From NCBI GenBank assembly GCA_020073445.1, contig JAIQFE010000006.1:62001-126000 (forward strand): a stretch of 64,000 nt of DNA, written 5' to 3'. Positions within the stretch are counted from its first letter, which is position 1; every line of letters begins with the position of its first letter. A model generated the notes under the pieces. It was given only the letters and a program-made list of their open reading frames with translations. It was not told where the DNA came from and did not search any database. The stretch comes from Terriglobia bacterium. GTDB lineage: Bacteria > Acidobacteriota > Terriglobia > Bryobacterales > Bryobacteraceae. The position numbers and the translations under genes were made by a program. Positions 1 through 64,000 of this stretch are shown here, one piece after another.

Positions 1-1656
1 GCTACCGTCGAGTGGCTGGATGACAAGCCCGGCAAGGAGTGGATCGACCGCGTTTTCAAAATCAATCCGACGTACGGCGAAGCCTACTCCGTAGCGGGGC
101 ACTTCTTCGTGATCAATCGCCGCTATGACGAAGGCATCCAGTATTACCGCAAGGCCCTGGAGATCAAGCCGGACCTGTGGGAAGCCCGCGCGGAGCTGGG
201 CGTGAACCTGATGCGTTTCGGCCAGAACGCGGAAGCCCGGCAGAATCTGGAAGCGTGCTTCAACGCCAACTACTCTTCGCCGCTGGTCCGCAATACGCTC
301 AAGTTGCTGGACAGCATCGATAAGAACGTCGAAACCTTCACCACGCCCACGACGGTCCTGAAGCTGGACAAAAAAGAAGGCGCGCTGCTGCGGCCTTACT
401 TCCAGGACGAGCTGGATCGCGCGATGGCGACGTACGAGAAGAAGTACAAGTTCAAGATCACGCAGCCGGTGCAGCTGGAAGTTTATCCCAACCATCCTGA
501 CTTCGAAGTCCGCACCATGGGCTTGCCGGGACTCGGAGCCTTAGGCGTGACCTTCGGCAAGTACGTCGCGATGGATTCGCCCAGCGGGCGTCCGCCGGGG
601 CAGTTCCATTGGGCCAGCACGCTGTGGCACGAATTCAGCCACGTGTACGTGCTCTCCATCACGAATCATCGCGTGCCGCGCTGGTTCACCGAAGGATTGG
701 CGGTGTATGAAGAGACCGCGGCCTCGGGTTCGCCGGACTGGGGGGATCGCCTGGATCCGCCGTCGATCATGGCGATGAAGGACAAGAAGCTGCTGGGCAT
801 CGCCGATCTGGACCGTGGCTTCATTCATCCTACGTATCCGGAGCAAGTGATCGTGTCGTATTTCCAGGGCGGGCAGGTGATCACGTTCATCGCCGAGAAG
901 TGGGGCTACGACAAAGTTCTATCGATGATCCACGCTTTTGGCGACAAGAAGGACACGGTCGAGGTAATCGAGCAGGAACTGAAGCTGAAGCCCGAAGAGT
1001 TCGACGCGCAGTTCTTCCCGTGGATCGAGGCCAAATACAAAAAGCAGATAGACGGTTTCGAGAATTGGCAGAAGGAGATCAAACTGGTCTCGCAGGCTGC
1101 CAAGGAAAAACAGTGGGATGAGGTGATTAAGAAGGGCACGGCCATTCGCGATATCTATCCCGACTTTGTCGAAACCGGGAACGTGTACGAGTTTCTGGCG
1201 CAGGCCTATCTCGCCAAGGAAGACAAGGCCAACGCAATGGCCGCGCTGGAAAAATATTCGAGCGTTGGCGGCCGCAGTCCGGGGGCGTTGAAGCAGCTAT
1301 CGGACATGCAGAGCGAAGCAGGTAAGAAGCGCGAAGCCGCGGCGACGCTGGAGCGGCTGAACCTGATTTATCTGGAAGACGAGGGTGCGCACCAACGGCT
1401 CGGGAAGCTCTACATGGAGCTGAAGAATCCGAACGGTGCGATTCGCGAGTATCAGGCGCAGCTGGCGGCTGGAACGGTCGACGCGGCGGGCGCGCAATTC
1501 GGGCTCGCGCAGGCTTATCAGGCAGCCAACCGGCCGGAAGAAGCGCTGGACGCGGTGTACGCCGCGCTGGAAGTGGCGCCGGGATTCAAGCCGGCCCAAG
1601 CATTGCTGCGGGAATTGAACGCCAAGAAATCGAACACACAGACCAATCCAAAGTGA
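1..1656 (+). CDS. TPR protein with gluzincin (peptidase MA-like) domain, 5' end outside window
   Basis: The reading frame is open from base 1 and already codes for TPR-like helices before the first possible start (GTG at 109), so the gene begins upstream of the window. Two TPR-like units come first, then a metallopeptidase domain with an HEFSH zinc motif at 628-642 and a WFTEGLAVYEE segment whose Glu (codon 691) is the expected third zinc ligand. C-terminal TPR repeats follow (about 1080-1640). This layout matches peptidase MA-like gluzincins fused to TPRs, probably periplasmic, but the signal region is not visible. It lies 30 nt upstream of the moxR-like gene in the same direction. Its substrate is unknown. 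Confidence 0.8.
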   Translation, partial: ATVEWLDDKPGKEWIDRVFKINPTYGEAYSVAGHFFVINRRYDEGIQYYRKALEIKPDLWEARAELGVNLMRFGQNAEARQNLEACFNANYSSPLVRNTLKLLDSIDKNVETFTTPTTVLKLDKKEGALLRPYFQDELDRAMATYEKKYKFKITQPVQLEVYPNHPDFEVRTMGLPGLGALGVTFGKYVAMDSPSGRPPGQFHWASTLWHEFSHVYVLSITNHRVPRWFTEGLAVYEETAASGSPDWGDRLDPPSIMAMKDKKLLGIADLDRGFIHPTYPEQVIVSYFQGGQVITFIAEKWGYDKVLSMIHAFGDKKDTVEVIEQELKLKPEEFDAQFFPWIEAKYKKQIDGFENWQKEIKLVSQAAKEKQWDEVIKKGTAIRDIYPDFVETGNVYEFLAQAYLAKEDKANAMAALEKYSSVGGRSPGALKQLSDMQSEAGKKREAAATLERLNLIYLEDEGAHQRLGKLYMELKNPNGAIREYQAQLAAGTVDAAGAQFGLAQAYQAANRPEEALDAVYAALEVAPGFKPAQALLRELNAKKSNTQTNPK

Positions 1657-1686
1657 TCCGGAAAGTGAAACAATAGACCAACCATA

Positions 1687-2712
1687 ATGTCGACTACTAC
1701 AACTCAAACCCTCGACGCGAGCCAGCTACAAGAGAAGCTCGCACGCTTCCGCCAAGTGCGGGAAGCCATTGTCAAACAGATTCATAACGTCATCATCGGC
1801 CAGGACGAAGTCATCGAGCAGGTGCTGATCGCGCTGTGCGTAGGTGGCCACTGCCTGATCACCGGATTGCCGGGAACCGCCAAGACGCTGCTGGTGCGAA
1901 CCATCGGCCAGATTCTCGGTCTGGAGTTCAAGCGCATCCAGTTCACGCCCGACCTGATGCCGTCCGATATCACGGGAACCGACATTATCGAAGAAGATCC
2001 CACCACTGGACGCCGCACCTGGACGTTCATCCCGGGTCCGATTTTCTCCAACATCCTGCTGGCGGACGAAATCAACCGTACTCCTCCCAAGACCCAATCG
2101 GCGCTGCTCGAAGCGATGCAGGAACTCTCCTGCACGGTGCGCGGCAATCAGTACAAGATCCGCCCGCCGTTCTTCGTGCTGGCCACGCAGAACCCCATCG
2201 AGCTTGAAGGAACTTATCCGCTGCCCGAAGCGCAGCTCGACCGCTTCATCTTCAACGTGCTGCTGGACTACCTTTCGGCCGACCACGAAATGCAGGTACT
2301 GAGCAACACGACCACCACCCACCAAGCGGTGGCCGAGACCGTGACGTCGCCCGAAGAGATCCTTGAATTCCAGAGGCTGGTGCGTATGGTGCCGATCGCC
2401 GAATCGGTAGCCCGCTACGCGGTAAACATCGTGCGTGCGACGCGTGCAACTGATCCGAGCGCGCCCGACTTCGTCAAGAAATACGTCAACTTCGGCGCCA
2501 GCGTGCGCGCCGCTCAGAACCTGGTCTTGACCGCCAAGGCTCGCGCGCTGATGCAGAACCGCGTGAGCGTGAGTTATGAAGATGTCCAGGCGTTGACGCG
2601 GCCCATTCTGCGCCACCGCATTTTGCTCAACTTCCAGGCGGAAAGCGACAAGCTGACGCAGGACGACATCCTGAAGAAGCTGCTGGAGGCCGTACCGCAG
2701 CCGCGGGGGTAG
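1687..2712 (+). CDS. MoxR-family AAA+ ATPase
   Basis: A 341-residue AAA+ ATPase of the MoxR family, whose members act as chaperone-like remodellers often paired with von Willebrand factor A (VWA) proteins. Walker A GLPGTAKT lies near residues 60-67 (Lys66) and Walker B LLADEIN near 124-130 (Asp127, Glu128). The sensor segment LATQNPIELEGTYPLPEAQLDRF is the usual MoxR signature. Length is typical. The following DUF58 and VWA genes are its expected partners, and the close spacing argues for one operon. The start ATG at 1687 has no strong ribosome binding site. Confidence 0.93.
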   Translation: MSTTTTQTLDASQLQEKLARFRQVREAIVKQIHNVIIGQDEVIEQVLIALCVGGHCLITGLPGTAKTLLVRTIGQILGLEFKRIQFTPDLMPSDITGTDIIEEDPTTGRRTWTFIPGPIFSNILLADEINRTPPKTQSALLEAMQELSCTVRGNQYKIRPPFFVLATQNPIELEGTYPLPEAQLDRFIFNVLLDYLSADHEMQVLSNTTTTHQAVAETVTSPEEILEFQRLVRMVPIAESVARYAVNIVRATRATDPSAPDFVKKYVNFGASVRAAQNLVLTAKARALMQNRVSVSYEDVQALTRPILRHRILLNFQAESDKLTQDDILKKLLEAVPQPRG

Positions 2713-2740
2713 TGGACGCAAATTAGCTCTGGAGTCCCCC

Positions 2741-3628
2741 ATGCTGCAGCGTTTCTTAGATCCGTCGGTGCTGGCCGGTATCTCCGGGCTGGACCTGATT
2801 GCGAAGACGGTGGTCGACGGGTTCATCTCCGGACTGCACCGGTCGCCCGATTTCGGCTTCAGCCAGGAATTCGCCGAATACCGGATGTACAACCCGGGCG
2901 ACGACTTGCGCCACGTCGACTGGAACGTGTTCGCGCGCAGCGAGAAGATGTTTCTCAAGCGCTATCGCGGCGAGACCAATTGCCAGGTTTCGGTGCTTCT
3001 GGACGCCAGCCGGTCGATGAAATATGGCTCACGCGGAATGGAAAAGATGGAGTACGCAAAGTTTCTCGCGGCGTCCATCTGCTACCTGGCGCATCTGCAG
3101 CGCGATGCGGCGGGTCTGATCGTATTCGATAGTGAGGTGCGGCAATTCGTGCCTCCGTCGACGCGCCAGGGCCAGATCATGCGATTGCTGCACGGCATCG
3201 ACTCGGCGCAAACCGGCGCGGAGACCGTGCTCGAAAAACCCTTCGCGCATCTGGTGGACTATCTGCGTCGGCGGGGCGTGGTGGTCGCGATTTCCGATTT
3301 CTGGGAAGAGCCGGAAACGGTGATCAAGACGGTGGGTCCGCTTCGCTCGCGCGGCAACGAGCTGATCCTGTTTCATGTGCTGGATCCGCAGGAGATCCAT
3401 CCCAAGCTCAAGGGGCCGATGCTGCTTGAGGATCTCGAGACCGGGGCGAAGATGGAAGTTTCGCCGGACTACGCGAACCGCGAGTACAAGGGCAAGATGA
3501 GCGCGCATCTGGAGGACATCAAGAGCCGCGCGGCCGGTGCGAACATCGATTACTTCCTGGTCGATACCAGCCGTCCCCTGGATGAAGCGCTGCGGCAGTA
3601 TCTGGCGATTCGGGCGGGGAGGTTGTAA
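2741..3628 (+). CDS. DUF58 domain protein (VWA-like)
   Basis: A 295-residue cytoplasmic protein of the DUF58 family. The segment EYRMYNPGDDLRHVDWNVFAR (about residues 46-66) is the family hallmark. A DASRS metal-adhesion (MIDAS) type motif begins at Asp88, so it folds like a VWA domain. DUF58 proteins occur next to MoxR ATPases and are thought to be their partners. No membrane segment is visible. It lies 28 nt after the MoxR gene, and its stop directly abuts the next start (TAA then ATG at 3629), which suggests translational coupling. Confidence 0.9.
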   Translation: MLQRFLDPSVLAGISGLDLIAKTVVDGFISGLHRSPDFGFSQEFAEYRMYNPGDDLRHVDWNVFARSEKMFLKRYRGETNCQVSVLLDASRSMKYGSRGMEKMEYAKFLAASICYLAHLQRDAAGLIVFDSEVRQFVPPSTRQGQIMRLLHGIDSAQTGAETVLEKPFAHLVDYLRRRGVVVAISDFWEEPETVIKTVGPLRSRGNELILFHVLDPQEIHPKLKGPMLLEDLETGAKMEVSPDYANREYKGKMSAHLEDIKSRAAGANIDYFLVDTSRPLDEALRQYLAIRAGRL

Positions 3629-5680
3629 ATGGGTTTCTTAAATCCCTGGTTCCTCGGTGGTCTGTTCGCGGTGGGCTTGCCGGTCTGGCTGCATCTGCTC
3701 AAGCGGCACAAAACCGATCCGACGCCGTTCCCGTCGCTGATGTTTTTCGAACACCGCGAGCAGAGTTCGGTGCAGCATCGCCAGCTGGACTATATCCTGC
3801 TGTTCATCTTGCGGATGCTGATGCTGATTCTGCTGGCGCTACTGTTCGCCGGCCCGTACATCAACAGACTGACGCCCAAAGGCCGGGGCGACAAGCTGGT
3901 GGTCGTGGCCGTGGATCGATCCTTTAGCATGCGCACGAAAGAGGGCACGTCCACGCGCCTGGATGACGCGAAGGCCGAAGCGATGAACGTGCTATCGAAG
4001 CTCGGGCCGGGGCAAAAGGCGCAGGTGGTCGCGCTGGCCGATACGCTGCAGGCGATGACGCAGCAGACGGCCGACCCTGGGGAACTGCGCGGCGCGATCC
4101 AGGCGATCAAGGAAAGCGACGCGCGCGCGTCGTACGGTGAACTCGCGCGGTACTTGCGGACGCTCAGCGAGAGCACCAAGACGCCGCTCGACGTCCATCT
4201 CATCAGCGATCTGCAGAAATCGGGCATGCCGCCCGGCTTCACGGACGTGCGCCTGGATCAGGACACCGACATCACGTTTCATACGATCGGCAAGGTGCAG
4301 CCGAACTGGGCTGTCGAAACCGTGATCGCGCCGCAGCACGTGTACGATCCTAAGCGGGCTCGCATCAGCGCGACCGTCACGGGGTTCTCGGCGCCGGCCG
4401 CCACGCGTACGGTGACGCTGCTGATGAACGGCAAGACGATCCAGTCCAAGAGCATCAACGTGCCGGAGAACGGGCGCGGATCGGCCGAATTCGCGGGACT
4501 CGATCAGGCGTCGTACGGATTCAATCGCTGCGAGATCCGGATCGATTCGGGGGACGGATTGCCGGCCGACGACCGCTACGCGTTTTCGGTGGAGCGGACC
4601 GATCCCAAGAAAGTATTGTTTGTGGATGACGGACTGCATCCTCAGGCGCAGGAGTTTTTCCGCGCGGCGTTGAACGCGACCCCGGATTCGGCGTTCCAAC
4701 TGGAACCGCTCCGGCCGGACGTGGCGGCCAATTCGGATTTGTCGAAATACGCCGTGGTCGTGCTGAACGATCTCGGATCGATGCCCTCCGGGCTGGAGCA
4801 GTCGCTGCAAAAGTACGTGTCTAGCGGAGGCTCGCTGTTCGAAGCCATCGGACCGGCTTCGGCGGTGGCGTTCCCGCGTGTGCCGGTTCTGGACGAATTG
4901 ATCGATGGCACGAGCTACGCCAGCCGCGAAGGCGAGCGGTTCTTTTCGGTTTCCGATCTCGACACCGGTCACGACGTGATGAAGAGCGTCGAGCGTTTCG
5001 ATGGCGTCAAGATTTACCTGGCCACGAATGTCGGTGCCAAGAACTCGCAGGTGCTGGCGAAGTTGAGCAACGGAAAGCCCCTGGTTTTGGAACGCAAGGT
5101 CGGGGAAGGGAAAGTGCTGGCGTTTACGTCGGATTTCGGCGCCGCCAACAATGACATGCCGCGGCATTACGCCTGGGTTCCCTTCGTACAGAAGTCTGTA
5201 GCCTATTTGGGCGGCGCGGGCAGCGGCGAGCAGCCTACTAACCTTTCGGTCGGCGAGTACGTCGAATTGAGGACGGGGAACGAGAAGGGCGCGCAGGCCG
5301 AAGTTCAGGATCCCGATGGCCAGCGGGTGCTCTCGCTCGAGGAAGCGGCGCAGGCTCGTAATTTTGCGCTAACGCGGGAAGGATTCTACGAAGTGCGGAC
5401 TGCGGGCGGAAAACGAAGCCTGATCGCGGCGCACGCCAATCGTAAGGAGTCCGATCTGGCTGTGATCCCGCAGGAAACACTGGATCTTTGGAAGGCCACC
5501 GGATCCAGCGGACCAGTCAACGCATCCGGGCAGGGAACAGGCGGCGAAGGGAATACCACCCCCTGGAGCCTTTCTCCCTACATTTTGTTGCTATTGTTAG
5601 GTATAGCGCTGGCGGAGTCGGTAGTTGCGGACCGCTATTTGCGGCCGCAGGCTCAGCCTCAGGAGACCAAAGCGGCATGA
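3629..5680 (+). CDS. BatA/VWA-domain membrane protein
   Basis: A 683-residue membrane protein. The N-terminus (GFLNPWFLGGLFAVGLPVWLHLLKRH) is the BatA-type N-terminal domain, followed by a second transmembrane segment near residues 55-75. A VWA domain then carries a DRSFS MIDAS motif at Asp96. A long periplasmic part follows with a class-I glutamine-amidotransferase-like fold region (LFVDDGLHPQAQEFFRAAL), as in related Bat-like proteins. A C-terminal membrane helix (PYILLLLLGIALAESVVA) lies near 655-672. It overlaps the next gene by four bases (ATGA at 5677-5680). With MoxR and DUF58 it probably forms an envelope stress or assembly module; that role is inferred. Confidence 0.85.
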   Translation: MGFLNPWFLGGLFAVGLPVWLHLLKRHKTDPTPFPSLMFFEHREQSSVQHRQLDYILLFILRMLMLILLALLFAGPYINRLTPKGRGDKLVVVAVDRSFSMRTKEGTSTRLDDAKAEAMNVLSKLGPGQKAQVVALADTLQAMTQQTADPGELRGAIQAIKESDARASYGELARYLRTLSESTKTPLDVHLISDLQKSGMPPGFTDVRLDQDTDITFHTIGKVQPNWAVETVIAPQHVYDPKRARISATVTGFSAPAATRTVTLLMNGKTIQSKSINVPENGRGSAEFAGLDQASYGFNRCEIRIDSGDGLPADDRYAFSVERTDPKKVLFVDDGLHPQAQEFFRAALNATPDSAFQLEPLRPDVAANSDLSKYAVVVLNDLGSMPSGLEQSLQKYVSSGGSLFEAIGPASAVAFPRVPVLDELIDGTSYASREGERFFSVSDLDTGHDVMKSVERFDGVKIYLATNVGAKNSQVLAKLSNGKPLVLERKVGEGKVLAFTSDFGAANNDMPRHYAWVPFVQKSVAYLGGAGSGEQPTNLSVGEYVELRTGNEKGAQAEVQDPDGQRVLSLEEAAQARNFALTREGFYEVRTAGGKRSLIAAHANRKESDLAVIPQETLDLWKATGSSGPVNASGQGTGGEGNTTPWSLSPYILLLLLGIALAESVVADRYLRPQAQPQETKAA

Positions 5681-8600
5681 ACACGCGCGAACAACTCAAC
5701 CAATACCTGCGAGGCCTTGAATCGCGCCTCAGAATGCAAGTGGTTTCGAAGGGGATCGCTGTTGCCCTGGGTGTCGCACTCGGCGCAACGGTGGCGCTGG
5801 TCTTGATAGCCAACGCGTTCGCCTTCTCCACCACCAGTCTGGTGATCGCGCGCATCACGCTGTTCCTCTCGCTGGCTTTTGCCCTGGGTCTCGCGCTGGT
5901 GATGCCGCTGATCAAGCTGAACCAGAGGCGCGCGGCGGGCCGTGCGGAATCCGTAAATCCGGGTTTCCAAGAACGCCTGGTGACATACGTAGAGCGCCGC
6001 GATGACGGATCGGATCCGTTCATCGACATCCTGGCAGCCGACACGCTGCAACATGCGCGGCAAGCGTCGGCGTCGCGAGTCGTGAGTCCGAAGTCGCTGT
6101 TTGCATTTGCTACGTCCGCCGGTGCAGCCGGAGCCGTGCTGTTGTGGCTGATCCTGGCCGGTCCCGGATTCCTCGGATACGGCGCATCCATGCTGTGGGC
6201 GGGTCCGCCGAAGGATCCGAGCCTGGTGGGTGGATTCTACCGGATCACGGTCGACCCCGGCGACAAGCTGGTGCGCCGCCGTTCCGATATGGCGATTCGC
6301 GCGACGCTGGTCGGCTTCCAGGCGCCGGAAGTCCGCCTGATGGCTCGCTACAAGAGCTCGGCGAAGTGGGAACAGGCGACCATGCTGCCGCGCGCCAGCG
6401 ATTCGTCTTACGAGTATCTGTTCGCGGCCGTGCCCGAACCCGTGGAATATTACGTGGAAGCGTCGGGCGTGAAGTCGAAAACCTACAAGCTGGACGTGAT
6501 CGATCTGGCGGGCGTCAAGAACATCAAGGTCACGTATCACTTTCCGTCGTGGCTCGGCAAGAAGGACGACGTCGAGAACCCCGGCGGCGATCTGCGCGCC
6601 GTGGTGAAGACGGTCGCCGAGCTGGAAATCGAAACTGACCGCCCGCTGAAGAACGGGATCATCGAGCTGAACGACGGGACCAAGATCGACCTGGAAGCCA
6701 AGCAGGGCAATATCCTGATGGCCAAGGTGCCGATCGAGAAGGACGGCGCGTATCACGTTGCTGCCATCGAAGGCGGAGAGAATGTCCGCATCACGCAGGA
6801 CTACTTCATCGAAGCCAAGGTGGACGAAGCGCCTTCGGTGAAGATCACGCATCCCGGCGCGGACGCGAAGGTCAGTCCGATTGAGGAAGTCACCGTGACC
6901 GTCACGGGCTCCGACGATTTCGCGCTCCAGTCCATGGAGCTGCATTATTCGGTGAACGGCCAAGCGGAGAAAGTGGTTCCGCTGCTGAACGCCAAGGGAT
7001 CGCCGACAGCCGAAGGCAAGGTGGTTCTCAGCCTCGAAGATTTCAAGCTGGTTCCCGGCGATGTGGTGTCGATGTACGCGACGGCCAGCGACGCTCGTAC
7101 CAAGACTGTCGGCGACATTACGTTTATCGAAGCGCAGCCTTATGAGCGCAACTTCTCGCAATCGCAGCAGGGCGGCGGAGGAGGAGGCGGTGGCGGTGGC
7201 GGGCAGCAGAACGATCCCAGCCAGATCACCCAGCGCGAGAAGGAAATTATCGCGGCGACGCATAACTTCAATCGCGGCGGCAAGGACGCTCAGGCTAACG
7301 CCGAGAACGCCCAGTATCTGTCCGAAGTGCAGGCCAAGCTGAAGGAGCAGGCCGAATCGATGGCCAAGCGCACCACGGCCCGCGAGCTTTCGACGGAGAA
7401 TCAGGATTTCCAAAGCTTCACCAAGGAAATGGAAGCGGCCGCGGCGGAAATGACTCCGGCAGCCGACAAACTGAAAGCCCAGAAGTGGTCGGATGCGCTG
7501 GAGCCCGAGAATAAGGCGCTGCAGCATCTGTCGCGCGCCATGGCGACGTTCCGCGATATTCAGGTAGCTCGCGGCCAGCAGGGCGGCGGTGGCGGAGGCG
7601 GCGGACAGGATGCCGGCCGCGATCTGGCGAACCTATTCGACCTGGAGCTCGATACCGAAAAGAATCAGTACGAATCGCAGCAGTCTGCCTCGGGCGGCGA
7701 CAAACAGCAACAGCAGATCGACGAAGCGATGCAGAAGTTGGAGCAACTGGCTCGGCGGCAGCAACAGCTCGCGCAGCAGGGCCAGAACAAGCAGCAGGCC
7801 AGCGTCGATCGCCGTTGGGAGCAGGAACAGCTCCGTCGCGAGGCGGAAGAGTTGCGCAAGCAGCTGCAGCAGATGCAGCAACAGCAGGGGCAGCAAGGAC
7901 AACTGAGCCGCAATGGTCAGCAGTCGTCGCAAGGCAGCCAATCCCAATCCCAGGGCCAGAGCAAGGGCGGCCAGCAGAGCGCTTCAAGCCGTCAGCAGCA
8001 GCAACAAACCCAGGCGATGATGGATCGTCTGCAGCAGGCGCAAGACGACATGCGTGCATCGCAGCAGGCGCAGCAGAAGGGCGACCAGGCCGGTGCCGAT
8101 GCGGCAGCGCGCCGGGCTGCCGAGCGGATGCAAGAAGCTCGCGACATGGCGGATCGCATGAAGCGCCAGGATACGGCCGGCCAGTTGGGCGATCTTCAGG
8201 AGCGCGCCGACCACCTCGCCGAGCGGCAGAAGGAAGTGGAGAATCAGCTGCGGCAATCGTATGCAGGCAATTCCAAGGACGGCAAGGGTGGCAACGGCCT
8301 GAACCGGCAGCAAGCCGATGCGGTCGCATCCCAGCTGGACAAGAATCTGGAAGATCTGAAGAAGCTGGAGCAGGATATCCAGCGCTCGGCGCGCGATCTG
8401 CGGTCCACGCAGCCGGATGCTTCGACGCGTCTGCGGGACGGCGTCGGCGAGATCCAGCAGAATGACGTGGAGCGGCGCATGCAGTATTCGTCCGAATACA
8501 TTCGGAATGGCCGCGGCGATCAAGTGAACCAATCGGGATGGCTGCCTCCGGTGAATCGCGCGATGGATACCATGCGCGAAGGCATTCGGCAGGCGCAGCA

Positions 8601-9333
8601 GGCCTTGAGCGACGGGACCAAGCAAGGCGCGGGAAAGAATGAGCGGGATCAGCAATTGGCTCAGGTGGAAAGCCTGCGCCGGCAGATCGAACAGTTCGCG
8701 CGCGGGCAGCAGCCCGGCCAGCAAAACGGCCAACAGCAAGGTAATCAGCAGGGCGATGGCAAGCAGGGCGGACAGCAGCCCGGCCAAGCCCAGGGTAAGG
8801 GTCAACAACCCGGACAAGGGCAGGGCCAGGGCGGCCAACAGCCTGGGCAGCAGCCCGGACAAGGCCAAGGCCAGGGCGGCGGGAATCAGAATGGCGGCAA
8901 CCAGTTCGGCGGCGGCGCCCGCGGCGGCGCGTATATCGGCGGCCAGTTTGGACGCTGGAATCCGCAGGGCTACTACGATATGCCGGACGGCCGGCGCGTC
9001 GATCCCAGCCAGGTGGTTCGCGACTACGCGCGCGATCTGAACGACCTGCGCCAGCGCTTCAAGGACGATCCGGAAATGTCCAAGCAGATCGCGGACGTCG
9101 AACGCGCGCTGACGCAAGCCAACGTCGGTGATACTTCGGGCCCCACGCTCCAGGATCGGCTGAGCCGGACGGTGCTTCCGCAGCTCGAGACGCTCGAAGT
9201 GCAGATGCGTCAGAAGCTCGGCGAGGAGACCGGCGGCCAGGTTCGCAGCGCCGGATCGGAACGGATGCCGGACGGCTTCCGCGAAGCGGTTTCGGAATAC
9301 TTCCGCCAGCTCGGCAGCGGCAAGAAGCAATAG
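5677..9333 (+). CDS. Giant Gln/Gly-rich coiled-coil membrane protein (DUF4175-like)
   Basis: ATG at 5677 overlaps the upstream stop (ATGA) and begins MNTREQLNQYLRGLESRL; the frame is open further upstream but that part overlaps the VWA gene. The product is 1218 residues. Three N-terminal membrane helices lie within about residues 25-175. A large periplasmic part with Ig-like segments (about 180-490) follows. A poly-Gly run is encoded at 7171-7203, after which the protein is dominated by Gln-rich, low-complexity coiled coil to about residue 1080. The last 130 residues are ordinary sequence. This architecture resembles DUF4175-type proteins that follow MoxR/DUF58/VWA genes in several Gram-negative phyla. 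Function is unknown. Its last 31 bases are partly duplicated at 10191-10221. Confidence 0.82.
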   Translation: MNTREQLNQYLRGLESRLRMQVVSKGIAVALGVALGATVALVLIANAFAFSTTSLVIARITLFLSLAFALGLALVMPLIKLNQRRAAGRAESVNPGFQERLVTYVERRDDGSDPFIDILAADTLQHARQASASRVVSPKSLFAFATSAGAAGAVLLWLILAGPGFLGYGASMLWAGPPKDPSLVGGFYRITVDPGDKLVRRRSDMAIRATLVGFQAPEVRLMARYKSSAKWEQATMLPRASDSSYEYLFAAVPEPVEYYVEASGVKSKTYKLDVIDLAGVKNIKVTYHFPSWLGKKDDVENPGGDLRAVVKTVAELEIETDRPLKNGIIELNDGTKIDLEAKQGNILMAKVPIEKDGAYHVAAIEGGENVRITQDYFIEAKVDEAPSVKITHPGADAKVSPIEEVTVTVTGSDDFALQSMELHYSVNGQAEKVVPLLNAKGSPTAEGKVVLSLEDFKLVPGDVVSMYATASDARTKTVGDITFIEAQPYERNFSQSQQGGGGGGGGGGGQQNDPSQITQREKEIIAATHNFNRGGKDAQANAENAQYLSEVQAKLKEQAESMAKRTTARELSTENQDFQSFTKEMEAAAAEMTPAADKLKAQKWSDALEPENKALQHLSRAMATFRDIQVARGQQGGGGGGGGQDAGRDLANLFDLELDTEKNQYESQQSASGGDKQQQQIDEAMQKLEQLARRQQQLAQQGQNKQQASVDRRWEQEQLRREAEELRKQLQQMQQQQGQQGQLSRNGQQSSQGSQSQSQGQSKGGQQSASSRQQQQQTQAMMDRLQQAQDDMRASQQAQQKGDQAGADAAARRAAERMQEARDMADRMKRQDTAGQLGDLQERADHLAERQKEVENQLRQSYAGNSKDGKGGNGLNRQQADAVASQLDKNLEDLKKLEQDIQRSARDLRSTQPDASTRLRDGVGEIQQNDVERRMQYSSEYIRNGRGDQVNQSGWLPPVNRAMDTMREGIRQAQQALSDGTKQGAGKNERDQQLAQVESLRRQIEQFARGQQPGQQNGQQQGNQQGDGKQGGQQPGQAQGKGQQPGQGQGQGGQQPGQQPGQGQGQGGGNQNGGNQFGGGARGGAYIGGQFGRWNPQGYYDMPDGRRVDPSQVVRDYARDLNDLRQRFKDDPEMSKQIADVERALTQANVGDTSGPTLQDRLSRTVLPQLETLEVQMRQKLGEETGGQVRSAGSERMPDGFREAVSEYFRQLGSGKKQ
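9283..9313 (+). repeat. Direct repeat copy 1 (3' end of the Gln-rich gene)
   Basis: Bases 9283-9313 match 10191-10221 at 30 of 31 positions, with the first 26 identical. This copy is functional coding sequence for residues EAVSEYFRQL near the C-terminus of the Gln-rich protein. Confidence 0.9.
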
Positions 9334-9360
9334 GATTGCTGCGGGGAATCATCCTCGCAT

Positions 9361-10185
9361 ATGAGGAACCGGACGCTACGACTCCTGGGAGCGTTGAGTT
9401 TCGCACTCGCGTCTTGCCGGTCAGCAAAGGTCCACGTTTCTGACGCCGAAGCGGAGCTGACCGTCGCCTCTGCGGCGCGTGAAAAAGGCGATTTTCGCGC
9501 TGCTCTTGAGCACGCGCAAAAAGCCGTAGTCCTCGCCCCGCGAATGATCCAAGCACATTTCACAGTCGGCGAGATAGCCGATGTGATGTGTCTTCCGAAC
9601 GCCCAACCTGGCCCGGACGATAGAACTTGTGGCTTGGCCATTGAGGAATACAAGACGACTTTGCAATTGAATCCATCCCACGGAGAAGCTCTGAAGGATT
9701 TCGCGTTTCTGTTGTTCCAGTTCGGAAAGTCGGATGAATCCGAGAGTTACTACCGCAAGGCCCTCGCCTTGCACCCGGATGATCCCGGGCTTCTGGGTGC
9801 CGTTGCTGGAATGGATTTCCGCCGCATAGCGCCCGATGTGGTGGAGACCAAGGTCCGACTTGGCCTGGGGGCAAAGAAGGCTTTGATTCAGTCTCCGGCT
9901 TGCGCTGATGTTCGAGACAGGAACCAAGCACGCTTCGAAGAGAGCATTGCCCTTCTCCTGCGTGCGTTGGAGATCAGCAAAAACAACCCCGAGTTCCAAA
10001 CGTACCTGGGTGCCTTGTACTCGTTACGTGCGGAGATTCAGTGCGGGGACCGAGCTAACTATCAAGCGGATATGAATAGTTCGAGGGTGTGGGACATGGC
10101 TGCAAAAGATTCGGCGGCGAAGTTTGGACAGAACTTTTTTCAGAAAGTTCCGGCCGCGCCTCCGCCGCCGCCCGATATCCAATAA
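9361..10185 (+). CDS. TPR lipoprotein, function unknown
   Basis: A 274-residue protein starting at ATG 9361. The N-terminus (RNRTLRLLGALSFALASC) is a lipoprotein signal with an LASC lipobox, so Cys19 is the likely lipidated residue. At least three TPR-like units follow (about 35-160), including YYRKALALHPDDPGLLG. The C-terminus ends in a short poly-Pro stretch (PAAPPPPPDIQ). Base composition reads as less GC-rich than the flanking genes. The gene lies exactly between two copies of a 31-bp sequence from the end of the upstream gene, which suggests it arrived by insertion or a duplication event. Confidence 0.75.
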   Translation: MRNRTLRLLGALSFALASCRSAKVHVSDAEAELTVASAAREKGDFRAALEHAQKAVVLAPRMIQAHFTVGEIADVMCLPNAQPGPDDRTCGLAIEEYKTTLQLNPSHGEALKDFAFLLFQFGKSDESESYYRKALALHPDDPGLLGAVAGMDFRRIAPDVVETKVRLGLGAKKALIQSPACADVRDRNQARFEESIALLLRALEISKNNPEFQTYLGALYSLRAEIQCGDRANYQADMNSSRVWDMAAKDSAAKFGQNFFQKVPAAPPPPPDIQ

Positions 10186-10190
10186 CGCCG

Positions 10191-10221
10191 GAAGCGGTTT
10201 CGGAATACTTCCGCCATCTCG
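10191..10221 (+). repeat. Direct repeat copy 2 (orphan scrap of the Gln-rich gene)
   Basis: This non-coding copy of the 3' end of the 5677-9333 gene matches 9283-9313 at 30 of 31 bases and sits 5 nt after the TPR lipoprotein stop. It is a remnant of a duplication that brackets 9361-10185. Confidence 0.88.
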
Positions 10222-10311
10222 TATTTGGGGCGGTTTTTCAAGCCGCTGGCCAGTTTGTAACTGGCCCTAATCCGCTCCTCATGGAGCAGGGTCCGCTGAT
10301 CCCTTTGGATC

Positions 10312-10382
10312 CCCCGTCCTGACAGACGGGGCTTGAGATGCCATTTCGGATGTCCGGGCAAGCCCCGCCGATAATGGCGGGG
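10312..10382. repeat. Pair of inverted REP-like hairpins (BIME-like)
   Basis: Two 7-bp hairpins face each other. The first has arms 10312-10318 (CCCCGTC) and 10325-10331 (GACGGGG). The second has arms 10363-10369 (CCCCGCC) and 10376-10382 (GGCGGGG). Both loops are six bases. Read in opposite directions, both carry the same 5' tag CAAG before the CCCCG arm, and the differing stem pair (T-A against C-G) covaries. This is the arrangement of a bacterial interspersed mosaic element. Neither hairpin is followed by a T-run, so intrinsic termination is not well supported. Confidence 0.65.
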
Positions 10383-10420
10383 GAAACCAGCACGCAAGAG
10401 TCCGTGCGCCCCGTAGCCTG

Positions 10421-10756
10421 TTAAGCCGACACCCGATCGCCGTGGCTGGGAGGGTTTGAGACCACCAGAAACTCGGCATCCACGCTTGCCCGATTGCGAA
10501 CCTGATGAGGTTCGCCAGCTGTGATGTGGACACCCTGACCGGGGCTTAACACAAGCTCGCTCCCGCCGACTTCGATCGATAGATGGCCTCGCAGCACGTA
10601 GAAGAACTGGTTCGCTTTCTCGTGATAGTGGCGAACCTCCGACGTGCCCGGCGGCATCCGTTCTTCGATGACGCTCAGTGTGGCGGTCTGGACTAAGTGC
10701 CATCCATCGCAGCCACTGCCCCATGAGTAGTGCGGGGCCGTTTGCTTGTCGACCAT
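10421..10756 (-). CDS. Small single-domain cupin protein
   Basis: A 111-residue cupin. Motif 1 reads HYHEKANQFFYVLRG, supplying two His metal ligands but with Gln where most cupins have Glu. Motif 2 is GEPHQVRN, supplying the third His. The fold probably binds a divalent metal, but the reaction cannot be told from sequence. It stands alone on the minus strand. A GTAG-type palindrome (10769-10796) lies immediately upstream of its start. Confidence 0.85.
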   Translation of the reverse strand: MVDKQTAPHYSWGSGCDGWHLVQTATLSVIEERMPPGTSEVRHYHEKANQFFYVLRGHLSIEVGGSELVLSPGQGVHITAGEPHQVRNRASVDAEFLVVSNPPSHGDRVSA

Positions 10757-10768
10757 TCCCTCAAGTGT

Positions 10769-10796
10769 AGTAGGGCCCGCCCGAGAGCGGGCCCTA
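10769..10796 (+). repeat. GTAG-tagged REP-like palindrome
   Basis: GTAG at 10770-10773 is followed by arm 10774-10780 (GGCCCGC), loop CCGAGA and arm 10787-10793 (GCGGGCC); the pairing extends outward by TAG/CTA. It lies between the OmpA-family stop and the cupin start. It could also act as a terminator for the OmpA-family gene, but no T-run follows on that strand. Confidence 0.6.
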
Positions 10797-10804
10797 TCGA
10801 TTCG

Positions 10805-13579
10805 CTACAGTCCGATCAGCCGCACCGTCAGCGTCTTGGTAGTCGAGTTACCCTTGCTGTCGGTTACCGTGAGATCGAAGATGTAGTTCCCAGGCGTTCC
10901 CGGGAGATACACTTGCGGTGTCGACGAGGTCCTCTGGTAGATCGTCGCCTTGTTCTCGCGCACCGTCCAGTAGAACTGCAGCGGGGTGTTCCCCGACGGA
11001 CTGGACGAGCCGGACGCATCCAACCGTACATCCCGGCTAGACGTGTAGAGTGTGTCGCCTGAGGCGAATACGATCACCGGGCCGCTGTTCCCGACCGTGA
11101 CCGTGACTGTCTTGGTCGTGCTGCCCGCGGCGTTGGTCGCCGTCAGTGTGTAGACGGTCGTGGCCGCCGGCGTAACGCTATTCGTTCCGCTGGCCGAGAC
11201 CGTTCCGATCGAGCTGATGCTCACTGACGTCGAGTTCTGCACGCTCCACTGCAAGGTGGAGCTCTGGCCGGCGTTGATCGTCGACGGAGTCGCGGTGAAG
11301 TTGGCGATTACCGGGAGTGCGCCGACCGTCACGGTAACGCTGCAGGAAGCGCTGGCGCCTCCGCCCGTGGCCGTGATGATGTAGGTGGTGGTCTGCGATG
11401 GAGTCACCGTAACCGAGCCGGTCTTGGTCACCGCTCCGACGCCCGGATCGATGCTGACCGTGTCGGCGTTGACGCTGTTCCAAGACAGAGTCGACGGCTG
11501 GCCCGCGCTGACGTTCGTGGGATTCGCCGAGCAGCCGATAATCTGCACTCCGCCTGGCGCGGCGCCGACGGTAACCGTCACCGACGACGTTTCATCGTTC
11601 ACGCTATTACGCGCCGTCAAGGTATAGGTAGTGGTCTGCGTGGGCGAGACCGAGATCGATCCGTTCACGGCCACGTTCCCGATGCCGGCGATATTGGCCG
11701 TATCGGCATTCTGCGTTTTCCAGGTGAGAGTCACGGCCTGCCCGGCGATGATTTGCGTCTGGCTGGCGACGAAGGACAGAATCGCAGCCCGGTTCGCCGC
11801 ACTGGTGGAGATCCGCACGGCGGCTTGCCCTTGCCCGCCGTGGTCGTCCTTGACCGTCAGGCGGAAGTTGTAGGTTTGCCCGGTGGCTGCCGTAAAGCTC
11901 GGCCGCGAAGTGGCCGGGCCTGTCATGGTCACCTGCGGACCGGCTGTTTGGGTCCACTGGAAGGTGATCGGATCGCCGTCCGGATCGTAAGAAGCCGATC
12001 CATCCAGCTGTACGGTTCCCGCGGCAACGCCGCTCAAGTTCGGACCGGCGTTCGCCACCGGTGGATCGTTGCCCGTGCGAACTCGACGGGTAACCACTTC
12101 GTAGCGGACGCGCGGAACCTCCATGGGAAGCGCGTGCTCGGCTGCCAGGTATTCCTTGGGCCGGATCATGTTCCCGAACTGGACGCCGAAGGCCGCGCGG
12201 CCGTCGTTGCCGGGGGAGAGCATCGTTTCGTTGACGCCGCCCTCGGCTGTGAGCGCGATCTTGCTGTTCAAGGGGAAGATTAAGCGCACGGTTCCGCCGA
12301 TGTGGTCGCCGTATGCGACGCTCTTCAGGTATCCGATATTGCCCTCGGCGTAGTTCTTGCCCCACAGGCCGATGGTGGCGTTGACGCCCGCCTGATCCAC
12401 GATCTTCAAGTAATTTTGCAGGATCACGTTGTTCTGGAAGACGCCGTTGGCGTCCACGCCATGAGCGGTATTGATCAGGGCGTTATCCAGGAACCCTTTG
12501 GTTCCGAAGATACCCACGCGGCCGCGCGAAAAGATGTAGTCTATCGCCAGAGCGCCCTCTCCGAGCGTCCCGCCGGTCTGGTTGCCGGCCAGGGTCACGT
12601 GTTTGAAGCTGGCGAACAGGCCCGCCTGCACGTGTTGCCCCAGTCTGTCGACCAGCCCGAAATCGGCCTGGCCTTCTTTCTGGCCGTGAACGTAATAATA
12701 TTCGCCTTGCGCCTCGAAGCCGAAACGCGTCCCCATGGTGTCGAAGAACCGGCCTCGCCCGGAGAAGGTCACGTTGCCGTTGCCGTCCGCGCCGACATTG
12801 GCGCCCAGCAATTGGAACTTCGGAGTCTTCTCGGCATCCAGCTGCGACTTAACCGCGTTCGCGACTTCGGTGGCCGAAGGCGGCGCTGGCGGCTGCGGAG
12901 CCGGCTGGCCCACTCGCGCTTCCAGGGCTTTCTGGTTCTGCTGTAAACCGTCGACCTCTTTGCGCAGCGCGGCGTTTTGATCGGCCAGATCCTTCAGCAT
13001 CTTGGCGATATCGTCCAGCTTGTCCAGACGCTTCAATACTTCGCTGCAGCAATCGGTCACTCCGGCGGTTTGCGCAGGAGCCGCGTTGGTGATGGCGCGA
13101 ATCGCATCGCCCGGGCCGCCGGCACCTATGGTGCGGCCCTGGTCGTCGGTCACCGTGAGGACCACGCGCCGGTTCATGTAGCGGATCTCATCGGTCGGCT
13201 TTAGCTTGGGATTCGGATCGGGCACCTTGGGAGCCGCCTTGCCGCGAGTGATGGTCTCGATCTGGTTGGTGCGGGCGCCGTATTTCACCAGGAAATCGCG
13301 GACGGTGCTGGCGCGAGCCAGGCCTAGCCGCTGGTTGAAGCTATCGGAGCCGATTCCGTCGGTGTGGCCTTCCACGCGGACGTGGTAGCCGCCGTTGGTC
13401 TGTAGCAATTCGGCCAAGCGCAGGAGGCTGGGAAACCCGTCCACCAGGACCGAGGAGTTGAAGTCGAAGTTGATCTCTTCCCAGTCATCCTTGCTGGCTT
13501 GAGTATCCAACCCCTGAGCCCACAGCCCCGTTCCAACAAGCAAAGCGGCTGATAGCAATCCGATGCATTTCCGTACCAT
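10805..13579 (-). CDS. OmpA-domain outer-membrane protein with PKD and tandem Ig-like repeats
   Basis: A protein of about 924 residues. ATG at 13579 lies 10 nt after AGGAGG; a GTG two codons earlier is only 4 nt from it and is less likely. A signal peptide (MVRKCIGLLSAALLVGTGLWAQ) leads. An OmpA-like peptidoglycan-binding domain follows (about 30-150, with VRVEGHTDGIGSDSFNQRLG), then a short coiled coil (about 180-225) and a region of alternating segments resembling a beta barrel (about 250-480). Next come a PKD-like domain (about 510-600), three tandem Ig-like repeats sharing the TTTYTLTA/TTTYIITA strand, and a final PKD-like domain. OmpA domains are usually C-terminal, so their N-terminal placement here is notable. 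Probably structural or adhesive. Confidence 0.8.
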   Translation of the reverse strand: MVRKCIGLLSAALLVGTGLWAQGLDTQASKDDWEEINFDFNSSVLVDGFPSLLRLAELLQTNGGYHVRVEGHTDGIGSDSFNQRLGLARASTVRDFLVKYGARTNQIETITRGKAAPKVPDPNPKLKPTDEIRYMNRRVVLTVTDDQGRTIGAGGPGDAIRAITNAAPAQTAGVTDCCSEVLKRLDKLDDIAKMLKDLADQNAALRKEVDGLQQNQKALEARVGQPAPQPPAPPSATEVANAVKSQLDAEKTPKFQLLGANVGADGNGNVTFSGRGRFFDTMGTRFGFEAQGEYYYVHGQKEGQADFGLVDRLGQHVQAGLFASFKHVTLAGNQTGGTLGEGALAIDYIFSRGRVGIFGTKGFLDNALINTAHGVDANGVFQNNVILQNYLKIVDQAGVNATIGLWGKNYAEGNIGYLKSVAYGDHIGGTVRLIFPLNSKIALTAEGGVNETMLSPGNDGRAAFGVQFGNMIRPKEYLAAEHALPMEVPRVRYEVVTRRVRTGNDPPVANAGPNLSGVAAGTVQLDGSASYDPDGDPITFQWTQTAGPQVTMTGPATSRPSFTAATGQTYNFRLTVKDDHGGQGQAAVRISTSAANRAAILSFVASQTQIIAGQAVTLTWKTQNADTANIAGIGNVAVNGSISVSPTQTTTYTLTARNSVNDETSSVTVTVGAAPGGVQIIGCSANPTNVSAGQPSTLSWNSVNADTVSIDPGVGAVTKTGSVTVTPSQTTTYIITATGGGASASCSVTVTVGALPVIANFTATPSTINAGQSSTLQWSVQNSTSVSISSIGTVSASGTNSVTPAATTVYTLTATNAAGSTTKTVTVTVGNSGPVIVFASGDTLYTSSRDVRLDASGSSSPSGNTPLQFYWTVRENKATIYQRTSSTPQVYLPGTPGNYIFDLTVTDSKGNSTTKTLTVRLIGL

Positions 13580-13777
13580 CTGCACTGACCCTCCTGTAAT
13601 AAAACAATTCTAGCGTAAGTTGTTTTGGATCAGGAGTTCTGGTCGACCACCCAGGGAAACCGACCCATCCGATACGCCCTCCGACTATGCTCCCGGCGCA
13701 GGACTACTCTCGACTACCCTTCGTTACAGAGAGTCGTCGAGGTCGGTAAGTGTTACAGGGTACCTGGGATGGGACCG

Positions 13778-14572
13778 CTACTTGCCCATGTGCGCGGCGT
13801 CTTTCTCGTTTTCGAGGCAATAGTAGTCCAGCAGCTCGCTATCGAGAATCAGGGGTTGCTTCATCTGGATGGTCCAGGGCGCGGTGTAGTACTTCGGATC
13901 GTCGATGGTGATTTCGATCTGAAGTGTTCCGTAATTCGGGCGCTGGATCCTTTCCGTCATCTTGCCGGTATTGGAGAGGGGGTTCCCGTTGGCGTCGAGC
14001 CACAGGTCGTCGCGGAACCCGGCGGTTTGGACGACCAGCGTGTCACCGTCCCACTTCGCGGTCGAATAACCGTTCCAGGTCGGGTTCGGATCGACAGGAA
14101 GGGGCCGCCCGTCGAGGAAGATCTGGCGATACTGAATGTTGCGTTCGGTCAGGATGACAAAGCGCTCGGGAGTCTGAATGATCCGCTTGTAATAGTCATC
14201 GGTCCAGATTCTGGGAGCTCCCCGAGGCATGCAATGGACGTTAGGATCCTCGACCTGGTTCCGAGTGCGCGCTTTTACAAGGTCGGCCACTCCCGGTTTA
14301 TAGGGCGGACCGCCCTTGAGGTTGGAGGCGATGTTCATAAACTCCCGGCCGATCTGACCGTCGTTGCACTTTCCGAGGCAATTTGCAAAGCTCTCCCAGC
14401 CCCACATGCCGGTGAAATCCGGATGCCCGTCGGCGGTTCGCGGCGTGGGGGCAGTGAGATTGGGCTTGCCGTCGGGCGTCTTCGGTACGTTGGCGGTCGG
14501 GTAATCCAGCCATTGGGCGAACAGGGCCGGGGTGAATGCGGCGAGGATGAATGCGGATGCGAGACGTGGCAT
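13778..14572 (-). CDS. Secreted protein of unknown function
   Basis: A 264-residue protein with a signal peptide (MPRLASAFILAAFTPALFAQ). The mature part opens with a Pro-rich segment (VPKTPDGKPNLTAPTPRTADG) and DFTGMWGWESF, followed by a CLGKC motif. This style of protein is frequent in Acidobacteria, but I cannot give it a function. The four Cys (two in CLGKC, one near the middle, one near the C-terminus) may form disulfides. It is divergent from rnpB. Confidence 0.6.
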   Translation of the reverse strand: MPRLASAFILAAFTPALFAQWLDYPTANVPKTPDGKPNLTAPTPRTADGHPDFTGMWGWESFANCLGKCNDGQIGREFMNIASNLKGGPPYKPGVADLVKARTRNQVEDPNVHCMPRGAPRIWTDDYYKRIIQTPERFVILTERNIQYRQIFLDGRPLPVDPNPTWNGYSTAKWDGDTLVVQTAGFRDDLWLDANGNPLSNTGKMTERIQRPNYGTLQIEITIDDPKYYTAPWTIQMKQPLILDSELLDYYCLENEKDAAHMGK

Positions 14573-14627
14573 TGAAATTTGCGCTCCGTTTTCAACGGTA
14601 TCCCTCTTGCATGCAGGTTGTCAATTC

Positions 14628-14656
14628 TTGGCGAGGAGGCGAACGGGAACTATAAT
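14628..14656 (+). promoter_or_regulatory. Sigma-70 promoter of rnpB
   Basis: A perfect -10 box TATAAT at 14651-14656 is preceded by TTGGCG at 14628-14633 with a 17-bp spacer. The predicted transcription start, about 7 nt downstream, falls at the first base of helix P1 of the RNase P RNA. Confidence 0.85.
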
Positions 14657-14661
14657 GAAGT

Positions 14662-15056
14662 GGGCCTCGCGGTCGGGTAACCGCTCCGATTCATCTTCAC
14701 GATGGGCAGGGGAGGAAAGTCCGGTCTCCATAGGGCAGCATGCCGGCTAACGGCCGGGGGGACTCGCTCAAAGCGGGTTTTACGGAAAGTGCCACAGAAA
14801 ATATACCGCCAGTTCCCGCAAGGGAGCTGGTAAGGGTGAAAAGGTGCGGTAAGAGCGCACCGCGGCTGCGGTAACGCACGCCGGCAGGGCAAACCCCATG
14901 TGGAGCAAGACCAAATAGGGGAGGAGGAGCGGCCCGCTCCGTTACGACTTCCGGGTAGGTCGCTAGAGCTGCGGAGTAATCTGCGGCCCAGAGGAATGGT
15001 TGCCGCCCGTGGCGCAAGCCGCGGGTACAGAAACCGGCTTATAGTCCGCGAGGCCC
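14662..15056 (+). ncRNA. rnpB: RNase P RNA, bacterial type A
   Basis: The catalytic RNA of RNase P, which matures tRNA 5' ends. The universal core is visible: GAGGAAAGTCCGG near 14710, the ACAGAAAATATACCGCC segment near 14791 and the 3' ACAGAAACCGGCTTATAG near 15027. The outermost helix P1 pairs 14662-14672 (GGGCCTCGCGG) with 15046-15056 perfectly over 11 bp, which fixes both ends. Length of about 395 nt is normal. The 3' end converges with the membrane-protein gene, and I see no hairpin terminator after it. Confidence 0.97.
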
Positions 15057-15077
15057 GTTTGTATCGATTTGGATCGT

Positions 15078-16778
15078 TCAGGGGTGGTAGCGGTTTACCG
15101 CGACGGGTGAAATCGGGCCCGTGATCACGTTCGCGGGATTGTAGAGTTCAACCGCGCATTTCGAGTGGCAAGCGAACGCTGGGAAGGATTTTGCCAGGTG
15201 TTCGGGACCAGAGGAATTCCATTCGATGACGATGGTGTTTGCCAGACTGCTTTCGCTCACATTCGTGGGCGAGCCGATCTCTTGCATTTTCCAGCCATCC
15301 CCATCCGCTTGCATGTTGTTACCGGGGCTGGGCGTTCCATCGGAATAATAGTAGACGCCGGCTACTGGAATACCGGGGTAGCACAGCCGGAGCGCCAGAT
15401 CCAGCCACATGTTATGTCCGAAGGGATCTTCGTTCTTGGGTACGCCCGTCAATACAATGACGGTGCCGGGCTTGACACTGGGGGCCAGACGAAGAATCCC
15501 GACAAGAACAGACCGATGACGCTCCCATATTTTACGGTGACGGTCGCCCTTCGAGATTGCTGAAGAAGCGCCAAAATACACAATCACAGCGCCCAGGATC
15601 AGCGCACCGGCGGACAGGGATTTTTTCTTCCCGAGTGCGATCCAGACTAGGCCCAGCGCGGCGGTCCACACCAAGCCGCTGCCAATCCCCGATAGGAACT
15701 GGGTGCGCCACAACCCGCGCGCGCTGCCCAACAACAAATAGACCGGGAAGCTGAGGGCCAAAATAACGCTTCCGATGGCCAGCAAAGCCCACCAGATATG
15801 ATTCGCTTCCGGAAGCGGACCCGGCCGGTTTCCGCGCCGAACCATCCAGAAAACTGCCAGTCCTGCCGCGACGAAAACGAGTGCGGCCCCAATCGACATC
15901 AGAGTCGTAATGCGTTCGGGAGCCGGCTCTCTCTCCCAAGCCCAGAACTCGAGACTGGAGGCAATATTAAACCACCAGTCGCTCATCACAGCTATAGCGC
16001 TCCATCCAGTGCGCAAGACTGACTCCTGATAGGTGCCCCCGCCTGAGCCGAGATACTTGCGTAACGTTATCAGCAGATAGCCCGCGGGCATGACATACCA
16101 GGCGGCCGTCAATGCGCATAGCTTACGCCAATCCGGTTTTAAGAAAAGGAGAACGGCCGGATAAACGAGGATGAGGAGCAACTGACTTTCATAACTCCAC
16201 AACGACATGTATTCGAAAAAACACGCCGCGACTAAACAGCCGAGCGTGGCGCGCAGCGTCGATTTACCGGCCGCTAAGGTCAGTAAATAGAAAGCGAGTA
16301 ACATCCAGAAAATGAAGCCAAACTGATTTAGTTGGCCGACCCACTGTAAAGCGTTGTCTGAGGAGTGCACGATTACGAGTGCGCCAGCTACATAGGGAAC
16401 CAGCGCTCCAAGAGAGATGAACTGCCGCAGCAGCAGAAAAACCAACACGCCGCGTCCCCACCACAAGAGCGCATAGACGATCTGATAAGGAACATAGCTG
16501 CCCCGAATCCCTGAAGCCACGCTGAGCAGGTACGAAAGGTGATAGAAAGTGTTGGTGTGAATCCTGAGCGGATCCGCGCGGTATAGGAAGCCGCTCCACC
16601 AGAAGGCGCCGGTTTCACTCATGTACGGAAACGCCGTTTCGTAGCCGAGGCCGCTCGCCGGGTTGAACGCGCCCCACATAATCAATACCAGGGCCGCGTA
16701 CGCACCGCCGGCTAAGGCCAGAGGCAGAAAGCTTCGTACTTCTGGCGCGTTGACTGCCGACGTTTTTGAACTTGGCAT
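15078..16778 (-). CDS. Polytopic membrane protein, possible GT-C type glycosyltransferase
   Basis: Start placed at ATG 16778 (MPSSKTSAVNAPEVRSF), giving 566 residues; the frame stays open for 24 more codons but that would overlap the divergent gene's start. At least ten hydrophobic helices are visible, the first at about residues 16-36. The first loop is long and aromatic (ETGAFWWSGFLYRADPLR), as in polyprenyl-phosphate-dependent GT-C enzymes, but I cannot identify the family. The neighbouring GT2-methyltransferase fusion makes a role in surface glycan assembly plausible. Confidence 0.6.
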   Translation of the reverse strand: MPSSKTSAVNAPEVRSFLPLALAGGAYAALVLIMWGAFNPASGLGYETAFPYMSETGAFWWSGFLYRADPLRIHTNTFYHLSYLLSVASGIRGSYVPYQIVYALLWWGRGVLVFLLLRQFISLGALVPYVAGALVIVHSSDNALQWVGQLNQFGFIFWMLLAFYLLTLAAGKSTLRATLGCLVAACFFEYMSLWSYESQLLLILVYPAVLLFLKPDWRKLCALTAAWYVMPAGYLLITLRKYLGSGGGTYQESVLRTGWSAIAVMSDWWFNIASSLEFWAWEREPAPERITTLMSIGAALVFVAAGLAVFWMVRRGNRPGPLPEANHIWWALLAIGSVILALSFPVYLLLGSARGLWRTQFLSGIGSGLVWTAALGLVWIALGKKKSLSAGALILGAVIVYFGASSAISKGDRHRKIWERHRSVLVGILRLAPSVKPGTVIVLTGVPKNEDPFGHNMWLDLALRLCYPGIPVAGVYYYSDGTPSPGNNMQADGDGWKMQEIGSPTNVSESSLANTIVIEWNSSGPEHLAKSFPAFACHSKCAVELYNPANVITGPISPVAVNRYHP

Positions 16779-16826
16779 AGACTTCGAAGCAGCACTCCCA
16801 AGCTCCGCATTGTAAGATAATTCAGG

Positions 16827-18395
16827 ATGTCCTTGACGGCGACGCCACAATTAAAGCGTGCCAGAGTCTTAATTTTCATCGTAGCTTACAACGCGGAGCG
16901 GACGATCCAGAGCGTTCTTAAGCGCATTCCTGGGGAGTTATCGCAACACGATACGCACGTCCTGATCATTGACGACTCTTCTTCGGACGCCACGTTCGAA
17001 CGGGCTCGAGAAATCGAGGAGTCGCCGTTTCCGATTACCGTCCTGTTCAATCCGGTGAACCAGGGCTACGGCGGGAATCAGAAGATCGGATTCCATTACG
17101 CGATCCGCGAAAAGTTCGATTACGTCGCGCTGGTTCACGGCGACGGCCAGTATGCTCCCGAACGTCTTCCCGATTTGCTCCAGCCTCTGCTGGCGGGTGA
17201 AGCCGATGCGGTGTTTGGATCCCGCATGCTCGACGCCGGCGGCGCGCGTCGCGGCGGGATGCCGCTCTATAAGTGGATGGGCAACAAGATTCTGACGCGT
17301 ATCCAGAATCGGCTCCTCAAGACAGACTTCTCCGAGTTCCATTCCGGTTACCGGATCTATTCCGTGCGAGCGCTGGCGGGAATTCCCTTCGCCCAGAACA
17401 CCAACGACTTTCACTTCGATACGGAAATCATTATTCAGTTCGTTCGCGCCGGGCTGCGCATCAAGGAGCTGCCCATCCCGACCTACTACGGCGACGAGAT
17501 TTGCCGCGTGAACGGAATGAAGTACGCTTTCGATGTGGTGCGGACTACCGCGCTCTCCAGGGCGCAGGATCTCGGCATCCTGTACGAGCGTAAGTTCGAT
17601 CTTGCGCCACCCGGCCAGCAGTATCTGCCGAAGTGGGGATTCGAAAGTCCGCATGAGCTGGCGGTGCAGCGGGTTCCTTCCGGATCGAAGGTTGCGGATG
17701 TCGGCTGCGCTTCGGGTTATGTTGCCCGCGCTCTGTTCGAAAAGCGCTGCGACGTTACCGGCATCGATCAGTACCGCCCGCCGGAGGATGCGCATATCTC
17801 GAAGTTCGTCCAGGCGGATCTGAATAGCGGCGAGATCCCCGTCGATGCGGGTGCGTTCGACTACGTGCTGTTGCTGGACGTGATCGAGCATCTGCGCTCG
17901 CCCGAGACATTCGTGGAATCGTTACGCAATTCCCGGCGGCAGGACAAAGACACGCGAGTCATCGTCAGCACCGGCAACGTGGCGTTCCTGATCACCCGGT
18001 TTATGCTTTTCCTGGGATTTTTCCACTATGGGGCGCGCGGGATTCTGGATCTGACGCATACGCGGTTGTTCACCTTCGCCACCATTCGAAAGCTCTTTGA
18101 ACAGGCCAATTATCGGATCGAAGAAATACGGGGCATCCCGGCGCCGTTCCCGCTGGCCTTGGGCGACACGGCCCTCGCGCGATTCCTGATCGGAGTGAAC
18201 CGTTTCCTGATCAAGATCTCACGATCGTTGTTTTCCTACCAGATCTTCCTGGTGGCCCGCCCGCTTCCGTCTTTGGAAACGCTGCTCGAAGGAGCGATCG
18301 CTTCGGGCGAGTCTCGTTCCGCAGTCGCTACGAGCGCGGTGCCGGCAGCCACACTTCCAGACACGCCCCGCCCTCGCGCCGATTCGCGGCGGTAA
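16827..18395 (+). CDS. GT2 glycosyltransferase fused to SAM-dependent methyltransferase
   Basis: A 522-residue two-domain protein. Residues about 12-245 are a dolichol-phosphate-mannose-synthase-like GT2 domain, with FIVAYNAERTI, IIDDSSSDAT, the metal/nucleotide region ALVHGDGQYAPE and FHSGYRIYS. Residues about 285-420 are a class I methyltransferase, with motif I VADVGCASGYVARAL and the post-motif LLLDVIEHLRSPE. A hydrophobic stretch near 375-395 may touch the membrane. The product probably glycosylates and methylates a polyprenyl-linked or surface glycan; this is inferred. The last 68 bases overlap the convergent histidine kinase gene. Confidence 0.88.
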   Translation: MSLTATPQLKRARVLIFIVAYNAERTIQSVLKRIPGELSQHDTHVLIIDDSSSDATFERAREIEESPFPITVLFNPVNQGYGGNQKIGFHYAIREKFDYVALVHGDGQYAPERLPDLLQPLLAGEADAVFGSRMLDAGGARRGGMPLYKWMGNKILTRIQNRLLKTDFSEFHSGYRIYSVRALAGIPFAQNTNDFHFDTEIIIQFVRAGLRIKELPIPTYYGDEICRVNGMKYAFDVVRTTALSRAQDLGILYERKFDLAPPGQQYLPKWGFESPHELAVQRVPSGSKVADVGCASGYVARALFEKRCDVTGIDQYRPPEDAHISKFVQADLNSGEIPVDAGAFDYVLLLDVIEHLRSPETFVESLRNSRRQDKDTRVIVSTGNVAFLITRFMLFLGFFHYGARGILDLTHTRLFTFATIRKLFEQANYRIEEIRGIPAPFPLALGDTALARFLIGVNRFLIKISRSLFSYQIFLVARPLPSLETLLEGAIASGESRSAVATSAVPAATLPDTPRPRADSRR

Positions 18396-19515
18396 TCGCT
18401 CCGCCGTGCTGCGTGACAATTCCCTCGGCGACAGTTAAGCCCAGGCCGGTGCCGCGCGCGTCCAGCCGCGTGGTGACGAACGCGTCGAAAATATCCGGAA
18501 GCACATCGGCAGGAATGCCGGGGCCATTGTCTTCCACGGCGATAGCGACTCCCGGTTCCCCCGCGCGATCCGCTTTCCGGGCACGCACGTCTACGGTCCC
18601 GCCCGGAATCTCGACAGCGTTCACGGCGTTGCGCAGCACGTTGACGAACACCTGAACCAAGCGATCGGGATTGCCGACCACGCGCTCCTCCGGGTCCACG
18701 TGATTGGCGAAGGTGATTCCCGAAGCGCGGGGATCGATCGCCACCAGCGCCCAGGCATCATCGATCAGGCTGCGGGCCGCCACCGGCTCGGCGTGCTGCT
18801 TCCGGGCTTTGGCGAAGTCGACCAGGCTTTCGCTGATGGTCCGCAGGCGCTGCGTCACGCGCTGCATGCGGGCGAGCCGCTCCAGCGTCGGGGCGTCTTT
18901 GGTCGTCTCAATGAGTTTTTCAATCGACCCATGCAATACCGCCAAGGGTGTATTCAACTCATGCGCGACGCTGGCGGAGAGCAAGCCCAGGCTGACCAGT
19001 CGGTCCTGTTCTTCTAATCTCCTAAGGGCTGCGGCCAGTTCGTCTTCCTGGCGGCGCAGCTCGGCCACCGTTTCGTTGCGCGACTGCATGATCTGGCCGA
19101 TCTCGTCCCCCAGGATTTCGGTGCGCGGAATCAGCTCGCTCTTGCGGTCGCCGGTGCGCGTGGCGGTGTCGGCTTCGAGCATCCGCCGCAGAGGCCGATA
19201 GACGTACAGCGGCATAATGGCCACCTCCAGCAGGACGACGGCGGCTATATAAATGCTCCCGAGCACCAGAAATAACGTGATTTTCGCGCGCGTAATGGCA
19301 TCCTGGTAAACCCGCTCCATTTCCGGAGTCTGTTCCAGAACGACCGACTCCCGGCCCCGGGCGTCGGCAACCTGCTTTTGGAACAGCGGAATCAGTGAGA
19401 AATATGCGGTGCACGCCAGCACTAGAAAGAACAAGTTGTGCAGTACCATCAGTTTCGTGCGGACCTTGAGGTTGCCGAAACTTCTTGCTAAACTGTAGCT
19501 GTTCTTGCTAAACAA
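18328..19515 (-). CDS. Orphan membrane sensor histidine kinase
   Basis: A 395-residue kinase. Two membrane helices (about residues 23-43 and 80-104) flank a short periplasmic loop. A HAMP-like linker follows. The HisKA box is SASVAHELNTPL with phosphoacceptor His185. The ATPase part has the N-box (NVLRNAVNAVE), G1 (EDNGPGIP) and G2 (GTGLGLTVAEGIV). The predicted start is TTG at 19515, inside a 12-bp direct repeat; the next in-frame Met is residue 23, at the edge of the first helix, so the start is uncertain. No response regulator is adjacent. It is divergent from the respiratory operon. Confidence 0.88.
   Translation of the reverse strand: MFSKNSYSLARSFGNLKVRTKLMVLHNLFFLVLACTAYFSLIPLFQKQVADARGRESVVLEQTPEMERVYQDAITRAKITLFLVLGSIYIAAVVLLEVAIMPLYVYRPLRRMLEADTATRTGDRKSELIPRTEILGDEIGQIMQSRNETVAELRRQEDELAAALRRLEEQDRLVSLGLLSASVAHELNTPLAVLHGSIEKLIETTKDAPTLERLARMQRVTQRLRTISESLVDFAKARKQHAEPVAARSLIDDAWALVAIDPRASGITFANHVDPEERVVGNPDRLVQVFVNVLRNAVNAVEIPGGTVDVRARKADRAGEPGVAIAVEDNGPGIPADVLPDIFDAFVTTRLDARGTGLGLTVAEGIVTQHGGAITAANRREGGACLEVWLPAPRS
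19482..19513. repeat. 12-bp direct repeat at the kinase start
   Basis: TTCTTGCTAAAC occurs at 19482-19493 and again at 19502-19513, a 20-bp period. The kinase's apparent TTG start codon (19513-19515) overlaps the end of the second copy. Confidence 0.75.
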
Positions 19516-19652
19516 GAATGGTTACTCCGCTTGCGCAAGGTGTCCGGCCGTGGTAGAAACGATAGAAGCCCAATTTCAGTTCAAGTTCTGCAAGTACGGG
19601 GAACCCAGTTGCGTCCGTGCAAGCGGGTTCGGGTTGAGGACCACTATAGAAG

Positions 19653-20300
19653 ATGGCTGCTATTTTTCCTAAGGCGTCTGACATCATCCTAAAAGTGCTT
19701 GGCGCCGTGATCGGTCTCGGCGCAGTGGCCACTATCGGAGCTTACACCTATTACAGCTATCCGACGGTGATCGATACCGGCTACCAGCCGGAACAGCCGG
19801 TTCCCTACAGCCACAAGCTGCATGCGGGACAGCTGGGAATGAACTGTTTCTACTGCCATTACACCGCCTACCGCGGATCCTACGCGGCCATTCCTGGAAC
19901 CGAAATCTGCATGGGTTGCCACCAGAAGGTCAAGGACAAGAGCCCGCGTCTGGAGATGGTCAGGCAATCGTACGAAACCGGCGAGGCCATTCCCTGGAAG
20001 AAAATCCACGTAATGCCCGACTACGTCTATTTTAACCACCGCGCCCACATCACGGCCGGGGTGAGTTGCGTCAGTTGCCATGGCCGGATCGATCAGATGG
20101 TGGAAGTCCATCAGGAGAAACCGCTGAACATGGCTATGTGCCTGGCGTGCCACCGCGATCCCGCGCCAAACGTGCGGCCCGCCGAACTGGTGACGCAGCT
20201 CGACTGGGTGCCCGATCGCGATCCTCGCGTAATCGGTGAAGAGATCATCGCGCAAAAGCATTTGCATCCGCCTACGAATTGTTCGGGGTGTCATCGGTAA
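19653..20300 (+). CDS. actA: Alternative complex III subunit A, pentaheme cytochrome c
   Basis: A 215-residue membrane-anchored multiheme cytochrome. One N-terminal helix (LGAVIGLGAVATIGAYTYY) is followed by five CxxCH haem c sites: CFYCH, CMGCH, CVSCH, CLACH and CSGCH. Five haems match ActA of the menaquinol-oxidising alternative complex III, where it relays electrons to periplasmic cytochrome c. It starts the respiratory operon; its TAA stop shares one base with the ATG of actB (TAATG), so the two are translationally coupled. Confidence 0.95.
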   Translation: MAAIFPKASDIILKVLGAVIGLGAVATIGAYTYYSYPTVIDTGYQPEQPVPYSHKLHAGQLGMNCFYCHYTAYRGSYAAIPGTEICMGCHQKVKDKSPRLEMVRQSYETGEAIPWKKIHVMPDYVYFNHRAHITAGVSCVSCHGRIDQMVEVHQEKPLNMAMCLACHRDPAPNVRPAELVTQLDWVPDRDPRVIGEEIIAQKHLHPPTNCSGCHR

Positions 20301-23300
20301 TGGAAAAGACGAGTTTGGTAAACATCACGCTGAGCAACAGCCCGTCGCCGGCGCCGGCTCCGGTGACTGGCCCGGAATACTGGCGCAGTCTCGATCAGCT
20401 TGCCGACACGCCCGAATTCCGTAATTGGGTACAACGGGAATTTCCAGAAGATGCCGCAGCCGTGTTGGACGGTAATTCGCGCCGCACCATGCTCAAGATC
20501 ATGGCGGCGTCCTTTGGGTTGGCCGGACTGGCCGCCTGTAGCCGCCCCGAGTATCGTTTGGCTCCGCAAGCCCGCGGCCGCGAAGATTACGTTCCTGGCG
20601 CTCCTTACAACTACACCAGTGTTTTCTCGTTGGGTGGGCATGCCGCCGGCCTTGTGGTCCAGACCTATGAAGGCCGCCCGAGCAAGATCGAAGGAAATCC
20701 CGATCATCCCACGAGTATGGGCGCCGCGACCGCGCTGGCCCAAGCAAGTTTGCTCTCCGTCTACGATCCCGACCGGTCCAAGGCTGTTCTGGATGGCGGC
20801 AAGGAATCGACGTGGGAGAAGTTCGAAGCCGCGGTGAAAGGATTGTCCTTGGGCGATGGCTCAGGGCTACGCTTTTTAAGCGGCACGGTGATTTCGCCGA
20901 CGCTCGAAAGCCTGCGCGCCGATGCCCTGAAGAAATGGCCCAAGGCCAAGTGGGTGGAGTACGAATCCATCGCGCGCGACAATGAACGCGCCGGTGCGAT
21001 GCTGGCTTTCGGTCAGGCGGTTAACGTTCATCCGCAGTTCGACAAGGCCAAGGTCATCCTCTCGCTGGATTACGATTTCCTGGGCGCGGATTTCCCGACA
21101 CCTCTAGCGACCAAGCTGTTCTCGAAGAACCGCCACGTCGATTCCGAGGCGGATCTCGAAAAGCTGAGCCGTCTGTATGTGGTCGAGAGCCAGTTCTCAT
21201 TGACGGGTGCGAACGCCGAGCATCGTCTGCGGATGCAGGGCGGGGAAGTGCAGAAATTCGCGGCCGACTTAGTCGCGGCGCTGAGCGCTCCACCTGCCGG
21301 TGGCGACAAGCGGGGCAAGTTCCTCGCTGCGCTGGCAAAGGACCTGAAGGCCGCCGGCAAAGAAGCCTTGGTGGTCGCCGGACCGCGGCAGCCTGCGATT
21401 GTTCACGCGCTGGCCCATCAGATCAACCAGACACTGGGCTCGGGGGCTGTCACCTACACCAAGGCATCCTCGGCCGACCGGGTGGATTCCGGTGTCGACG
21501 CTCTCAAGGCTCTGACCGGTGAAATGACCGGCGGACAGGTTTCGACGCTGATTATCCTGGGTGGAAATCCCGCCTACACGGCTCCCGCCGATCTGCAATT
21601 CGGCGCGGCGCTGGCCAAGGTCGCGAATTCGATTCACCTGGGTGCGGAAGACGACGAAACTGCTGCCGCGGCGAAGTGGCATCTGCCGGAGGCGCATTAT
21701 CTCGAAGCCTGGGGCGACGCGCAGTCGACGGACGGGGTCGTGGCGATCCAGCAGCCCATGATCGAGCCGATTTTCGGAGGCAAGAGCGCCATCGAAGTGA
21801 TGGCGGTGCTGCTCGATTCGAAAGATCGCAAGGGTCTGGACCTGGTCAAGAACTTCTGGACCTTGCAGTGGCCTGCGGCGACCCGCGAGAACACCTGGCG
21901 CAAGACGCTGAATGACGGCGTGATCGCCGGAACGCAAGCGGCGGAAGTGAAGCCCACCGTAGACAGCAAGAAGATTCAGGCTGCGCCGGCGCCGGCGTCT
22001 TCTTCTGCTTCGGGCGGAATCGAAGTCGGATTCGTGCCCAGCGCGACTACCTGGGATGGACGATTCGCCAACAACGCCTGGATGCAGGAAGCGCCCGATC
22101 CGATCACAAAATTGGTGTGGACCAACGTCGCGCTGATCAGTCCGGCGATGGGCCGCGACAAGGGTTGGAAGGACGGCGATATGGTCGCCCTCACACGCGG
22201 CAATCTCAAGCTCGAAGCCGCGGTCATGGTCCAGCCGGGCCATGCCGATAACGCCGTCACAATCGCGCTCGGCTACGGCCGGCCCAAGTCCGGCAGCGTG
22301 GGTACGAACGTCGGGTACAACGCTGGCCTGATCCGGACATCGGACAGTTTCTGGTTCGGACAGGGTTTTGCCATTGCTGCTACGGGCGCGAACGAAGTGC
22401 TGGCGAATACCCAGGAGCACGGCTCGATGGAAGAGCCGCAGCTCGTGAGCAGCATCAAGCCCAACACGCGCCCGCTGGTTCGCGAAACGACCGTCGAGGA
22501 ATACAAGAAGAACGCGAAAGTCATCGAGGAGATGAACGAGGTCCCCGAACTTGACTCCGTTTATCCGCAATTGAAGTGGGAAGGCTTGCAGTGGGGCATG
22601 GCGATCGATTTGGGCGCCTGCACCGGCTGTAATGCCTGCGTCGTGGCTTGCCAGGCGGAAAACAACGTCCCCGTCGTCGGCAAAGATCAAGTGCTTCGCG
22701 GTCGCGAAATGCACTGGATCCGGATGGATCGCTACTACGTCGGCCCGGTGGAGGATCCCCGCGCAGTCGAGCAGCCGATCCCATGCATGCAGTGCGAAAA
22801 CGCGCCCTGCGAAAACGTCTGCCCGGTGCAGGCGACCACGCATAGTCCCGAAGGCTTGAATGACATGGCGTACAACCGCTGCGTCGGCACGCGGTACTGC
22901 GCCAACAACTGCCCGTTCAAGGTTCGCCACTTCAACTTCCTGGACTGGCACAAGAATTTCCTGGAACGGCGGCGCATCGAGCCTGAATTGATGTCGATGG
23001 TTTACAACCCCGATGTCACGGTTCGCATGCGCGGAATCATGGAAAAGTGCACTTACTGCGTGCAGCGTATCCAGGAAGTGCGCATCGCCACCAAGACCGA
23101 CGGACGGCGTGAATTCACGGGCGAAGGCGTGCTGACAGCCTGCCAGCAAACCTGCCCGGCCGATGCGATCTCGTTCGGCAACATAAACGATCCGAACAGC
23201 AAGGTCGCCAAACTGAAGAAGCAGGAGCGCAATTACGCCATGCTGGCGGAACTGGACGTGCGTCCGCGCACGACGTATCTGGGGCGGTTGCGCAATCCTA

Positions 23301-23323
23301 ATCCGGAGCTGGAAGCATCATGA
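20300..23323 (+). CDS. actB: Alternative complex III subunit B, molybdopterin-oxidoreductase-like iron-sulfur protein
   Basis: A 1007-residue protein from ATG 20300, overlapping the actA stop. Near the N-terminus [20 protein letters not shown] resembles a Tat signal with a lipobox-like end. Residues about 75-690 resemble the molybdopterin oxidoreductase fold, which in ActB lacks the cofactor. The C-terminal ferredoxin-like part holds four cysteine clusters: [11 protein letters not shown] (about 774), [13 protein letters not shown] (about 829), [11 protein letters not shown] (about 861) and CTYC with CQQTC (about 917 and 948). These bind three [4Fe-4S] and one [3Fe-4S] centre in characterised complexes. 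Confidence 0.95.
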
Positions 23324-23340
23324 TAACCAGATTGAACCTG

Positions 23341-23418
23341 GGGACAGGCAGCTCTGTCCACTCCTGCGTCTGTGCGCAAGGTCCGAAGTTTACGGGAGGG
23401 GACAGAGTAGCCTGTCCC
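23341..23418. repeat. Long imperfect GGGGACAGG hairpin between actB and actC
   Basis: Arms 23341-23359 and 23400-23418 are inverted copies matching at 17 of 19 bases around a 40-nt loop. The GGGACAGG/CCTGTCCC ends resemble the repeats at 53887-53962 and 60931-61006. It fills most of the only sizeable gap in the actA-F cluster, just upstream of the actC ribosome binding site. Confidence 0.75.
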
Positions 23419-23447
23419 GATTTCCCGAAGCCTGCTAGGAGAGCTGC

Positions 23448-24872
23448 ATGAGCGCAGTCGTCCAACAAGATCCGCAGTTGATGGTGGTGAACCCGCCGCT
23501 GGTCCAGGGTTCCAAGGATCTTCACGATCTTACCGAACAGATCAGTTCCGTGGTCGAAGCGAAGGTCTACGAGACCCCGCTCAAGTACTGGATCACGCTC
23601 ATGTGCACGGGTTCGGTCGTGCTTTTGCTGGGCGCGATGCTTACGTATCTGGTGAGCACCGGTATCGGCGTGTGGGGCAACAACCGGCCGGTCGGCTGGG
23701 CGTGGGACATCACGAACTTCGTTTTCTGGATCGGTATCGGCCACGCCGGAACACTGATCTCGGCGATTCTGTTCCTGTTCCGCCAGAAGTGGCGCACTTC
23801 GATCAACCGTTCCGCCGAGGCGATGACGTTATTTGCCGTGATGTGCGCGGGCATCTTCCCGCTGTTCCACACCGGCCGCCCGTGGCGCGCGTTTTACTGG
23901 CTGTTCCCGATCCCCAACACGGATCTGAACATCTGGCAGAACTTCCGCAGCCCGCTGATCTGGGACGTATTCGCGGTATCGACCTACTTCACGGTTTCGC
24001 TGCTGTTCTGGTTTACCGGCCTGGTCCCGGATCTGGCCACCCTGCGCGATCGCACCACCAGCAAGGTTCGCCAGGTGGTCTTCGGGATCCTGAGCCTGGG
24101 TTGGCGCGGATCGGCCCGGCACTGGCGTCATTATGAACAGGCCTACCTGATCCTGGCCGGAATTTCGACGCCCCTGGTGCTCTCGGTGCACTCGGTCGTT
24201 AGCTTCGACTTTGCGACGTCGGTGATTCCGGGCTGGCACACGACTATCTTCCCGCCCTACTTCGTCGCGGGCGCGATCTTCTCCGGATTCGCCTGCGTCA
24301 TGACGCTGCTGCTGATCGCGCGCTGGACGCTCAATCTGCAGAATCTGATCACTATCAAGCACCTGGATAACATGAACAAGATCATCCTGGTGACCGGTTC
24401 GGTGGTCGGCTACGCATACTGCACCGAGTTCTTCATCGCCTGGTACAGCGGGAGTATTTATGAGCGCTTCACCTTCCTGAATCGCGCGTTCGGACCCTAC
24501 TGGTGGGCGGCGTGGTCCATGTACACCTGCAACGTCTTCATCCCGCAGCTGTACTGGTTCCGGAAGATGCGGACCAACCTGTGGGTGATGTTCGTGATCA
24601 GCATCACCACCAACATCGGCATGTGGTTCGAGCGCTTTGTGATTATCGCCACCAGCCTGACGCGCGACTTCCTGCCTAGCTCGTGGGGTTACTTCAGCCC
24701 GACCTGGGTGGACATCTGCACGTTCATCGGCACCATCGGCTTGTTCCTGACGCTGTTCCTGCTGTTCGCGCGCTTCCTGCCGATGATCGCGATATCCGAA
24801 GTGAAGGGCGTGGCTTCGCAGGAGAAACATGTCTTTGCCGGACAGGAAGAAGGGAGCGCTACACTCCGATGA
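23448..24872 (+). CDS. actC: Alternative complex III subunit C, NrfD/PsrC-type quinol-binding membrane protein
   Basis: A 474-residue integral membrane protein with about ten helices, of the NrfD/PsrC family. In ACIII, ActC contacts ActB and holds the menaquinol site. AGGAGA at 23437-23442 is a clear ribosome binding site 5 nt before ATG 23448. Family-like segments include [18 protein letters not shown] and [16 protein letters not shown]. The stop overlaps the next start (ATGA at 24869). A long repeat hairpin precedes the gene. Confidence 0.95.
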
Positions 24873-25462
24873 GCGAGACTTCTGATTCCGCTATCCTCAT
24901 CGCTCAGATCAAAGATAAGCTGGGCATCGGCGACGACAAAGTCTACGCCGTCATGGGCGAGTTCGCCGAGCCGGAAGACCTGGTCGAAGCCGGACGCCGC
25001 ATTCGCGCGATGGGCTACACCAAGATCGACGCCATGAGCCCATTTCCGGTCCACGGTATCGATGAGGCCATCGGCGTTCCGTATTCGAAAATCGGCTGGA
25101 TCGCGGTTTGCGGAGCCCTCGCCGGTATTACAACAGCGCAGGTCTTGATCTACTACGTCGGAAAGATCGACTATCCGCTGATCATCGGAGGCAAGCCGCT
25201 GTTCGACTTCACCTATTCGATTCCGCCGACTTTCGAGCTGGCCGTCTTGTTCACCGCCATCACAACGTTTCTTTGCACCTGGGGACTGAGCGGGCTGCCG
25301 CGCCTCTACCACCCATCCATGAACTACCGCAGCGCGCATCGCGCCTCCGATGACCGGTTCCTGCTCATCGTCGAGGCGGACGATCCGAAATTCGACGCGC
25401 AAAAGACCGCGCAGGATATGCGCAGCGTCGGCGCGAACGACGTGGAGGTTGTCGAGGGATGA
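24869..25462 (+). CDS. actD: Alternative complex III subunit D (DUF3341)
   Basis: A 197-residue protein from ATG 24869 in the ATGA overlap with actC. The N-terminal soluble part ([39 protein letters not shown]) is the DUF3341 signature. Two membrane helices follow (about residues 72-95 and 115-145). ActD is a peripheral structural subunit of ACIII. Its stop overlaps the actE start (ATGA-type) by four bases. Confidence 0.93.
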
Positions 25463-26079
25463 TCGCCACACACTATAAGTTGATCGCCATCGCAGCGATG
25501 CTCGGACTGGCCGGCTGTTCCGGCATCCAGCGCGATCCACCACTTCAGGTCTGGCCCGACATGCGGTACCAGAAGAAGTTCAAGCCGCAGCGCTCCACGG
25601 ACCTGTTCGCCGATCAGCGCGAGAGCCGCCGTCCTCCGGAAGGCGTGATCGCCCGCGGCCACATGAATGAAGAAAATCCGTTCAACACCGGCATGGATGG
25701 GAAACTGTATGTCGGCAAGAGCCCGGTGAAGGTCACCGAGGCCGTGCTGACCGAAGGCCATTGGCGCTTCAATACATACTGCTCGCCGTGCCACGATGAA
25801 ACCGGCCTGGGGAAGGGCATGGTGCCCAAGCGCTGGCCCGCCTGGCAACCGCAGAACTTGATGGAGGATCGCATCGTCGAAATGGCAGACGGCGATATCT
25901 TCAACGTGATCACCTACGGACGGCGAACGATGCCGCCCTACGGCTTCCAGAATCGCCCGGAAGATCGCTGGGCCATCGTCGCTTACTTGCGCGTGTTGCA
26001 GCGCGCCGCTCACGGCACCATCAACGACGTGCCGGCGGAGCTGCAATCGAGCGTTCAATACAAGGGATCGAATCAATGA
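25459..26079 (+). CDS. actE: Alternative complex III subunit E, monohaem cytochrome c lipoprotein
   Basis: A 206-residue lipoprotein. The signal ends in a LAGC lipobox (Cys19 region). One CSPCH haem c site lies near residue 108, and the distal Met is probably in TMPPYGFQN. In ACIII, ActE is the monohaem cytochrome that sits beside ActA. The stop overlaps the actF ATG (25 kb cluster of four-base overlaps), so the genes are coupled. Confidence 0.93.
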   Translation: MIATHYKLIAIAAMLGLAGCSGIQRDPPLQVWPDMRYQKKFKPQRSTDLFADQRESRRPPEGVIARGHMNEENPFNTGMDGKLYVGKSPVKVTEAVLTEGHWRFNTYCSPCHDETGLGKGMVPKRWPAWQPQNLMEDRIVEMADGDIFNVITYGRRTMPPYGFQNRPEDRWAIVAYLRVLQRAAHGTINDVPAELQSSVQYKGSNQ

Positions 26080-27299
26080 GCAATTCATCTCATGGGTCAC
26101 ACCAAGGAGCCGCGGCCGAACCCGCCAGCTACCAACTGGAATCGGCCCGCTGGTCGAAGGGCCGCAACGCCTTGGTGCTGGCGGCGTTGATTTCCATCGT
26201 GGCGTGCATCGCCGGGTATATTCAGGATCCCGACCGTTTCTTTCGCTCCTATTTGATAGCGTTCTGCTACACCTGCGCGATCGGCCTCGCGGCGTTCTTT
26301 TTCGTGATGGTGCAATTCCTGAGCGGCTCGGCTTGGAGCGTGACCATGCGCCGGATCATGGAAAACATCATGATCACTCTGCCGGTGGGCGCGATTTTGT
26401 TCCTGCCACTCGCCTTTGGCCTGAATCACATTTATTCCTGGACCAACACGACCCTGATCAACTCGAGCGAAGTCCTGCGCGCCAAGTCGGGCTACCTGAC
26501 CGACAAGTTTTTTATCGCCCGCACGTACGGCTACTTCCTGCTGTGGTCGGTCTGGATTTTTGCGATCTACCGGCAGTCAGTCAAGGCGGATAGCCAGCGT
26601 TCTATCTGGCAGATGCGGATCGCCTCCCGCTGGAGCGCCCCGGGATTGTTTCTGGTCGTGGCTATCGGCACGCTCGCCGCTTATGACTGGCTCATGACCG
26701 TCGAGCCCAGCTGGTATTCGACGATCTTCGGGCTGTATTATCTGGCCGACGGCGCCGTAGGGTTCTTTGCCGTCATGATACTGATCTGCCTGGGCTTCCG
26801 CAAGGCCGGCGTTCTGGAAAAGCAGATCAACATCGAACACTATCACGATCTCGGCAAGTGGCTGTTCGCGATGACTTGCTTCTATACCTACATGGGTTTC
26901 TCGCAGTTCCTGCTGATCTGGTACGCGAACCTTCCCGATGAAACCCAGTTCTACAGGCATCGGATGCCGGGCGCGTGGCTGTACATCAGCCTCTCGCTGC
27001 CGTTCATCCGGTTCTTCATTCCGTTCTTTACGCTGATCAGCCGCCCGGCCAAGCGCAATCTGACGATCCTCGGTGTGATGTCGGTGTGGAGCCTGGTGGT
27101 GGTTTATCTGGATTTCTATTGGGTGGTTATGCCGGTGTTCTACCCCAACGGTCCGCAGCTACACTGGCTGGACTTGGCCACGCTCGGAGCAACGCTGAGT
27201 GTTACCGGGCTGGTCTTCTGGAGCCGGTTCCGCAAGCACGCCATGGTTCCCACGGGCGATCTGCGGCTGGAGCAGAGCCTGCACTTTGAGAATGCATAA
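26076..27299 (+). CDS. actF: Alternative complex III subunit F, membrane protein
   Basis: A 407-residue protein with about ten membrane helices, paralogous to ActC in fold and typical of ActF in length. The first helix is ALVLAALISIVACIAGYI. ActF has been proposed to help proton movement in ACIII. It starts four bases inside actE and ends 16 nt before the next gene. Confidence 0.92.
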   Translation: MSNSSHGSHQGAAAEPASYQLESARWSKGRNALVLAALISIVACIAGYIQDPDRFFRSYLIAFCYTCAIGLAAFFFVMVQFLSGSAWSVTMRRIMENIMITLPVGAILFLPLAFGLNHIYSWTNTTLINSSEVLRAKSGYLTDKFFIARTYGYFLLWSVWIFAIYRQSVKADSQRSIWQMRIASRWSAPGLFLVVAIGTLAAYDWLMTVEPSWYSTIFGLYYLADGAVGFFAVMILICLGFRKAGVLEKQINIEHYHDLGKWLFAMTCFYTYMGFSQFLLIWYANLPDETQFYRHRMPGAWLYISLSLPFIRFFIPFFTLISRPAKRNLTILGVMSVWSLVVVYLDFYWVVMPVFYPNGPQLHWLDLATLGATLSVTGLVFWSRFRKHAMVPTGDLRLEQSLHFENA

Positions 27300-27315
27300 G
27301 TATCGTGACTAAACA

Positions 27316-27813
27316 ATGACTACGAAATACGATCACGAAGTCGCCCATCACGATCCCCACGAAGGGTTCGACCACAGCGAGCCGGCTACTCGAAAGATCA
27401 CGATGTTCGTAATCGTCAGCGTGATCACGCTGGTGGTGACGATCATGGCTCTGCAGTCCTACTTCGAGAAGATCTGGAACGAGGCGGTCTACGAAAAGGT
27501 GCTCTCGGTTCCCGGCGAAGAAGTCGGCGACCTGCGCAGTCTCTCGAACTGGCGCCTGGATCATTACGAGTACGCCGATCCGTCCAAGACGCGCGTGCGC
27601 ATTCCGTATGAGCGGGCCAAGGAATTGTTCCTGGCCGATCAGGCCGCCGGCAAGACGTTCTATCCCGGCAAGCCCACCGAGCCGAAGCCCGAAGAGCCGG
27701 CCACCCCCGCTGCTGGGGCCGCGCCCGCTGCTGGAGCCGCGCCCGCTGCCGGAGCCGCGCCCGCTGCCGGTACACCTGATGCAGGAAAGCAGCCCGAGGC
27801 CGGAAAGAAGTAA
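27316..27813 (+). CDS. Small single-TM protein in the ACIII-caa3 operon, Ala/Pro-repeat tail
   Basis: A 165-residue protein that I cannot assign to a named family. It has a His-rich N-terminus (HEVAHHDPHEGFDHSEPATRK), one membrane helix (about 28-49) and a globular segment (about 50-115) with VPGEEVGDLRSLSNWRLDHYEYADPS and AKELFLADQAAGK. The C-terminal tail is made of AAGAAP repeats encoded by an 18-bp tandem repeat. Its place between actF and the SCO1 gene, with tight spacing (16 nt and 0 nt), argues for an accessory subunit linking ACIII and the oxidase; that is inference. Confidence 0.75.
   Translation: MTTKYDHEVAHHDPHEGFDHSEPATRKITMFVIVSVITLVVTIMALQSYFEKIWNEAVYEKVLSVPGEEVGDLRSLSNWRLDHYEYADPSKTRVRIPYERAKELFLADQAAGKTFYPGKPTEPKPEEPATPAAGAAPAAGAAPAAGAAPAAGTPDAGKQPEAGKK
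27706..27770 (+). repeat. 18-bp tandem repeat coding for AAGAAP
   Basis: About 3.6 copies of an 18-bp unit begin at 27706, 27724, 27742 and 27760. Copies differ only by GCT/GCC and GGG/GGA changes. The translation is a flexible Ala-Gly-Pro linker. Confidence 0.9.
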
Positions 27814-28668
27814 ATGAAGATGTTCCGCACATTCGCGATTTCAGCTGCGCTGTTGGCGCTGGGGTCGACGTGTGCGTTCGCGCAGTATAAACCCCGTGAG
27901 GAGAAAGAGATTTCCGCCGCCGATGCCGCCAACCGCATTCCCGCCCAATTGGTGGGTGTCGGTATCGAGGAACATCTCGGCCGGGCGATCGATTTGGACC
28001 TGACCTTCAACGACGAAAACGGCCAGGTGGTCAAGCTGCGCGATTTCTTCAACAAGGGCCGTCCGGTGCTCCTGGACCTGGTGTATTACAACTGCCCTCA
28101 GCTGTGCACTCTGATTCTCAACAGGCAAGTCGAGATCATGCGCCAGATGCCCCAGACTCCGGGCAAGGACTACGAAGTCGTCAGCATCAGTATCGATCCG
28201 CGCGAGACCCCGGAAATCGCCCGCCAGAAGAAAGCGAGCTACCTGGCGAGCTACGGGAAGCCCGCTCCCGGCTGGCATTTTCTGACCGATCGCGACGATA
28301 ACGCCAAGCGGCTGGCGGAGCTGATCGGATATCACTATCGCTGGGATCCGCGCATCCAGCAGTACGCGCACCTGGCCGGGATCATGATCCTGACGCCGGA
28401 AGGAAAGATGGCGCGCTACTTGTACGGTATCAACTACCGCGCGCTCGACCTGCGTTTCGGCCTGGCCGAGGCGGCTGAGAGCCGCAGCACATCGACCATC
28501 GATAAAGTTCTGTTGTTCTGTTATCACTACGATCCCGTGGAGAGCAAGTACGTGCTGTTCGCCAACAACTTCATGAAGGCCGGCGGCGTGCTGACCATCC
28601 TGGTTCTGGGATGGTTTCTGTTCCGCATGTTCCGTGCCGAGCATCGCCGCAAGGAGCGTTTCGCATGA
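27814..28668 (+). CDS. SCO1/SenC copper chaperone
   Basis: A 284-residue thioredoxin-like SCO protein. A signal peptide (MKMFRTFAISAALLALGSTCAFA) leads. The copper-binding CPQLC motif lies in VYYNCPQLCTLIL (about residue 95), and the partner His is in QYAHLAGIMI. A C-terminal membrane helix (GVLTILVLGWFLFRMF) anchors it. SCO proteins deliver copper to the CuA site of oxidase subunit II, which is the next gene. It begins directly after the upstream stop. Confidence 0.95.
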   Translation: MKMFRTFAISAALLALGSTCAFAQYKPREEKEISAADAANRIPAQLVGVGIEEHLGRAIDLDLTFNDENGQVVKLRDFFNKGRPVLLDLVYYNCPQLCTLILNRQVEIMRQMPQTPGKDYEVVSISIDPRETPEIARQKKASYLASYGKPAPGWHFLTDRDDNAKRLAELIGYHYRWDPRIQQYAHLAGIMILTPEGKMARYLYGINYRALDLRFGLAEAAESRSTSTIDKVLLFCYHYDPVESKYVLFANNFMKAGGVLTILVLGWFLFRMFRAEHRRKERFA

Positions 28669-28711
28669 GGACGCCGTTTTCCATGAATGGATCAGGGAAG
28701 GGAAGTAATTA

Positions 28712-29674
28712 ATGGACTGGCTGCGCGCATGGATGATGCCCCCGCAGGGCTCCGAATTCGCCAAAGAGATCGACTTCATCTACATGGCGCTGTTTTGGCT
28801 GTGCACCGTGCTGTTTTTCATGATCGCGATCCCCTCGGTGTATTTCGCGTGGCGCTATCGCTATAAGCCCGGGCGCGTGACGCCGCATCAGACGCACAAC
28901 ACCACGCTCGAAGTTTTGTGGAGCGTCGGCCCGCTGATCCTGTGTGTCGGGATCTTCTTCTGGGGTCTGAACGGCTGGATGAAGTACGCCGTGGCTCCGG
29001 GCGAGGCCATGGAAATCTCCGTGACCGCCAAGCAGTGGCTGTGGCAGTTCGAATATCCGGACGGATCGCGCACCATCAACGATATTCACGTTCCCATCAA
29101 TAAGCCGGTGAAGTTCACCATGACCAGCGAGGACGTGCTGCACGATTTCTTCGTCCCCGATATGCGCGTGAAGCATGACATTATTCCCGGCCGCTACACC
29201 CAAGTCTGGTTCACGCCCAACGTGCTCGGAGCGCACGTTTTCACGTGCGCGGAGTACTGCGGTAAGGATCACTCCGGCATGCATGGAACCCTGACCGTCG
29301 ACAATGACGCCGATTTCGCCAAGTGGATGGAAACCGGCGGCACGGAGTGGGAGGATTACTTCAACGGGAAGGATCCCAAGAAGACCCCGGCGGATTGGGG
29401 CAAGATCACGTTTGAGCGCGTAGGCTGCAATTCCTGCCACACCGTGGACGGGTCCAAGAGTAAGGGTCCCAGCTGGAAAGGCGTTTACGGCTCGATGGTG
29501 GAGTTAAACAACGGTACGTCGGTCCTGGCCGATGAGGCTTATATCCGGGAATCGATGATGAGCCCGCAGGCTAAAGTTGTGAAAGGGTTCGATCCGATTA
29601 TGCCTACGTTCCAGGGTTTGTTGAAGCCGAATCAGGCGAATGGGCTGGTCGCCTACATCGAGTCACTGAAGTAA
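28712..29674 (+). CDS. ctaC: Cytochrome c oxidase subunit II with fused cytochrome c (caa3 type)
   Basis: A 320-residue subunit II. Two helices (about 23-48 and 66-88) are followed by the CuA cupredoxin domain with ligands in DVLHDFF and CAEYCGKDHSGMHG. A C-terminal cytochrome c domain has CNSCH (about residue 239) and a distal Met in DPIMPTF. This domain order defines caa3 oxidases, which accept electrons directly from ACIII or a bound cytochrome. It follows the SCO1 gene by 43 nt. Confidence 0.96.
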   Translation: MDWLRAWMMPPQGSEFAKEIDFIYMALFWLCTVLFFMIAIPSVYFAWRYRYKPGRVTPHQTHNTTLEVLWSVGPLILCVGIFFWGLNGWMKYAVAPGEAMEISVTAKQWLWQFEYPDGSRTINDIHVPINKPVKFTMTSEDVLHDFFVPDMRVKHDIIPGRYTQVWFTPNVLGAHVFTCAEYCGKDHSGMHGTLTVDNDADFAKWMETGGTEWEDYFNGKDPKKTPADWGKITFERVGCNSCHTVDGSKSKGPSWKGVYGSMVELNNGTSVLADEAYIRESMMSPQAKVVKGFDPIMPTFQGLLKPNQANGLVAYIESLK

Positions 29675-29711
29675 TGGAACGGGGAAGTAGGAGAATGAGG
29701 TTAAGGCAATT

Positions 29712-31361
<1,650 letters not shown>

Positions 31362-32084
31362 ATGAGTACCACCACAACGGACGTTCATTCGCACGGCGGG
31401 CACGATGAGCATGGTGAGCACAACCCCTACCATCAGCATCATTTCACGACGATGGAGCAGCAGTTCGATACCAGCAAGCTGGGTATGTGGCTGTTCATCG
31501 TTACGGAAATACTGCTGTTCGGCGGCCTGTTCGTCGGCTTCGGCCTGATGCAGCACCGCTATCCCGGGGAATTCATCGAAGCCCATGAACACCTGAAGCA
31601 GGACGTGTTCGGGAGTGCCTTCCCGCTGTATGGCGCCATCAACACCATCGTGCTGCTGATTTCCAGCTGGACCATGGTGATGGGCGTCAACGCCGCCCAG
31701 ACCAACCAGCAAAAGAAAACCGTCCGATACCTGGTGGTGACCATTCTGCTGGCCTGCGTATTCTTGTGCATCAAGTACGTCGAGTACGCACACAAGTTTC
31801 ATGATGGTCTGTTGCCCGGAATCTTCTATGCGCATCAATCCGAGGACCTGATCAAAGGCACCCACGGTTACGCCACGTTTTTTGCGTTCTATTTCATGAT
31901 GACCGGCCTGCACGGAATCCACGTCCTGGTGGGCATCGGGCTGCTAAGCTGGCTGGTGATGCGCGCCCGGCGCGGCGATTTCACCAGTGAATACTACACT
32001 CCGGTTGACCTGGTGGGGCTGTACTGGCACGTCGTTGACATGATCTGGATTTATCTGTTCCCGCTGTACTATTTGATCTCATGA
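31362..32084 (+). CDS. ctaE: Cytochrome c oxidase subunit III
   Basis: A 240-residue subunit III starting directly after the ctaD stop. After a His-rich N-terminus it has five to six helices. Typical segments are FIVTEILLFGGLFVGF (about 46), FFAFYFMMTGLHGIHVLVG and GLYWHVVDMIWIYLFPLYY at the C-terminus. It ends in a four-base overlap with ctaF. Confidence 0.95.
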   Translation: MSTTTTDVHSHGGHDEHGEHNPYHQHHFTTMEQQFDTSKLGMWLFIVTEILLFGGLFVGFGLMQHRYPGEFIEAHEHLKQDVFGSAFPLYGAINTIVLLISSWTMVMGVNAAQTNQQKKTVRYLVVTILLACVFLCIKYVEYAHKFHDGLLPGIFYAHQSEDLIKGTHGYATFFAFYFMMTGLHGIHVLVGIGLLSWLVMRARRGDFTSEYYTPVDLVGLYWHVVDMIWIYLFPLYYLIS

Positions 32085-32524
32085 GCAATCATACTGAATC
32101 CCATTCCCAACAACCCGAATCCCATGCCCATCATGGCGGCCCGAAGATTTACACGGCCAATCTGTTCGCGCTGCTGTTTCTGACCATCATTACGGTGGCT
32201 GCAGCGTCGTTCAACTTCGGCTCGGCGAACGTCGTCATCGCGCTGGCCATCGCCACGGTGAAGGCCACGCTGGTCGGGCTGTTCTTCATGCACCTGATCT
32301 GGGATAAGCCGGTCAACTCCATTATCGCCATCGCGGGGTTCTTGTTCCTGGGTATTTTCCTGATGTTCGACTTCCTGGACGTCACGTCGCGCAACAACTT
32401 TCCGCCGCGGAACATGCCGAACATGGAGAACGCGACGCCCGCGCCCGATTCGATGAATCCGCTAAAGACTCCTGCGCCGAGACCCCTGGAGCCTGCTCCA
32501 GCCAAGGCTGAGGAACACAAATAG
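32081..32524 (+). CDS. ctaF: Cytochrome c oxidase subunit IV (prokaryotic type)
   Basis: A 147-residue protein with a His-rich N-terminus, three membrane helices between about residues 24 and 108, and a Pro/Ala-rich tail (TPAPDSMNPLKTPAPRP). ATVKATLVGLFFMHLIW is the subunit IV signature. It is the last gene of the operon; its stop lies 2 nt from the convergent hisC stop. Confidence 0.9.
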   Translation: MSNHTESHSQQPESHAHHGGPKIYTANLFALLFLTIITVAAASFNFGSANVVIALAIATVKATLVGLFFMHLIWDKPVNSIIAIAGFLFLGIFLMFDFLDVTSRNNFPPRNMPNMENATPAPDSMNPLKTPAPRPLEPAPAKAEEHK

Positions 32525-32526
32525 CG

Positions 32527-33633
32527 TTATTTGACAGGCGACAAACTCGCCTGTCTTACTTCTCGTAGAGCTTCGAACAACAGATCCAGGTCCTCGTCCG
32601 TTCCCGTCGAGATCCGCACGCACTGCGGCAGGCCCCAGGACTCCATCGGACGAATAATCACGCCACGCCGCAATAGCTGATCGGCCAGGGTCGCGGCCGC
32701 CTCGCGGCTCTCCAGAGGCGCCAGAACGAAGTTCGCCTCCGAGGGCACCACCTGCAACCCCAGTTCGCCAAGCGTCTGTGTCAGCCGCCGCAAGCCGCGC
32801 GCGTTCAGCTCCAGAGACCGGTGCCGCCATTCCTTATCGTCCAGCGCCGCGATCGCGCCAGCCTGCGCCGGAGTGCTCGGCTCGAACGGCAGCTTCACCT
32901 TCAGCAGCTCGGCGATCAGGTCCTCATGCGCGAAGCCATAGCCGATCCGCAGCCCCGCCAGCCCATAGACTTTCGAAAACGTCCGCAGCGTGATGACGTT
33001 GTCATAGCGGTAATGCATCGAATCCGGATACCGCGGATTGTCGCGCGCGTAGTCGAAATAAGCCTCGTCCAGCAGGATCAGAACCCGCTGCGGCACGTGA
33101 TGGTAGAACGCATCGAACTCCTGGCGCGTGAAGATCGTCCCGGTCGGATTGTTGGGATTCGCCAGATAGATGATCTTGGTGTTTTCGGTGATGGCGGCGG
33201 CCAGCTTCTTGAGATCGTAATGCCAGTTGTCGTACGGCACGGTTCGATACGCGACGCCGCGAGAATGAGCCAGCACCTGGAAGCCGCCGAAGGCTGCCTC
33301 GGTAGTGAGAATCTCATCTTGGTCGCCGAGAAAGGTTCGGATGATATCCGACACGATGCTGTCCGAGCCGCTGCCGGCGATCACGTTCGCGACTTTGGTC
33401 CCGTATTCCTCCGCCAGTTTCTCGCGCAGGTCCAGGCCGCTATTGGGGTAATGATGCAGGTCGCTCAGATGGGCCCGGATCGCCTCCAGCGCGCGGGGCG
33501 AGGGTCCCAGAGGATTTTCGTTCGATGCCAGCCCGGCGACGCGCTTCAGGCCGTAGGTTCTCGCGACCTCGGCGGCGTTCCGCCCGGGCTTGTAGGGCTT
33601 AAGCGCAGCGATGTAGGGAGGAACGAGTGCCAT
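32527..33633 (-). CDS. hisC: Histidinol-phosphate aminotransferase with a repeat-encoded C-terminus
   Basis: A 368-residue PLP-dependent class I/II aminotransferase of the HisC type, converting imidazole-acetol phosphate to histidinol phosphate. Family segments include ASNENPLGPSP (about 36), NPNNPTGTIF and TLRTFSKVYGLAGLRIGYG, which holds the PLP Lys. Aromatic aminotransferase activity is possible. The last eleven residues (EVRQASLSPVK) are encoded by a palindromic repeat at 32533-32561 and so are probably not ancestral. No other his genes are nearby. Confidence 0.9.
   Translation of the reverse strand: MALVPPYIAALKPYKPGRNAAEVARTYGLKRVAGLASNENPLGPSPRALEAIRAHLSDLHHYPNSGLDLREKLAEEYGTKVANVIAGSGSDSIVSDIIRTFLGDQDEILTTEAAFGGFQVLAHSRGVAYRTVPYDNWHYDLKKLAAAITENTKIIYLANPNNPTGTIFTRQEFDAFYHHVPQRVLILLDEAYFDYARDNPRYPDSMHYRYDNVITLRTFSKVYGLAGLRIGYGFAHEDLIAELLKVKLPFEPSTPAQAGAIAALDDKEWRHRSLELNARGLRRLTQTLGELGLQVVPSEANFVLAPLESREAAATLADQLLRRGVIIRPMESWGLPQCVRISTGTDEDLDLLFEALREVRQASLSPVK
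32533..32561 (-). repeat. REP-like palindrome forming the 3' end of hisC
   Basis: Read on the minus strand, AAGTAA is followed by arm GACAGGCGA, loop GTTTG and arm TCGCCTGTC, a perfect 9-bp stem (32533-32541 and 32547-32555). It lies within the coding frame of hisC. Its position between the converging ctaF and hisC stops could also let it act as a transcript-end hairpin. Confidence 0.75.
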
Positions 33634-33702
33634 CTGATTTCACTATAGCTCCCGCTCCATTACTGTCGCCGCTCTGACAGCGTTTTCGAGCCGCGAAAGT
33701 CG

Positions 33703-34353
33703 TTGAGCGTAACTCCGTCAGTGCGCGATCATAGCAAAGTGGAACCATTGCACCCGATCGAAGTGCGCGTGCTCGGGTCACTGCTGGAAAAAGACCTGAC
33801 GACGCCCGAGTATTATCCCCTCACGCTCAACGCGCTCCAGAACGCCTGCAACCAGAAATCCAGCCGCGAGCCCATCGTGAATTACGACGAAACCACCGTG
33901 GCGCAAGGCCTGGAACTTTTGCGGCAGAAGCATCTGGTGATGAAGGTCAGTGGCGCTGGCCATCGCGTCGAAAAATACGCGCATCGCCTGGGCGAAACCC
34001 TGAATCTTGGCCGCCGCGAGCTGGCGCTCCTGGCCGTGCTGATGCTGCGCGGACCGCAGACAGTCGGCGAACTGCGCGGGCGCACCGAGCGCATGCATCC
34101 CTTCGAAGACATGGAAGAGGTCGAGCGCGTTCTGGAAGCGCTGGCCGCTCGCCAACCCGATCCGTTAGCGGCTCCAGCCACCCGCGGCCGCTGGCGGCAT
34201 CTCTGGGATGGCGGAGCATCTCATAACGAAGCCGAGGACGAGCCGGCATCCAGCGTCCCTAGGCAGAGCCTCGAAAGCCGGGTCTCAGCGCTCGAGCGCG
34301 AGGTCGACGAACTCAAGCGCGAGATCGAGAGTTTCCGCCGGCAATTTGAGTAA
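33703..34353 (+). CDS. YceH/DUF480 family protein
   Basis: A protein of about 210 residues of the YceH (UPF0502) family. The N-terminal winged-helix part reads HPIEVRVLGSLLEKDLTTPEYYPLTLNALQNACNQKSSREP, a strong family match. The second winged helix follows (ELALLAVLMLRGPQTVGELRGRTERMHPFEDMEEVE). The C-terminus is a coiled coil. The start may be TTG 33703, GTG 33721 or GTG 33739; none has a clear ribosome binding site. The molecular function of the family is unknown, though DNA binding is plausible. Confidence 0.85.
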   Translation: MSVTPSVRDHSKVEPLHPIEVRVLGSLLEKDLTTPEYYPLTLNALQNACNQKSSREPIVNYDETTVAQGLELLRQKHLVMKVSGAGHRVEKYAHRLGETLNLGRRELALLAVLMLRGPQTVGELRGRTERMHPFEDMEEVERVLEALAARQPDPLAAPATRGRWRHLWDGGASHNEAEDEPASSVPRQSLESRVSALEREVDELKREIESFRRQFE

Positions 34354-34366
34354 GATCAAATCTACA

Positions 34367-35611
34367 ATGTCAGAGCTTTCCAAGAACGACCGTTCTCAAG
34401 TCCGTGTCCGCCGCGTTGACGAAGTGGAAACATTGGACGAGCTGTTCACCCATTGCTTCCCGGCGTTCGGAGGAGCCTTCCTCCGCCGCATCTATACGAT
34501 CCTCGACCGCGCCATCGGCACCGGCTGCCCGTTGACACTCGCCGTTTCCGGACCGGTAACCGTCAGCGGCCAGCACCAGGCCTGGCTGATCCCGCTGCTC
34601 GAAGCAGGCTGGATCGCTTATCTCTCCACTACCGACGCGGCTTGTTATCACGACGGCCACCGCAGCCTCGATGCGCATCGCGATCCCGTCTTCGAAGTTC
34701 CCATCTGGGGCGATGACGGCGCACTCCGTGACGAGCACACCATTCGCGTCACCGACATGGCCTTCAGCGAGGACGTGCTCCTCGATCAGGATAAATTCCT
34801 TTCCGCCGTCCTGCTGCGCCCCGAATTTCAACGCCGCATGACCGGCACGGAGCTGCGCTACCGCCTGGGAGCGTTCTACGCCGAGCAGGAGCGCCTGAAT
34901 CGCGTCCCGGCAGGCCTGCTCTCCACCTGCCACCGCCTGGCGATCCCGATTTTCGTGGGCGCGGCCGCCGACGGCAGCATTTTTCTGAACTCGATGAAGC
35001 TGTGGGCCATGAGCCAGGCCGGTTTGGTCGGTCCCTACAAGTTCGAGATCGACCTGCACGCCGAAGTCTACGAGGCGTGTGCCTATCATCGCTGGGGGCT
35101 GTTCGACAATCCGCCAAACGCGCTCGGGACACTGATTCTCGGCGGCGGCGTGCCCAAGAACTACAACCTGCAGCCGGAGCCCGCGCTGGGCCAGGTGCTC
35201 GGCCTGCCGGATGTTCGCGGCTATAACTTCGACGTCCAGATCGTCACCGCGCCGGTGACCGATGGTTCGCTTTCGTCATGTCCCCCGGCCGAGGCCGTGA
35301 CCTGGGGGAAGGTGGACAAGGACACCTATCAGAGCGGCACCGAAAGCATGCAGGCCGACTATTCGACGGTGATGCCGTTTCTGGTGAAGGCGCTGCTCGA
35401 CAATCGCCGCCGCTATGAGAAGCTGGCCGCCGAACTGGGCGAAGAAGAGGCGTTCCGCAGGGAGCCTAAGGCCCGAGGCTACCTTCGGCCGCGCGCTGGA
35501 TATCGCTTATACGAGAATCGCGAGGAACTGGTCGGCCGGCTTACCGCAGACGTGAAAACCAATCGCGAGTGGCTGCTTCAATCCCTGGAGTATGCCCTCG
35601 CCCGGCAATGA
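34367..35611 (+). CDS. Deoxyhypusine-synthase-like protein
   Basis: A 414-residue homologue of deoxyhypusine synthase, starting at ATG 34367, 14 nt after the YceH-family stop; the frame is open upstream but only as out-of-frame YceH coding. Recognisable parts are LTLAVSGPVTVSGQHQAW, ISTTD-like YLSTTDAACYHDGH, LILGGGVPKNY and EAVTWGKVDKD, in which Lys315 aligns with the catalytic lysine of eukaryotic enzymes. Bacteria have no hypusinated eIF5A, so a polyamine reaction such as homospermidine formation is more likely. The substrate is not determined by sequence. Confidence 0.85.
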   Translation: MSELSKNDRSQVRVRRVDEVETLDELFTHCFPAFGGAFLRRIYTILDRAIGTGCPLTLAVSGPVTVSGQHQAWLIPLLEAGWIAYLSTTDAACYHDGHRSLDAHRDPVFEVPIWGDDGALRDEHTIRVTDMAFSEDVLLDQDKFLSAVLLRPEFQRRMTGTELRYRLGAFYAEQERLNRVPAGLLSTCHRLAIPIFVGAAADGSIFLNSMKLWAMSQAGLVGPYKFEIDLHAEVYEACAYHRWGLFDNPPNALGTLILGGGVPKNYNLQPEPALGQVLGLPDVRGYNFDVQIVTAPVTDGSLSSCPPAEAVTWGKVDKDTYQSGTESMQADYSTVMPFLVKALLDNRRRYEKLAAELGEEEAFRREPKARGYLRPRAGYRLYENREELVGRLTADVKTNREWLLQSLEYALARQ

Positions 35612-35624
35612 GGGGTAAGAGGCG

Positions 35625-35912
35625 CTAGAAGGCCGCCAGAATCAGCGCCGCCAGGTTCCAGGCGACGACCACGGCGAATATGACGTTAATCCGGGCGAGC
35701 AGCTTACCCCGGCCCAGCCGCCAGCAATAGAGCCCTAGGCCGGTCGCGATCAGTTTCACTGCCAGAAGCCCGTTCAACGGGTTGGACGTTGCGTGCATCA
35801 TCAAGCGCACCAAGGGGTTACCTTCGCGGACGCCGTGGAGCATAAACGCCAGGGTCGTCAGCAGGTCCAAAACCTGTAAGTACGCATACTGAAGAAGCAG
35901 TTGGTTCAACAC
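35625..35912 (-). CDS. Small DUF5658-type membrane protein
   Basis: A protein of about 95 residues. GTG 35912 is preceded by GAGGA at a suitable distance and is preferred to the frame's first possible start at 35954. The N-terminal segment LQYAYLQVLDLLTTLAFMLHGVREGNPLVR is the DUF5658 pattern, and two further helices follow (about residues 42-62 and 74-94). Function unknown. It is convergent with the deoxyhypusine-synthase-like gene, 14 nt from its stop. Confidence 0.75.
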   Translation of the reverse strand: MLNQLLLQYAYLQVLDLLTTLAFMLHGVREGNPLVRLMMHATSNPLNGLLAVKLIATGLGLYCWRLGRGKLLARINVIFAVVVAWNLAALILAAF

Positions 35913-36009
35913 GTTGTCCTCGTGGCTCCTCGAATGGAATCTAGGATAAACCACTGAGCCCCGGAATGGAACGCTTTAGCGCCTAGTACCGTGTCCCAGG
36001 GCGCAGGAA

Positions 36010-36960
36010 TTGTACTGGCCGCTAGTACCGGAACTGTCCTTGGATCTAACGCTTAGGGTCGATTGGGCCGATCTATTCCTCGTGGTCGACTCCTATCTGG
36101 GAGTGCGCCAGGGCATACTCCGGCGCTCTCAAAATCCCGATGGCGGCTGGAGCTATTACAATGGCAAACAGTCGTGGCTGGAACCTACGTTTTATGGCGC
36201 CCTGGTGCTCCATGGCGATCCTGCGGCCGACCGTGCCTGGGCCCTGATCAAATCCTGGCAGCAGCCCGACGGTAGCTGGCCTCCCACGGCCGGGGCGGCC
36301 GTTTCCGGCTGGGGTACGGCCCTCTGCCTGACCCTGGCGCACCTCCGCGGAGACGTGGACGGAACGTTTCTGAAAGGCCTGGCCTACCTTCTGAAGACCG
36401 CCGGAACGGAATCGGAAATCTGGCGGCGAGCATTGGCGAAATTCGGTTTGGTCGACCCCGGGCGCAACCTGAGCCTGAAAGGCTGGCCATGGAAGACGGG
36501 CACATCCTCCTGGGTGGAACCGACGGCCCACACGTTGATCGCTCTTAAGAAGGCTTACGCCCTTTTGCCCGCCCCTGAGGTGGCCGCGCGCGTCCAGTCG
36601 GGCGAAGCCCTGCTGCTGGACGTCCGGTGCAAGGACGGAGGCTGGAACTACGGCAGTGCCTGGACGCTGGGCGAGGATCAACGGTCCTACCCGGAAACCA
36701 CCGCCCTGGCGTTGCTGGGACTCCAAGGACGCGAGGAAGCGTTCAGCGCGATCGATCTGGCGACGCGGTGGCTGCAAGAAACCCCGTCCTCACTGGCGCG
36801 TGCCTGGATCACCATCGCGCTGCGGTTGAACGATGTTGCGGTTCCCGAAACAACGGGCCCCTCGAAAGGATCCGGTTCGCCGGATCTGATGTTTGTGGCG
36901 CTCGAGGCTCTAGGTGCACCGGATGGAAACTTCCGCTTCCTGAAGACGGAGAAGGCATGA
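36010..36960 (+). CDS. Cyclase-fold (prenyltransferase/squalene oxidase repeat) protein
   Basis: About 316 residues with alpha-alpha barrel repeats of the terpene cyclase/prenyltransferase type. QW-like units are QNPDGGWSYY, QQPDGSWPP and CKDGGWNYG; SWLEPT, SWVEPT and SYPETT recur, which shows internal triplication. It is about half the length of squalene-hopene cyclases, and I find no DxDD catalytic acid motif, so cyclase activity is doubtful. Starts are uncertain (TTG 36010, or GTG 36079 or 36103). It overlaps the DUF362 gene by four bases. Confidence 0.75.
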   Translation: MYWPLVPELSLDLTLRVDWADLFLVVDSYLGVRQGILRRSQNPDGGWSYYNGKQSWLEPTFYGALVLHGDPAADRAWALIKSWQQPDGSWPPTAGAAVSGWGTALCLTLAHLRGDVDGTFLKGLAYLLKTAGTESEIWRRALAKFGLVDPGRNLSLKGWPWKTGTSSWVEPTAHTLIALKKAYALLPAPEVAARVQSGEALLLDVRCKDGGWNYGSAWTLGEDQRSYPETTALALLGLQGREEAFSAIDLATRWLQETPSSLARAWITIALRLNDVAVPETTGPSKGSGSPDLMFVALEALGAPDGNFRFLKTEKA

Positions 36961-37925
36961 AGATTAAACGGAGAGATTTCTTTCCTCTGGCAGGCGCCGG
37001 ACTGCTGGCCGGTTATGCCGGCTGGGAAGGCATGCGCTCGCGACGCAACGCGCCCGCCGGCCCCTCGCCCGTCGTAGTAGTGAAAGCGTCGTCCTATTCC
37101 GACGATCTGGCGCAACGCATTCTGCGCGGCGTCCGCGAGTGCGGCCTGGACGTTCGCGATCAAAAGGTCCTGCTCAAGCCAAACCTGGTGGAGTTCGATC
37201 CGAACACATGCATCAATACCGATGTCTCGGTGGTCGCGGCGGCCTACGAGGTCTTCAAGTCGCTGGGCGCCGCCGAGGTCGTCATCGGCGAAGGCCCCGG
37301 TCATCGCCGCGATACGTATTCGCTGGTGGAGATGGCGCGTTACCGGGATATCTCTAAGTTTGACGACTTGTTCGTGGATCTCAACCGCGACGATGTGAGC
37401 TCCGTGCAGAAGTTCGCCGACCGCGCTGAAATGTATTTCCCGAACACCGCGTTGCGGGCCGATCTGGTGGTTTCGCTGGCCAAAATGAAAACGCACCATT
37501 GGGCCGGCGCTACGCTTTCGATGAAGAACTTCTTCGGGCTCGTTCCGGGATCGGTCTATGGATGGCCCAAGAACGAGCTGCACCACATCGGCATTCCCGA
37601 ATCCATCGTGGAATTGAATCGCATTTTTCGCCGCAGTTTCGCGATCGTCGACGGCATCGTCGGGATGGAAGGCAACGGCCCGATTCAGGGCACTCCCAAG
37701 CCCGCGAACGTGCTGGTGATGGGCCGCGACCTGCCTGCCGTCGACGCCACCTGCTGCCGCATCATGGGTATCGATCCGGCCAAGGTCGAGTACCTCCGCA
37801 TGGCTTCCGACGGCAACCTGGGCAACGTCGACGAATCCCGGATCGAGCAGCGTGGCGAAAAGGTCAGCGAAGTCCGGACGAACTTCGCGTTGATCGATTC
37901 CTTCCGCGGCTTCCGCCTAACGTAA
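36957..37925 (+). CDS. Tat-exported DUF362 protein
   Basis: A 322-residue DUF362 protein from ATG 36957 (ATGA overlap with the cyclase-fold gene). KIKRRDFFPLAGAGLLAGYAG is a twin-arginine signal of the kind that exports folded proteins. Family segments are VLLKPNLVEFDPNTCINTDV, VIGEGPGHRRDT, LVVSLAKMKTHHWAGATLSMKN and IVDGIVGMEGNGPIQGTPKP. Many DUF362 proteins carry a ferredoxin domain, but this one has none. Activity is unknown. The Tat signal places it outside the cytoplasm, possibly beside a membrane isoprenoid. Confidence 0.88.
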   Translation: MKIKRRDFFPLAGAGLLAGYAGWEGMRSRRNAPAGPSPVVVVKASSYSDDLAQRILRGVRECGLDVRDQKVLLKPNLVEFDPNTCINTDVSVVAAAYEVFKSLGAAEVVIGEGPGHRRDTYSLVEMARYRDISKFDDLFVDLNRDDVSSVQKFADRAEMYFPNTALRADLVVSLAKMKTHHWAGATLSMKNFFGLVPGSVYGWPKNELHHIGIPESIVELNRIFRRSFAIVDGIVGMEGNGPIQGTPKPANVLVMGRDLPAVDATCCRIMGIDPAKVEYLRMASDGNLGNVDESRIEQRGEKVSEVRTNFALIDSFRGFRLT

Positions 37926-37936
37926 TCGAAAGCACA

Positions 37937-40078
37937 ATGGCTGCCCGGATACTGCTGGCTGCCATCTGTCTCGCATTACCTGCCTTGAGTCAGACTCAGG
38001 CGCAAAGAGAATGGGCACTTGGCGCGGGTGCGCTACTCGCCCAGATGAACGGCGAGCGGCTGGATCTACTGGGCGGCGCAGAGGACACTAGCAAGGTCGC
38101 TGAAACGCGCCGCCGGCAGCTTTTTGATTCGTGGGAAGTCCGGTCTCAAACCGATCTTCCGAGTCTGGTTCAGGCGCTTCTTCGTGACGATCCGGATCCG
38201 ATGCGCATCTGTTGGAATTACGCGCGCCTGATCAATGTGGCACGCTGGGCTTCCGCAGCCGGATATCTGGATGAGAATGAAGCGTGGGCTATCATCCTTC
38301 CCGCCGCGGAGCGTCTCCAGAAGACCTTCGCTTCGTGGCAGGAGTTGGGCCAAGCGTATCTGGATGCGCGAGCCAGATGGTTTGAGCGGCGCATAGTCTA
38401 TCGCCGCCAAGCCGAGTACGCGTATCGCGTGCTCCTGACGAACCAACACAGTCCATGGCGAAAGTACCCCTGGAATCTCGACCTGGGCAACGGGTACCAT
38501 GCTCCGCCGAGTGTCGACAAGACCGCATGGCTCGAGCTGGCAGCGCATCCGGAAGGGCTGATGTGCGTACGCGTCACAGTTCCGGATCACAGAGACGCAG
38601 TGCAGTATGAAGACGCGATCGAGACCGCCGTCGGGTGCCGTCCGCATATCACCAGCCAACGACGGGATGGTCCTGATTGGATTCTGGATACCGAGTGCTT
38701 CCAGCCAAAAACGCTGCACGGCGCGCAGATCGTGGCGCAATTCCGCCCGGAAGCCATCGCGGGACAGCTCCGCCGCGAGGGCGTCACGCAATTAATCACG
38801 TTTTTCGAGCATAAGCCGCACGGTTCAGCTTCCGAAATTCTGCCCGTCGTGTCCGATAACTGGTTTCGGGACGGCTGGCGGTGGTATCTCGATATGAGGT
38901 CGCTGCGGCGGCCTTTTCCTGACACCACACTCACATACGGAGTGCCGCCGGCCCACGTGCGATTGTTCCTGATTGGCGCCGTTCTTCTTGTGGCCATTAG
39001 CATCGCCGGGGCTTTTTCGGCGCGCGGCAACGCCTGGTGGTCGTCACGATTCCCTCTGTTCTATTGGGGCTGTTGGCTGGTCCTCTCGGTGAGTTACTAC
39101 GGTCTGGCCATCGCCGGTTTCTGGTCAGGCGGGGAAGGGCTCGGCGCGGACGTCCGTGGGTTGATTTGGTATGGCACCCTCGCTCTGTTCCTGCGGTGGG
39201 GAACCGAGATCATCATCGCGTCGTCGGCGTGGCGCGCCATCGTCCCGAATATGTTGATGGGCCGGATCCTGTCCATGTCTTTTTCGCGCGTAATGGCCGA
39301 GGTTCCAGTGGCGACCGTCCTTGTGTTGCTATGCGATCCCCAAAGGCCGCTTAACCTTCCGACTGTAATCGCTCTGCTGGGATTGGGCGCCGCCATCGCT
39401 CTCACCGCCTGGCACTTTCGCATGCGCGCCGAGGGACTCCGCGGAGGACTTACGAACGCTGGGGAGCTGCATGACGAGGTATGGGCGATGGCGAAGCGAA
39501 TGGGTGTCCCGCTGCGGCGGCTGTATATCTTGCCCGAAGAAGTTTCGCCTCGGCTTGGTCCCAGGGCGGGATCGCACGGCGATCTCCTGATTCCGGAGAG
39601 GCTGCTTCGGTCGGCGTACCGCCGAGAAGTCGATGGCATCGTCGGGTACCAATTGATGTTGATCAAGACCAAGTACGTGAACTCTTTCTGGGCAGGACTC
39701 TTGCCCGTAGTAGTGATCCTGGTTTGGCGCATCTACAACGCTCAGAACGCGTCCTCGGCGAACGTAACGCTTGCGGCGCAAGCCGGTATGGTGATCTCGG
39801 CGTTTGCGACGTTTGGGCAGACCTTGAGGGGTGTCCATAAACGCGCCCAGGCCGCGTTTAAAGTGTCGGGCGGCGATGCGGAGGGCTGGATTGCGGGATT
39901 GGCGCACCTCGCCCGGCTTTCGGGAACCGAAGTCGCGAAGGGCCTATCGGAAGAAATCGCGCGGCAGTGCGGTGTGGAACTCGAACAACTCCCCCATCTG
40001 GTGGAAACCGGTTTTCCCGAGACGGGCCACTACGCAGTTCCGATCTATGACCACGACAAGCTGGTTCCGGTATCCTGA
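37937..40078 (+). CDS. Membrane protein with degenerate M48 protease-like domain
   Basis: A 713-residue protein from ATG 37937, 11 nt after the DUF362 stop. A signal peptide (AARILLAAICLALPALSQTQAQ) leads an extracytoplasmic region of about 310 residues. Four or more helices lie between about 335 and 490. The next part (ELHDEVWAMAKRMGVPLRRLYILP, then RREVDGIVGYQLMLIK) resembles the M48/HtpX peptidase domain, but where HExxH is expected it reads YQLML (Tyr571-Leu575). It is therefore probably an inactive pseudoprotease. Further helices follow. Function unknown. Confidence 0.65.
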   Translation: MAARILLAAICLALPALSQTQAQREWALGAGALLAQMNGERLDLLGGAEDTSKVAETRRRQLFDSWEVRSQTDLPSLVQALLRDDPDPMRICWNYARLINVARWASAAGYLDENEAWAIILPAAERLQKTFASWQELGQAYLDARARWFERRIVYRRQAEYAYRVLLTNQHSPWRKYPWNLDLGNGYHAPPSVDKTAWLELAAHPEGLMCVRVTVPDHRDAVQYEDAIETAVGCRPHITSQRRDGPDWILDTECFQPKTLHGAQIVAQFRPEAIAGQLRREGVTQLITFFEHKPHGSASEILPVVSDNWFRDGWRWYLDMRSLRRPFPDTTLTYGVPPAHVRLFLIGAVLLVAISIAGAFSARGNAWWSSRFPLFYWGCWLVLSVSYYGLAIAGFWSGGEGLGADVRGLIWYGTLALFLRWGTEIIIASSAWRAIVPNMLMGRILSMSFSRVMAEVPVATVLVLLCDPQRPLNLPTVIALLGLGAAIALTAWHFRMRAEGLRGGLTNAGELHDEVWAMAKRMGVPLRRLYILPEEVSPRLGPRAGSHGDLLIPERLLRSAYRREVDGIVGYQLMLIKTKYVNSFWAGLLPVVVILVWRIYNAQNASSANVTLAAQAGMVISAFATFGQTLRGVHKRAQAAFKVSGGDAEGWIAGLAHLARLSGTEVAKGLSEEIARQCGVELEQLPHLVETGFPETGHYAVPIYDHDKLVPVS

Positions 40079-40087
40079 AAGTTCCCC

Positions 40088-40837
40088 ATGCGCCGTCCCA
40101 TCATTGCCGGAAATTGGAAGATGTATAAAACGCCGTCCGAGACGGTCGGTTTTCTGCACGATCTCGCCCCCATGGTTACCGCCGCGAGCCGCGTCGAAAT
40201 CGTGGTCTGTCCTCCGTTTGTGGATATCGCCGCCGCGGTCGATGCCGCACGCGGCACCGCGATCGGCATCGGTGCGCAGGACCTCTTTTGGCTCAAGGAG
40301 GGCGCCTACACCGGCGAGGTTTCCGCGCCTATGCTGGTTGCGGCCGGATGCCGCTGGGTGATCGTTGGCCATAGCGAGCGCCGCCAGTATTTCGGCGAAA
40401 CTGACGAATCGGTTCTGAAGAAGACCGCAGCAGCGGTAGAAGCCGGGCTCACTCCTATCGTCTGCGTCGGGGAGCGCCTGGAAGAGCGCGAGGGCGGACA
40501 GACCGAACGCGTCCTCGCGAGGCAGTGCTCGGGCGGAGTGTGCGGGCTGACTCCGGAGCAGTTCGCGCGAATCGTGATCGCCTATGAGCCGGTCTGGGCC
40601 ATCGGCACGGGCCGTACCGCCACACCCGAAATGGCCGCTCAAGCCCATCACTTCCTGCGTGAGCAGATCGGCATTCGTTTCGGCGACGAAGCTGCTCAGG
40701 CCTGCCGTATTCTTTATGGCGGCAGCGTGAAGCCCGACAACATCAAGAATCTGATGGAGCAGGATGATTTGGATGGGGCGCTAGTGGGTGGCGCGAGTCT
40801 GGACCCGGTGTCATTCGCCGCGATTGTGAATGTTTAA
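40088..40837 (+). CDS. tpiA: Triosephosphate isomerase
   Basis: A 249-residue TIM barrel that interconverts dihydroxyacetone phosphate and glyceraldehyde 3-phosphate. Catalytic residues are seen in AGNWKMYK (Asn, Lys), VGHSERR (His) and AYEPVWAIGTG (Glu), and the phosphate loop in YGGSVKPDN. It starts 9 nt after the pseudoprotease gene and may share its transcript. Confidence 0.97.
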   Translation: MRRPIIAGNWKMYKTPSETVGFLHDLAPMVTAASRVEIVVCPPFVDIAAAVDAARGTAIGIGAQDLFWLKEGAYTGEVSAPMLVAAGCRWVIVGHSERRQYFGETDESVLKKTAAAVEAGLTPIVCVGERLEEREGGQTERVLARQCSGGVCGLTPEQFARIVIAYEPVWAIGTGRTATPEMAAQAHHFLREQIGIRFGDEAAQACRILYGGSVKPDNIKNLMEQDDLDGALVGGASLDPVSFAAIVNV

Positions 40838-40902
40838 AGACAGTCTCCTCAGCGTTTTCAGGTGCCGGGGGTATATCACGTTTGATATGATATTTTCCCA
40901 TC

Positions 40903-43900
40903 ATGAAATCCGTCGCACTCTTAGCTATTGTTACTATCTCTTCTCTTTATTCACAAAATCCGGAGACGAAAGGGAGGTTTTTCGCTGGAAACACGCCCTT
41001 GACCGAGCCGGCGGCGGGCCGCCCCGAGGATCTCGCTCGACGGTTTCTGGAGTCGAAGGCCTCCGACCTGTCCCTGACTCCGGATGACATCTCCGGTGTG
41101 TTCCTGGCGAAGCAATACCAGACAGGCCACAACGGTGTGACGCATATGGTCTTCCGCCAGCAGTTTCAGGGCATCGAGGTATGGAACGCCGAGTGGGTCA
41201 CCAACCTCGACCGTAACGGCGCCGTGATCAGCGCCGGAGGAACTCTGTATGCGAACCCGGCATCGTCAGGGCAGGTGACGCCCGGGTCTTCTCTGTCAGC
41301 CGTTCGATCCGCCGTGAAAGCGGTGAACCCGGCTTTGGGTGCTAACTTCGCCCCGATGCAAGTCGCTCGGGCGACTCGACGCGCGGACGCAATTGTGTTC
41401 GCAGCGGGCGATTTCGGAAGCGACATCGAAGGGCGACTGGTTTGGTTCGGACTGCGCGGAATGCTGCGCCTCGCATGGGCCTTCACGGTAACCGATCAGG
41501 ATGCGGTCAGCCGATACGCGGTTGTAGTCGAGGACAGCAGCGGCGCGATCCTCGATAAGGCCGAACTTACCTTCTTCGCCACGCCTCCTACGGGTCAGGT
41601 ATTCGACAAAGGCTCACCGCAGCCCAATCCCACCCCGGGAATCCGTCTTATCAGTGCGCCGCCCGTGGTGGATCGTGTCACAGTGCCGCTGGTCGGGGAC
41701 GTGGTTGCATCGCCATCCGGCTGGGTGAGCGGCAACGGCACCGCAGGCAATAACGCCATCATCGGCGAAAACCGCCTGGCGCAGGACTTCATAACTCCGC
41801 AGACCACCGTTGCTCCCGACGGAACCTTCAGCTTCGCCTTCACGGCCGGGCCCAATCCGCTGCTGTTTAGCGACGCGGTCAATGTGAATTTGTTTTACTG
41901 GATCAACCGCGCGCACGACCTGCACTACCAATATGGATTCGACGAAGCCGCCGGCAATTACCAGCAGGATAACTTCGGCCGCGGCGGCTCGGGTGGCGAT
42001 CCTATTTTGGCTTACTCGCACTATGGCGCTGCCTTGACAGGTTCGCCGCTCCTGGTGAACTCCTTCTTCACGAGCCGGGGTTCGGATGATGGCGATGCCT
42101 CTGAAGTGGGAATGTTCGCGTCGTTCTCCGGAGCCGGCGGTTTTTTCACCGACGGCGCTCTGGATGCCGAGATCATCATTCACGAGTACACCCATGGCGT
42201 CAGCACTCGCCTGGTCCGGCAGGGCTACTCAACCTTTCAAGGACGCTCAATGGGCGAAGCGTGGAGCGATTTTTACGGCCTCGAATACACGCTTCCCAGC
42301 GGGGCGCCTCCTGATGGCGTCTATCCCGCCGGGCAGTATTTCCTCCAGGCCTGGGGAACGGGCGGCCGCAGCAGACCGTTTTCCACCAGCCTGGACGTGA
42401 ATCCGATCACGTACGCCAATTTAGGAAGCGTGATATCGTCCCCCGAGGTTCACGCCGACGGCGAAATATGGGTCGAAGCGTTGATGGAGATCCGGGCGAA
42501 TCTCGTCGCCCAGTTCGGAGATGACGAGGGCCGCCGCCGCGTCCGGATGCTGGTGATGGACGGGATGAAGCTCTCGGTTCCCGCGCCTTCCATGGTGGAC
42601 ATGCGCGACGCCATTCTGTTGGCCGACCGCGTGGACTTCGACGGCAAGAGTCAGAGCCAGCTGTGGGCCGGATTCGCGAAGCGCGGCCTGGGCGTGTTGG
42701 CATACTCCTCGGGCGGCGACACGGTTCACGTGGTTGCTTCTTTCGATACCCCCTCGGCGACGGGGCGCGTGAAGTTTTACGACGATTCCATCGTGAACGG
42801 TGAACCGCTGCGCGTACTTCTGGCCGACGCGAATTACACTCAGCCCACCGTCAAAGTGCAGCTGACCAGCGTCGTGGGGGACCGGGAGGAACTGGTGCTG
42901 GTTCGCAGCGGCTCGATTTACGTGGGAACCATTCCGACCACCACGGGCGCCGTCACCCGCAATAACGGCGTCCTGAGCCTCAGCACCTTCGACTTCGTCA
43001 ACGTATTTTACGTCGACTTCTCCAATGAATCCGGTGCTGTCCAGGTGATGATCGCCAGCATTCCAACGCAGGTGCCTTATGCCCTGACAGTTCCACAACC
43101 GGCTCCGGTTACCGGCGCCGAGGTTCGATTGACGACCTCTTCCAACGCCAGACTCTCTTTGAGCTTGCCTTTTGCGTTCCCGTTTTACTCAAAGAAGTAC
43201 ACCTCGGCACAGGTTTATACCAACGGGCTGATCTCTTTCGATGTTCCGGTGAGCAGTGCGTGCATGGACTCCACGGCGCTGGCGCACTACGCCGGAATCG
43301 CTCCTTTGTGGACCACTCTGACGTTTGGCACGGCTCAGACGAATGAGGGCCTGTTTATGAACGTCGGTACTGCCGGGAAGGTCGTGTTCCGCTGGGCCGC
43401 CGAAACGCAGACGGGCGCTCCGGTTAACTTCAGCGTGACTCTCAGCCAGGATGGTGCCATCGACTTTTCTTACGGCGCCGGGAACGGCAATCTGGCGCTG
43501 GTGCCCACGGCAGCGGGATGCGGTTCCGGGCCGACCACCGGGATTTCGAATGGACACGATCTCTTCTCCCAGAGTGTTCGCTTGCTATCCCTAGCCAACT
43601 TCTCTTTCCGATGGGAGCCGCCTTTCAACTATTCCAGCGTTCCGCAAGTGACCCTGGAGGCTCCCGTTGCCAACGCCACCGTGCAAGGCGTACTCACGGT
43701 GAGCGGCGTCGCCTACGACTCCGATTCGACAGTCAGCCGGGTGGATATTGTCATCGACGATATCGAGCGCGCTGTGGTTGGTGCTACCCTTCCGCGGCCC
43801 GATTTCTGCGCTCAGCACAATGTTCATGGATGTCCACAAGTCGGTTTTCAGACGAATCTGGACGTGGCGGCACTCAATTTGGCGCCCGGGATCCACACGA

Positions 43901-44706
43901 TTCGCGTGCGCGCCACCAATCTTCGCGCGGGCTTCAGCGATACGGATCCTGTTTCCTTCGCTGTAAGCGCGGGACCGGGTCGCCTGCCGAAGGGCGCGAT
44001 CGAGTTTCCAGCAGCGGGGGCGGAGTTGAGTGGTAGCGTCGTGTTCAGCGGATACGCCTATTTCGACGATCCGGCCCTGACGGTCCGGCGGGTGGACGTG
44101 CTTATTGACGGTCTGACTTATCCGAACACTACGTATGGTGTCACCCGGAACGATATCTGCTCGCCGCTCCCCACTCCGCGGCCCCTGAACTGTTCCGGCG
44201 TCGGTTGGACCTTGGCCTATAACACGCAGACCAGTCTGCCGCCTCTTCCCGACGGTCCTCACTCCATGCAAATCCGCGTGCAGGACGATTCTGGACGGTT
44301 TACCACGCTTCCCGACGCACCCATGGCGTTCACCGTGAAGAACGGCGCGCAACAGGCTCCCCTAGGAGGGCTCATCTCTCCGAAACCAAACGACCGGCTG
44401 ACGGGGATCGTGAACGTTTCCGGGTTCGCGTATTCGCCGGGCGGCCAGGTATCTTCAGTGACTCTGTTAGTCGACGGCGCATTGCGGGGCATCGCGTCCT
44501 ACGGCAGTCCGCAGCCCGATATCTGCGCGTCGCTGACGGGTGTCGAGGCCTGTCCGAACATTGGATTCTCCGCACTGCTCGACACGACTACGATCCCGAA
44601 CGGGCCGCATGTGTTCGGAATTCGGATCACTAATAATCAGGGGTTGTCGCGCATCGTGCCAGCTCTGGATAGCGCTGGAATGAACGTGGTGATCGACAAC
44701 CCGTAG
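40903..44706 (+). CDS. Secreted M36 (fungalysin-type) metalloprotease with Ig-like repeats
   Basis: A 1267-residue exported protease. A signal peptide (MKSVALLAIVTISSLYS) and a propeptide-like FTP region (about 20-200) precede the catalytic domain. Zinc ligands are in HEYTHGVSTRL (His427, His431) with Glu428 catalytic, and Glu452 in MGEAWSDFYGLEY. A beta-rich region follows (about 630-900), then three Ig-like repeats (about 905-1265). Each repeat has a two-Cys loop of the form PDxC(n)CPxxGF, probably disulfide-bonded. Expected role: extracellular protein digestion. Confidence 0.9.
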   Translation: MKSVALLAIVTISSLYSQNPETKGRFFAGNTPLTEPAAGRPEDLARRFLESKASDLSLTPDDISGVFLAKQYQTGHNGVTHMVFRQQFQGIEVWNAEWVTNLDRNGAVISAGGTLYANPASSGQVTPGSSLSAVRSAVKAVNPALGANFAPMQVARATRRADAIVFAAGDFGSDIEGRLVWFGLRGMLRLAWAFTVTDQDAVSRYAVVVEDSSGAILDKAELTFFATPPTGQVFDKGSPQPNPTPGIRLISAPPVVDRVTVPLVGDVVASPSGWVSGNGTAGNNAIIGENRLAQDFITPQTTVAPDGTFSFAFTAGPNPLLFSDAVNVNLFYWINRAHDLHYQYGFDEAAGNYQQDNFGRGGSGGDPILAYSHYGAALTGSPLLVNSFFTSRGSDDGDASEVGMFASFSGAGGFFTDGALDAEIIIHEYTHGVSTRLVRQGYSTFQGRSMGEAWSDFYGLEYTLPSGAPPDGVYPAGQYFLQAWGTGGRSRPFSTSLDVNPITYANLGSVISSPEVHADGEIWVEALMEIRANLVAQFGDDEGRRRVRMLVMDGMKLSVPAPSMVDMRDAILLADRVDFDGKSQSQLWAGFAKRGLGVLAYSSGGDTVHVVASFDTPSATGRVKFYDDSIVNGEPLRVLLADANYTQPTVKVQLTSVVGDREELVLVRSGSIYVGTIPTTTGAVTRNNGVLSLSTFDFVNVFYVDFSNESGAVQVMIASIPTQVPYALTVPQPAPVTGAEVRLTTSSNARLSLSLPFAFPFYSKKYTSAQVYTNGLISFDVPVSSACMDSTALAHYAGIAPLWTTLTFGTAQTNEGLFMNVGTAGKVVFRWAAETQTGAPVNFSVTLSQDGAIDFSYGAGNGNLALVPTAAGCGSGPTTGISNGHDLFSQSVRLLSLANFSFRWEPPFNYSSVPQVTLEAPVANATVQGVLTVSGVAYDSDSTVSRVDIVIDDIERAVVGATLPRPDFCAQHNVHGCPQVGFQTNLDVAALNLAPGIHTIRVRATNLRAGFSDTDPVSFAVSAGPGRLPKGAIEFPAAGAELSGSVVFSGYAYFDDPALTVRRVDVLIDGLTYPNTTYGVTRNDICSPLPTPRPLNCSGVGWTLAYNTQTSLPPLPDGPHSMQIRVQDDSGRFTTLPDAPMAFTVKNGAQQAPLGGLISPKPNDRLTGIVNVSGFAYSPGGQVSSVTLLVDGALRGIASYGSPQPDICASLTGVEACPNIGFSALLDTTTIPNGPHVFGIRITNNQGLSRIVPALDSAGMNVVIDNP

Positions 44707-44712
44707 GCTGTT

Positions 44713-45315
44713 CTATTTGGTCTCCAGCGGCAGGTCGAAGTAGAAGTACTCTTTGCCGTTGGAAGCGTTGCTCAGACCGTTCACATAGAGCATCGATCCA
44801 CGGTTGTACTCGGCTTCGAAGTAGAAAAAGCCGTACGCCTTTTCGCCGTTAGGAATGAGCTTCACGGAAAGTGCCCGATTGGTGATCTCCGGAGTATTCA
44901 GGGGTCCCTTTTTCTGCCTGCGTGGCAGGGGAATCGGCAGCGAGGTCGCCGGCCCGATGTGTGGCGGCTTCTTGACGCCCTGGTAGTAAATCAAGTCCTC
45001 CGGCGGATACGCGTCCAGGTGGTGATTCTCGGGATCGACGAACTGGACCTTCAGGTTCAGGCGCAGCGCGCTGCCGGAGCCGTTTTCAATGATCACCAGC
45101 ACCGGCAGGATGCCGTGCTCGTACGGGTTCACCTTGCCGAACGCCGATTTAGCCTGTTCTTCCGTGACGTAGGGAACGGCCGCGATGGTGATGCCTTCCT
45201 GGGTCTGGTGGCCGGCATACGACGACGCGGATTCCGGGGCGAAACGACCTTTGTCCTTGTCCGCCGCCATCGCCGCCGGTATACTCAAAAGAACGATTAA
45301 CGCGACTCGTTTCAT
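44713..45315 (-). CDS. Secreted protein of unknown function
   Basis: A 200-residue protein with a signal peptide (MKRVALIVLLSIPAAMA). The mature part has beta-rich segments (LPVLVIIENGSGSALRLNLKVQFVDPENHH; YGFFYFEAEYNRGSMLYVNG) that suggest a beta-sandwich. I do not recognise a named family. It converges with the M36 protease gene (7 nt apart), and its 5' end overlaps the divergent KdtA-LpxK gene if that starts at TTG 45251. Confidence 0.65.
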   Translation of the reverse strand: MKRVALIVLLSIPAAMAADKDKGRFAPESASSYAGHQTQEGITIAAVPYVTEEQAKSAFGKVNPYEHGILPVLVIIENGSGSALRLNLKVQFVDPENHHLDAYPPEDLIYYQGVKKPPHIGPATSLPIPLPRRQKKGPLNTPEITNRALSVKLIPNGEKAYGFFYFEAEYNRGSMLYVNGLSNASNGKEYFYFDLPLETK

Positions 45316-47566
45316 CTATTTCCTCTACCAGGTTCTCCAGATCGCGCTCAGCCCGGCGCTGATCCTGTATCTACTCTATCGAGGTTTACGCGACCCACGT
45401 TACTTCCACGGGATGGACCAGAGGTTCGGGTTCCTGCCCCCGTCCTTTAAGCCGACGGGTCCCGGCTCCTTCTGGTTTCACGCTGTTTCGGTGGGCGAAG
45501 TGCTCTCGGCGGTAGAACTTGTCCAGCGAGTACGGCGGGTCCAGCCGCATGCCGAGATTTTCGTGTCGGTCAGCACCCTGGCGGGCCGCGAGGTTGCCGA
45601 CCGGCGGCTGGCAGGGCTCGCGAATGGTGTATTCTTTGCCCCTTTCGACTATCGGTCCGTTATCCGGCGCGTTCTGCGGCGGCTACGCCCGGCCGTGGTG
45701 GTCGTGCTCGAAACGGAGATCTGGCCGAATCTCTACCGCGAATCGAAGCGTGCGGGGGCGAGCCTCATCATCGTCAACGGCCGGATTTCCGATCGCGCTT
45801 TGCCACGCTACCGGCAATGGCGCGGGTTTTTCCACCACGTTCTCCGGTGGCCGGATGCGATTCTGGTCCAGAGCGAGCAGGATCGCGAGCGGTATTTGAT
45901 CGCGGGCGCGCCGAACGATCGTGTTCGCGTCGCCGGAAATCTGAAATACGATTTCACGCCGCCGGCCGCGGGGATCGCACTGGATTTGCCAGGAGACCCC
46001 ATATGGATCGCGGCGAGCACCACGGCACCGGTGGAACCTGGTGATCCCGATGAAGACGATGTCGTGATCGAGGCTTTCAAAAGGGTAAGCTCCCATTATT
46101 CGAGGCTGTTGTTAATAATCGCTCCGCGGCGGCCGGAGCAATTCCCGGTGGTTGCGGAGAAACTGGCGAAAGCGGGCGTCTCGTTTGTGCGGCGATCCGA
46201 TGGCGGGACGAGTCCGAATCTGCCAGGAGTGTTGCTGCTCGATTCCATCGGCGAGCTTGCGGGGCTCTTTGAACGCGCCACGATCGTCTTCATGGGCGGA
46301 ACGCTGCCTAAGCGGGGTGGGCACAACATCCTGGAGCCGGCTTATTTCAGCAAACCGGTGATCGTGGGGCCGCACATGGAAAACTTCGCGGCCATCATGG
46401 ACGAGTTTTCGGCAGCCGACGCGGTGATCAAAATCGACGGCCCCAATGCTCTCGCGAGCACTGTTGAGTCGCTGCTCGAAAATCCCAGACGCGCGGCGGA
46501 AATCGGCGCCCGGGCAGGCTCGCTCGCCGCGGCGAAACGCGGAACGGCCGATCGCGCTGTTCAGCAGATCCTGGCGGCGGCGGATGAGGCGGTGCCCGAT
46601 CCGTCGCATACTCTGGAGGCTCGGCTGACGCTCGGGACGCTCGCCGCGTTCTGGAAGGCAGGGCACTCGCTGAACATCGCACGAACTCGCCCGAACAAGC
46701 TCGACACGCCCGTGATCAGCATCGGCGCGCTCACCATGGGCGGGGCGGGGAAGTCGCCCTTCGTGGCGCATTTGGCGCAGAGACTAGCCGAAGCGGGACA
46801 AAATCCGGCGATCTTGACACGCGGTTACGGCCGTAAATCGCGCCGAGACGTGATCGTTCCGCAAGGCGGAGCGGCACCCGTGGAGCAGACGGGCGACGAG
46901 GCGCAAACCTACGTGCGTCAGGCCGCCGCGCATGTGGGGATTGGCTCTGATCGTTACGAAGTTGGCCGTCGCATGGAAAAGGAACTGCACCCGGGCGTCT
47001 TCCTGCTCGACGACGGATTCCAGCATTTCCGCTTGCAACGCGATCACGATATCGTGCTGATCGACGCGCTGGATCCTCTGGGTGGTGGCATCTTCCCTCT
47101 GGGCCGGCTGCGTGAGCCATTTCGAGCTCTGGCGCGAGCGACGGCCGTCGTCATTACCCGTTCGGAGAGCCGGCACTCCGGCATCGAGAAGTTGATTCGC
47201 TCGCATAACCCTCGCGCGCCGATTTTTCATGCTCGGGTTGTTGCGGTAGATCTGCCGCCGGATGGACCAGTCGGCGCCTTCTGTGGCCTCGGCCAGCCGC
47301 GAACGTTCTGGCGGACGCTCGAAACCATCGGGATCCGTGCCGCGCCGCGTCTGGTGTTTCCCGATCACCATCGCTACACGGCAGCCGATCTGGAAGAAAT
47401 CGTACGCCAGGCCATGGACGCGGGCGCGCGAGCGCTGGTGACCACCGAAAAAGATATGATGAATGTTCCCGCCGGAGCAGAACTGCCGCTCAAAATATAC
47501 TGCCTGCGCATCGGGATCGAGATCGAGAACGAAGCGGAGCTGCTGCAACACATTTTCGCGAAATAA
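45251..47566 (+). CDS. KDO transferase (KdtA/WaaA) fused to lipid A 4'-kinase (LpxK)
   Basis: One frame codes for two lipid A enzymes. The first part (from IYFLYQVLQIALSP to about 46650) is KdtA, with FHAVSVGEV, VVLETEIWPNLYRESK and ILVQSEQDRERY; it adds KDO sugars to lipid IVA. The second part (from about 46680) is LpxK, with SIGALTMGGAGKSPFVAHLAQ (Walker A), TRGYGRKS and LLDDGFQHFRLQRD; it phosphorylates tetraacyldisaccharide. The frame has no ATG, GTG or TTG near the expected KdtA N-terminus (about 45300); TTG 45251 and 45257 are the nearest upstream, so the start is uncertain. nadD follows after 2 nt. Confidence 0.9.
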   Translation: MSLSAAIAAGILKRTINATRFIYFLYQVLQIALSPALILYLLYRGLRDPRYFHGMDQRFGFLPPSFKPTGPGSFWFHAVSVGEVLSAVELVQRVRRVQPHAEIFVSVSTLAGREVADRRLAGLANGVFFAPFDYRSVIRRVLRRLRPAVVVVLETEIWPNLYRESKRAGASLIIVNGRISDRALPRYRQWRGFFHHVLRWPDAILVQSEQDRERYLIAGAPNDRVRVAGNLKYDFTPPAAGIALDLPGDPIWIAASTTAPVEPGDPDEDDVVIEAFKRVSSHYSRLLLIIAPRRPEQFPVVAEKLAKAGVSFVRRSDGGTSPNLPGVLLLDSIGELAGLFERATIVFMGGTLPKRGGHNILEPAYFSKPVIVGPHMENFAAIMDEFSAADAVIKIDGPNALASTVESLLENPRRAAEIGARAGSLAAAKRGTADRAVQQILAAADEAVPDPSHTLEARLTLGTLAAFWKAGHSLNIARTRPNKLDTPVISIGALTMGGAGKSPFVAHLAQRLAEAGQNPAILTRGYGRKSRRDVIVPQGGAAPVEQTGDEAQTYVRQAAAHVGIGSDRYEVGRRMEKELHPGVFLLDDGFQHFRLQRDHDIVLIDALDPLGGGIFPLGRLREPFRALARATAVVITRSESRHSGIEKLIRSHNPRAPIFHARVVAVDLPPDGPVGAFCGLGQPRTFWRTLETIGIRAAPRLVFPDHHRYTAADLEEIVRQAMDAGARALVTTEKDMMNVPAGAELPLKIYCLRIGIEIENEAELLQHIFAK

Positions 47567-47568
47567 GC

Positions 47569-48123
47569 ATGAGACGAGCCATATTCGGCGGGACCTTCGA
47601 CCCCATCCATCGCGCGCATTTAGTGGTCGCGCGCGAGGCGGCGGATGCTTTCTCGCTCGATCAGGTATTGTTTGTCCCGGCCGCGAATCCGCCCCACAAG
47701 GAAGCCGGCACGCCCTACGAGCATCGCTACAAAATGGTCGAGCTGGCGTGCAAGGAAGACCCGCGTTTCTCGCCGTCGCGCCTGGAAGAAGAAGCTCGCA
47801 AGAGTTATTCGATCTACACCATCGAGCTCGTGAAGGGCATGGGCGGGGACATATTCTTCGTGATCGGCGCCGACGCCTTCGCCGAAATCCAGACGTGGTT
47901 TCGGTGGCAGGACGTCGTGCGGGAAGTGGAATTTATCGTGGTCACGCGGCCGGGGCACCAATACTCGAGTCCTCCCGGAGCGCGGGTTCACCGGCTCGAA
48001 ACGGTCGCGCTGCCGGTGTCGTCTTCGGAGATCCGGGCGGCGCTAGCGCGCGGGGAGACACCGGCGGAGCTGCCGAAAGCCGTCGCCGAATACATTCGGA
48101 CGAATGGGCTGTACGCTACTTGA
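47569..48123 (+). CDS. nadD: Nicotinate-nucleotide adenylyltransferase
   Basis: A 184-residue nucleotidyltransferase that makes nicotinic acid adenine dinucleotide in NAD synthesis. GGTFDPIHRAHL at the N-terminus is the nucleotide-binding motif (GxFxPxHxxH form), and VSSSEIRAAL near residue 145 is the ISSTxIR-type motif. ATG 47569 lies two bases after the KdtA-LpxK stop. The 3' end overlaps the convergent Spy-like gene by 8 bases. Confidence 0.93.
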   Translation: MRRAIFGGTFDPIHRAHLVVAREAADAFSLDQVLFVPAANPPHKEAGTPYEHRYKMVELACKEDPRFSPSRLEEEARKSYSIYTIELVKGMGGDIFFVIGADAFAEIQTWFRWQDVVREVEFIVVTRPGHQYSSPPGARVHRLETVALPVSSSEIRAALARGETPAELPKAVAEYIRTNGLYAT

Positions 48124-48607
48124 CCTTCAGCGGCTTCAAGAGTTGCGGCTGTGATGTCTGCAGCTGCTTCCATTGATCCGGTGTCAGCACGCGCCGGACT
48201 TGCCATAACATGCGGGAATTGGCTTTCTCCAGTTCCGCGCGCGCCAGCGCCACGCGATCGATCTGGGCAAAGACTTTCGCGTCGTCCGGTGGATCGGCGC
48301 CCACTAACGGCTCCAAGGATATTTCTTCCTTCTCCAGCGCCGCCTGCAGGTCGATCAACTTCAGGCGATGCTGCTGAAAGATATCGTCCATCCGGCGCTT
48401 CTGGTCTTCGGTGAGGTTCAACTTCTGCGCCATCTCCGGACTGGTCCACCACTTGCCCGATCGGACCCCGAAGCTGTAGTTGAAGTTGTAATTGATCGCG
48501 AAGGGCGACAATCCCGGCGTCGAACTTTCCAGCGCTTTGGGAACTGTCTGGGCTGCGGCCGCCGCGGCGCCTAGAATCGCCAACAGTCCTAGTCTGCATA
48601 CGTGCAT
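48116..48607 (-). CDS. Spy/CpxP-like periplasmic protein
   Basis: A 163-residue protein with a signal peptide (MHVCRLGLLAILGAAAAAAQ). Two LTxxQ motifs, in LNLTEDQKRRMDDIFQQHR and VLTPDQWKQLQ, are the Spy/CpxP hallmark, and the region between them is a helical hairpin. Such proteins act as periplasmic chaperones or metal-stress sensors. It follows the anti-sigma gene with no gap on the same strand, so the three genes probably form an ECF-controlled stress operon. Confidence 0.8.
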   Translation of the reverse strand: MHVCRLGLLAILGAAAAAAQTVPKALESSTPGLSPFAINYNFNYSFGVRSGKWWTSPEMAQKLNLTEDQKRRMDDIFQQHRLKLIDLQAALEKEEISLEPLVGADPPDDAKVFAQIDRVALARAELEKANSRMLWQVRRVLTPDQWKQLQTSQPQLLKPLKVK

Positions 48608-48609
48608 GT

Positions 48610-49008
48610 TTATTGCTCCTCTTTCGATATCAGTTGCATCAGCGGTTCCATGGACGGGGGAACGGTTCGCGATAATCCTGCATTCACTCGTTCCAGCAAA
48701 AGTTCATCCGTCTTACTCTGTTCGGCCGCACGTTGCTGGCGCGCGTTCCAGTACACCGGCGCTACGACCATGAGAGCGAGCGCCGCTGTCGCCAGAACCC
48801 AGCGTGGTAATGTCTGGCGCGCCCGCGAATAACTCACCGCCGGTACCGGCGACTGTTCCAGCGAGATTCGGAATCCAGCGAGAGCGTTCTGAAACTGCTG
48901 CATTTCTGCCTCGCAAGCTGGGCATTCGTGAAAATGCTCTTCTACTTCCTCCCGGCGCTCTCCTGAGAGCCACTGATAGATCTCTTCTAGAGATAAATGC
49001 GAATTCAT
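48610..49008 (-). CDS. Zinc-finger anti-sigma factor
   Basis: A 132-residue single-pass membrane protein. Start at ATG 49008, which overlaps the sigma factor stop by four bases (ATGA). The N-terminal ZAS domain has HFHECPACEAEM, where His, Cys and Cys form the zinc site (HxxxCxxC form). One membrane helix (WVLATAALALMVVAPVYW) lies near 72-90, followed by a short periplasmic tail. It should hold the cognate ECF sigma factor at the membrane until a signal releases it. Confidence 0.88.
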   Translation of the reverse strand: MNSHLSLEEIYQWLSGERREEVEEHFHECPACEAEMQQFQNALAGFRISLEQSPVPAVSYSRARQTLPRWVLATAALALMVVAPVYWNARQQRAAEQSKTDELLLERVNAGLSRTVPPSMEPLMQLISKEEQ

Positions 49009-49568
49009 TCCGGTCTCCCCATATGCGTGCGAACGGTCCGTAGGGCCCGATATAGATGCACCTTTACGGCGTTCTCCGACAAGCCCGTGGCGGCGGCAAT
49101 TTCCAGCAGCGTCATCTCGTCCGCGAAGCGCAGCAGAAAGACGCTCTTTTGACGTTCCGGCAGGCACGTCGTAGCCTTCCAGATCCCGGCGATTTGTTCC
49201 CGCAGCAGTGTCTCCGCTTCGGGTGACAAACGTCCGTCTCGAGCGTACACTCCGATCCCTTCCGAGTCTTCGGCACGCAGCCTTCTCCAAAATTGAAGAC
49301 GCCGGTTGCGGCTGGCGTCGCGCACCAGGTTTACGGCGATCCGCATGAGCCAGGTCTGGATGCTGGCCTCTCCACGGAACCGCGTCCAGGCTTTGTAGGC
49401 GTGCAGGAAGCAGTCCTGGGTCAGGGCTTCCGCCGCGTCGCGGTCACGCAGGGATGCCAGGGCAAAGCGAAATACTCGCGGCCAGTAGAGATGCACCACC
49501 GAATCGAAATTCGTTGTCTCCGCGGCGGAGCTTCCCATGATCGCGGTAGCGGTCGCGGCCGGTTCCAT
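49005..49568 (-). CDS. ECF-family sigma-70 factor
   Basis: A 187-residue ECF sigma factor. Region 2 runs from YWPRVFRFALASLRDRDAAE through TWLMRIAVNLVRD; region 4 includes LLRFADEMTLLEIAAATGLSENAVKVHLYRALR, a helix-turn-helix. ATG 49568 gives a short N-terminal extension; ATG 49538 (MGSSAAETT) is the alternative. It is coupled to its anti-sigma gene by a four-base overlap and followed by a Spy-like target gene. An ECF-type promoter lies just upstream, so it may activate itself. Confidence 0.92.
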   Translation of the reverse strand: MEPAATATAIMGSSAAETTNFDSVVHLYWPRVFRFALASLRDRDAAEALTQDCFLHAYKAWTRFRGEASIQTWLMRIAVNLVRDASRNRRLQFWRRLRAEDSEGIGVYARDGRLSPEAETLLREQIAGIWKATTCLPERQKSVFLLRFADEMTLLEIAAATGLSENAVKVHLYRALRTVRTHMGRPE

Positions 49569-49579
49569 GCGAGGGTATA

Positions 49580-49602
49580 GACGGATTTCGAGCCGAAGGG
49601 TT
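49580..49602 (-). promoter_or_regulatory. Candidate ECF promoter for the sigma/anti-sigma operon
   Basis: On the minus strand, AAC (49602-49600) and CGTC (49583-49580) are separated by exactly 16 bases. AAC-N16-CGTC is the classic ECF promoter form known from Bacillus ECF sigma factors. The start site would lie only a few bases before ATG 49568, or about 35 nt before the alternative ATG 49538. This is a pattern match, not proof. Confidence 0.4.
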
Positions 49603-49621
49603 AACTAGAGGGGGAAAACGT

Positions 49622-50623
49622 TTAGTGGTCGCGCTCGGTCACCAGATCGGTGACCGCCATCAGAGCCTTCTGATACGGCGATACCGGGAATCCGGCGATG
49701 ATCTCGCGGGCTTTACGGGTGAAACTGAGGGCGCGTTCCTGCGCGCGCTCGATCGATCCATGCCGGTTCAGGATGTGCAGGATCTTGGCGCAGGGAACCT
49801 GGTCATAGTTGCCGTCAGAGAGCACGGTTTCCACCAGTTTGCGCTCCTCGGGCTCGGCCGTTTCCAAGGCATAGATCAGCGGCAGGGTGACTTTCCCCTC
49901 CCGGAGATCGTTGCCCACCGGCTTGCCGAGAATCTTCTCGCGCGAAGTGAAATCGAGGATGTCATCCACCAGCTGGAACGCGATACCCAGGTTCCAGGCG
50001 TACTCGCCCAGGCGGTTTTCCATCTCTTCCCCGGCGTTGGCGCACACAGCGCCCAGACGGGCGCAGGCGGAGAACAGGCTGGCGGTCTTGCGGTCGATCA
50101 GCTCCATGTAATCGGCCTCGGTTACGCCGATCTTGCCGATGCGCTCGAGCTGAAGCAGCTCGCCTTCCACCATCATCTGGGTCAGGGTGATCAGGACATC
50201 CAGGATCGCGAAATTGCGCTCGCGCAGGGCTACGTGAAACGCCTGCATGTACAGCCAGTCGCCCGCCAGGACCGACGTATGGTTGCCCCACACCACGTTG
50301 ATGGAGGGCCGGCCGCGGCGAGTCTTGGCCATGTCGATCACGTCGTCGTGGACCAGGGTCGCGGTATGGATCATCTCCATCACGGCCGCGATACGGATCA
50401 GCCCAGGCGAGGCCGTTCCGAACATTTTGCCGCACAGCAAAACCAGGATGGGGCGCAGGCGCTTGCCGCCGCCGGTTTGCAGGTACTGGCCGATGGAAGT
50501 GAGCGCTTCCACCGAGGCGATGGACTCGAGGCCGATCTCGCGCTCCACCTGGTCCAGATCCTTGCGAACCAGGTCGAAAATCTCGATGGCCGTCAGGGTC
50601 TGGCCGATTTTGCCGAATGCCAT
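49622..50623 (-). CDS. Polyprenyl diphosphate synthase
   Basis: About 333 residues from ATG 50623 (MAFGKIGQTLTAIEIF); a longer start at 50665 is possible. It is a trans-isoprenyl diphosphate synthase with GGGKRLRPILVLL, the first Asp-rich motif LVHDDVIDMAKTRRG and the second in FQLVDDILDFTS. The length and spacing suit a C35-C40 product, the side chain of menaquinone, which fits with the ACIII-caa3 chain in this window. The exact chain length cannot be read here. Confidence 0.9.
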   Translation of the reverse strand: MAFGKIGQTLTAIEIFDLVRKDLDQVEREIGLESIASVEALTSIGQYLQTGGGKRLRPILVLLCGKMFGTASPGLIRIAAVMEMIHTATLVHDDVIDMAKTRRGRPSINVVWGNHTSVLAGDWLYMQAFHVALRERNFAILDVLITLTQMMVEGELLQLERIGKIGVTEADYMELIDRKTASLFSACARLGAVCANAGEEMENRLGEYAWNLGIAFQLVDDILDFTSREKILGKPVGNDLREGKVTLPLIYALETAEPEERKLVETVLSDGNYDQVPCAKILHILNRHGSIERAQERALSFTRKAREIIAGFPVSPYQKALMAVTDLVTERDH

Positions 50624-50774
50624 TGGAATGTCTGAGTGTAGCAAAGCGGGCGGTTCGCCCGGCACATCCTCCAGAACCAGGTTGTAGTGGTAAACTACGG
50701 GCGAGTGTCTTTGCCCGAGCGTCCACCGCAGCCAGACAAAGACAGTTCATATTGCTAAAGGAGCAACACCCACG

Positions 50775-51143
50775 ATGAACATCTTTGTCGGGAATCTGAG
50801 TTTCCAAACCACCCAGGATGAGCTGCACGCAGCGTTCGCGCAATACGGGAACGTGGACCGTGTGAATATTGTTACGGATCGCGATACAGGACAGCCCCGC
50901 GGGTTCGCGTTTGTCGAAATGCCCGACCAGCACGAGGCGGAAACCGCGATTCAACAGCTCAACGGGGCCGAGATGAACGGCCGCGCCTTGAACGTGAATG
51001 AAGCGCGTCCCAAGCCGGCGGGCGGCGGATTCGGTGGCGGTGGAGGCCGGGGCGGTCCTCGCGGCGGTGGATTCGGCGGCGGCGGTGGACGTGGCGGAAA
51101 CCGCGGTGGCGGGGGCGGCGGCGGTGGCCGCGGCCGGTACTAA
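50775..51143 (+). CDS. RRM-type RNA-binding protein with Gly/Arg-rich tail
   Basis: A 122-residue protein with one RRM domain (residues 1-80). RNP2 is IFVGNL and RNP1 is RGFAFVEM, both intact. The tail is a Gly-rich run with RGG-like units, resembling cyanobacterial and acidobacterial cold-shock RNA-binding proteins. AAAGGAG at 50757-50763 lies 11 nt before ATG 50775. Its TAA overlaps the convergent tatD stop within the bases CTAA at 51140-51143. Confidence 0.92.
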   Translation: MNIFVGNLSFQTTQDELHAAFAQYGNVDRVNIVTDRDTGQPRGFAFVEMPDQHEAETAIQQLNGAEMNGRALNVNEARPKPAGGGFGGGGGRGGPRGGGFGGGGGRGGNRGGGGGGGGRGRY

Positions 51144-51910
51144 ATCTTACACAATCCTCGAAAATTCTCTGTCGTAATTCGGCCGATCTCCTCCGGCGTG
51201 ACGCCGCGGAGTTCGGCCATCTTGCGCGCTGTTTGGGCGACGAACGCGGGCTCATTGCGCTTTCCGCGGTAGGGCACCGGCGCGAGGTACGGAGCATCGG
51301 TTTCGATCAGAATCCGGTCGGCGGGCGCGGTGCGCGCGGCTTCCTGAATGTCGGCCGACTTGGGGAACGTCACGATCCCGGCGAAACTCAAGTGGAAGCC
51401 GAGGTCCAGGCTCAGCGCGGCTTGATCGGGACCACCCGAAAAGCAGTGCATGATCCCGCCGAGTCCGTAAGGCCTCCAGTAGACTTCGAGCAAGGCGATG
51501 GTGTCTTCCCAGGCCTCGCGAGTGTGGATGACGATGGGCTTGCGCGCCTCTCCCGCGATCAGCATCTGCTGGAGGAACACGTCGCGCTGGACCTCGCGCG
51601 GTGAATGATCGTAGTGATAGTCGAGCCCGATCTCGCCCAGCGCCAGCACCTTGGGGTGCTTCAGTAACTCCCTCAATTGTTTGTAGGTATCCGGCGTGGC
51701 CTTGGCGGCGTCATGCGGATGGATGCCGACGGTGGCGTAAATCGGCTCGTGTTTGTCGGCCAGGCGGATGCCGGCTTCGAGATCCGGCGGACCCTCGCCG
51801 GTGCCGATCACCATCATGCGTTCGACGCCGGCGGCCAGGGCGCGGTCGATGACGGCCTCGCGGTCGGGGTCGAACTGGGGATTGTCTAGGTGACAGTGAC
51901 TGTCAATCAT
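51140..51910 (-). CDS. TatD-family metal-dependent hydrolase
   Basis: A 256-residue amidohydrolase-fold protein of the TatD family (reported as DNases or D-aminoacyl hydrolases). Metal ligands are in MIDSHCHLDN, GEIGLDYHYD, PIVIHTREA, MHCFSG and LIETDAPYL. Length is normal. It follows metG on the same strand with about 27 nt between them, a common pairing. Confidence 0.92.
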   Translation of the reverse strand: MIDSHCHLDNPQFDPDREAVIDRALAAGVERMMVIGTGEGPPDLEAGIRLADKHEPIYATVGIHPHDAAKATPDTYKQLRELLKHPKVLALGEIGLDYHYDHSPREVQRDVFLQQMLIAGEARKPIVIHTREAWEDTIALLEVYWRPYGLGGIMHCFSGGPDQAALSLDLGFHLSFAGIVTFPKSADIQEAARTAPADRILIETDAPYLAPVPYRGKRNEPAFVAQTARKMAELRGVTPEEIGRITTENFRGLCKI

Positions 51911-51917
51911 TCGATTT

Positions 51918-51943
51918 GTCCGGCCTGAAGGCCGGACCTACTT
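51918..51943 (-). repeat. GTAG REP palindrome carrying the metG stop codon
   Basis: On the minus strand AAGTAG precedes arm GTCCGGCC, loop TTCA and arm GGCCGGAC (51918-51925 with 51930-51937). The TAG inside the tag is the metG stop codon (51940-51938). The same element recurs inside metG at 52271-52296. Confidence 0.85.
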
Positions 51944-53869
51944 GAGGCGAGCACCGACGGGGACGTCTTCCAGGAAGCTGGCAAGCACGGGGTTGCCGCC
52001 CTCGAGCGACGCCGCGACGATCATGCCTTGCGATTCCAGGCCGCGTAACTTGCGCGGAGCCAGATTGGCCACAATCACCACCTTACGTCCTACTAGAGCT
52101 TCCGGCTTGTAAGCCAAAGCAATTCCAGCCACAATCGAGCGTGGTTGGGCCTCGCCGATGTCCACGGTCAGGTGAAGCAGTTTATCCGCGCCCTTGACCG
52201 CGGAGGCGGTCTTGACTTCGCCGACCCGGAGGTCGACTTTGATGAAGTCGTCAATGGTGATGTGGGTAGCGTCCGGCCCGGAGGCCGGACCTACTTCGGA
52301 GGTGGGTTTTGCACCCATGAGCGTCTGCTGGCGAGCCAGCTCGGCTGCTTCGCCTTCCTTCATCTTTTCGATCATAGTTTTTACGTCAGCCCTTGGAAAT
52401 ACTCCACTTGCTGGTTCGATCTCTTGTCCGGACGCGAGTTTGCCCCAGTCCAGATCCGCCGTGCGGATGGCATCGAGCGGCGTCCGGAATCCAAGCTGAG
52501 CCCAGATCTTAGCGGCCGATTCGGGGATCACCGGAAAGACCAGCGCGGTCACGATGCGCAAGGCTTCCGCAGCGGTGTAGAGGGTGTCGGCCAGCTTGGC
52601 GGTGTCGCCGGACTTGGCCAGGTTCCAAGGAGCCCGTTCGACGATGAATTTGTCGACGGCGCTGATCAGGCCCCAGATGGTTTCGAGGGCTTTGGAGAAG
52701 TTCAACCATTCGTAGGAATCGAGCGCGCTATCGACAGCAATCTTAGCCACTTGTGAGATCGTGGGATCGCCCGGACCGTCGGGAATCTGGCCGCTGCAGT
52801 TTTGATGGATCAGCGCCAGGGTGCGGCTGGCGAGGTTGCCCAGGCCATTGGCAAGGTCGGAGTTGTAGCGCTGGACCAGCGCATCGTAACTGAAGTTGCC
52901 GTCCTGGCCAAAGACAACTTCACGCAGCAGGTAATACCGGAGCGAGTCGGCGCCCAGAGCCTCTTTAATGGGCGTGGCGCGCACCATGTTGCCCTTGGAC
53001 TTGCTCATTTTGTCGTTCTCGAAGAGCAGCCAGCCGTGGGCGAAAAGACGCTTGGGCAAGGGGAGGTCGGCGGCCCAAAGAAACGCGGGCCAATAGACCG
53101 CGTGGAACCGCAGGATTTCCTTGCCGATCAGGTGGAGGTCGGCGGGCCAGAGGCCTTCTCCATCGACCGCGCTCATGTACGTCGAGAGGGCGTCGAACCA
53201 GACGTAGAATACGTGGGGGGCTTCCTTCGCGACAGGAATGCCCCACTTGATGGTGGTCCGGCTGATGGAGACGTCCTGAAGTCCCTGCTTCACGAAGGCC
53301 AGGACCTCATTGCGGCGCGTTTCCGGGCGGATGAATTCAGGATTGTCTTCGTAGAATTTGAGCAGCCGCTCCTGGAACGCCGAAAGCTTGAAGTAGAAAT
53401 TCTCTTCGGTGACGGTTTCGGTGGGGCGGCCGCAATCCGGGCAGGGATCGCCAGGCTTGGCGTCGGTCACGTATAGTTCGCAGGATACGCAATACTCGCC
53501 GGTGTATTGACTCTTGTAGATGTAGCCGCTCTTGACGCAGCGGTCGAACAGGTCCTGGACAACTTTGGCGTGTTTGGGATCGGTGGTGCGCTGGAAACGG
53601 TCGATTTGCAGGTCCAGCGTTTTCCATTGCTGCCGAAATTCGTTGGAGATGATGTCGGTGAACTTCTGCGGTGATTTGTGGGCCGCCGCGGCAGCGCGCT
53701 CGATTTTCTGGCCGTGCTCGTCGGTGCCGGTCGTCAGGATCACCGGCTCGAAACCCTGCATGCGTTTCAGGCGCTTGATCGCATCGGCGGCGATGGTGGT
53801 GTACGTATGGCCGATGTGCGGAGCGGCGTTGACGTAGTAGATCGGCGTCGTTAAGTAGTATTTGCTCAT
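51938..53869 (-). CDS. metG: Methionyl-tRNA synthetase
   Basis: A 643-residue class I synthetase that charges tRNA-Met. The HIGH motif is PHIGHTYTT near residue 18, the zinc knuckle is CVSCELYVTDAKPGDPCPDC (about 128-147), and the KMSKS loop is NDKMSKSKG. A C-terminal EMAPII-like tRNA-binding domain spans about residues 540-643 (KVDLRVGEVKTAS). The linker before it, near residues 525-534 (TSEVGPASGPDATH), is encoded by a palindromic repeat, and the stop codon comes from a second copy. It follows larC on the same strand. Confidence 0.96.
   Translation of the reverse strand: MSKYYLTTPIYYVNAAPHIGHTYTTIAADAIKRLKRMQGFEPVILTTGTDEHGQKIERAAAAAHKSPQKFTDIISNEFRQQWKTLDLQIDRFQRTTDPKHAKVVQDLFDRCVKSGYIYKSQYTGEYCVSCELYVTDAKPGDPCPDCGRPTETVTEENFYFKLSAFQERLLKFYEDNPEFIRPETRRNEVLAFVKQGLQDVSISRTTIKWGIPVAKEAPHVFYVWFDALSTYMSAVDGEGLWPADLHLIGKEILRFHAVYWPAFLWAADLPLPKRLFAHGWLLFENDKMSKSKGNMVRATPIKEALGADSLRYYLLREVVFGQDGNFSYDALVQRYNSDLANGLGNLASRTLALIHQNCSGQIPDGPGDPTISQVAKIAVDSALDSYEWLNFSKALETIWGLISAVDKFIVERAPWNLAKSGDTAKLADTLYTAAEALRIVTALVFPVIPESAAKIWAQLGFRTPLDAIRTADLDWGKLASGQEIEPASGVFPRADVKTMIEKMKEGEAAELARQQTLMGAKPTSEVGPASGPDATHITIDDFIKVDLRVGEVKTASAVKGADKLLHLTVDIGEAQPRSIVAGIALAYKPEALVGRKVVIVANLAPRKLRGLESQGMIVAASLEGGNPVLASFLEDVPVGARLK
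52271..52296 (-). repeat. GTAG REP palindrome inside metG
   Basis: On the minus strand AAGTAG precedes arm GTCCGGCC, loop TCCG and arm GGCCGGAC (52271-52278 with 52283-52290). Twenty-four of its 26 bases match the copy at 51918-51943; both differences lie in the loop. It is translated in frame as part of the MetG linker. Confidence 0.88.
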
Positions 53870-53886
53870 TTACCTGTATTCACAAC

Positions 53887-53962
53887 GGGGACAGCCAGCC
53901 GATTTCGGGACATGCTACGGACAGGCTTCATACTCGTTTTTCGAAATCGGTGGGCAGTCCCC
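53887..53962. repeat. GGGGACAG long hairpin overlapping the larC 3' end
   Basis: Arms 53887-53907 and 53942-53962 are inverted copies matching at 18 of 21 bases. The left arm is identical over 21 bases to 60931-60951. The right arm, read on the minus strand, codes for the last residues of LarC. Confidence 0.85.
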
Positions 53963-55112
53963 TTCTCAAATATGCTTCATGCGCGGCGGCGAGCACGCGC
54001 GGCAGGGGTGTGCCGGTGCGCTGGGCAATCGCTTTGCAGTCGTCAAATTCCGGCGCGAACGCGCCCTGGGCGGAAACCTTGCCTCGGATGGCCCCGTAGG
54101 GCGTTTCGACTTCCACCATGCTGCGAGCCTCGACGCGGCGCTCAGCGGCGTAGATGCGCAGGCCCAGGGTGGATGTTTCGGCGAAGATAATCTGCGCCAA
54201 GCGTTCCTGATCTTCCGGCTTGGCGATCACGCGGAGCAGCGATCCCGGGCGGTTCTTCTTCATCTGCAAGGGCGATAGCGCGGCATCGAGCGCGCCGGCC
54301 TCCATGAGTTTCTCGAGTGCGTACCCCAGGACCTGGGGGCTCGAATCGTCGATATTGGCTTCGATCACGCTGACCAGGGTCGCTTCCGGTACATCGGTGC
54401 GATCGCCGATCAGAACGCGGAGTACGTTGGCGTGCTGCTTGAAATCGCGATCGCCGGCGCCGTGGCCGATGGAGGAGATGCGCATGGCGGGCAGCGGTCC
54501 GAAGCTCGAAGCCAGCGTTACGGCGAGAGCTGCACCGGTGGGCGTGGTCAGTTCGACCTCCGGGCCGCGTGCGTAAATCGGTTTGCCTGCGAGTAGCGAA
54601 GCGGTTGCAGGTGCGGGAACGGGGAGTAGGCCGTGCTCGGTTTGCACCGTACCGCTGCCGACGTTGATCGCAGAAGCGTGGACTTCGGCAACATCCAAAA
54701 GATCGAGAGCGACGCAGGCTCCGACGATATCGGCGATGGAATCGATCGCTCCGACCTCATGGAAGTGAACCTTTTCGACGGGCACGCCATGGACGCCGGC
54801 TTCGGCCTCGCCCAGCCTGAGGAACACGGCGGAGGCGGCGGCTTGAGCTCGCGGAGTCAGAGGAGCCTTGGCGATCATTTCGAGGATGTGCGAAAGATGA
54901 CGATGCTTGGCCGGCTGATCGCCGACATGTACGCGGAACTTCGATGCGGTGACGCCGCCGCGCACGGTTTTCTCGACCTCGAACCAAGCGCCGGTTTCGA
55001 GGCTATGCAGAGCCGCCAGGAGCGCGTCGGAGGGAGCCCCGGCGTCGAGCAGAGCGCCAACGGTCATGTCTCCACTGATGCCGGAGAAGGCGTCGAGGTA
55101 ACAGAGTTTCAT
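53928..55112 (-). CDS. larC: LarC-type nickel-pincer cofactor protein
   Basis: A 394-residue LarC homologue (DUF111), the CTP-dependent enzyme that inserts nickel into the pincer cofactor of lactate racemase. YLDAFSGISGDMTVGALLDAGA at the N-terminus, the His-rich KHRHLSHI, VEKVHFHEVGAIDSIADI and TPTGAAL are all family segments. Both halves (LarC1 and LarC2) are in one frame. The last 12 residues (RRGLPTDFEKRV) come from a repeat arm. No larA, larB or larE lies in the window, so the client enzyme is elsewhere. Confidence 0.92.
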   Translation of the reverse strand: MKLCYLDAFSGISGDMTVGALLDAGAPSDALLAALHSLETGAWFEVEKTVRGGVTASKFRVHVGDQPAKHRHLSHILEMIAKAPLTPRAQAAASAVFLRLGEAEAGVHGVPVEKVHFHEVGAIDSIADIVGACVALDLLDVAEVHASAINVGSGTVQTEHGLLPVPAPATASLLAGKPIYARGPEVELTTPTGAALAVTLASSFGPLPAMRISSIGHGAGDRDFKQHANVLRVLIGDRTDVPEATLVSVIEANIDDSSPQVLGYALEKLMEAGALDAALSPLQMKKNRPGSLLRVIAKPEDQERLAQIIFAETSTLGLRIYAAERRVEARSMVEVETPYGAIRGKVSAQGAFAPEFDDCKAIAQRTGTPLPRVLAAAHEAYLRRGLPTDFEKRV

Positions 55113-55138
55113 CTATATGGGGTACGAGCCCCGGGGTT

Positions 55139-56494
55139 TTACGCGCCGCCGCCGGCGCGCCCACGGACAACTCTTATGACCGTTCTCGGATTCACGTCCT
55201 TATCGACAACCACACTGAAGAAGGGGAACATCATCTCCTCCCAGGTCATGTCTCCATAGTAAACGGTGCGGTTGGGATCGGGGTTGAATTTGTTGTTGGC
55301 GGAGTTGTCGAAATGCGCGGTGACCGTCAACTTTGTGCCTTTGGGGACCTTGATCGGAGTCGCGACCTCGTAGCCGAGCTGCCAGTTAAAGTCGTAGCGC
55401 GGAACGTTCAGAAGGGTTTCGGTCCGGCCATCGGGATAGAGGAGCTTATAGGTCATGTCCTTGCCGCGGACGTGCATGTGAGGCGACATCCACACCAGTT
55501 CCGCATCCTGGAGGAAGGTGGCCTCGGCGGGAGGACTCTCCCAGTTCCCGTCGTTAGGCGGAATCGCGAAACTCTTGGCGTCGCTGGGCGACGAGAAGCC
55601 GATGGAAACGTAGGTTCGCTGAGGCTGTTCTTTTGCGACTGTGAAGCCGATTTGAGGCCGGTCAGTCGTGTCCTTGCCGTTGGGGGTGTAGTGAACCTGG
55701 AATACGATATCGGTTCCCGCTTTGAACAGCTTCGCCGCCTTGTAAATGCGATAATCCTGGCTGCGCTGGCCGGGAACATAGCATCCTTCAATGCCGTTGC
55801 TTCCGGCGGTGATGGATGGCGGAATGCCTTTTCCGTTGATGCCGGCCGCTTCAGGCAGGGCGTTGCCCTGGTCGTCGCGCGGCCGGTCGGCCCATACGGG
55901 CGTGTTGTATTTGACGTCGTCGGTGTGAGGCTTGAAATAGACGCAGATGTGATGCGTCACCGAAGGTTCGCTGGGCCGGATTTCCATGGAGGTGATCCAG
56001 GTATCCTTGGTGATCCCGCTGGGGACCGTGATGAAGCTCCACTCGATGACGTTGTTCTTGGGTTTTGCGGGAACGAGGGTCTCGGGTCCCTTGACGACGA
56101 GATCGGGCTGGATATCCCAGCCATCCGCGGGCCACTTCACTTGTGGCGGGGCGTCTTTGGCATTGCCTTCGGGAGCACCGGCGTCAGCCCACTTGGCGAT
56201 GGTTTCGATTTCGTTGGATTTCAGCGCACGATCGTTGGAGAAGTGGCCGAATTGCGGGTCGGCAAACCAGGGCGGCATCTTCTTTGTGGCGACCGCGGTC
56301 TTCATGGCCTTGGCCCACGGGCGCGTGCTTTCGTAAGTCAGAAACGACATCGGCGCGATCTGGCCGGGGCGATGACAGCTCTGACAGTTCTTTTGCAGAA
56401 TCGGCAGAACGTCTTTGTGAAACGTTACCGGTGAATCGGCCGCGGCGGCGGTGGCTAGAACGCTTAAGAAAAGGATCCCCGTGCGTTTGTCCAT
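55139..56494 (-). CDS. Cytochrome c fused to PHM-like copper domains
   Basis: A 451-residue exported protein. A signal peptide (GILFLSVLATAAAA) leads a cytochrome c-like domain with one CQSCH haem site (about residue 38) and a probable distal Met in KKMPPWF. The rest resembles copper type II ascorbate-dependent monooxygenases (PHM/DBH fold): THHICVYF gives a His pair, FQVHYTPNG a third His, and MSPHMHVRGKDM the second-site His-x-His. This fusion is known in Acidobacteria and Planctomycetes. The substrate is unknown. Confidence 0.8.
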   Translation of the reverse strand: MDKRTGILFLSVLATAAAADSPVTFHKDVLPILQKNCQSCHRPGQIAPMSFLTYESTRPWAKAMKTAVATKKMPPWFADPQFGHFSNDRALKSNEIETIAKWADAGAPEGNAKDAPPQVKWPADGWDIQPDLVVKGPETLVPAKPKNNVIEWSFITVPSGITKDTWITSMEIRPSEPSVTHHICVYFKPHTDDVKYNTPVWADRPRDDQGNALPEAAGINGKGIPPSITAGSNGIEGCYVPGQRSQDYRIYKAAKLFKAGTDIVFQVHYTPNGKDTTDRPQIGFTVAKEQPQRTYVSIGFSSPSDAKSFAIPPNDGNWESPPAEATFLQDAELVWMSPHMHVRGKDMTYKLLYPDGRTETLLNVPRYDFNWQLGYEVATPIKVPKGTKLTVTAHFDNSANNKFNPDPNRTVYYGDMTWEEMMFPFFSVVVDKDVNPRTVIRVVRGRAGGGA

Positions 56495-56531
56495 GTGTCC
56501 AGGATATCGTGTCAGGAAACGGCGGAGCGAA

Positions 56532-57269
56532 TCAGAGGAGCTGCGGCAAAGCCTCGGCGGCAGCCGCCCGCCAGGAGAAATCGACCATCCCAGAGACGGG
56601 CGTTTCCGCGGGGTTGACCTCGACTACTTTCGCGCCGGAAGCCTTGGCGAGATGCACGAGCCCGGCTGCGGGGTAGACCAAGGCGGAGGTTCCGACCACC
56701 AGGAAGACGCCGGCTGCCTCGGCCGCTTGCTCGGCTTGAGCCCAGATTTCGGGCGGAAGATTCTCGCCGAACCAAACTACGCCAGGACGCTCGATTGCGC
56801 CGCAATTGCACTTGGGAGGAAGCTCCGGTAGGGACGGGCGAGGGTCGTGGCGTTCGTGGCTGCAGAGGGTACAGCGGAGCGTCCAGATATCGCCGTGAAC
56901 TTTCAGAACGTGGGTTGAGCCTGCGCGGTCGTGGAGTCCGTCGACATTTTGGGTGATGAGAGTGAAGTTGGGCTTGCGTCTTTCGAGTTCGGCGAGAGCG
57001 AGGTGGCCGGCGTTCGGTTCAGCTTTCGCGATCAGGCTACGGCGCCAGTCGTACCACTCCCAGACGAATTTGGGATCGCGCGCGAAGGCTTGTGGTGTGG
57101 CTAAATCTTCCGGGCGAAATTGATTCCAGAGAGGCGGCCGGTCTGGAGACCGGCCCCACTGGTCACGGAAGGTCGGGATGCCGCTTTCGGCGGAGATTCC
57201 GGCACCGGTGAGGACAGCAATAGATTTGGCGCTGCTCAACCATTCCCGCGCGCGTTCCGCGGCGGTCAC
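56532..57269 (-). CDS. cobB: Sir2-family NAD-dependent deacylase with a repeat-encoded insertion
   Basis: A 245-residue sirtuin. [16 protein letters not shown] begins the NAD site, [13 protein letters not shown] holds the catalytic His, and CTLCSHE with CNCG form the zinc knuckle. Between FRD and [13 protein letters not shown] lies an extra [10 protein letters not shown] (about residues 37-46), where other sirtuins have only a few residues. This piece is encoded by a palindromic repeat (57136-57161). The stop of this gene's upstream neighbour purE overlaps its start by four bases. Confidence 0.9.
57136..57161 (-). repeat. GTGG REP palindrome inside cobB
   Basis: On the minus strand CAGTGG precedes arm GGCCGGTC, loop TCCA and arm GACCGGCC (57136-57143 with 57148-57155). 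Relative to the metG copies both arms differ in a paired way, so the hairpin is conserved. It is translated in frame as WGRSPDRP. Confidence 0.85.
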
Positions 57270-57736
57270 AACGTTTCGGCGAGGACCTTTTTGCTTTGCT
57301 CTTCGCGGAAGGCGCGGAGCTTGTCGCGGAGGGCGGCGTCGTTGGTCGCGAGAATTGCTACAGCCAAAAGTGCTGCGTTGGTGGCTCCGGGCTTGCCGAT
57401 GGCGAGAGTACCGACAGGAATACCGCCGGGCATCTGGACGGTGGAAAGCAGGGAATCCATGCCTTTGAGCGAGGCGCTTTCCATGGGGACGCCGAGGACG
57501 GGGAGTATCGTGTGGGCGGCGGCGACTCCGGCCAGATGCGCGGCGCCTCCGGCTGCGGCGATGATTACTTTGACGCCGCGGGACTCCGCTCCTGATATAA
57601 ATTCAGCAGTTGCGTGGGGAGTGCGATGGGCGGAAAGCACTCGTTTTTCGTGCGGGACTCCGAACTGCGTGAGCGTGTCGCAGCAGTGCTTCATGACGTC
57701 CCAATCGGACTTGCTGCCCATTATTACCGTAACCAT
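57266..57736 (-). CDS. purE: N5-carboxyaminoimidazole ribonucleotide mutase
   Basis: A 156-residue class I PurE that converts N5-CAIR to CAIR in purine synthesis. Family segments are [20 protein letters not shown] (catalytic His) and [14 protein letters not shown]. Its start overlaps the icd stop by one base and its stop overlaps the cobB start by four, so icd-purE-cobB appear to be one transcript. No purK is visible here. Confidence 0.95.
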
Positions 57737-59172
57737 TACTGTCCCTGAGCCAGAGTGAATCCGGCCTTGCCGTCGTAGTTGCGCAGGCTGTTGGTCATTC
57801 CGATCGGAAGGCCGAGGCCGACGATGCGATCGAGCAGGGAAATGATCTGCTTCTGCGTAACGCCAGTGCCCAGGAAGCGGCAGCGGAAATCATCGGTGCA
57901 GAGAGTTTCGGGGGAACCTTCGGGCCAGACTTTGACGCCGCGGTTGGCCATCATTTCGAAAGTGAGTCCGTCGCCGGATGCTTTGCCGATAACGGCGGCC
58001 AAGCTGTTAGGCTCGCGCGAGGGCCATTCGACATAGACGTCGACGCCGACCAGATCCATTTTCGGCGCGGGTTTGGGGGCGGGAAGCTTAATCGGAGGAC
58101 GGGGAGTCGTGGAATATTCGGCGGCTTTGATCGTCTGCGGCTTCTGGCCGAGACGCGAGACCACGGCCTGCGCGAATTCCTTGGTGCCCACCTTCTGTTT
58201 GCTGAGGCCTTCCTGGAAGATGTCGTAGGTGTGAACGCCGTCCTCCAGGGTGCGGAGCCAGGCGTTGTGAATGCGCTCGCCGACATCGGGCTGGCCGATG
58301 TGGACCAGCATCAGAAGAGCACCGTGCAGCAGTCCGGACGGATTCGCGAGGTTCTGTCCAGCGCGGCGAGGAGCCGAGCCGTGGATGGCCTCGAACATGG
58401 CGGCATGTGCACCGATGTTGGATGATCCGGCGAGGCCGACGGAACCGGCGATCTGCGCGGCCACGTCGGAAAGTACGTCGCCGTAGAGATTCGGCATGAC
58501 GATGACGTCGAAGGCTTCGGGCGTGTCGGCCAGTTTGGCGGCGCCGATATCGACGATCCAATGTTCTTTTTCGAGGCTGGGATATTCGGCAGAGATCTCG
58601 TCGTAGATCTTGTGGAAGCTGCCGTCGGTCATCTTCAGGATGTTGTCCTTGGTGAAGCAGGTGACCTTCTTGCGCTTGTACTGCATGGCGTACTCGAAGG
58701 CGTAGCGGACGATTTTCTCGCTGCCGGGGCGGGAGATGACCTTGAGCGCGATGATCTCATCGGGCGTGGTCTGATACTCGATTCCGGCGTACAGATCTTC
58801 TTCGTTTTCGCGGACGATTACGACGTCCATGCCGGGGTGCTTGGTGCGGACGAACGGGTGATACGACACGCAGGGCCGGATGTTGGCGTAGAGGCCGAGC
58901 ATCTTGCGGGTGGTGACGTTGAGGCTCTTGTATCCGCCGCCTTGAGGGGTGGTGATGGGGGCCTTCAGGAATACCTTGGTTCGGCGAAGCGAATCCCAGG
59001 AGCTGGGCGCGATGCCGGAGGTGTTTCCGGTGAGATAAACCTTCTCGCCGACCTCGATGGTGTCTATGTCGAGCGCTGCGCCGGCCTCCTTGAGGATGTG
59101 CAACGTGGCGGCCATGATTTCGGGGCCGATGCCGTCACCGTGCGCGACGGTGATAGGTACTGGAGTAGGCAT
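57736..59172 (-). CDS. icd: NADP-dependent isocitrate dehydrogenase, long type
   Basis: A 478-residue isocitrate dehydrogenase of the long type seen in Thermus and Rickettsia, with a C-terminal extension of about 140 residues. [38 protein letters not shown] and [29 protein letters not shown] are family segments containing the substrate Ser/Arg and metal Asp residues. It oxidises isocitrate to 2-oxoglutarate in the TCA cycle. Cofactor preference is inferred from the family. Confidence 0.93.
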
Positions 59173-59246
59173 GTTTTAAGGGATGAACTACCTACGATAG
59201 CAGATGCCGGAAAGCGCTGAAAACTCAGGTGGGAGGGCCGTAGCGG

Positions 59247-59624
59247 TCAGTACGCGGAGATGGCGTCGAACCGGTAGGAGGTGTCTTTCGAGACCGATGT
59301 GCTGGTTCTGAATTCCTTTGTCTGACCGGGCTCGAGATCGCGGGTGTAAGCGGATACGGTGGCTTCGGGGAGTTCTCCGGTGGCTACACGTTGGTGGTCA
59401 ATCTTGAAGGAAACCGTTACCCTGCCGAATTTTCGGTCGCAGCTGTTCCGGATGCTGCCGATGATGTAGGTGCCTCCGTTGTCTTCGGTGGTCGTATTGC
59501 CCAGCATGTCCAGACATGCGGGGGCCTTGCTGGTTGCGACCGAGAGGATGAAGCTTTCGAACAACGGCCGGGTGAAGTAGCCGGTGACAGAGAGGACGAT
59601 GAGGGCGAGAAAGCGTGCTTTCAT
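59247..59624 (-). CDS. FxLYD-domain exported protein
   Basis: About 125 residues from ATG 59624 (MKARFLALIVLSVTGYF); GGAGG lies about 5 nt before it, better than any upstream option. The N-terminal hydrophobic segment is a signal or anchor. The rest (IIGSIRNSCDRKFGRVTVSFKI, then LEPGQTKEFRTS) follows the FxLYD pattern of small extracytoplasmic beta-sandwich domains. Function unknown. Confidence 0.72.
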   Translation of the reverse strand: MKARFLALIVLSVTGYFTRPLFESFILSVATSKAPACLDMLGNTTTEDNGGTYIIGSIRNSCDRKFGRVTVSFKIDHQRVATGELPEATVSAYTRDLEPGQTKEFRTSTSVSKDTSYRFDAISAY

Positions 59625-59681
59625 GGGGCCTCCTTGCCTATATCTCGGCTCCAGCAGCATTTTGCGATAGACTCGGGGGCG

Positions 59682-60845
59682 ATGCGGATTCTATCCTTCC
59701 TGATTGTCGCGGCGGTGGCGTGGGCGCAGCCGCAGACGTACCCTCTGGGCGCGGGGCCGTGGACGTATACGACCTACGAAAAGAATCAGAAGATTCGGGT
59801 GTCGGTGGTGGCCAGGGGGCTGGCGCATCCGTGGGGCCTGGTGTTCCTGCCGAGTGGGGACATGCTGGTTACCGAACGGCCCGGACGTGTGCGATTGATT
59901 CACGACGGCGTGGTCGCGCCGGGGCCAGTCGCGGATCTGTCGAAGCTGTCGGTGGATGTGCTGTTCGACATCGCGCTGCATCCCGATTTCGTAAAGAACG
60001 GGTTCGTGTATCTGACCTACATCAAGAAGGGCAAGGCTCCAGATGGCAAGAACGGGTATTGGGCGACGACGGCGCTGGCGAGGGGGAAATTCGACGGCAA
60101 GGCGCTCACGGGCGTCCAGGATGTTTTCGTGGCGGATGCGTGGCAGCCGCTGAATGGCGGCGATGGATCGCGCGTAGCGTTCGGGGCGGACGGCAAGATG
60201 TACTTCAGCTCGTCGCACCGGAGGAATCCGGATGCGCCGCAGGATCTGAGTTCGGATGTCGGGAAGATTTTACGCCTGAATGACGACGGCACGATTCCCA
60301 AGGACAATCCGTTCGTGGGGAAAGCCGGGGCGAAGCCGGAGATTTATTCCCTGGGGCATCGCACGGTGCTGGGGCTGACGTTTAAGCCGGGGACCAACGA
60401 GCTGTGGGAGACGGAGAACGGTCCGCAGGGCGGCGACGAAGTGAACGTGATCAAGGCGGGCAAGAATTACGGGTGGCCGCTGGTGACCTATGGCCGCGAC
60501 TATGACGGCAAGCGCCTGCCAGGGCCGTCGCGGGATGGGTTCGAATCCCCGGAATTGTTCTGGGTTCCGTCGGTGACCGCGTCGGGGATTTTGTTCTACA
60601 GCGGCGACAAGATCCCGGCATGGAAGGGGAACTTGTTTCTCGGGTCGATGACAGTGGGGCGGCTGCCGGGGACGGGTAATCTGCAGAGGATCGTGTTCAA
60701 TGAGAACGGCGAGCAGCGGCGGGAGTCACTACTCACGGATCTTCATCAGCGAATCCGCGATGTGAGGCAGGGTCCGGACGGGCTACTGTATTTGCTCACG
60801 GATGAGAACGATGGGGCAGTGTTGAAGATCGAGCCGGGGCAATAA
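59682..60845 (+). CDS. PQQ-dependent aldose sugar dehydrogenase-like protein
   Basis: A 387-residue secreted beta-propeller of the soluble glucose/aldose dehydrogenase (YliI/Gdh) family. ATG 59682 leads a signal peptide (MRILSFLIVAAVAWAQ). Family segments are GLAHPWGLVFLPSGDMLVTERPGRVRL, DIALHPDFVKNGFVYLTY, YSLGHRTVLGLTF and ETENGPQGGDEVN, which contain the PQQ and calcium site residues. It would oxidise sugars in the periplasm. A repeat cluster begins directly after the stop. Confidence 0.93.
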   Translation: MRILSFLIVAAVAWAQPQTYPLGAGPWTYTTYEKNQKIRVSVVARGLAHPWGLVFLPSGDMLVTERPGRVRLIHDGVVAPGPVADLSKLSVDVLFDIALHPDFVKNGFVYLTYIKKGKAPDGKNGYWATTALARGKFDGKALTGVQDVFVADAWQPLNGGDGSRVAFGADGKMYFSSSHRRNPDAPQDLSSDVGKILRLNDDGTIPKDNPFVGKAGAKPEIYSLGHRTVLGLTFKPGTNELWETENGPQGGDEVNVIKAGKNYGWPLVTYGRDYDGKRLPGPSRDGFESPELFWVPSVTASGILFYSGDKIPAWKGNLFLGSMTVGRLPGTGNLQRIVFNENGEQRRESLLTDLHQRIRDVRQGPDGLLYLLTDENDGAVLKIEPGQ

Positions 60846-60847
60846 AA

Positions 60848-61110
60848 TCGGGGACAGGCGGACCGCTTGCGGAGAGACCGCTTGTAATTTGGCGGACACG
60901 AGGGTGCGGACACCAGGGCTGCGGACACCAGGGGACAGCCAGCCGATTTCGGGGCGATGCTGCGGACAGTGCGGCGGCAGTTCATCGAAATCGGTAGGCA
61001 GTCCCCAAGTTTCTTGGGCGGAGCGGCGGTAGTTCATCGAAATCGGCAGGCAGTCCCCAAGTTTCTTGGGCGGAGCGGCGGTAGTTCATCGAAATCGTTA
61101 GGCAGTCCCC
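60848..61110. repeat. GGGGACAG repeat cluster with 52-bp tandem units
   Basis: This stretch between the sugar dehydrogenase and phage genes holds no gene. GGGGACAG starts at about 60848 and 60931. Arms 60931-60951 and 60986-61006 form a long imperfect hairpin. A 52-bp unit repeats from 60971, 61023 and 61075 (about 2.7 copies), each with the CGAAATCG..GGCAGTCCCC arm; the first two also hold a small CCCAAG-TTT-CTTGGG hairpin. From 61111 to 61208 I see nothing further. Confidence 0.88.
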
Positions 61111-61208
61111 ACTTTTCTCTCTCCACGAACAAAAACAAGTTCTTTCGAGATTGCGACTTAGCGTGCTGCGGCATGCCCGTGCCGGAAGTGTGCGGATAGA
61201 CTTCGGTC

Positions 61209-61417
61209 GTGAGCAAACTGAGCGAAAGCAAAAAAAAAAGACTCAGGCCGCGGTAGTAGAGAAGCTGCTGAAAAACGTGGAAAAGAAGTTGGCAGGCAAG
61301 GACGTAAAGGCGACCTTGGGGGATTACATCAAGCTGGTGCAGCTCCAGACGGAACTGGAAGAGGAAGAGCCGAAGGACATCAAAGTGACCTGGGTGGAAC
61401 CGAAGAGCGAGGAATAG
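61209..61417 (+). pseudogene. Frameshifted small phage-type gene upstream of terminase
   Basis: GTG 61209 begins MSKLSESKKK and runs into a stop at 61254. The -1 frame stays open to TAG 61417 and continues plausibly as KTQAAVVEKLLKNVEKKLAGKDVKATLGDYIKLVQLQTELEEEEPKDIKVTWVEPKSEE-type sequence. The two frames join at a run of ten A (61230-61239). The gene is either broken by a one-base indel or read by slippage. Its position before a terminase fragment suggests a phage packaging neighbour. Function unknown. Confidence 0.6.
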
Positions 61418-61560
61418 AGTTTCGATCCATAGAATACCGGGCGCTGCCCTCGCAGAAGCGGTTTCACGAATCGGGGGCGCGGTTCAAGGGATTTTCGGGA
61501 CCAATCGGATCGGGCAAAAGCCAGGCGCTGTGCCAGGAAGCGATCAAGCTGAGCTATCTG
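61414..61560 (+). pseudogene. N-terminal remnant of phage terminase large subunit
   Basis: The frame reads IEFRSIEYRALPSQKRFH then GFSGPIGSGKSQALCQEAIKLSYL, which is the ATP-binding start of a terminase large subunit with Walker A GPIGSGKS. Where a start codon is expected there is ATA (61414), and no ATG, GTG or TTG exists in this frame before 61582. The sequence breaks off after about 48 codons and continues in frame into an unrelated tail protein, so the terminase is dead. Confidence 0.72.
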
Positions 61561-61581
61561 GGGCTGAGCTACACATATCAG

Positions 61582-63834
61582 GTGGCTTCCGGCGATACGC
61601 TCGACGACATCGTTGGGGCGATTGCGAGTGGCATGAATGGGCCGACGTCGCCGTTTCTGACCGCGACGCAAACCGGGACCACGATCCGGGTGTTGTATCC
61701 CAGCGCGGCGGGGGCGAACGGGAATCGTTTTGGTATCTATTCGTCCACGAGTGGTTCTGCAACGTGGGACGCGGCGGCCAAGACGCTTGCGAATGGCACA
61801 TCGCCGACGAAGTGGCGAGTGACGATCGACTTCTCATCCTTGGTTGATCGGAACGGGACGGCGATTCCGACGAACAAAATCCGAAAGCTGCGGTGGACCT
61901 ATGCGGCGGACTTGCAGTCGGGCTCGTTCGAGCGAAGCGAATTCGCTGCGGTCATTTCTGACTGGAGTGTCACTGGAACGGGCAGGACATACTCCGTGGC
62001 CGGACCGGGGAGCCGGCGCTACGAAGACGATTCCGCCGGGATGACGTATAGCGGGACGTGGACCGTTACGCGCGGGAACTATTCGGGAGGCACGATCCAC
62101 TCGACGACAACGGAGGGAGACGCGATCAGCGTCCAATACGCCGCTGCGCAGACGCATACGTTGTACGTGGGCACTCGATATACGGGGAATGGGGCGAACC
62201 TATCGGTCGTGGTGGATGGGGGCACGGCTGCCACGGTGAATCTTCGTGTTCCCGGCGAAGATGTGCTGATTCGCTGGCCGGCGGGAGAGTACGGCAGCGG
62301 GACTCATACGGTGACCATGACGCACGCTGGTCCCGCAGGCGGAGACTTCTATCTCGATTTTCTGGAGGCAGCCGTGCCCGCGACGACGCTTCCGGCATTT
62401 CCGGACGAGCCGCGAATGACGCTGGCGACCGACTGGGACACGGATCATTCGATCGCTCTGGCGCCCGAGCGGACGGCGTGGCTGATCGATACCCTGGGGT
62501 TCAAGGGGCGGCAGAATCATTACGTCGGAGCGCTGTGGTTTTACGAGCTGGCGAATCCGGAGAACGTGTATGCGTCGGGTACCGTGACGTTCGGCGGAAC
62601 GCCGGAGCCGGGCCAGTTTGTTTCAGTATTCCTGGCGCGCGACGACGATCCTGCGGGTACGCCGCCGACGGAGATCCCACGGGGAATGCACGGGGGCGAC
62701 ACGCTGGAGACGATCGCCATTTCGTATGCGCAGGAGTTGAATCACGGCTACACAGGCGTTTGGGCGAGCGCAGCCGGAAGCGTTGTCACGATCTATTCGC
62801 GTTCCATGGGAGATGATGGGAACCACTACACGCTCGATAAATCCACGACCAGCAGCACACTGACCGTGAGCGTTTCGGCGATGTTCTCCGGTGGACATAC
62901 TGGCGTGTGGCGCACGGATCTGACCGCCACTCCGAGGTTGAATCGCGCCGTGCGGGACTGGAACCAGAGTTTCTTCACGGCTCTCGCGGGCTATGGGATC
63001 GATGTCGCGACGGCGTTTAGCACGGAGTTGCGCGATGTGGATCCGGCGGTCGCGGTGGGGATGGTCCAGCGAGGTCCCGGCGGCGACGCCATCCTATTGC
63101 AGACCCCGTCGTATCAGACGAATTTCTCTCCGACGAGTCTCGATTTCTGGAAGCAAGTGTACCTGGACGCTGCGGCGATTCAGGCGGCTGCCGGTCTTCA
63201 GCCCTATCTGCAATTCGGCGAGGAGCAATGGTGGTACTTTCCGAACGACGGGCTCGGCAACGCATTTTCCGGAATGCCATTTTACGACGCCTGGACAGCG
63301 GGCCAATTCCTGACGCTGTACGGAAGGGCGATGACGGTGTTTTCCGACAACACAGCCGATCCCGCCGCGTATCCCGACGAAGTCGCGTTTCTGCAGACGG
63401 TGTTGGGAAACTTTACTGCGGCGATCATGGACTACGTCCGAGAAACCTATTCGACGGCGCGGTTTGAAGTTCTGTATCCCGTTGACGTGAACCAAACGAG
63501 TTTCAACCGGGCGATCAACTATCCGCCCAGTCAGTGGACGGCGGCCACGCTCGATTGCCTGAAGACGGAGGGCTTCGGTTTCACGCTCCAGCGGAATCTC
63601 GACAAGAGCGAACAGGCGCTGGCCCTGGGTGGATTTCCATCGTTCCCCGCGGCTCAGCGGAGCCATCTGGTGGGTGTTGGGGACGCGACCACCGCATGGA
63701 TGAAAGAGGCCCATTCGGCCCAGGGGAAGGGCTTCGAAAGTGTGGTGTTGTTCGCGCTGGACCAGATGTGCTTAATCGGCTACCCGCTGCCGCTGCCAGA
63801 GATGTTCCGGCGCAGCGTAAGGATGGGGAGTTAA
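61582..63834 (+). CDS. Phage tail-sheath-like (non-contractile) structural protein, 5' joined to terminase remnant
   Basis: A 750-residue frame from GTG 61582; the same frame is open back to 61219. It opens with a SGDTLDDIVGAIASGMNG module that recurs near 62698 (GGDTLETIAISYAQELNHG), each followed by a TIR/TIYS strand and a GDDGN/GANGN turn. A beta-rich part (about residues 120-280) precedes a long region with WDTDHS, GLQPYLQFGEEQWWYFPNDG and RFEVLYPVDVN that looks like a TIM-barrel-like domain, as in some phage tail proteins. The true N-terminus was probably lost at the junction. Confidence 0.6.
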   Translation: MASGDTLDDIVGAIASGMNGPTSPFLTATQTGTTIRVLYPSAAGANGNRFGIYSSTSGSATWDAAAKTLANGTSPTKWRVTIDFSSLVDRNGTAIPTNKIRKLRWTYAADLQSGSFERSEFAAVISDWSVTGTGRTYSVAGPGSRRYEDDSAGMTYSGTWTVTRGNYSGGTIHSTTTEGDAISVQYAAAQTHTLYVGTRYTGNGANLSVVVDGGTAATVNLRVPGEDVLIRWPAGEYGSGTHTVTMTHAGPAGGDFYLDFLEAAVPATTLPAFPDEPRMTLATDWDTDHSIALAPERTAWLIDTLGFKGRQNHYVGALWFYELANPENVYASGTVTFGGTPEPGQFVSVFLARDDDPAGTPPTEIPRGMHGGDTLETIAISYAQELNHGYTGVWASAAGSVVTIYSRSMGDDGNHYTLDKSTTSSTLTVSVSAMFSGGHTGVWRTDLTATPRLNRAVRDWNQSFFTALAGYGIDVATAFSTELRDVDPAVAVGMVQRGPGGDAILLQTPSYQTNFSPTSLDFWKQVYLDAAAIQAAAGLQPYLQFGEEQWWYFPNDGLGNAFSGMPFYDAWTAGQFLTLYGRAMTVFSDNTADPAAYPDEVAFLQTVLGNFTAAIMDYVRETYSTARFEVLYPVDVNQTSFNRAINYPPSQWTAATLDCLKTEGFGFTLQRNLDKSEQALALGGFPSFPAAQRSHLVGVGDATTAWMKEAHSAQGKGFESVVLFALDQMCLIGYPLPLPEMFRRSVRMGS

Positions 63835-63845
63835 ACTGGTCTCGG

Positions 63846-64000
63846 TTGCTTTACGTCCAGAACGTTTCCAAGGTGTATCGTTTGTACCGTCGGCCGCTGG
63901 ACCGGCTGACGGAAATCGTGCCGTTCCTGCCGCACCAACCACCCTCCGAGTTTTGGGCGCTTCGCGACGTCAACTTGAGCGTCGAACGGGGCGAGGTCCT
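63846..64000 (+). CDS. Polysaccharide-export type ABC transporter ATPase, 3' end outside window
   Basis: The frame reads LLYVQNVSKVYRLYRRPLDRLTEIVPF then FWALRDVNLSVERGEV at the edge, where Walker A would come next. YRRPLDRLxE and FWALRDV are typical of Wzt/TagH-type ATPases that export O-antigen or teichoic acid. No ATG is present; TTG 63846 is the likely start. The gene begins 12 nt after the phage protein stop, so the phage fragment abuts a surface-polysaccharide locus. Confidence 0.8.
   Translation, partial: MLYVQNVSKVYRLYRRPLDRLTEIVPFLPHQPPSEFWALRDVNLSVERGEV

What the first reader, a model, noticed from the sequence alone, without database searches (positions are those of the whole stretch)
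10769..57161. A GTRG-tagged palindrome family with covarying stems, but no RAYT gene nearby
Four elements (10769-10796, 51918-51943, 52271-52296, 57136-57161) share AGTRGG followed by an 8-bp or similar stem, and 32533-32561 has a close variant (AGTAAG). Stem bases change in pairs (GTCCGGCC/GGCCGGAC against GGCCGGTC/GACCGGCC). GTRG plus palindrome is the established format of REP elements moved by REP-associated tyrosine transposases. Three of the five are wholly coding, and a fourth provides a stop. This suggests an unusually coding-tolerant REP system, possibly an exon-tail generator.
Basis: partly seen in the sequence, partly recalled or inferred. Interest (0 to 1): 0.75.

Follow-up and report, generated by a model that had tools for sequence, protein, structure and literature searches.

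The report
Intragenic REP elements with distant transposases
A soil Acidobacteriota genome carries small palindromic mobile repeats of a well-known kind (REP elements with RAYT-type transposases), some of which have landed inside or at the very end of protein genes without breaking them; this is a new example of a phenomenon already in print.

Summary
Four of the five reported elements are REP elements: three (51918, 52271, 57136) of one family (A), while 32533 belongs to a second family (B). The fifth (10769) is a single-copy, terminator-like hairpin.

Family A has 27 pattern matches genome-wide against 0 for the reversed pattern and covarying stems. "No RAYT nearby" holds only for the window: Y1/RAYT-type genes on contigs C20 and C6 are flanked by family A and family B elements. 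Both copies look broken at the catalytic-tyrosine end.

Of 25 family A copies, 4 lie inside genes and 10 touch an upstream gene's stop codon (my labels, counted). Sister species give empty sites for several. The best case lengthens a sirtuin loop from 5 to 12 residues, in a gene still under purifying selection.

Intragenic GTAG REPs, and REPs supplying TAG stops, were published in 2013 (PMC3733652). A good new example, not a new kind.

The parts
51918..51941 (-). Family A REP, GTAGGTCCGGCCTTCAGGCCGGAC, between metG and a TatD-type gene; its GTAG supplies the metG stop (AAG TAG)
   Evidence: sister G014 has AAGTGACC at the same junction
52271..52294 (-). Family A REP, GTAGGTCCGGCCTCCGGGCCGGAC, in frame in the metG interdomain linker (reads VGPASGPD)
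   Evidence: linker is net 3 nt longer than in G014, so a clean empty site is not shown
57136..57159 (-). Family A REP, GTGGGGCCGGTCTCCAGACCGGCC, in frame in a SIR2 (sirtuin) gene, inside the FRxxGLW loop
32533..32559 (-). Family B REP, GTAAGACAGGCGAGTTTGTCGCCTGTC, forming the C-terminus (VRQASLSPVK) of an aminotransferase
   Evidence: the same element is present in sister G033
10767..10796 (+). Terminator-like hairpin, excluded from the family: tag bases are part of the stem and it is single-copy in the genome
51938..53869 (-). metG, methionyl-tRNA synthetase with C-terminal tRNA-binding domain; host of two family A elements
51140..51910 (-). TatD-type gene (name recalled, not searched); its start overlaps the metG stop in G014 and is parted from it here by the 51918 element
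56532..57269 (-). SIR2 family gene (PF02146), host of the 57136 element
32527..33633 (-). Class I/II aminotransferase (PF00155), host of the 32533 element

Best explanation
The four elements are members of two GTRG-tagged REP families (A and B) scattered through the genome of a Bryobacterales-type Acidobacteriota. Each family is, or until recently was, copied by its own RAYT-type single-strand transposase, encoded elsewhere in the genome and flanked by the same elements. Copies arise as hairpins on single-stranded DNA and survive where they do least harm: between genes, exactly at stop codons (where GTAG can supply a new TAG) and, now and then, in frame inside loops, linkers or termini of proteins, because most reading frames of the element hold no stop. 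Shown here: dispersed families, stem covariation, flanked RAYT-type genes, empty sites, in-frame retention. Inferred: that these RAYTs did the copying, and that survival rather than target choice explains the stop-codon positions.
For: 27 pattern matches against 0 reversed; covariation; RAYT-type gene on C20 between family A copies and on C6 between family B copies; intact related RAYTs in sister genomes beside similar REPs (L252, L246), L252 passing the NCBIfam REP_Tyr_transpos cut-off (83.4 against 80) and L246 not (71.7), L252 matching TnpArep 4er8. Of the 12 loci compared: clean empty sites for 6 (L015, L018, L019, L027, L032, L041), element or variant shared with a sister for 3 (L021, L028, L034), ambiguous 2 (L014, L026), not an insertion 1 (L029). 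In the window: empty junction in G014 for 51918, empty loop in G014 and G034 for 57136. Frames: of six frames of 25 family A copies, three never hold a stop, two hold one in 4 and 8 copies, and one, which reads the TAG, in 21. SIR2 dN/dS 0.138 (window-G014) against 0.128 (G014-G034).
Against: Family A is small (about 25-35 copies; 35 rows at up to 2 mismatches) beside the 37-427 perfect copies printed for Stenotrophomonas (PMC2817692). Both own-genome RAYT copies look broken, so current mobility is doubtful. The two family A copies beside the C20 RAYT are listed on the same strand, though the right one also reads as GTGGC on the other strand. One apparent intragenic copy (PriA, L029) is no insertion, so pattern matches inside genes can be chance. 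L014 lies where every sister has a different hairpin and may be a terminator. No movement was observed.
Confidence: 0.9

Rival explanations
1. The palindromes at gene ends are ordinary intrinsic terminators or mRNA-stabilising hairpins that happen to follow a TAG stop, and the tag is chance.
For: True of 10769 and possible for L014 (lolA-recA gap), where each sister has its own hairpin. 10 of 13 family A copies with an upstream same-strand gene touch its stop codon.
Against: Specific sequence shared by distant copies, 27 against 0 reversed; flanks of RAYT-type genes; copies inside genes; hairpin-free empty sites in sisters at several gene ends.
Confidence: 0.05
2. The insertions choose stop codons: the RAYT targets sequences such as GT|GA or GTAG, which places new copies on the ends of genes.
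For: Empty sites read AAGT|GA (metG, G014), TGGT|GA (L027, G033), AAGTAG (L019 and L021, G034). In Marinomonas the GTAG motif directs cleavage-site choice (PMC8266576 passages).
Against: Several of these junctions have almost no gap in the sisters, so only an insertion at the stop could survive. In-frame copies far from stops exist. Sister stops vary among TGA, TAA and TAG. The sample is small and no expected value was computed.
Confidence: 0.1
3. The in-frame copies are adaptive protein changes rather than tolerated accidents.
For: SIR2 gene remains constrained. The L028 loop holds family A in two species and a family B-like copy a few codons away in two others. L034 site keeps a covarying element in G014 and G033.
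Against: Sites are loops, linkers and termini, where neutrality is expected. The predicted structure gives the inserted sirtuin residues 37-42 pLDDT under 50. No functional data.
Confidence: 0.07

Closest known systems
GTAG-tagged REPs with intragenic copies (Di Nocera and co-workers 2013, PMC3733652; abstract, passages and section 15 seen)
   Same: GTAG tag, GC-rich palindrome, transposase genes flanked by REPs, copies inside ORFs (tRNA synthetases and repair genes among them), TAG of the tag used as stop codon of flanking ORFs.
   Different: Different phylum member and stem sequences; fewer copies; the passages seen name Opitutus terrae as the GTAG maximum and Koribacter (Acidobacteriota) only for TIR-flanked genes.
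RAYT/REP of Stenotrophomonas, Pseudomonas and E. coli (PMC2817692, PMC3116915; passages seen)
   Same: GT(A/G)G head, perfect GC-rich stem with a 2-4 nt loop, cognate flanked Y1 gene.
   Different: There REPs are mainly extragenic: in P. fluorescens SBW25, 14 of 1,067 copies of the commonest 16-mers overlap genes (not the same measure as mine). Copy numbers are larger.
Rickettsia palindromic elements (RPE), as described in the PMC3733652 passages
   Same: Short palindromes inserted in frame in proteins that probably work.
   Different: RPE-4 and RPE-6 carry the CGTC tag according to that paper, and it says CGTC REPs lack a dedicated transposase; here GTRG tag and RAYT-type genes.
TnpAREP group 3, Marinomonas (PMC8266576; passages seen)
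   Same: Perfect palindrome with GTAG; cleavage at CT or CA chosen through GTAG. Family A has a weakly conserved GCYAC just 3' of the stem, which would offer such a site (inference).
   Different: No cleavage tested here; no sequence comparison with that protein was made.

Membership tests
REP element (GTAG superfamily) | GTRG tag 5' of a GC-rich palindrome | tested here: met
   Family A consensus GTAGGnCCGGCCTCCAGGCCGGnC, 25 copies aligned. Family B carries GTGG, GTAG or GTAA.
REP element (GTAG superfamily) | Many dispersed copies in the genome | tested here: met
   Family A 27 pattern matches, reversed control 0, though few by REP standards. Family B 16 places at up to 2 mismatches. 10769: not met, one copy.
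REP element (GTAG superfamily) | Stem kept by paired changes | tested here: met
   98.3% of cells paired, 13 cells changed on both sides against 3.2 +/- 1.4 shuffled; two of the five measures do not exceed the shuffles.
REP element (GTAG superfamily) | Mainly extragenic | tested here: met
   4 of 25 family A copies inside genes, 10 touching a stop codon, the rest between genes, beside the RAYT or unclear. Labels were set by me.
REPtron (RAYT flanked by its REPs) | Y1/HUH transposase gene of the RAYT type | tested here: met
   PF01797 over its cut-off for the C20 (30.5 bits) and C6 (26.8 bits) genes, cut-off 23; HVH motif in both. The NCBIfam RAYT model was run on sister proteins only.
REPtron (RAYT flanked by its REPs) | Two flanking cognate REPs in inverted orientation | tested here: inconclusive
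   Family B gene on C6: inverted, left copy with one stem mismatch. Family A gene on C20: flanked on both sides but same-strand by the pattern, the right copy being readable either way.
REPtron (RAYT flanked by its REPs) | Intact catalytic tyrosine motif | tested here: not met
   C20 copy: YIEANPVRAG lies in another frame than the HVH part. C6 copy: the match ends before it. Related RAYTs with the motif exist in sister genomes.
REPtron (RAYT flanked by its REPs) | Cleavage of the cognate hairpin by the transposase | not testable with these tools
   Needs protein and single-stranded DNA.

The most novel reading that the evidence does not exclude
Fixed loops of working proteins in this genus are repeated landing places for REP hairpins of unrelated families, so that RAYT activity is a lasting source of new in-frame peptides: an added loop in a sirtuin's cofactor site, and the same membrane-protein loop filled by family A in two species and by a family B-like copy in two others. 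Some of these insertions would alter function rather than being merely tolerated.
Probability: 0.15. Interest if true: 0.55.

Novelty: new member of a known kind. Interest (0 to 1): 0.33.

Why it matters
How REPs spread and where they insert is described as poorly understood (PMC8266576 abstract as listed). Copies inside or at the end of conserved genes, with close relatives lacking them, give before-and-after insertion sites at base resolution. They also show that a mobile hairpin can add residues to a conserved enzyme loop without the gene decaying. The phenomenon itself is already published, so the gain is a well-documented set of examples in a little-studied phylum.

Tried and rejected
10769 as a family member: rejected, single copy and tag inside the stem. 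PriA copy (L029): rejected as an insertion, no length change in three sisters. L009: dropped before the counts, because its stem is incomplete although the pattern matched inside a 418-aa ORF. L022: dropped, the same element as L021 read the other way. L044 and L049: dropped because my script picked up the neighbouring copy (L036, L040), so family B counts cover 14 elements while one search has 16 places. L035: left as unclear, two competing ORFs.

A stop-codon target preference was considered and kept only as a rival. For metG's linker a clean empty site could not be shown: my regular expression parsed 2 of 29 relatives, and the three further linkers printed vary in length and sequence. Folding the sirtuin alone gave a poor model (mean pLDDT 39.0); the model with 34 aligned sequences (91.3) is the one used. 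Covariance-model and fold searches were not run.

Coding calls rest on a codon score trained on 23 long ORFs of the window, some of which score low and may not be genes; no gene finder was available.
Full report
What is there. The window is part of a 6.58-Mb genome in 102 contigs. Three elements (51918, 52271, 57136) match one family (A), and 32533 matches another (B). The element at 10769 is single-copy even at 3 mismatches, and its TAGG bases belong to the stem, so it is better read as a terminator-like hairpin.

More than chance. Family A's pattern has 27 matches in the genome and none for the reversed pattern. Allowing 3 mismatches gives 49 against 8, some being two readings of one palindrome. 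In the genus, 5 of 23 genomes have the pattern: 27, 13, 4, 2 and 1 matches; the reversed control gives 4 matches in three genomes that lack the family. Stems covary: column pair 6/23 is GC 10, UA 6, AU 4, and 11/18 is CG 15, UA 3 among 20 distinct copies.

The transposase. Of 8 Y1_Tnp matches in the genome, none is on the window's contig. One on contig C20 (L006) lies between two family A copies, and one on C6 (L007) between two family B copies, the left with one stem mismatch. Two more (L004, L008) have their own inverted GTG-tagged palindromes. The C20 gene shares 54% identity over 142 residues with L252 of sister genome G031, which is surrounded by GTAG-CTCCGGTC palindromes, passes the NCBIfam REP-associated tyrosine transposase cut-off and matches the solved TnpArep 4er8 at 3.7e-7. 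L246 of G016 has an inverted family A-like pair but falls below that cut-off, 71.7 against 80. In the C20 gene the YIEANPVRAG motif is in another frame than the HVH part, and in the C6 gene the match ends before it. Both therefore look inactive, unless the assembly errs.

Where the copies lie. From 27 matches I dropped one double reading (L022) and one with an incomplete stem (L009), leaving 25. Four are inside genes with the reading frame kept: metG, SIR2, L028 (a membrane protein without a Pfam match; spermidine-synthase-like by recall) and L034 (PDDEXK nuclease family). Ten touch the stop codon of an upstream same-strand gene: in five the tag supplies the TAG, in two the stop straddles the tag's first base, in three it abuts it (counted). 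alone finds 9 of 12; L018 failed its coding threshold and is added, giving 10 of 13. The remaining 11 are six between genes, two beside the RAYT, one at a 5' side, one no insertion (L029) and one unclear (L035).

Before and after. I compared 16 of the 39 distinct elements handled in the scripts with sister species: 12 and 4. Clean empty sites: L015, L018, L019, L027, L032 and L041, 51918 in G014 and 57136 in G014 and G034. Shared with a sister or present there as a variant: L021, L028, L034 and 32533, whose G033 ortholog has the same element while G034 lacks it. Ambiguous: L014, L026 and 52271. Not an insertion: L029. At metG the sister's stop and the next gene's start appear to overlap (AAGTGACC); here the element parts them and supplies the TAG.

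The sirtuin. In 76 of 77 parsed sequences the loop between the conserved FR and W has 5 residues; the 77th is the window's own, with 12. Of 95 loci, 18 were not parsed, and some loci are the same record fetched twice. dN/dS is 0.138 between window and G014, 0.101 between window and G034, and 0.128 between the two sisters, so the gene has not decayed. The model built from 34 sequences is confident (mean pLDDT 91.3, pTM 0.88), with only residues 37-42, all REP-encoded, in a run under 50.

Repeated use of one loop. At the L028 loop, G014 carries the same family A copy plus 15 further in-frame bases. G033 and G034 read VGQAISPPV and VGRGILSPV a few codons upstream; by my reading of the DNA these are family B-like copies, that of G034 with one arm decayed. 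At the L034 site G014 and G033 have GTGGGGCGGGTCTCCAGACCCGC, a covarying version.

How it probably works. RAYT-type enzymes act on single-stranded hairpins and in one case choose CT or CA cleavage sites through the GTAG tag (PMC8266576 passages). Family A has a purine before the tag and a weakly conserved GCYAC after the stem, which could offer such a site; that is inference. Three of the six frames of 25 family A copies never hold a stop, two hold one in 4 and 8 copies, and one, reading the TAG, in 21. A random insertion in frame is thus often readable, and one frame gives an immediate stop. Selection would then leave copies in gaps, at stops and in loops.

Known or new. A 2013 survey (PMC3733652; abstract, passages and section 15 seen) already reports GTAG REPs inside ORFs, among them tRNA synthetases and repair genes, and states that GTAG termini often provide the TAG stop codon to flanking ORFs. 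It also mentions TIR-flanked Y1 genes in Koribacter, and PMC6006769 (passages) describes about 600 copies of Y1-associated structures in Solibacter, so such repeats in Acidobacteriota are in print too. My searches did not list a paper on this genus; that is not proof of absence. The finding is a new member of a known kind.

Noticed in passing
53886-53962 and 60931-61110: A second repeat family of about 76 nt (GGGGACAGCCAGCCGATTTCGG, about 32 variable bases, then CGAAATCGG and a near-complement), 21 core matches genome-wide against 0 for the reversed pattern; the second copy is followed by two further 52-nt half units in tandem.
   Followed up: partly
53928-55112 (minus strand): An ORF whose last residues (about RGLPTDFEKRV) and stop are written by the 53886-53962 repeat, much as the aminotransferase tail is written by a REP.
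   Followed up: partly
L006 1326-1380 and L278 (G014): Half REPs of 15 nt in tandem (GTAGGTCCGGCCGTG twice beside the family A transposase; GTAGGTCCGGCGTCA in frame in the L028 ortholog), suggesting slippage or partial copying.
   Followed up: no
L032/L033 (G000:C91:558276-558332): Two family A copies facing each other between convergent genes, arranged like a REPIN; absent from three sister species at the aligned place.
   Followed up: partly
L004 and L008 flanks: Two other Y1 genes flanked by inverted palindromes GTGGCACAGGCT... and GTGGGGTCAGGCTT..., probably further REP families.
   Followed up: no
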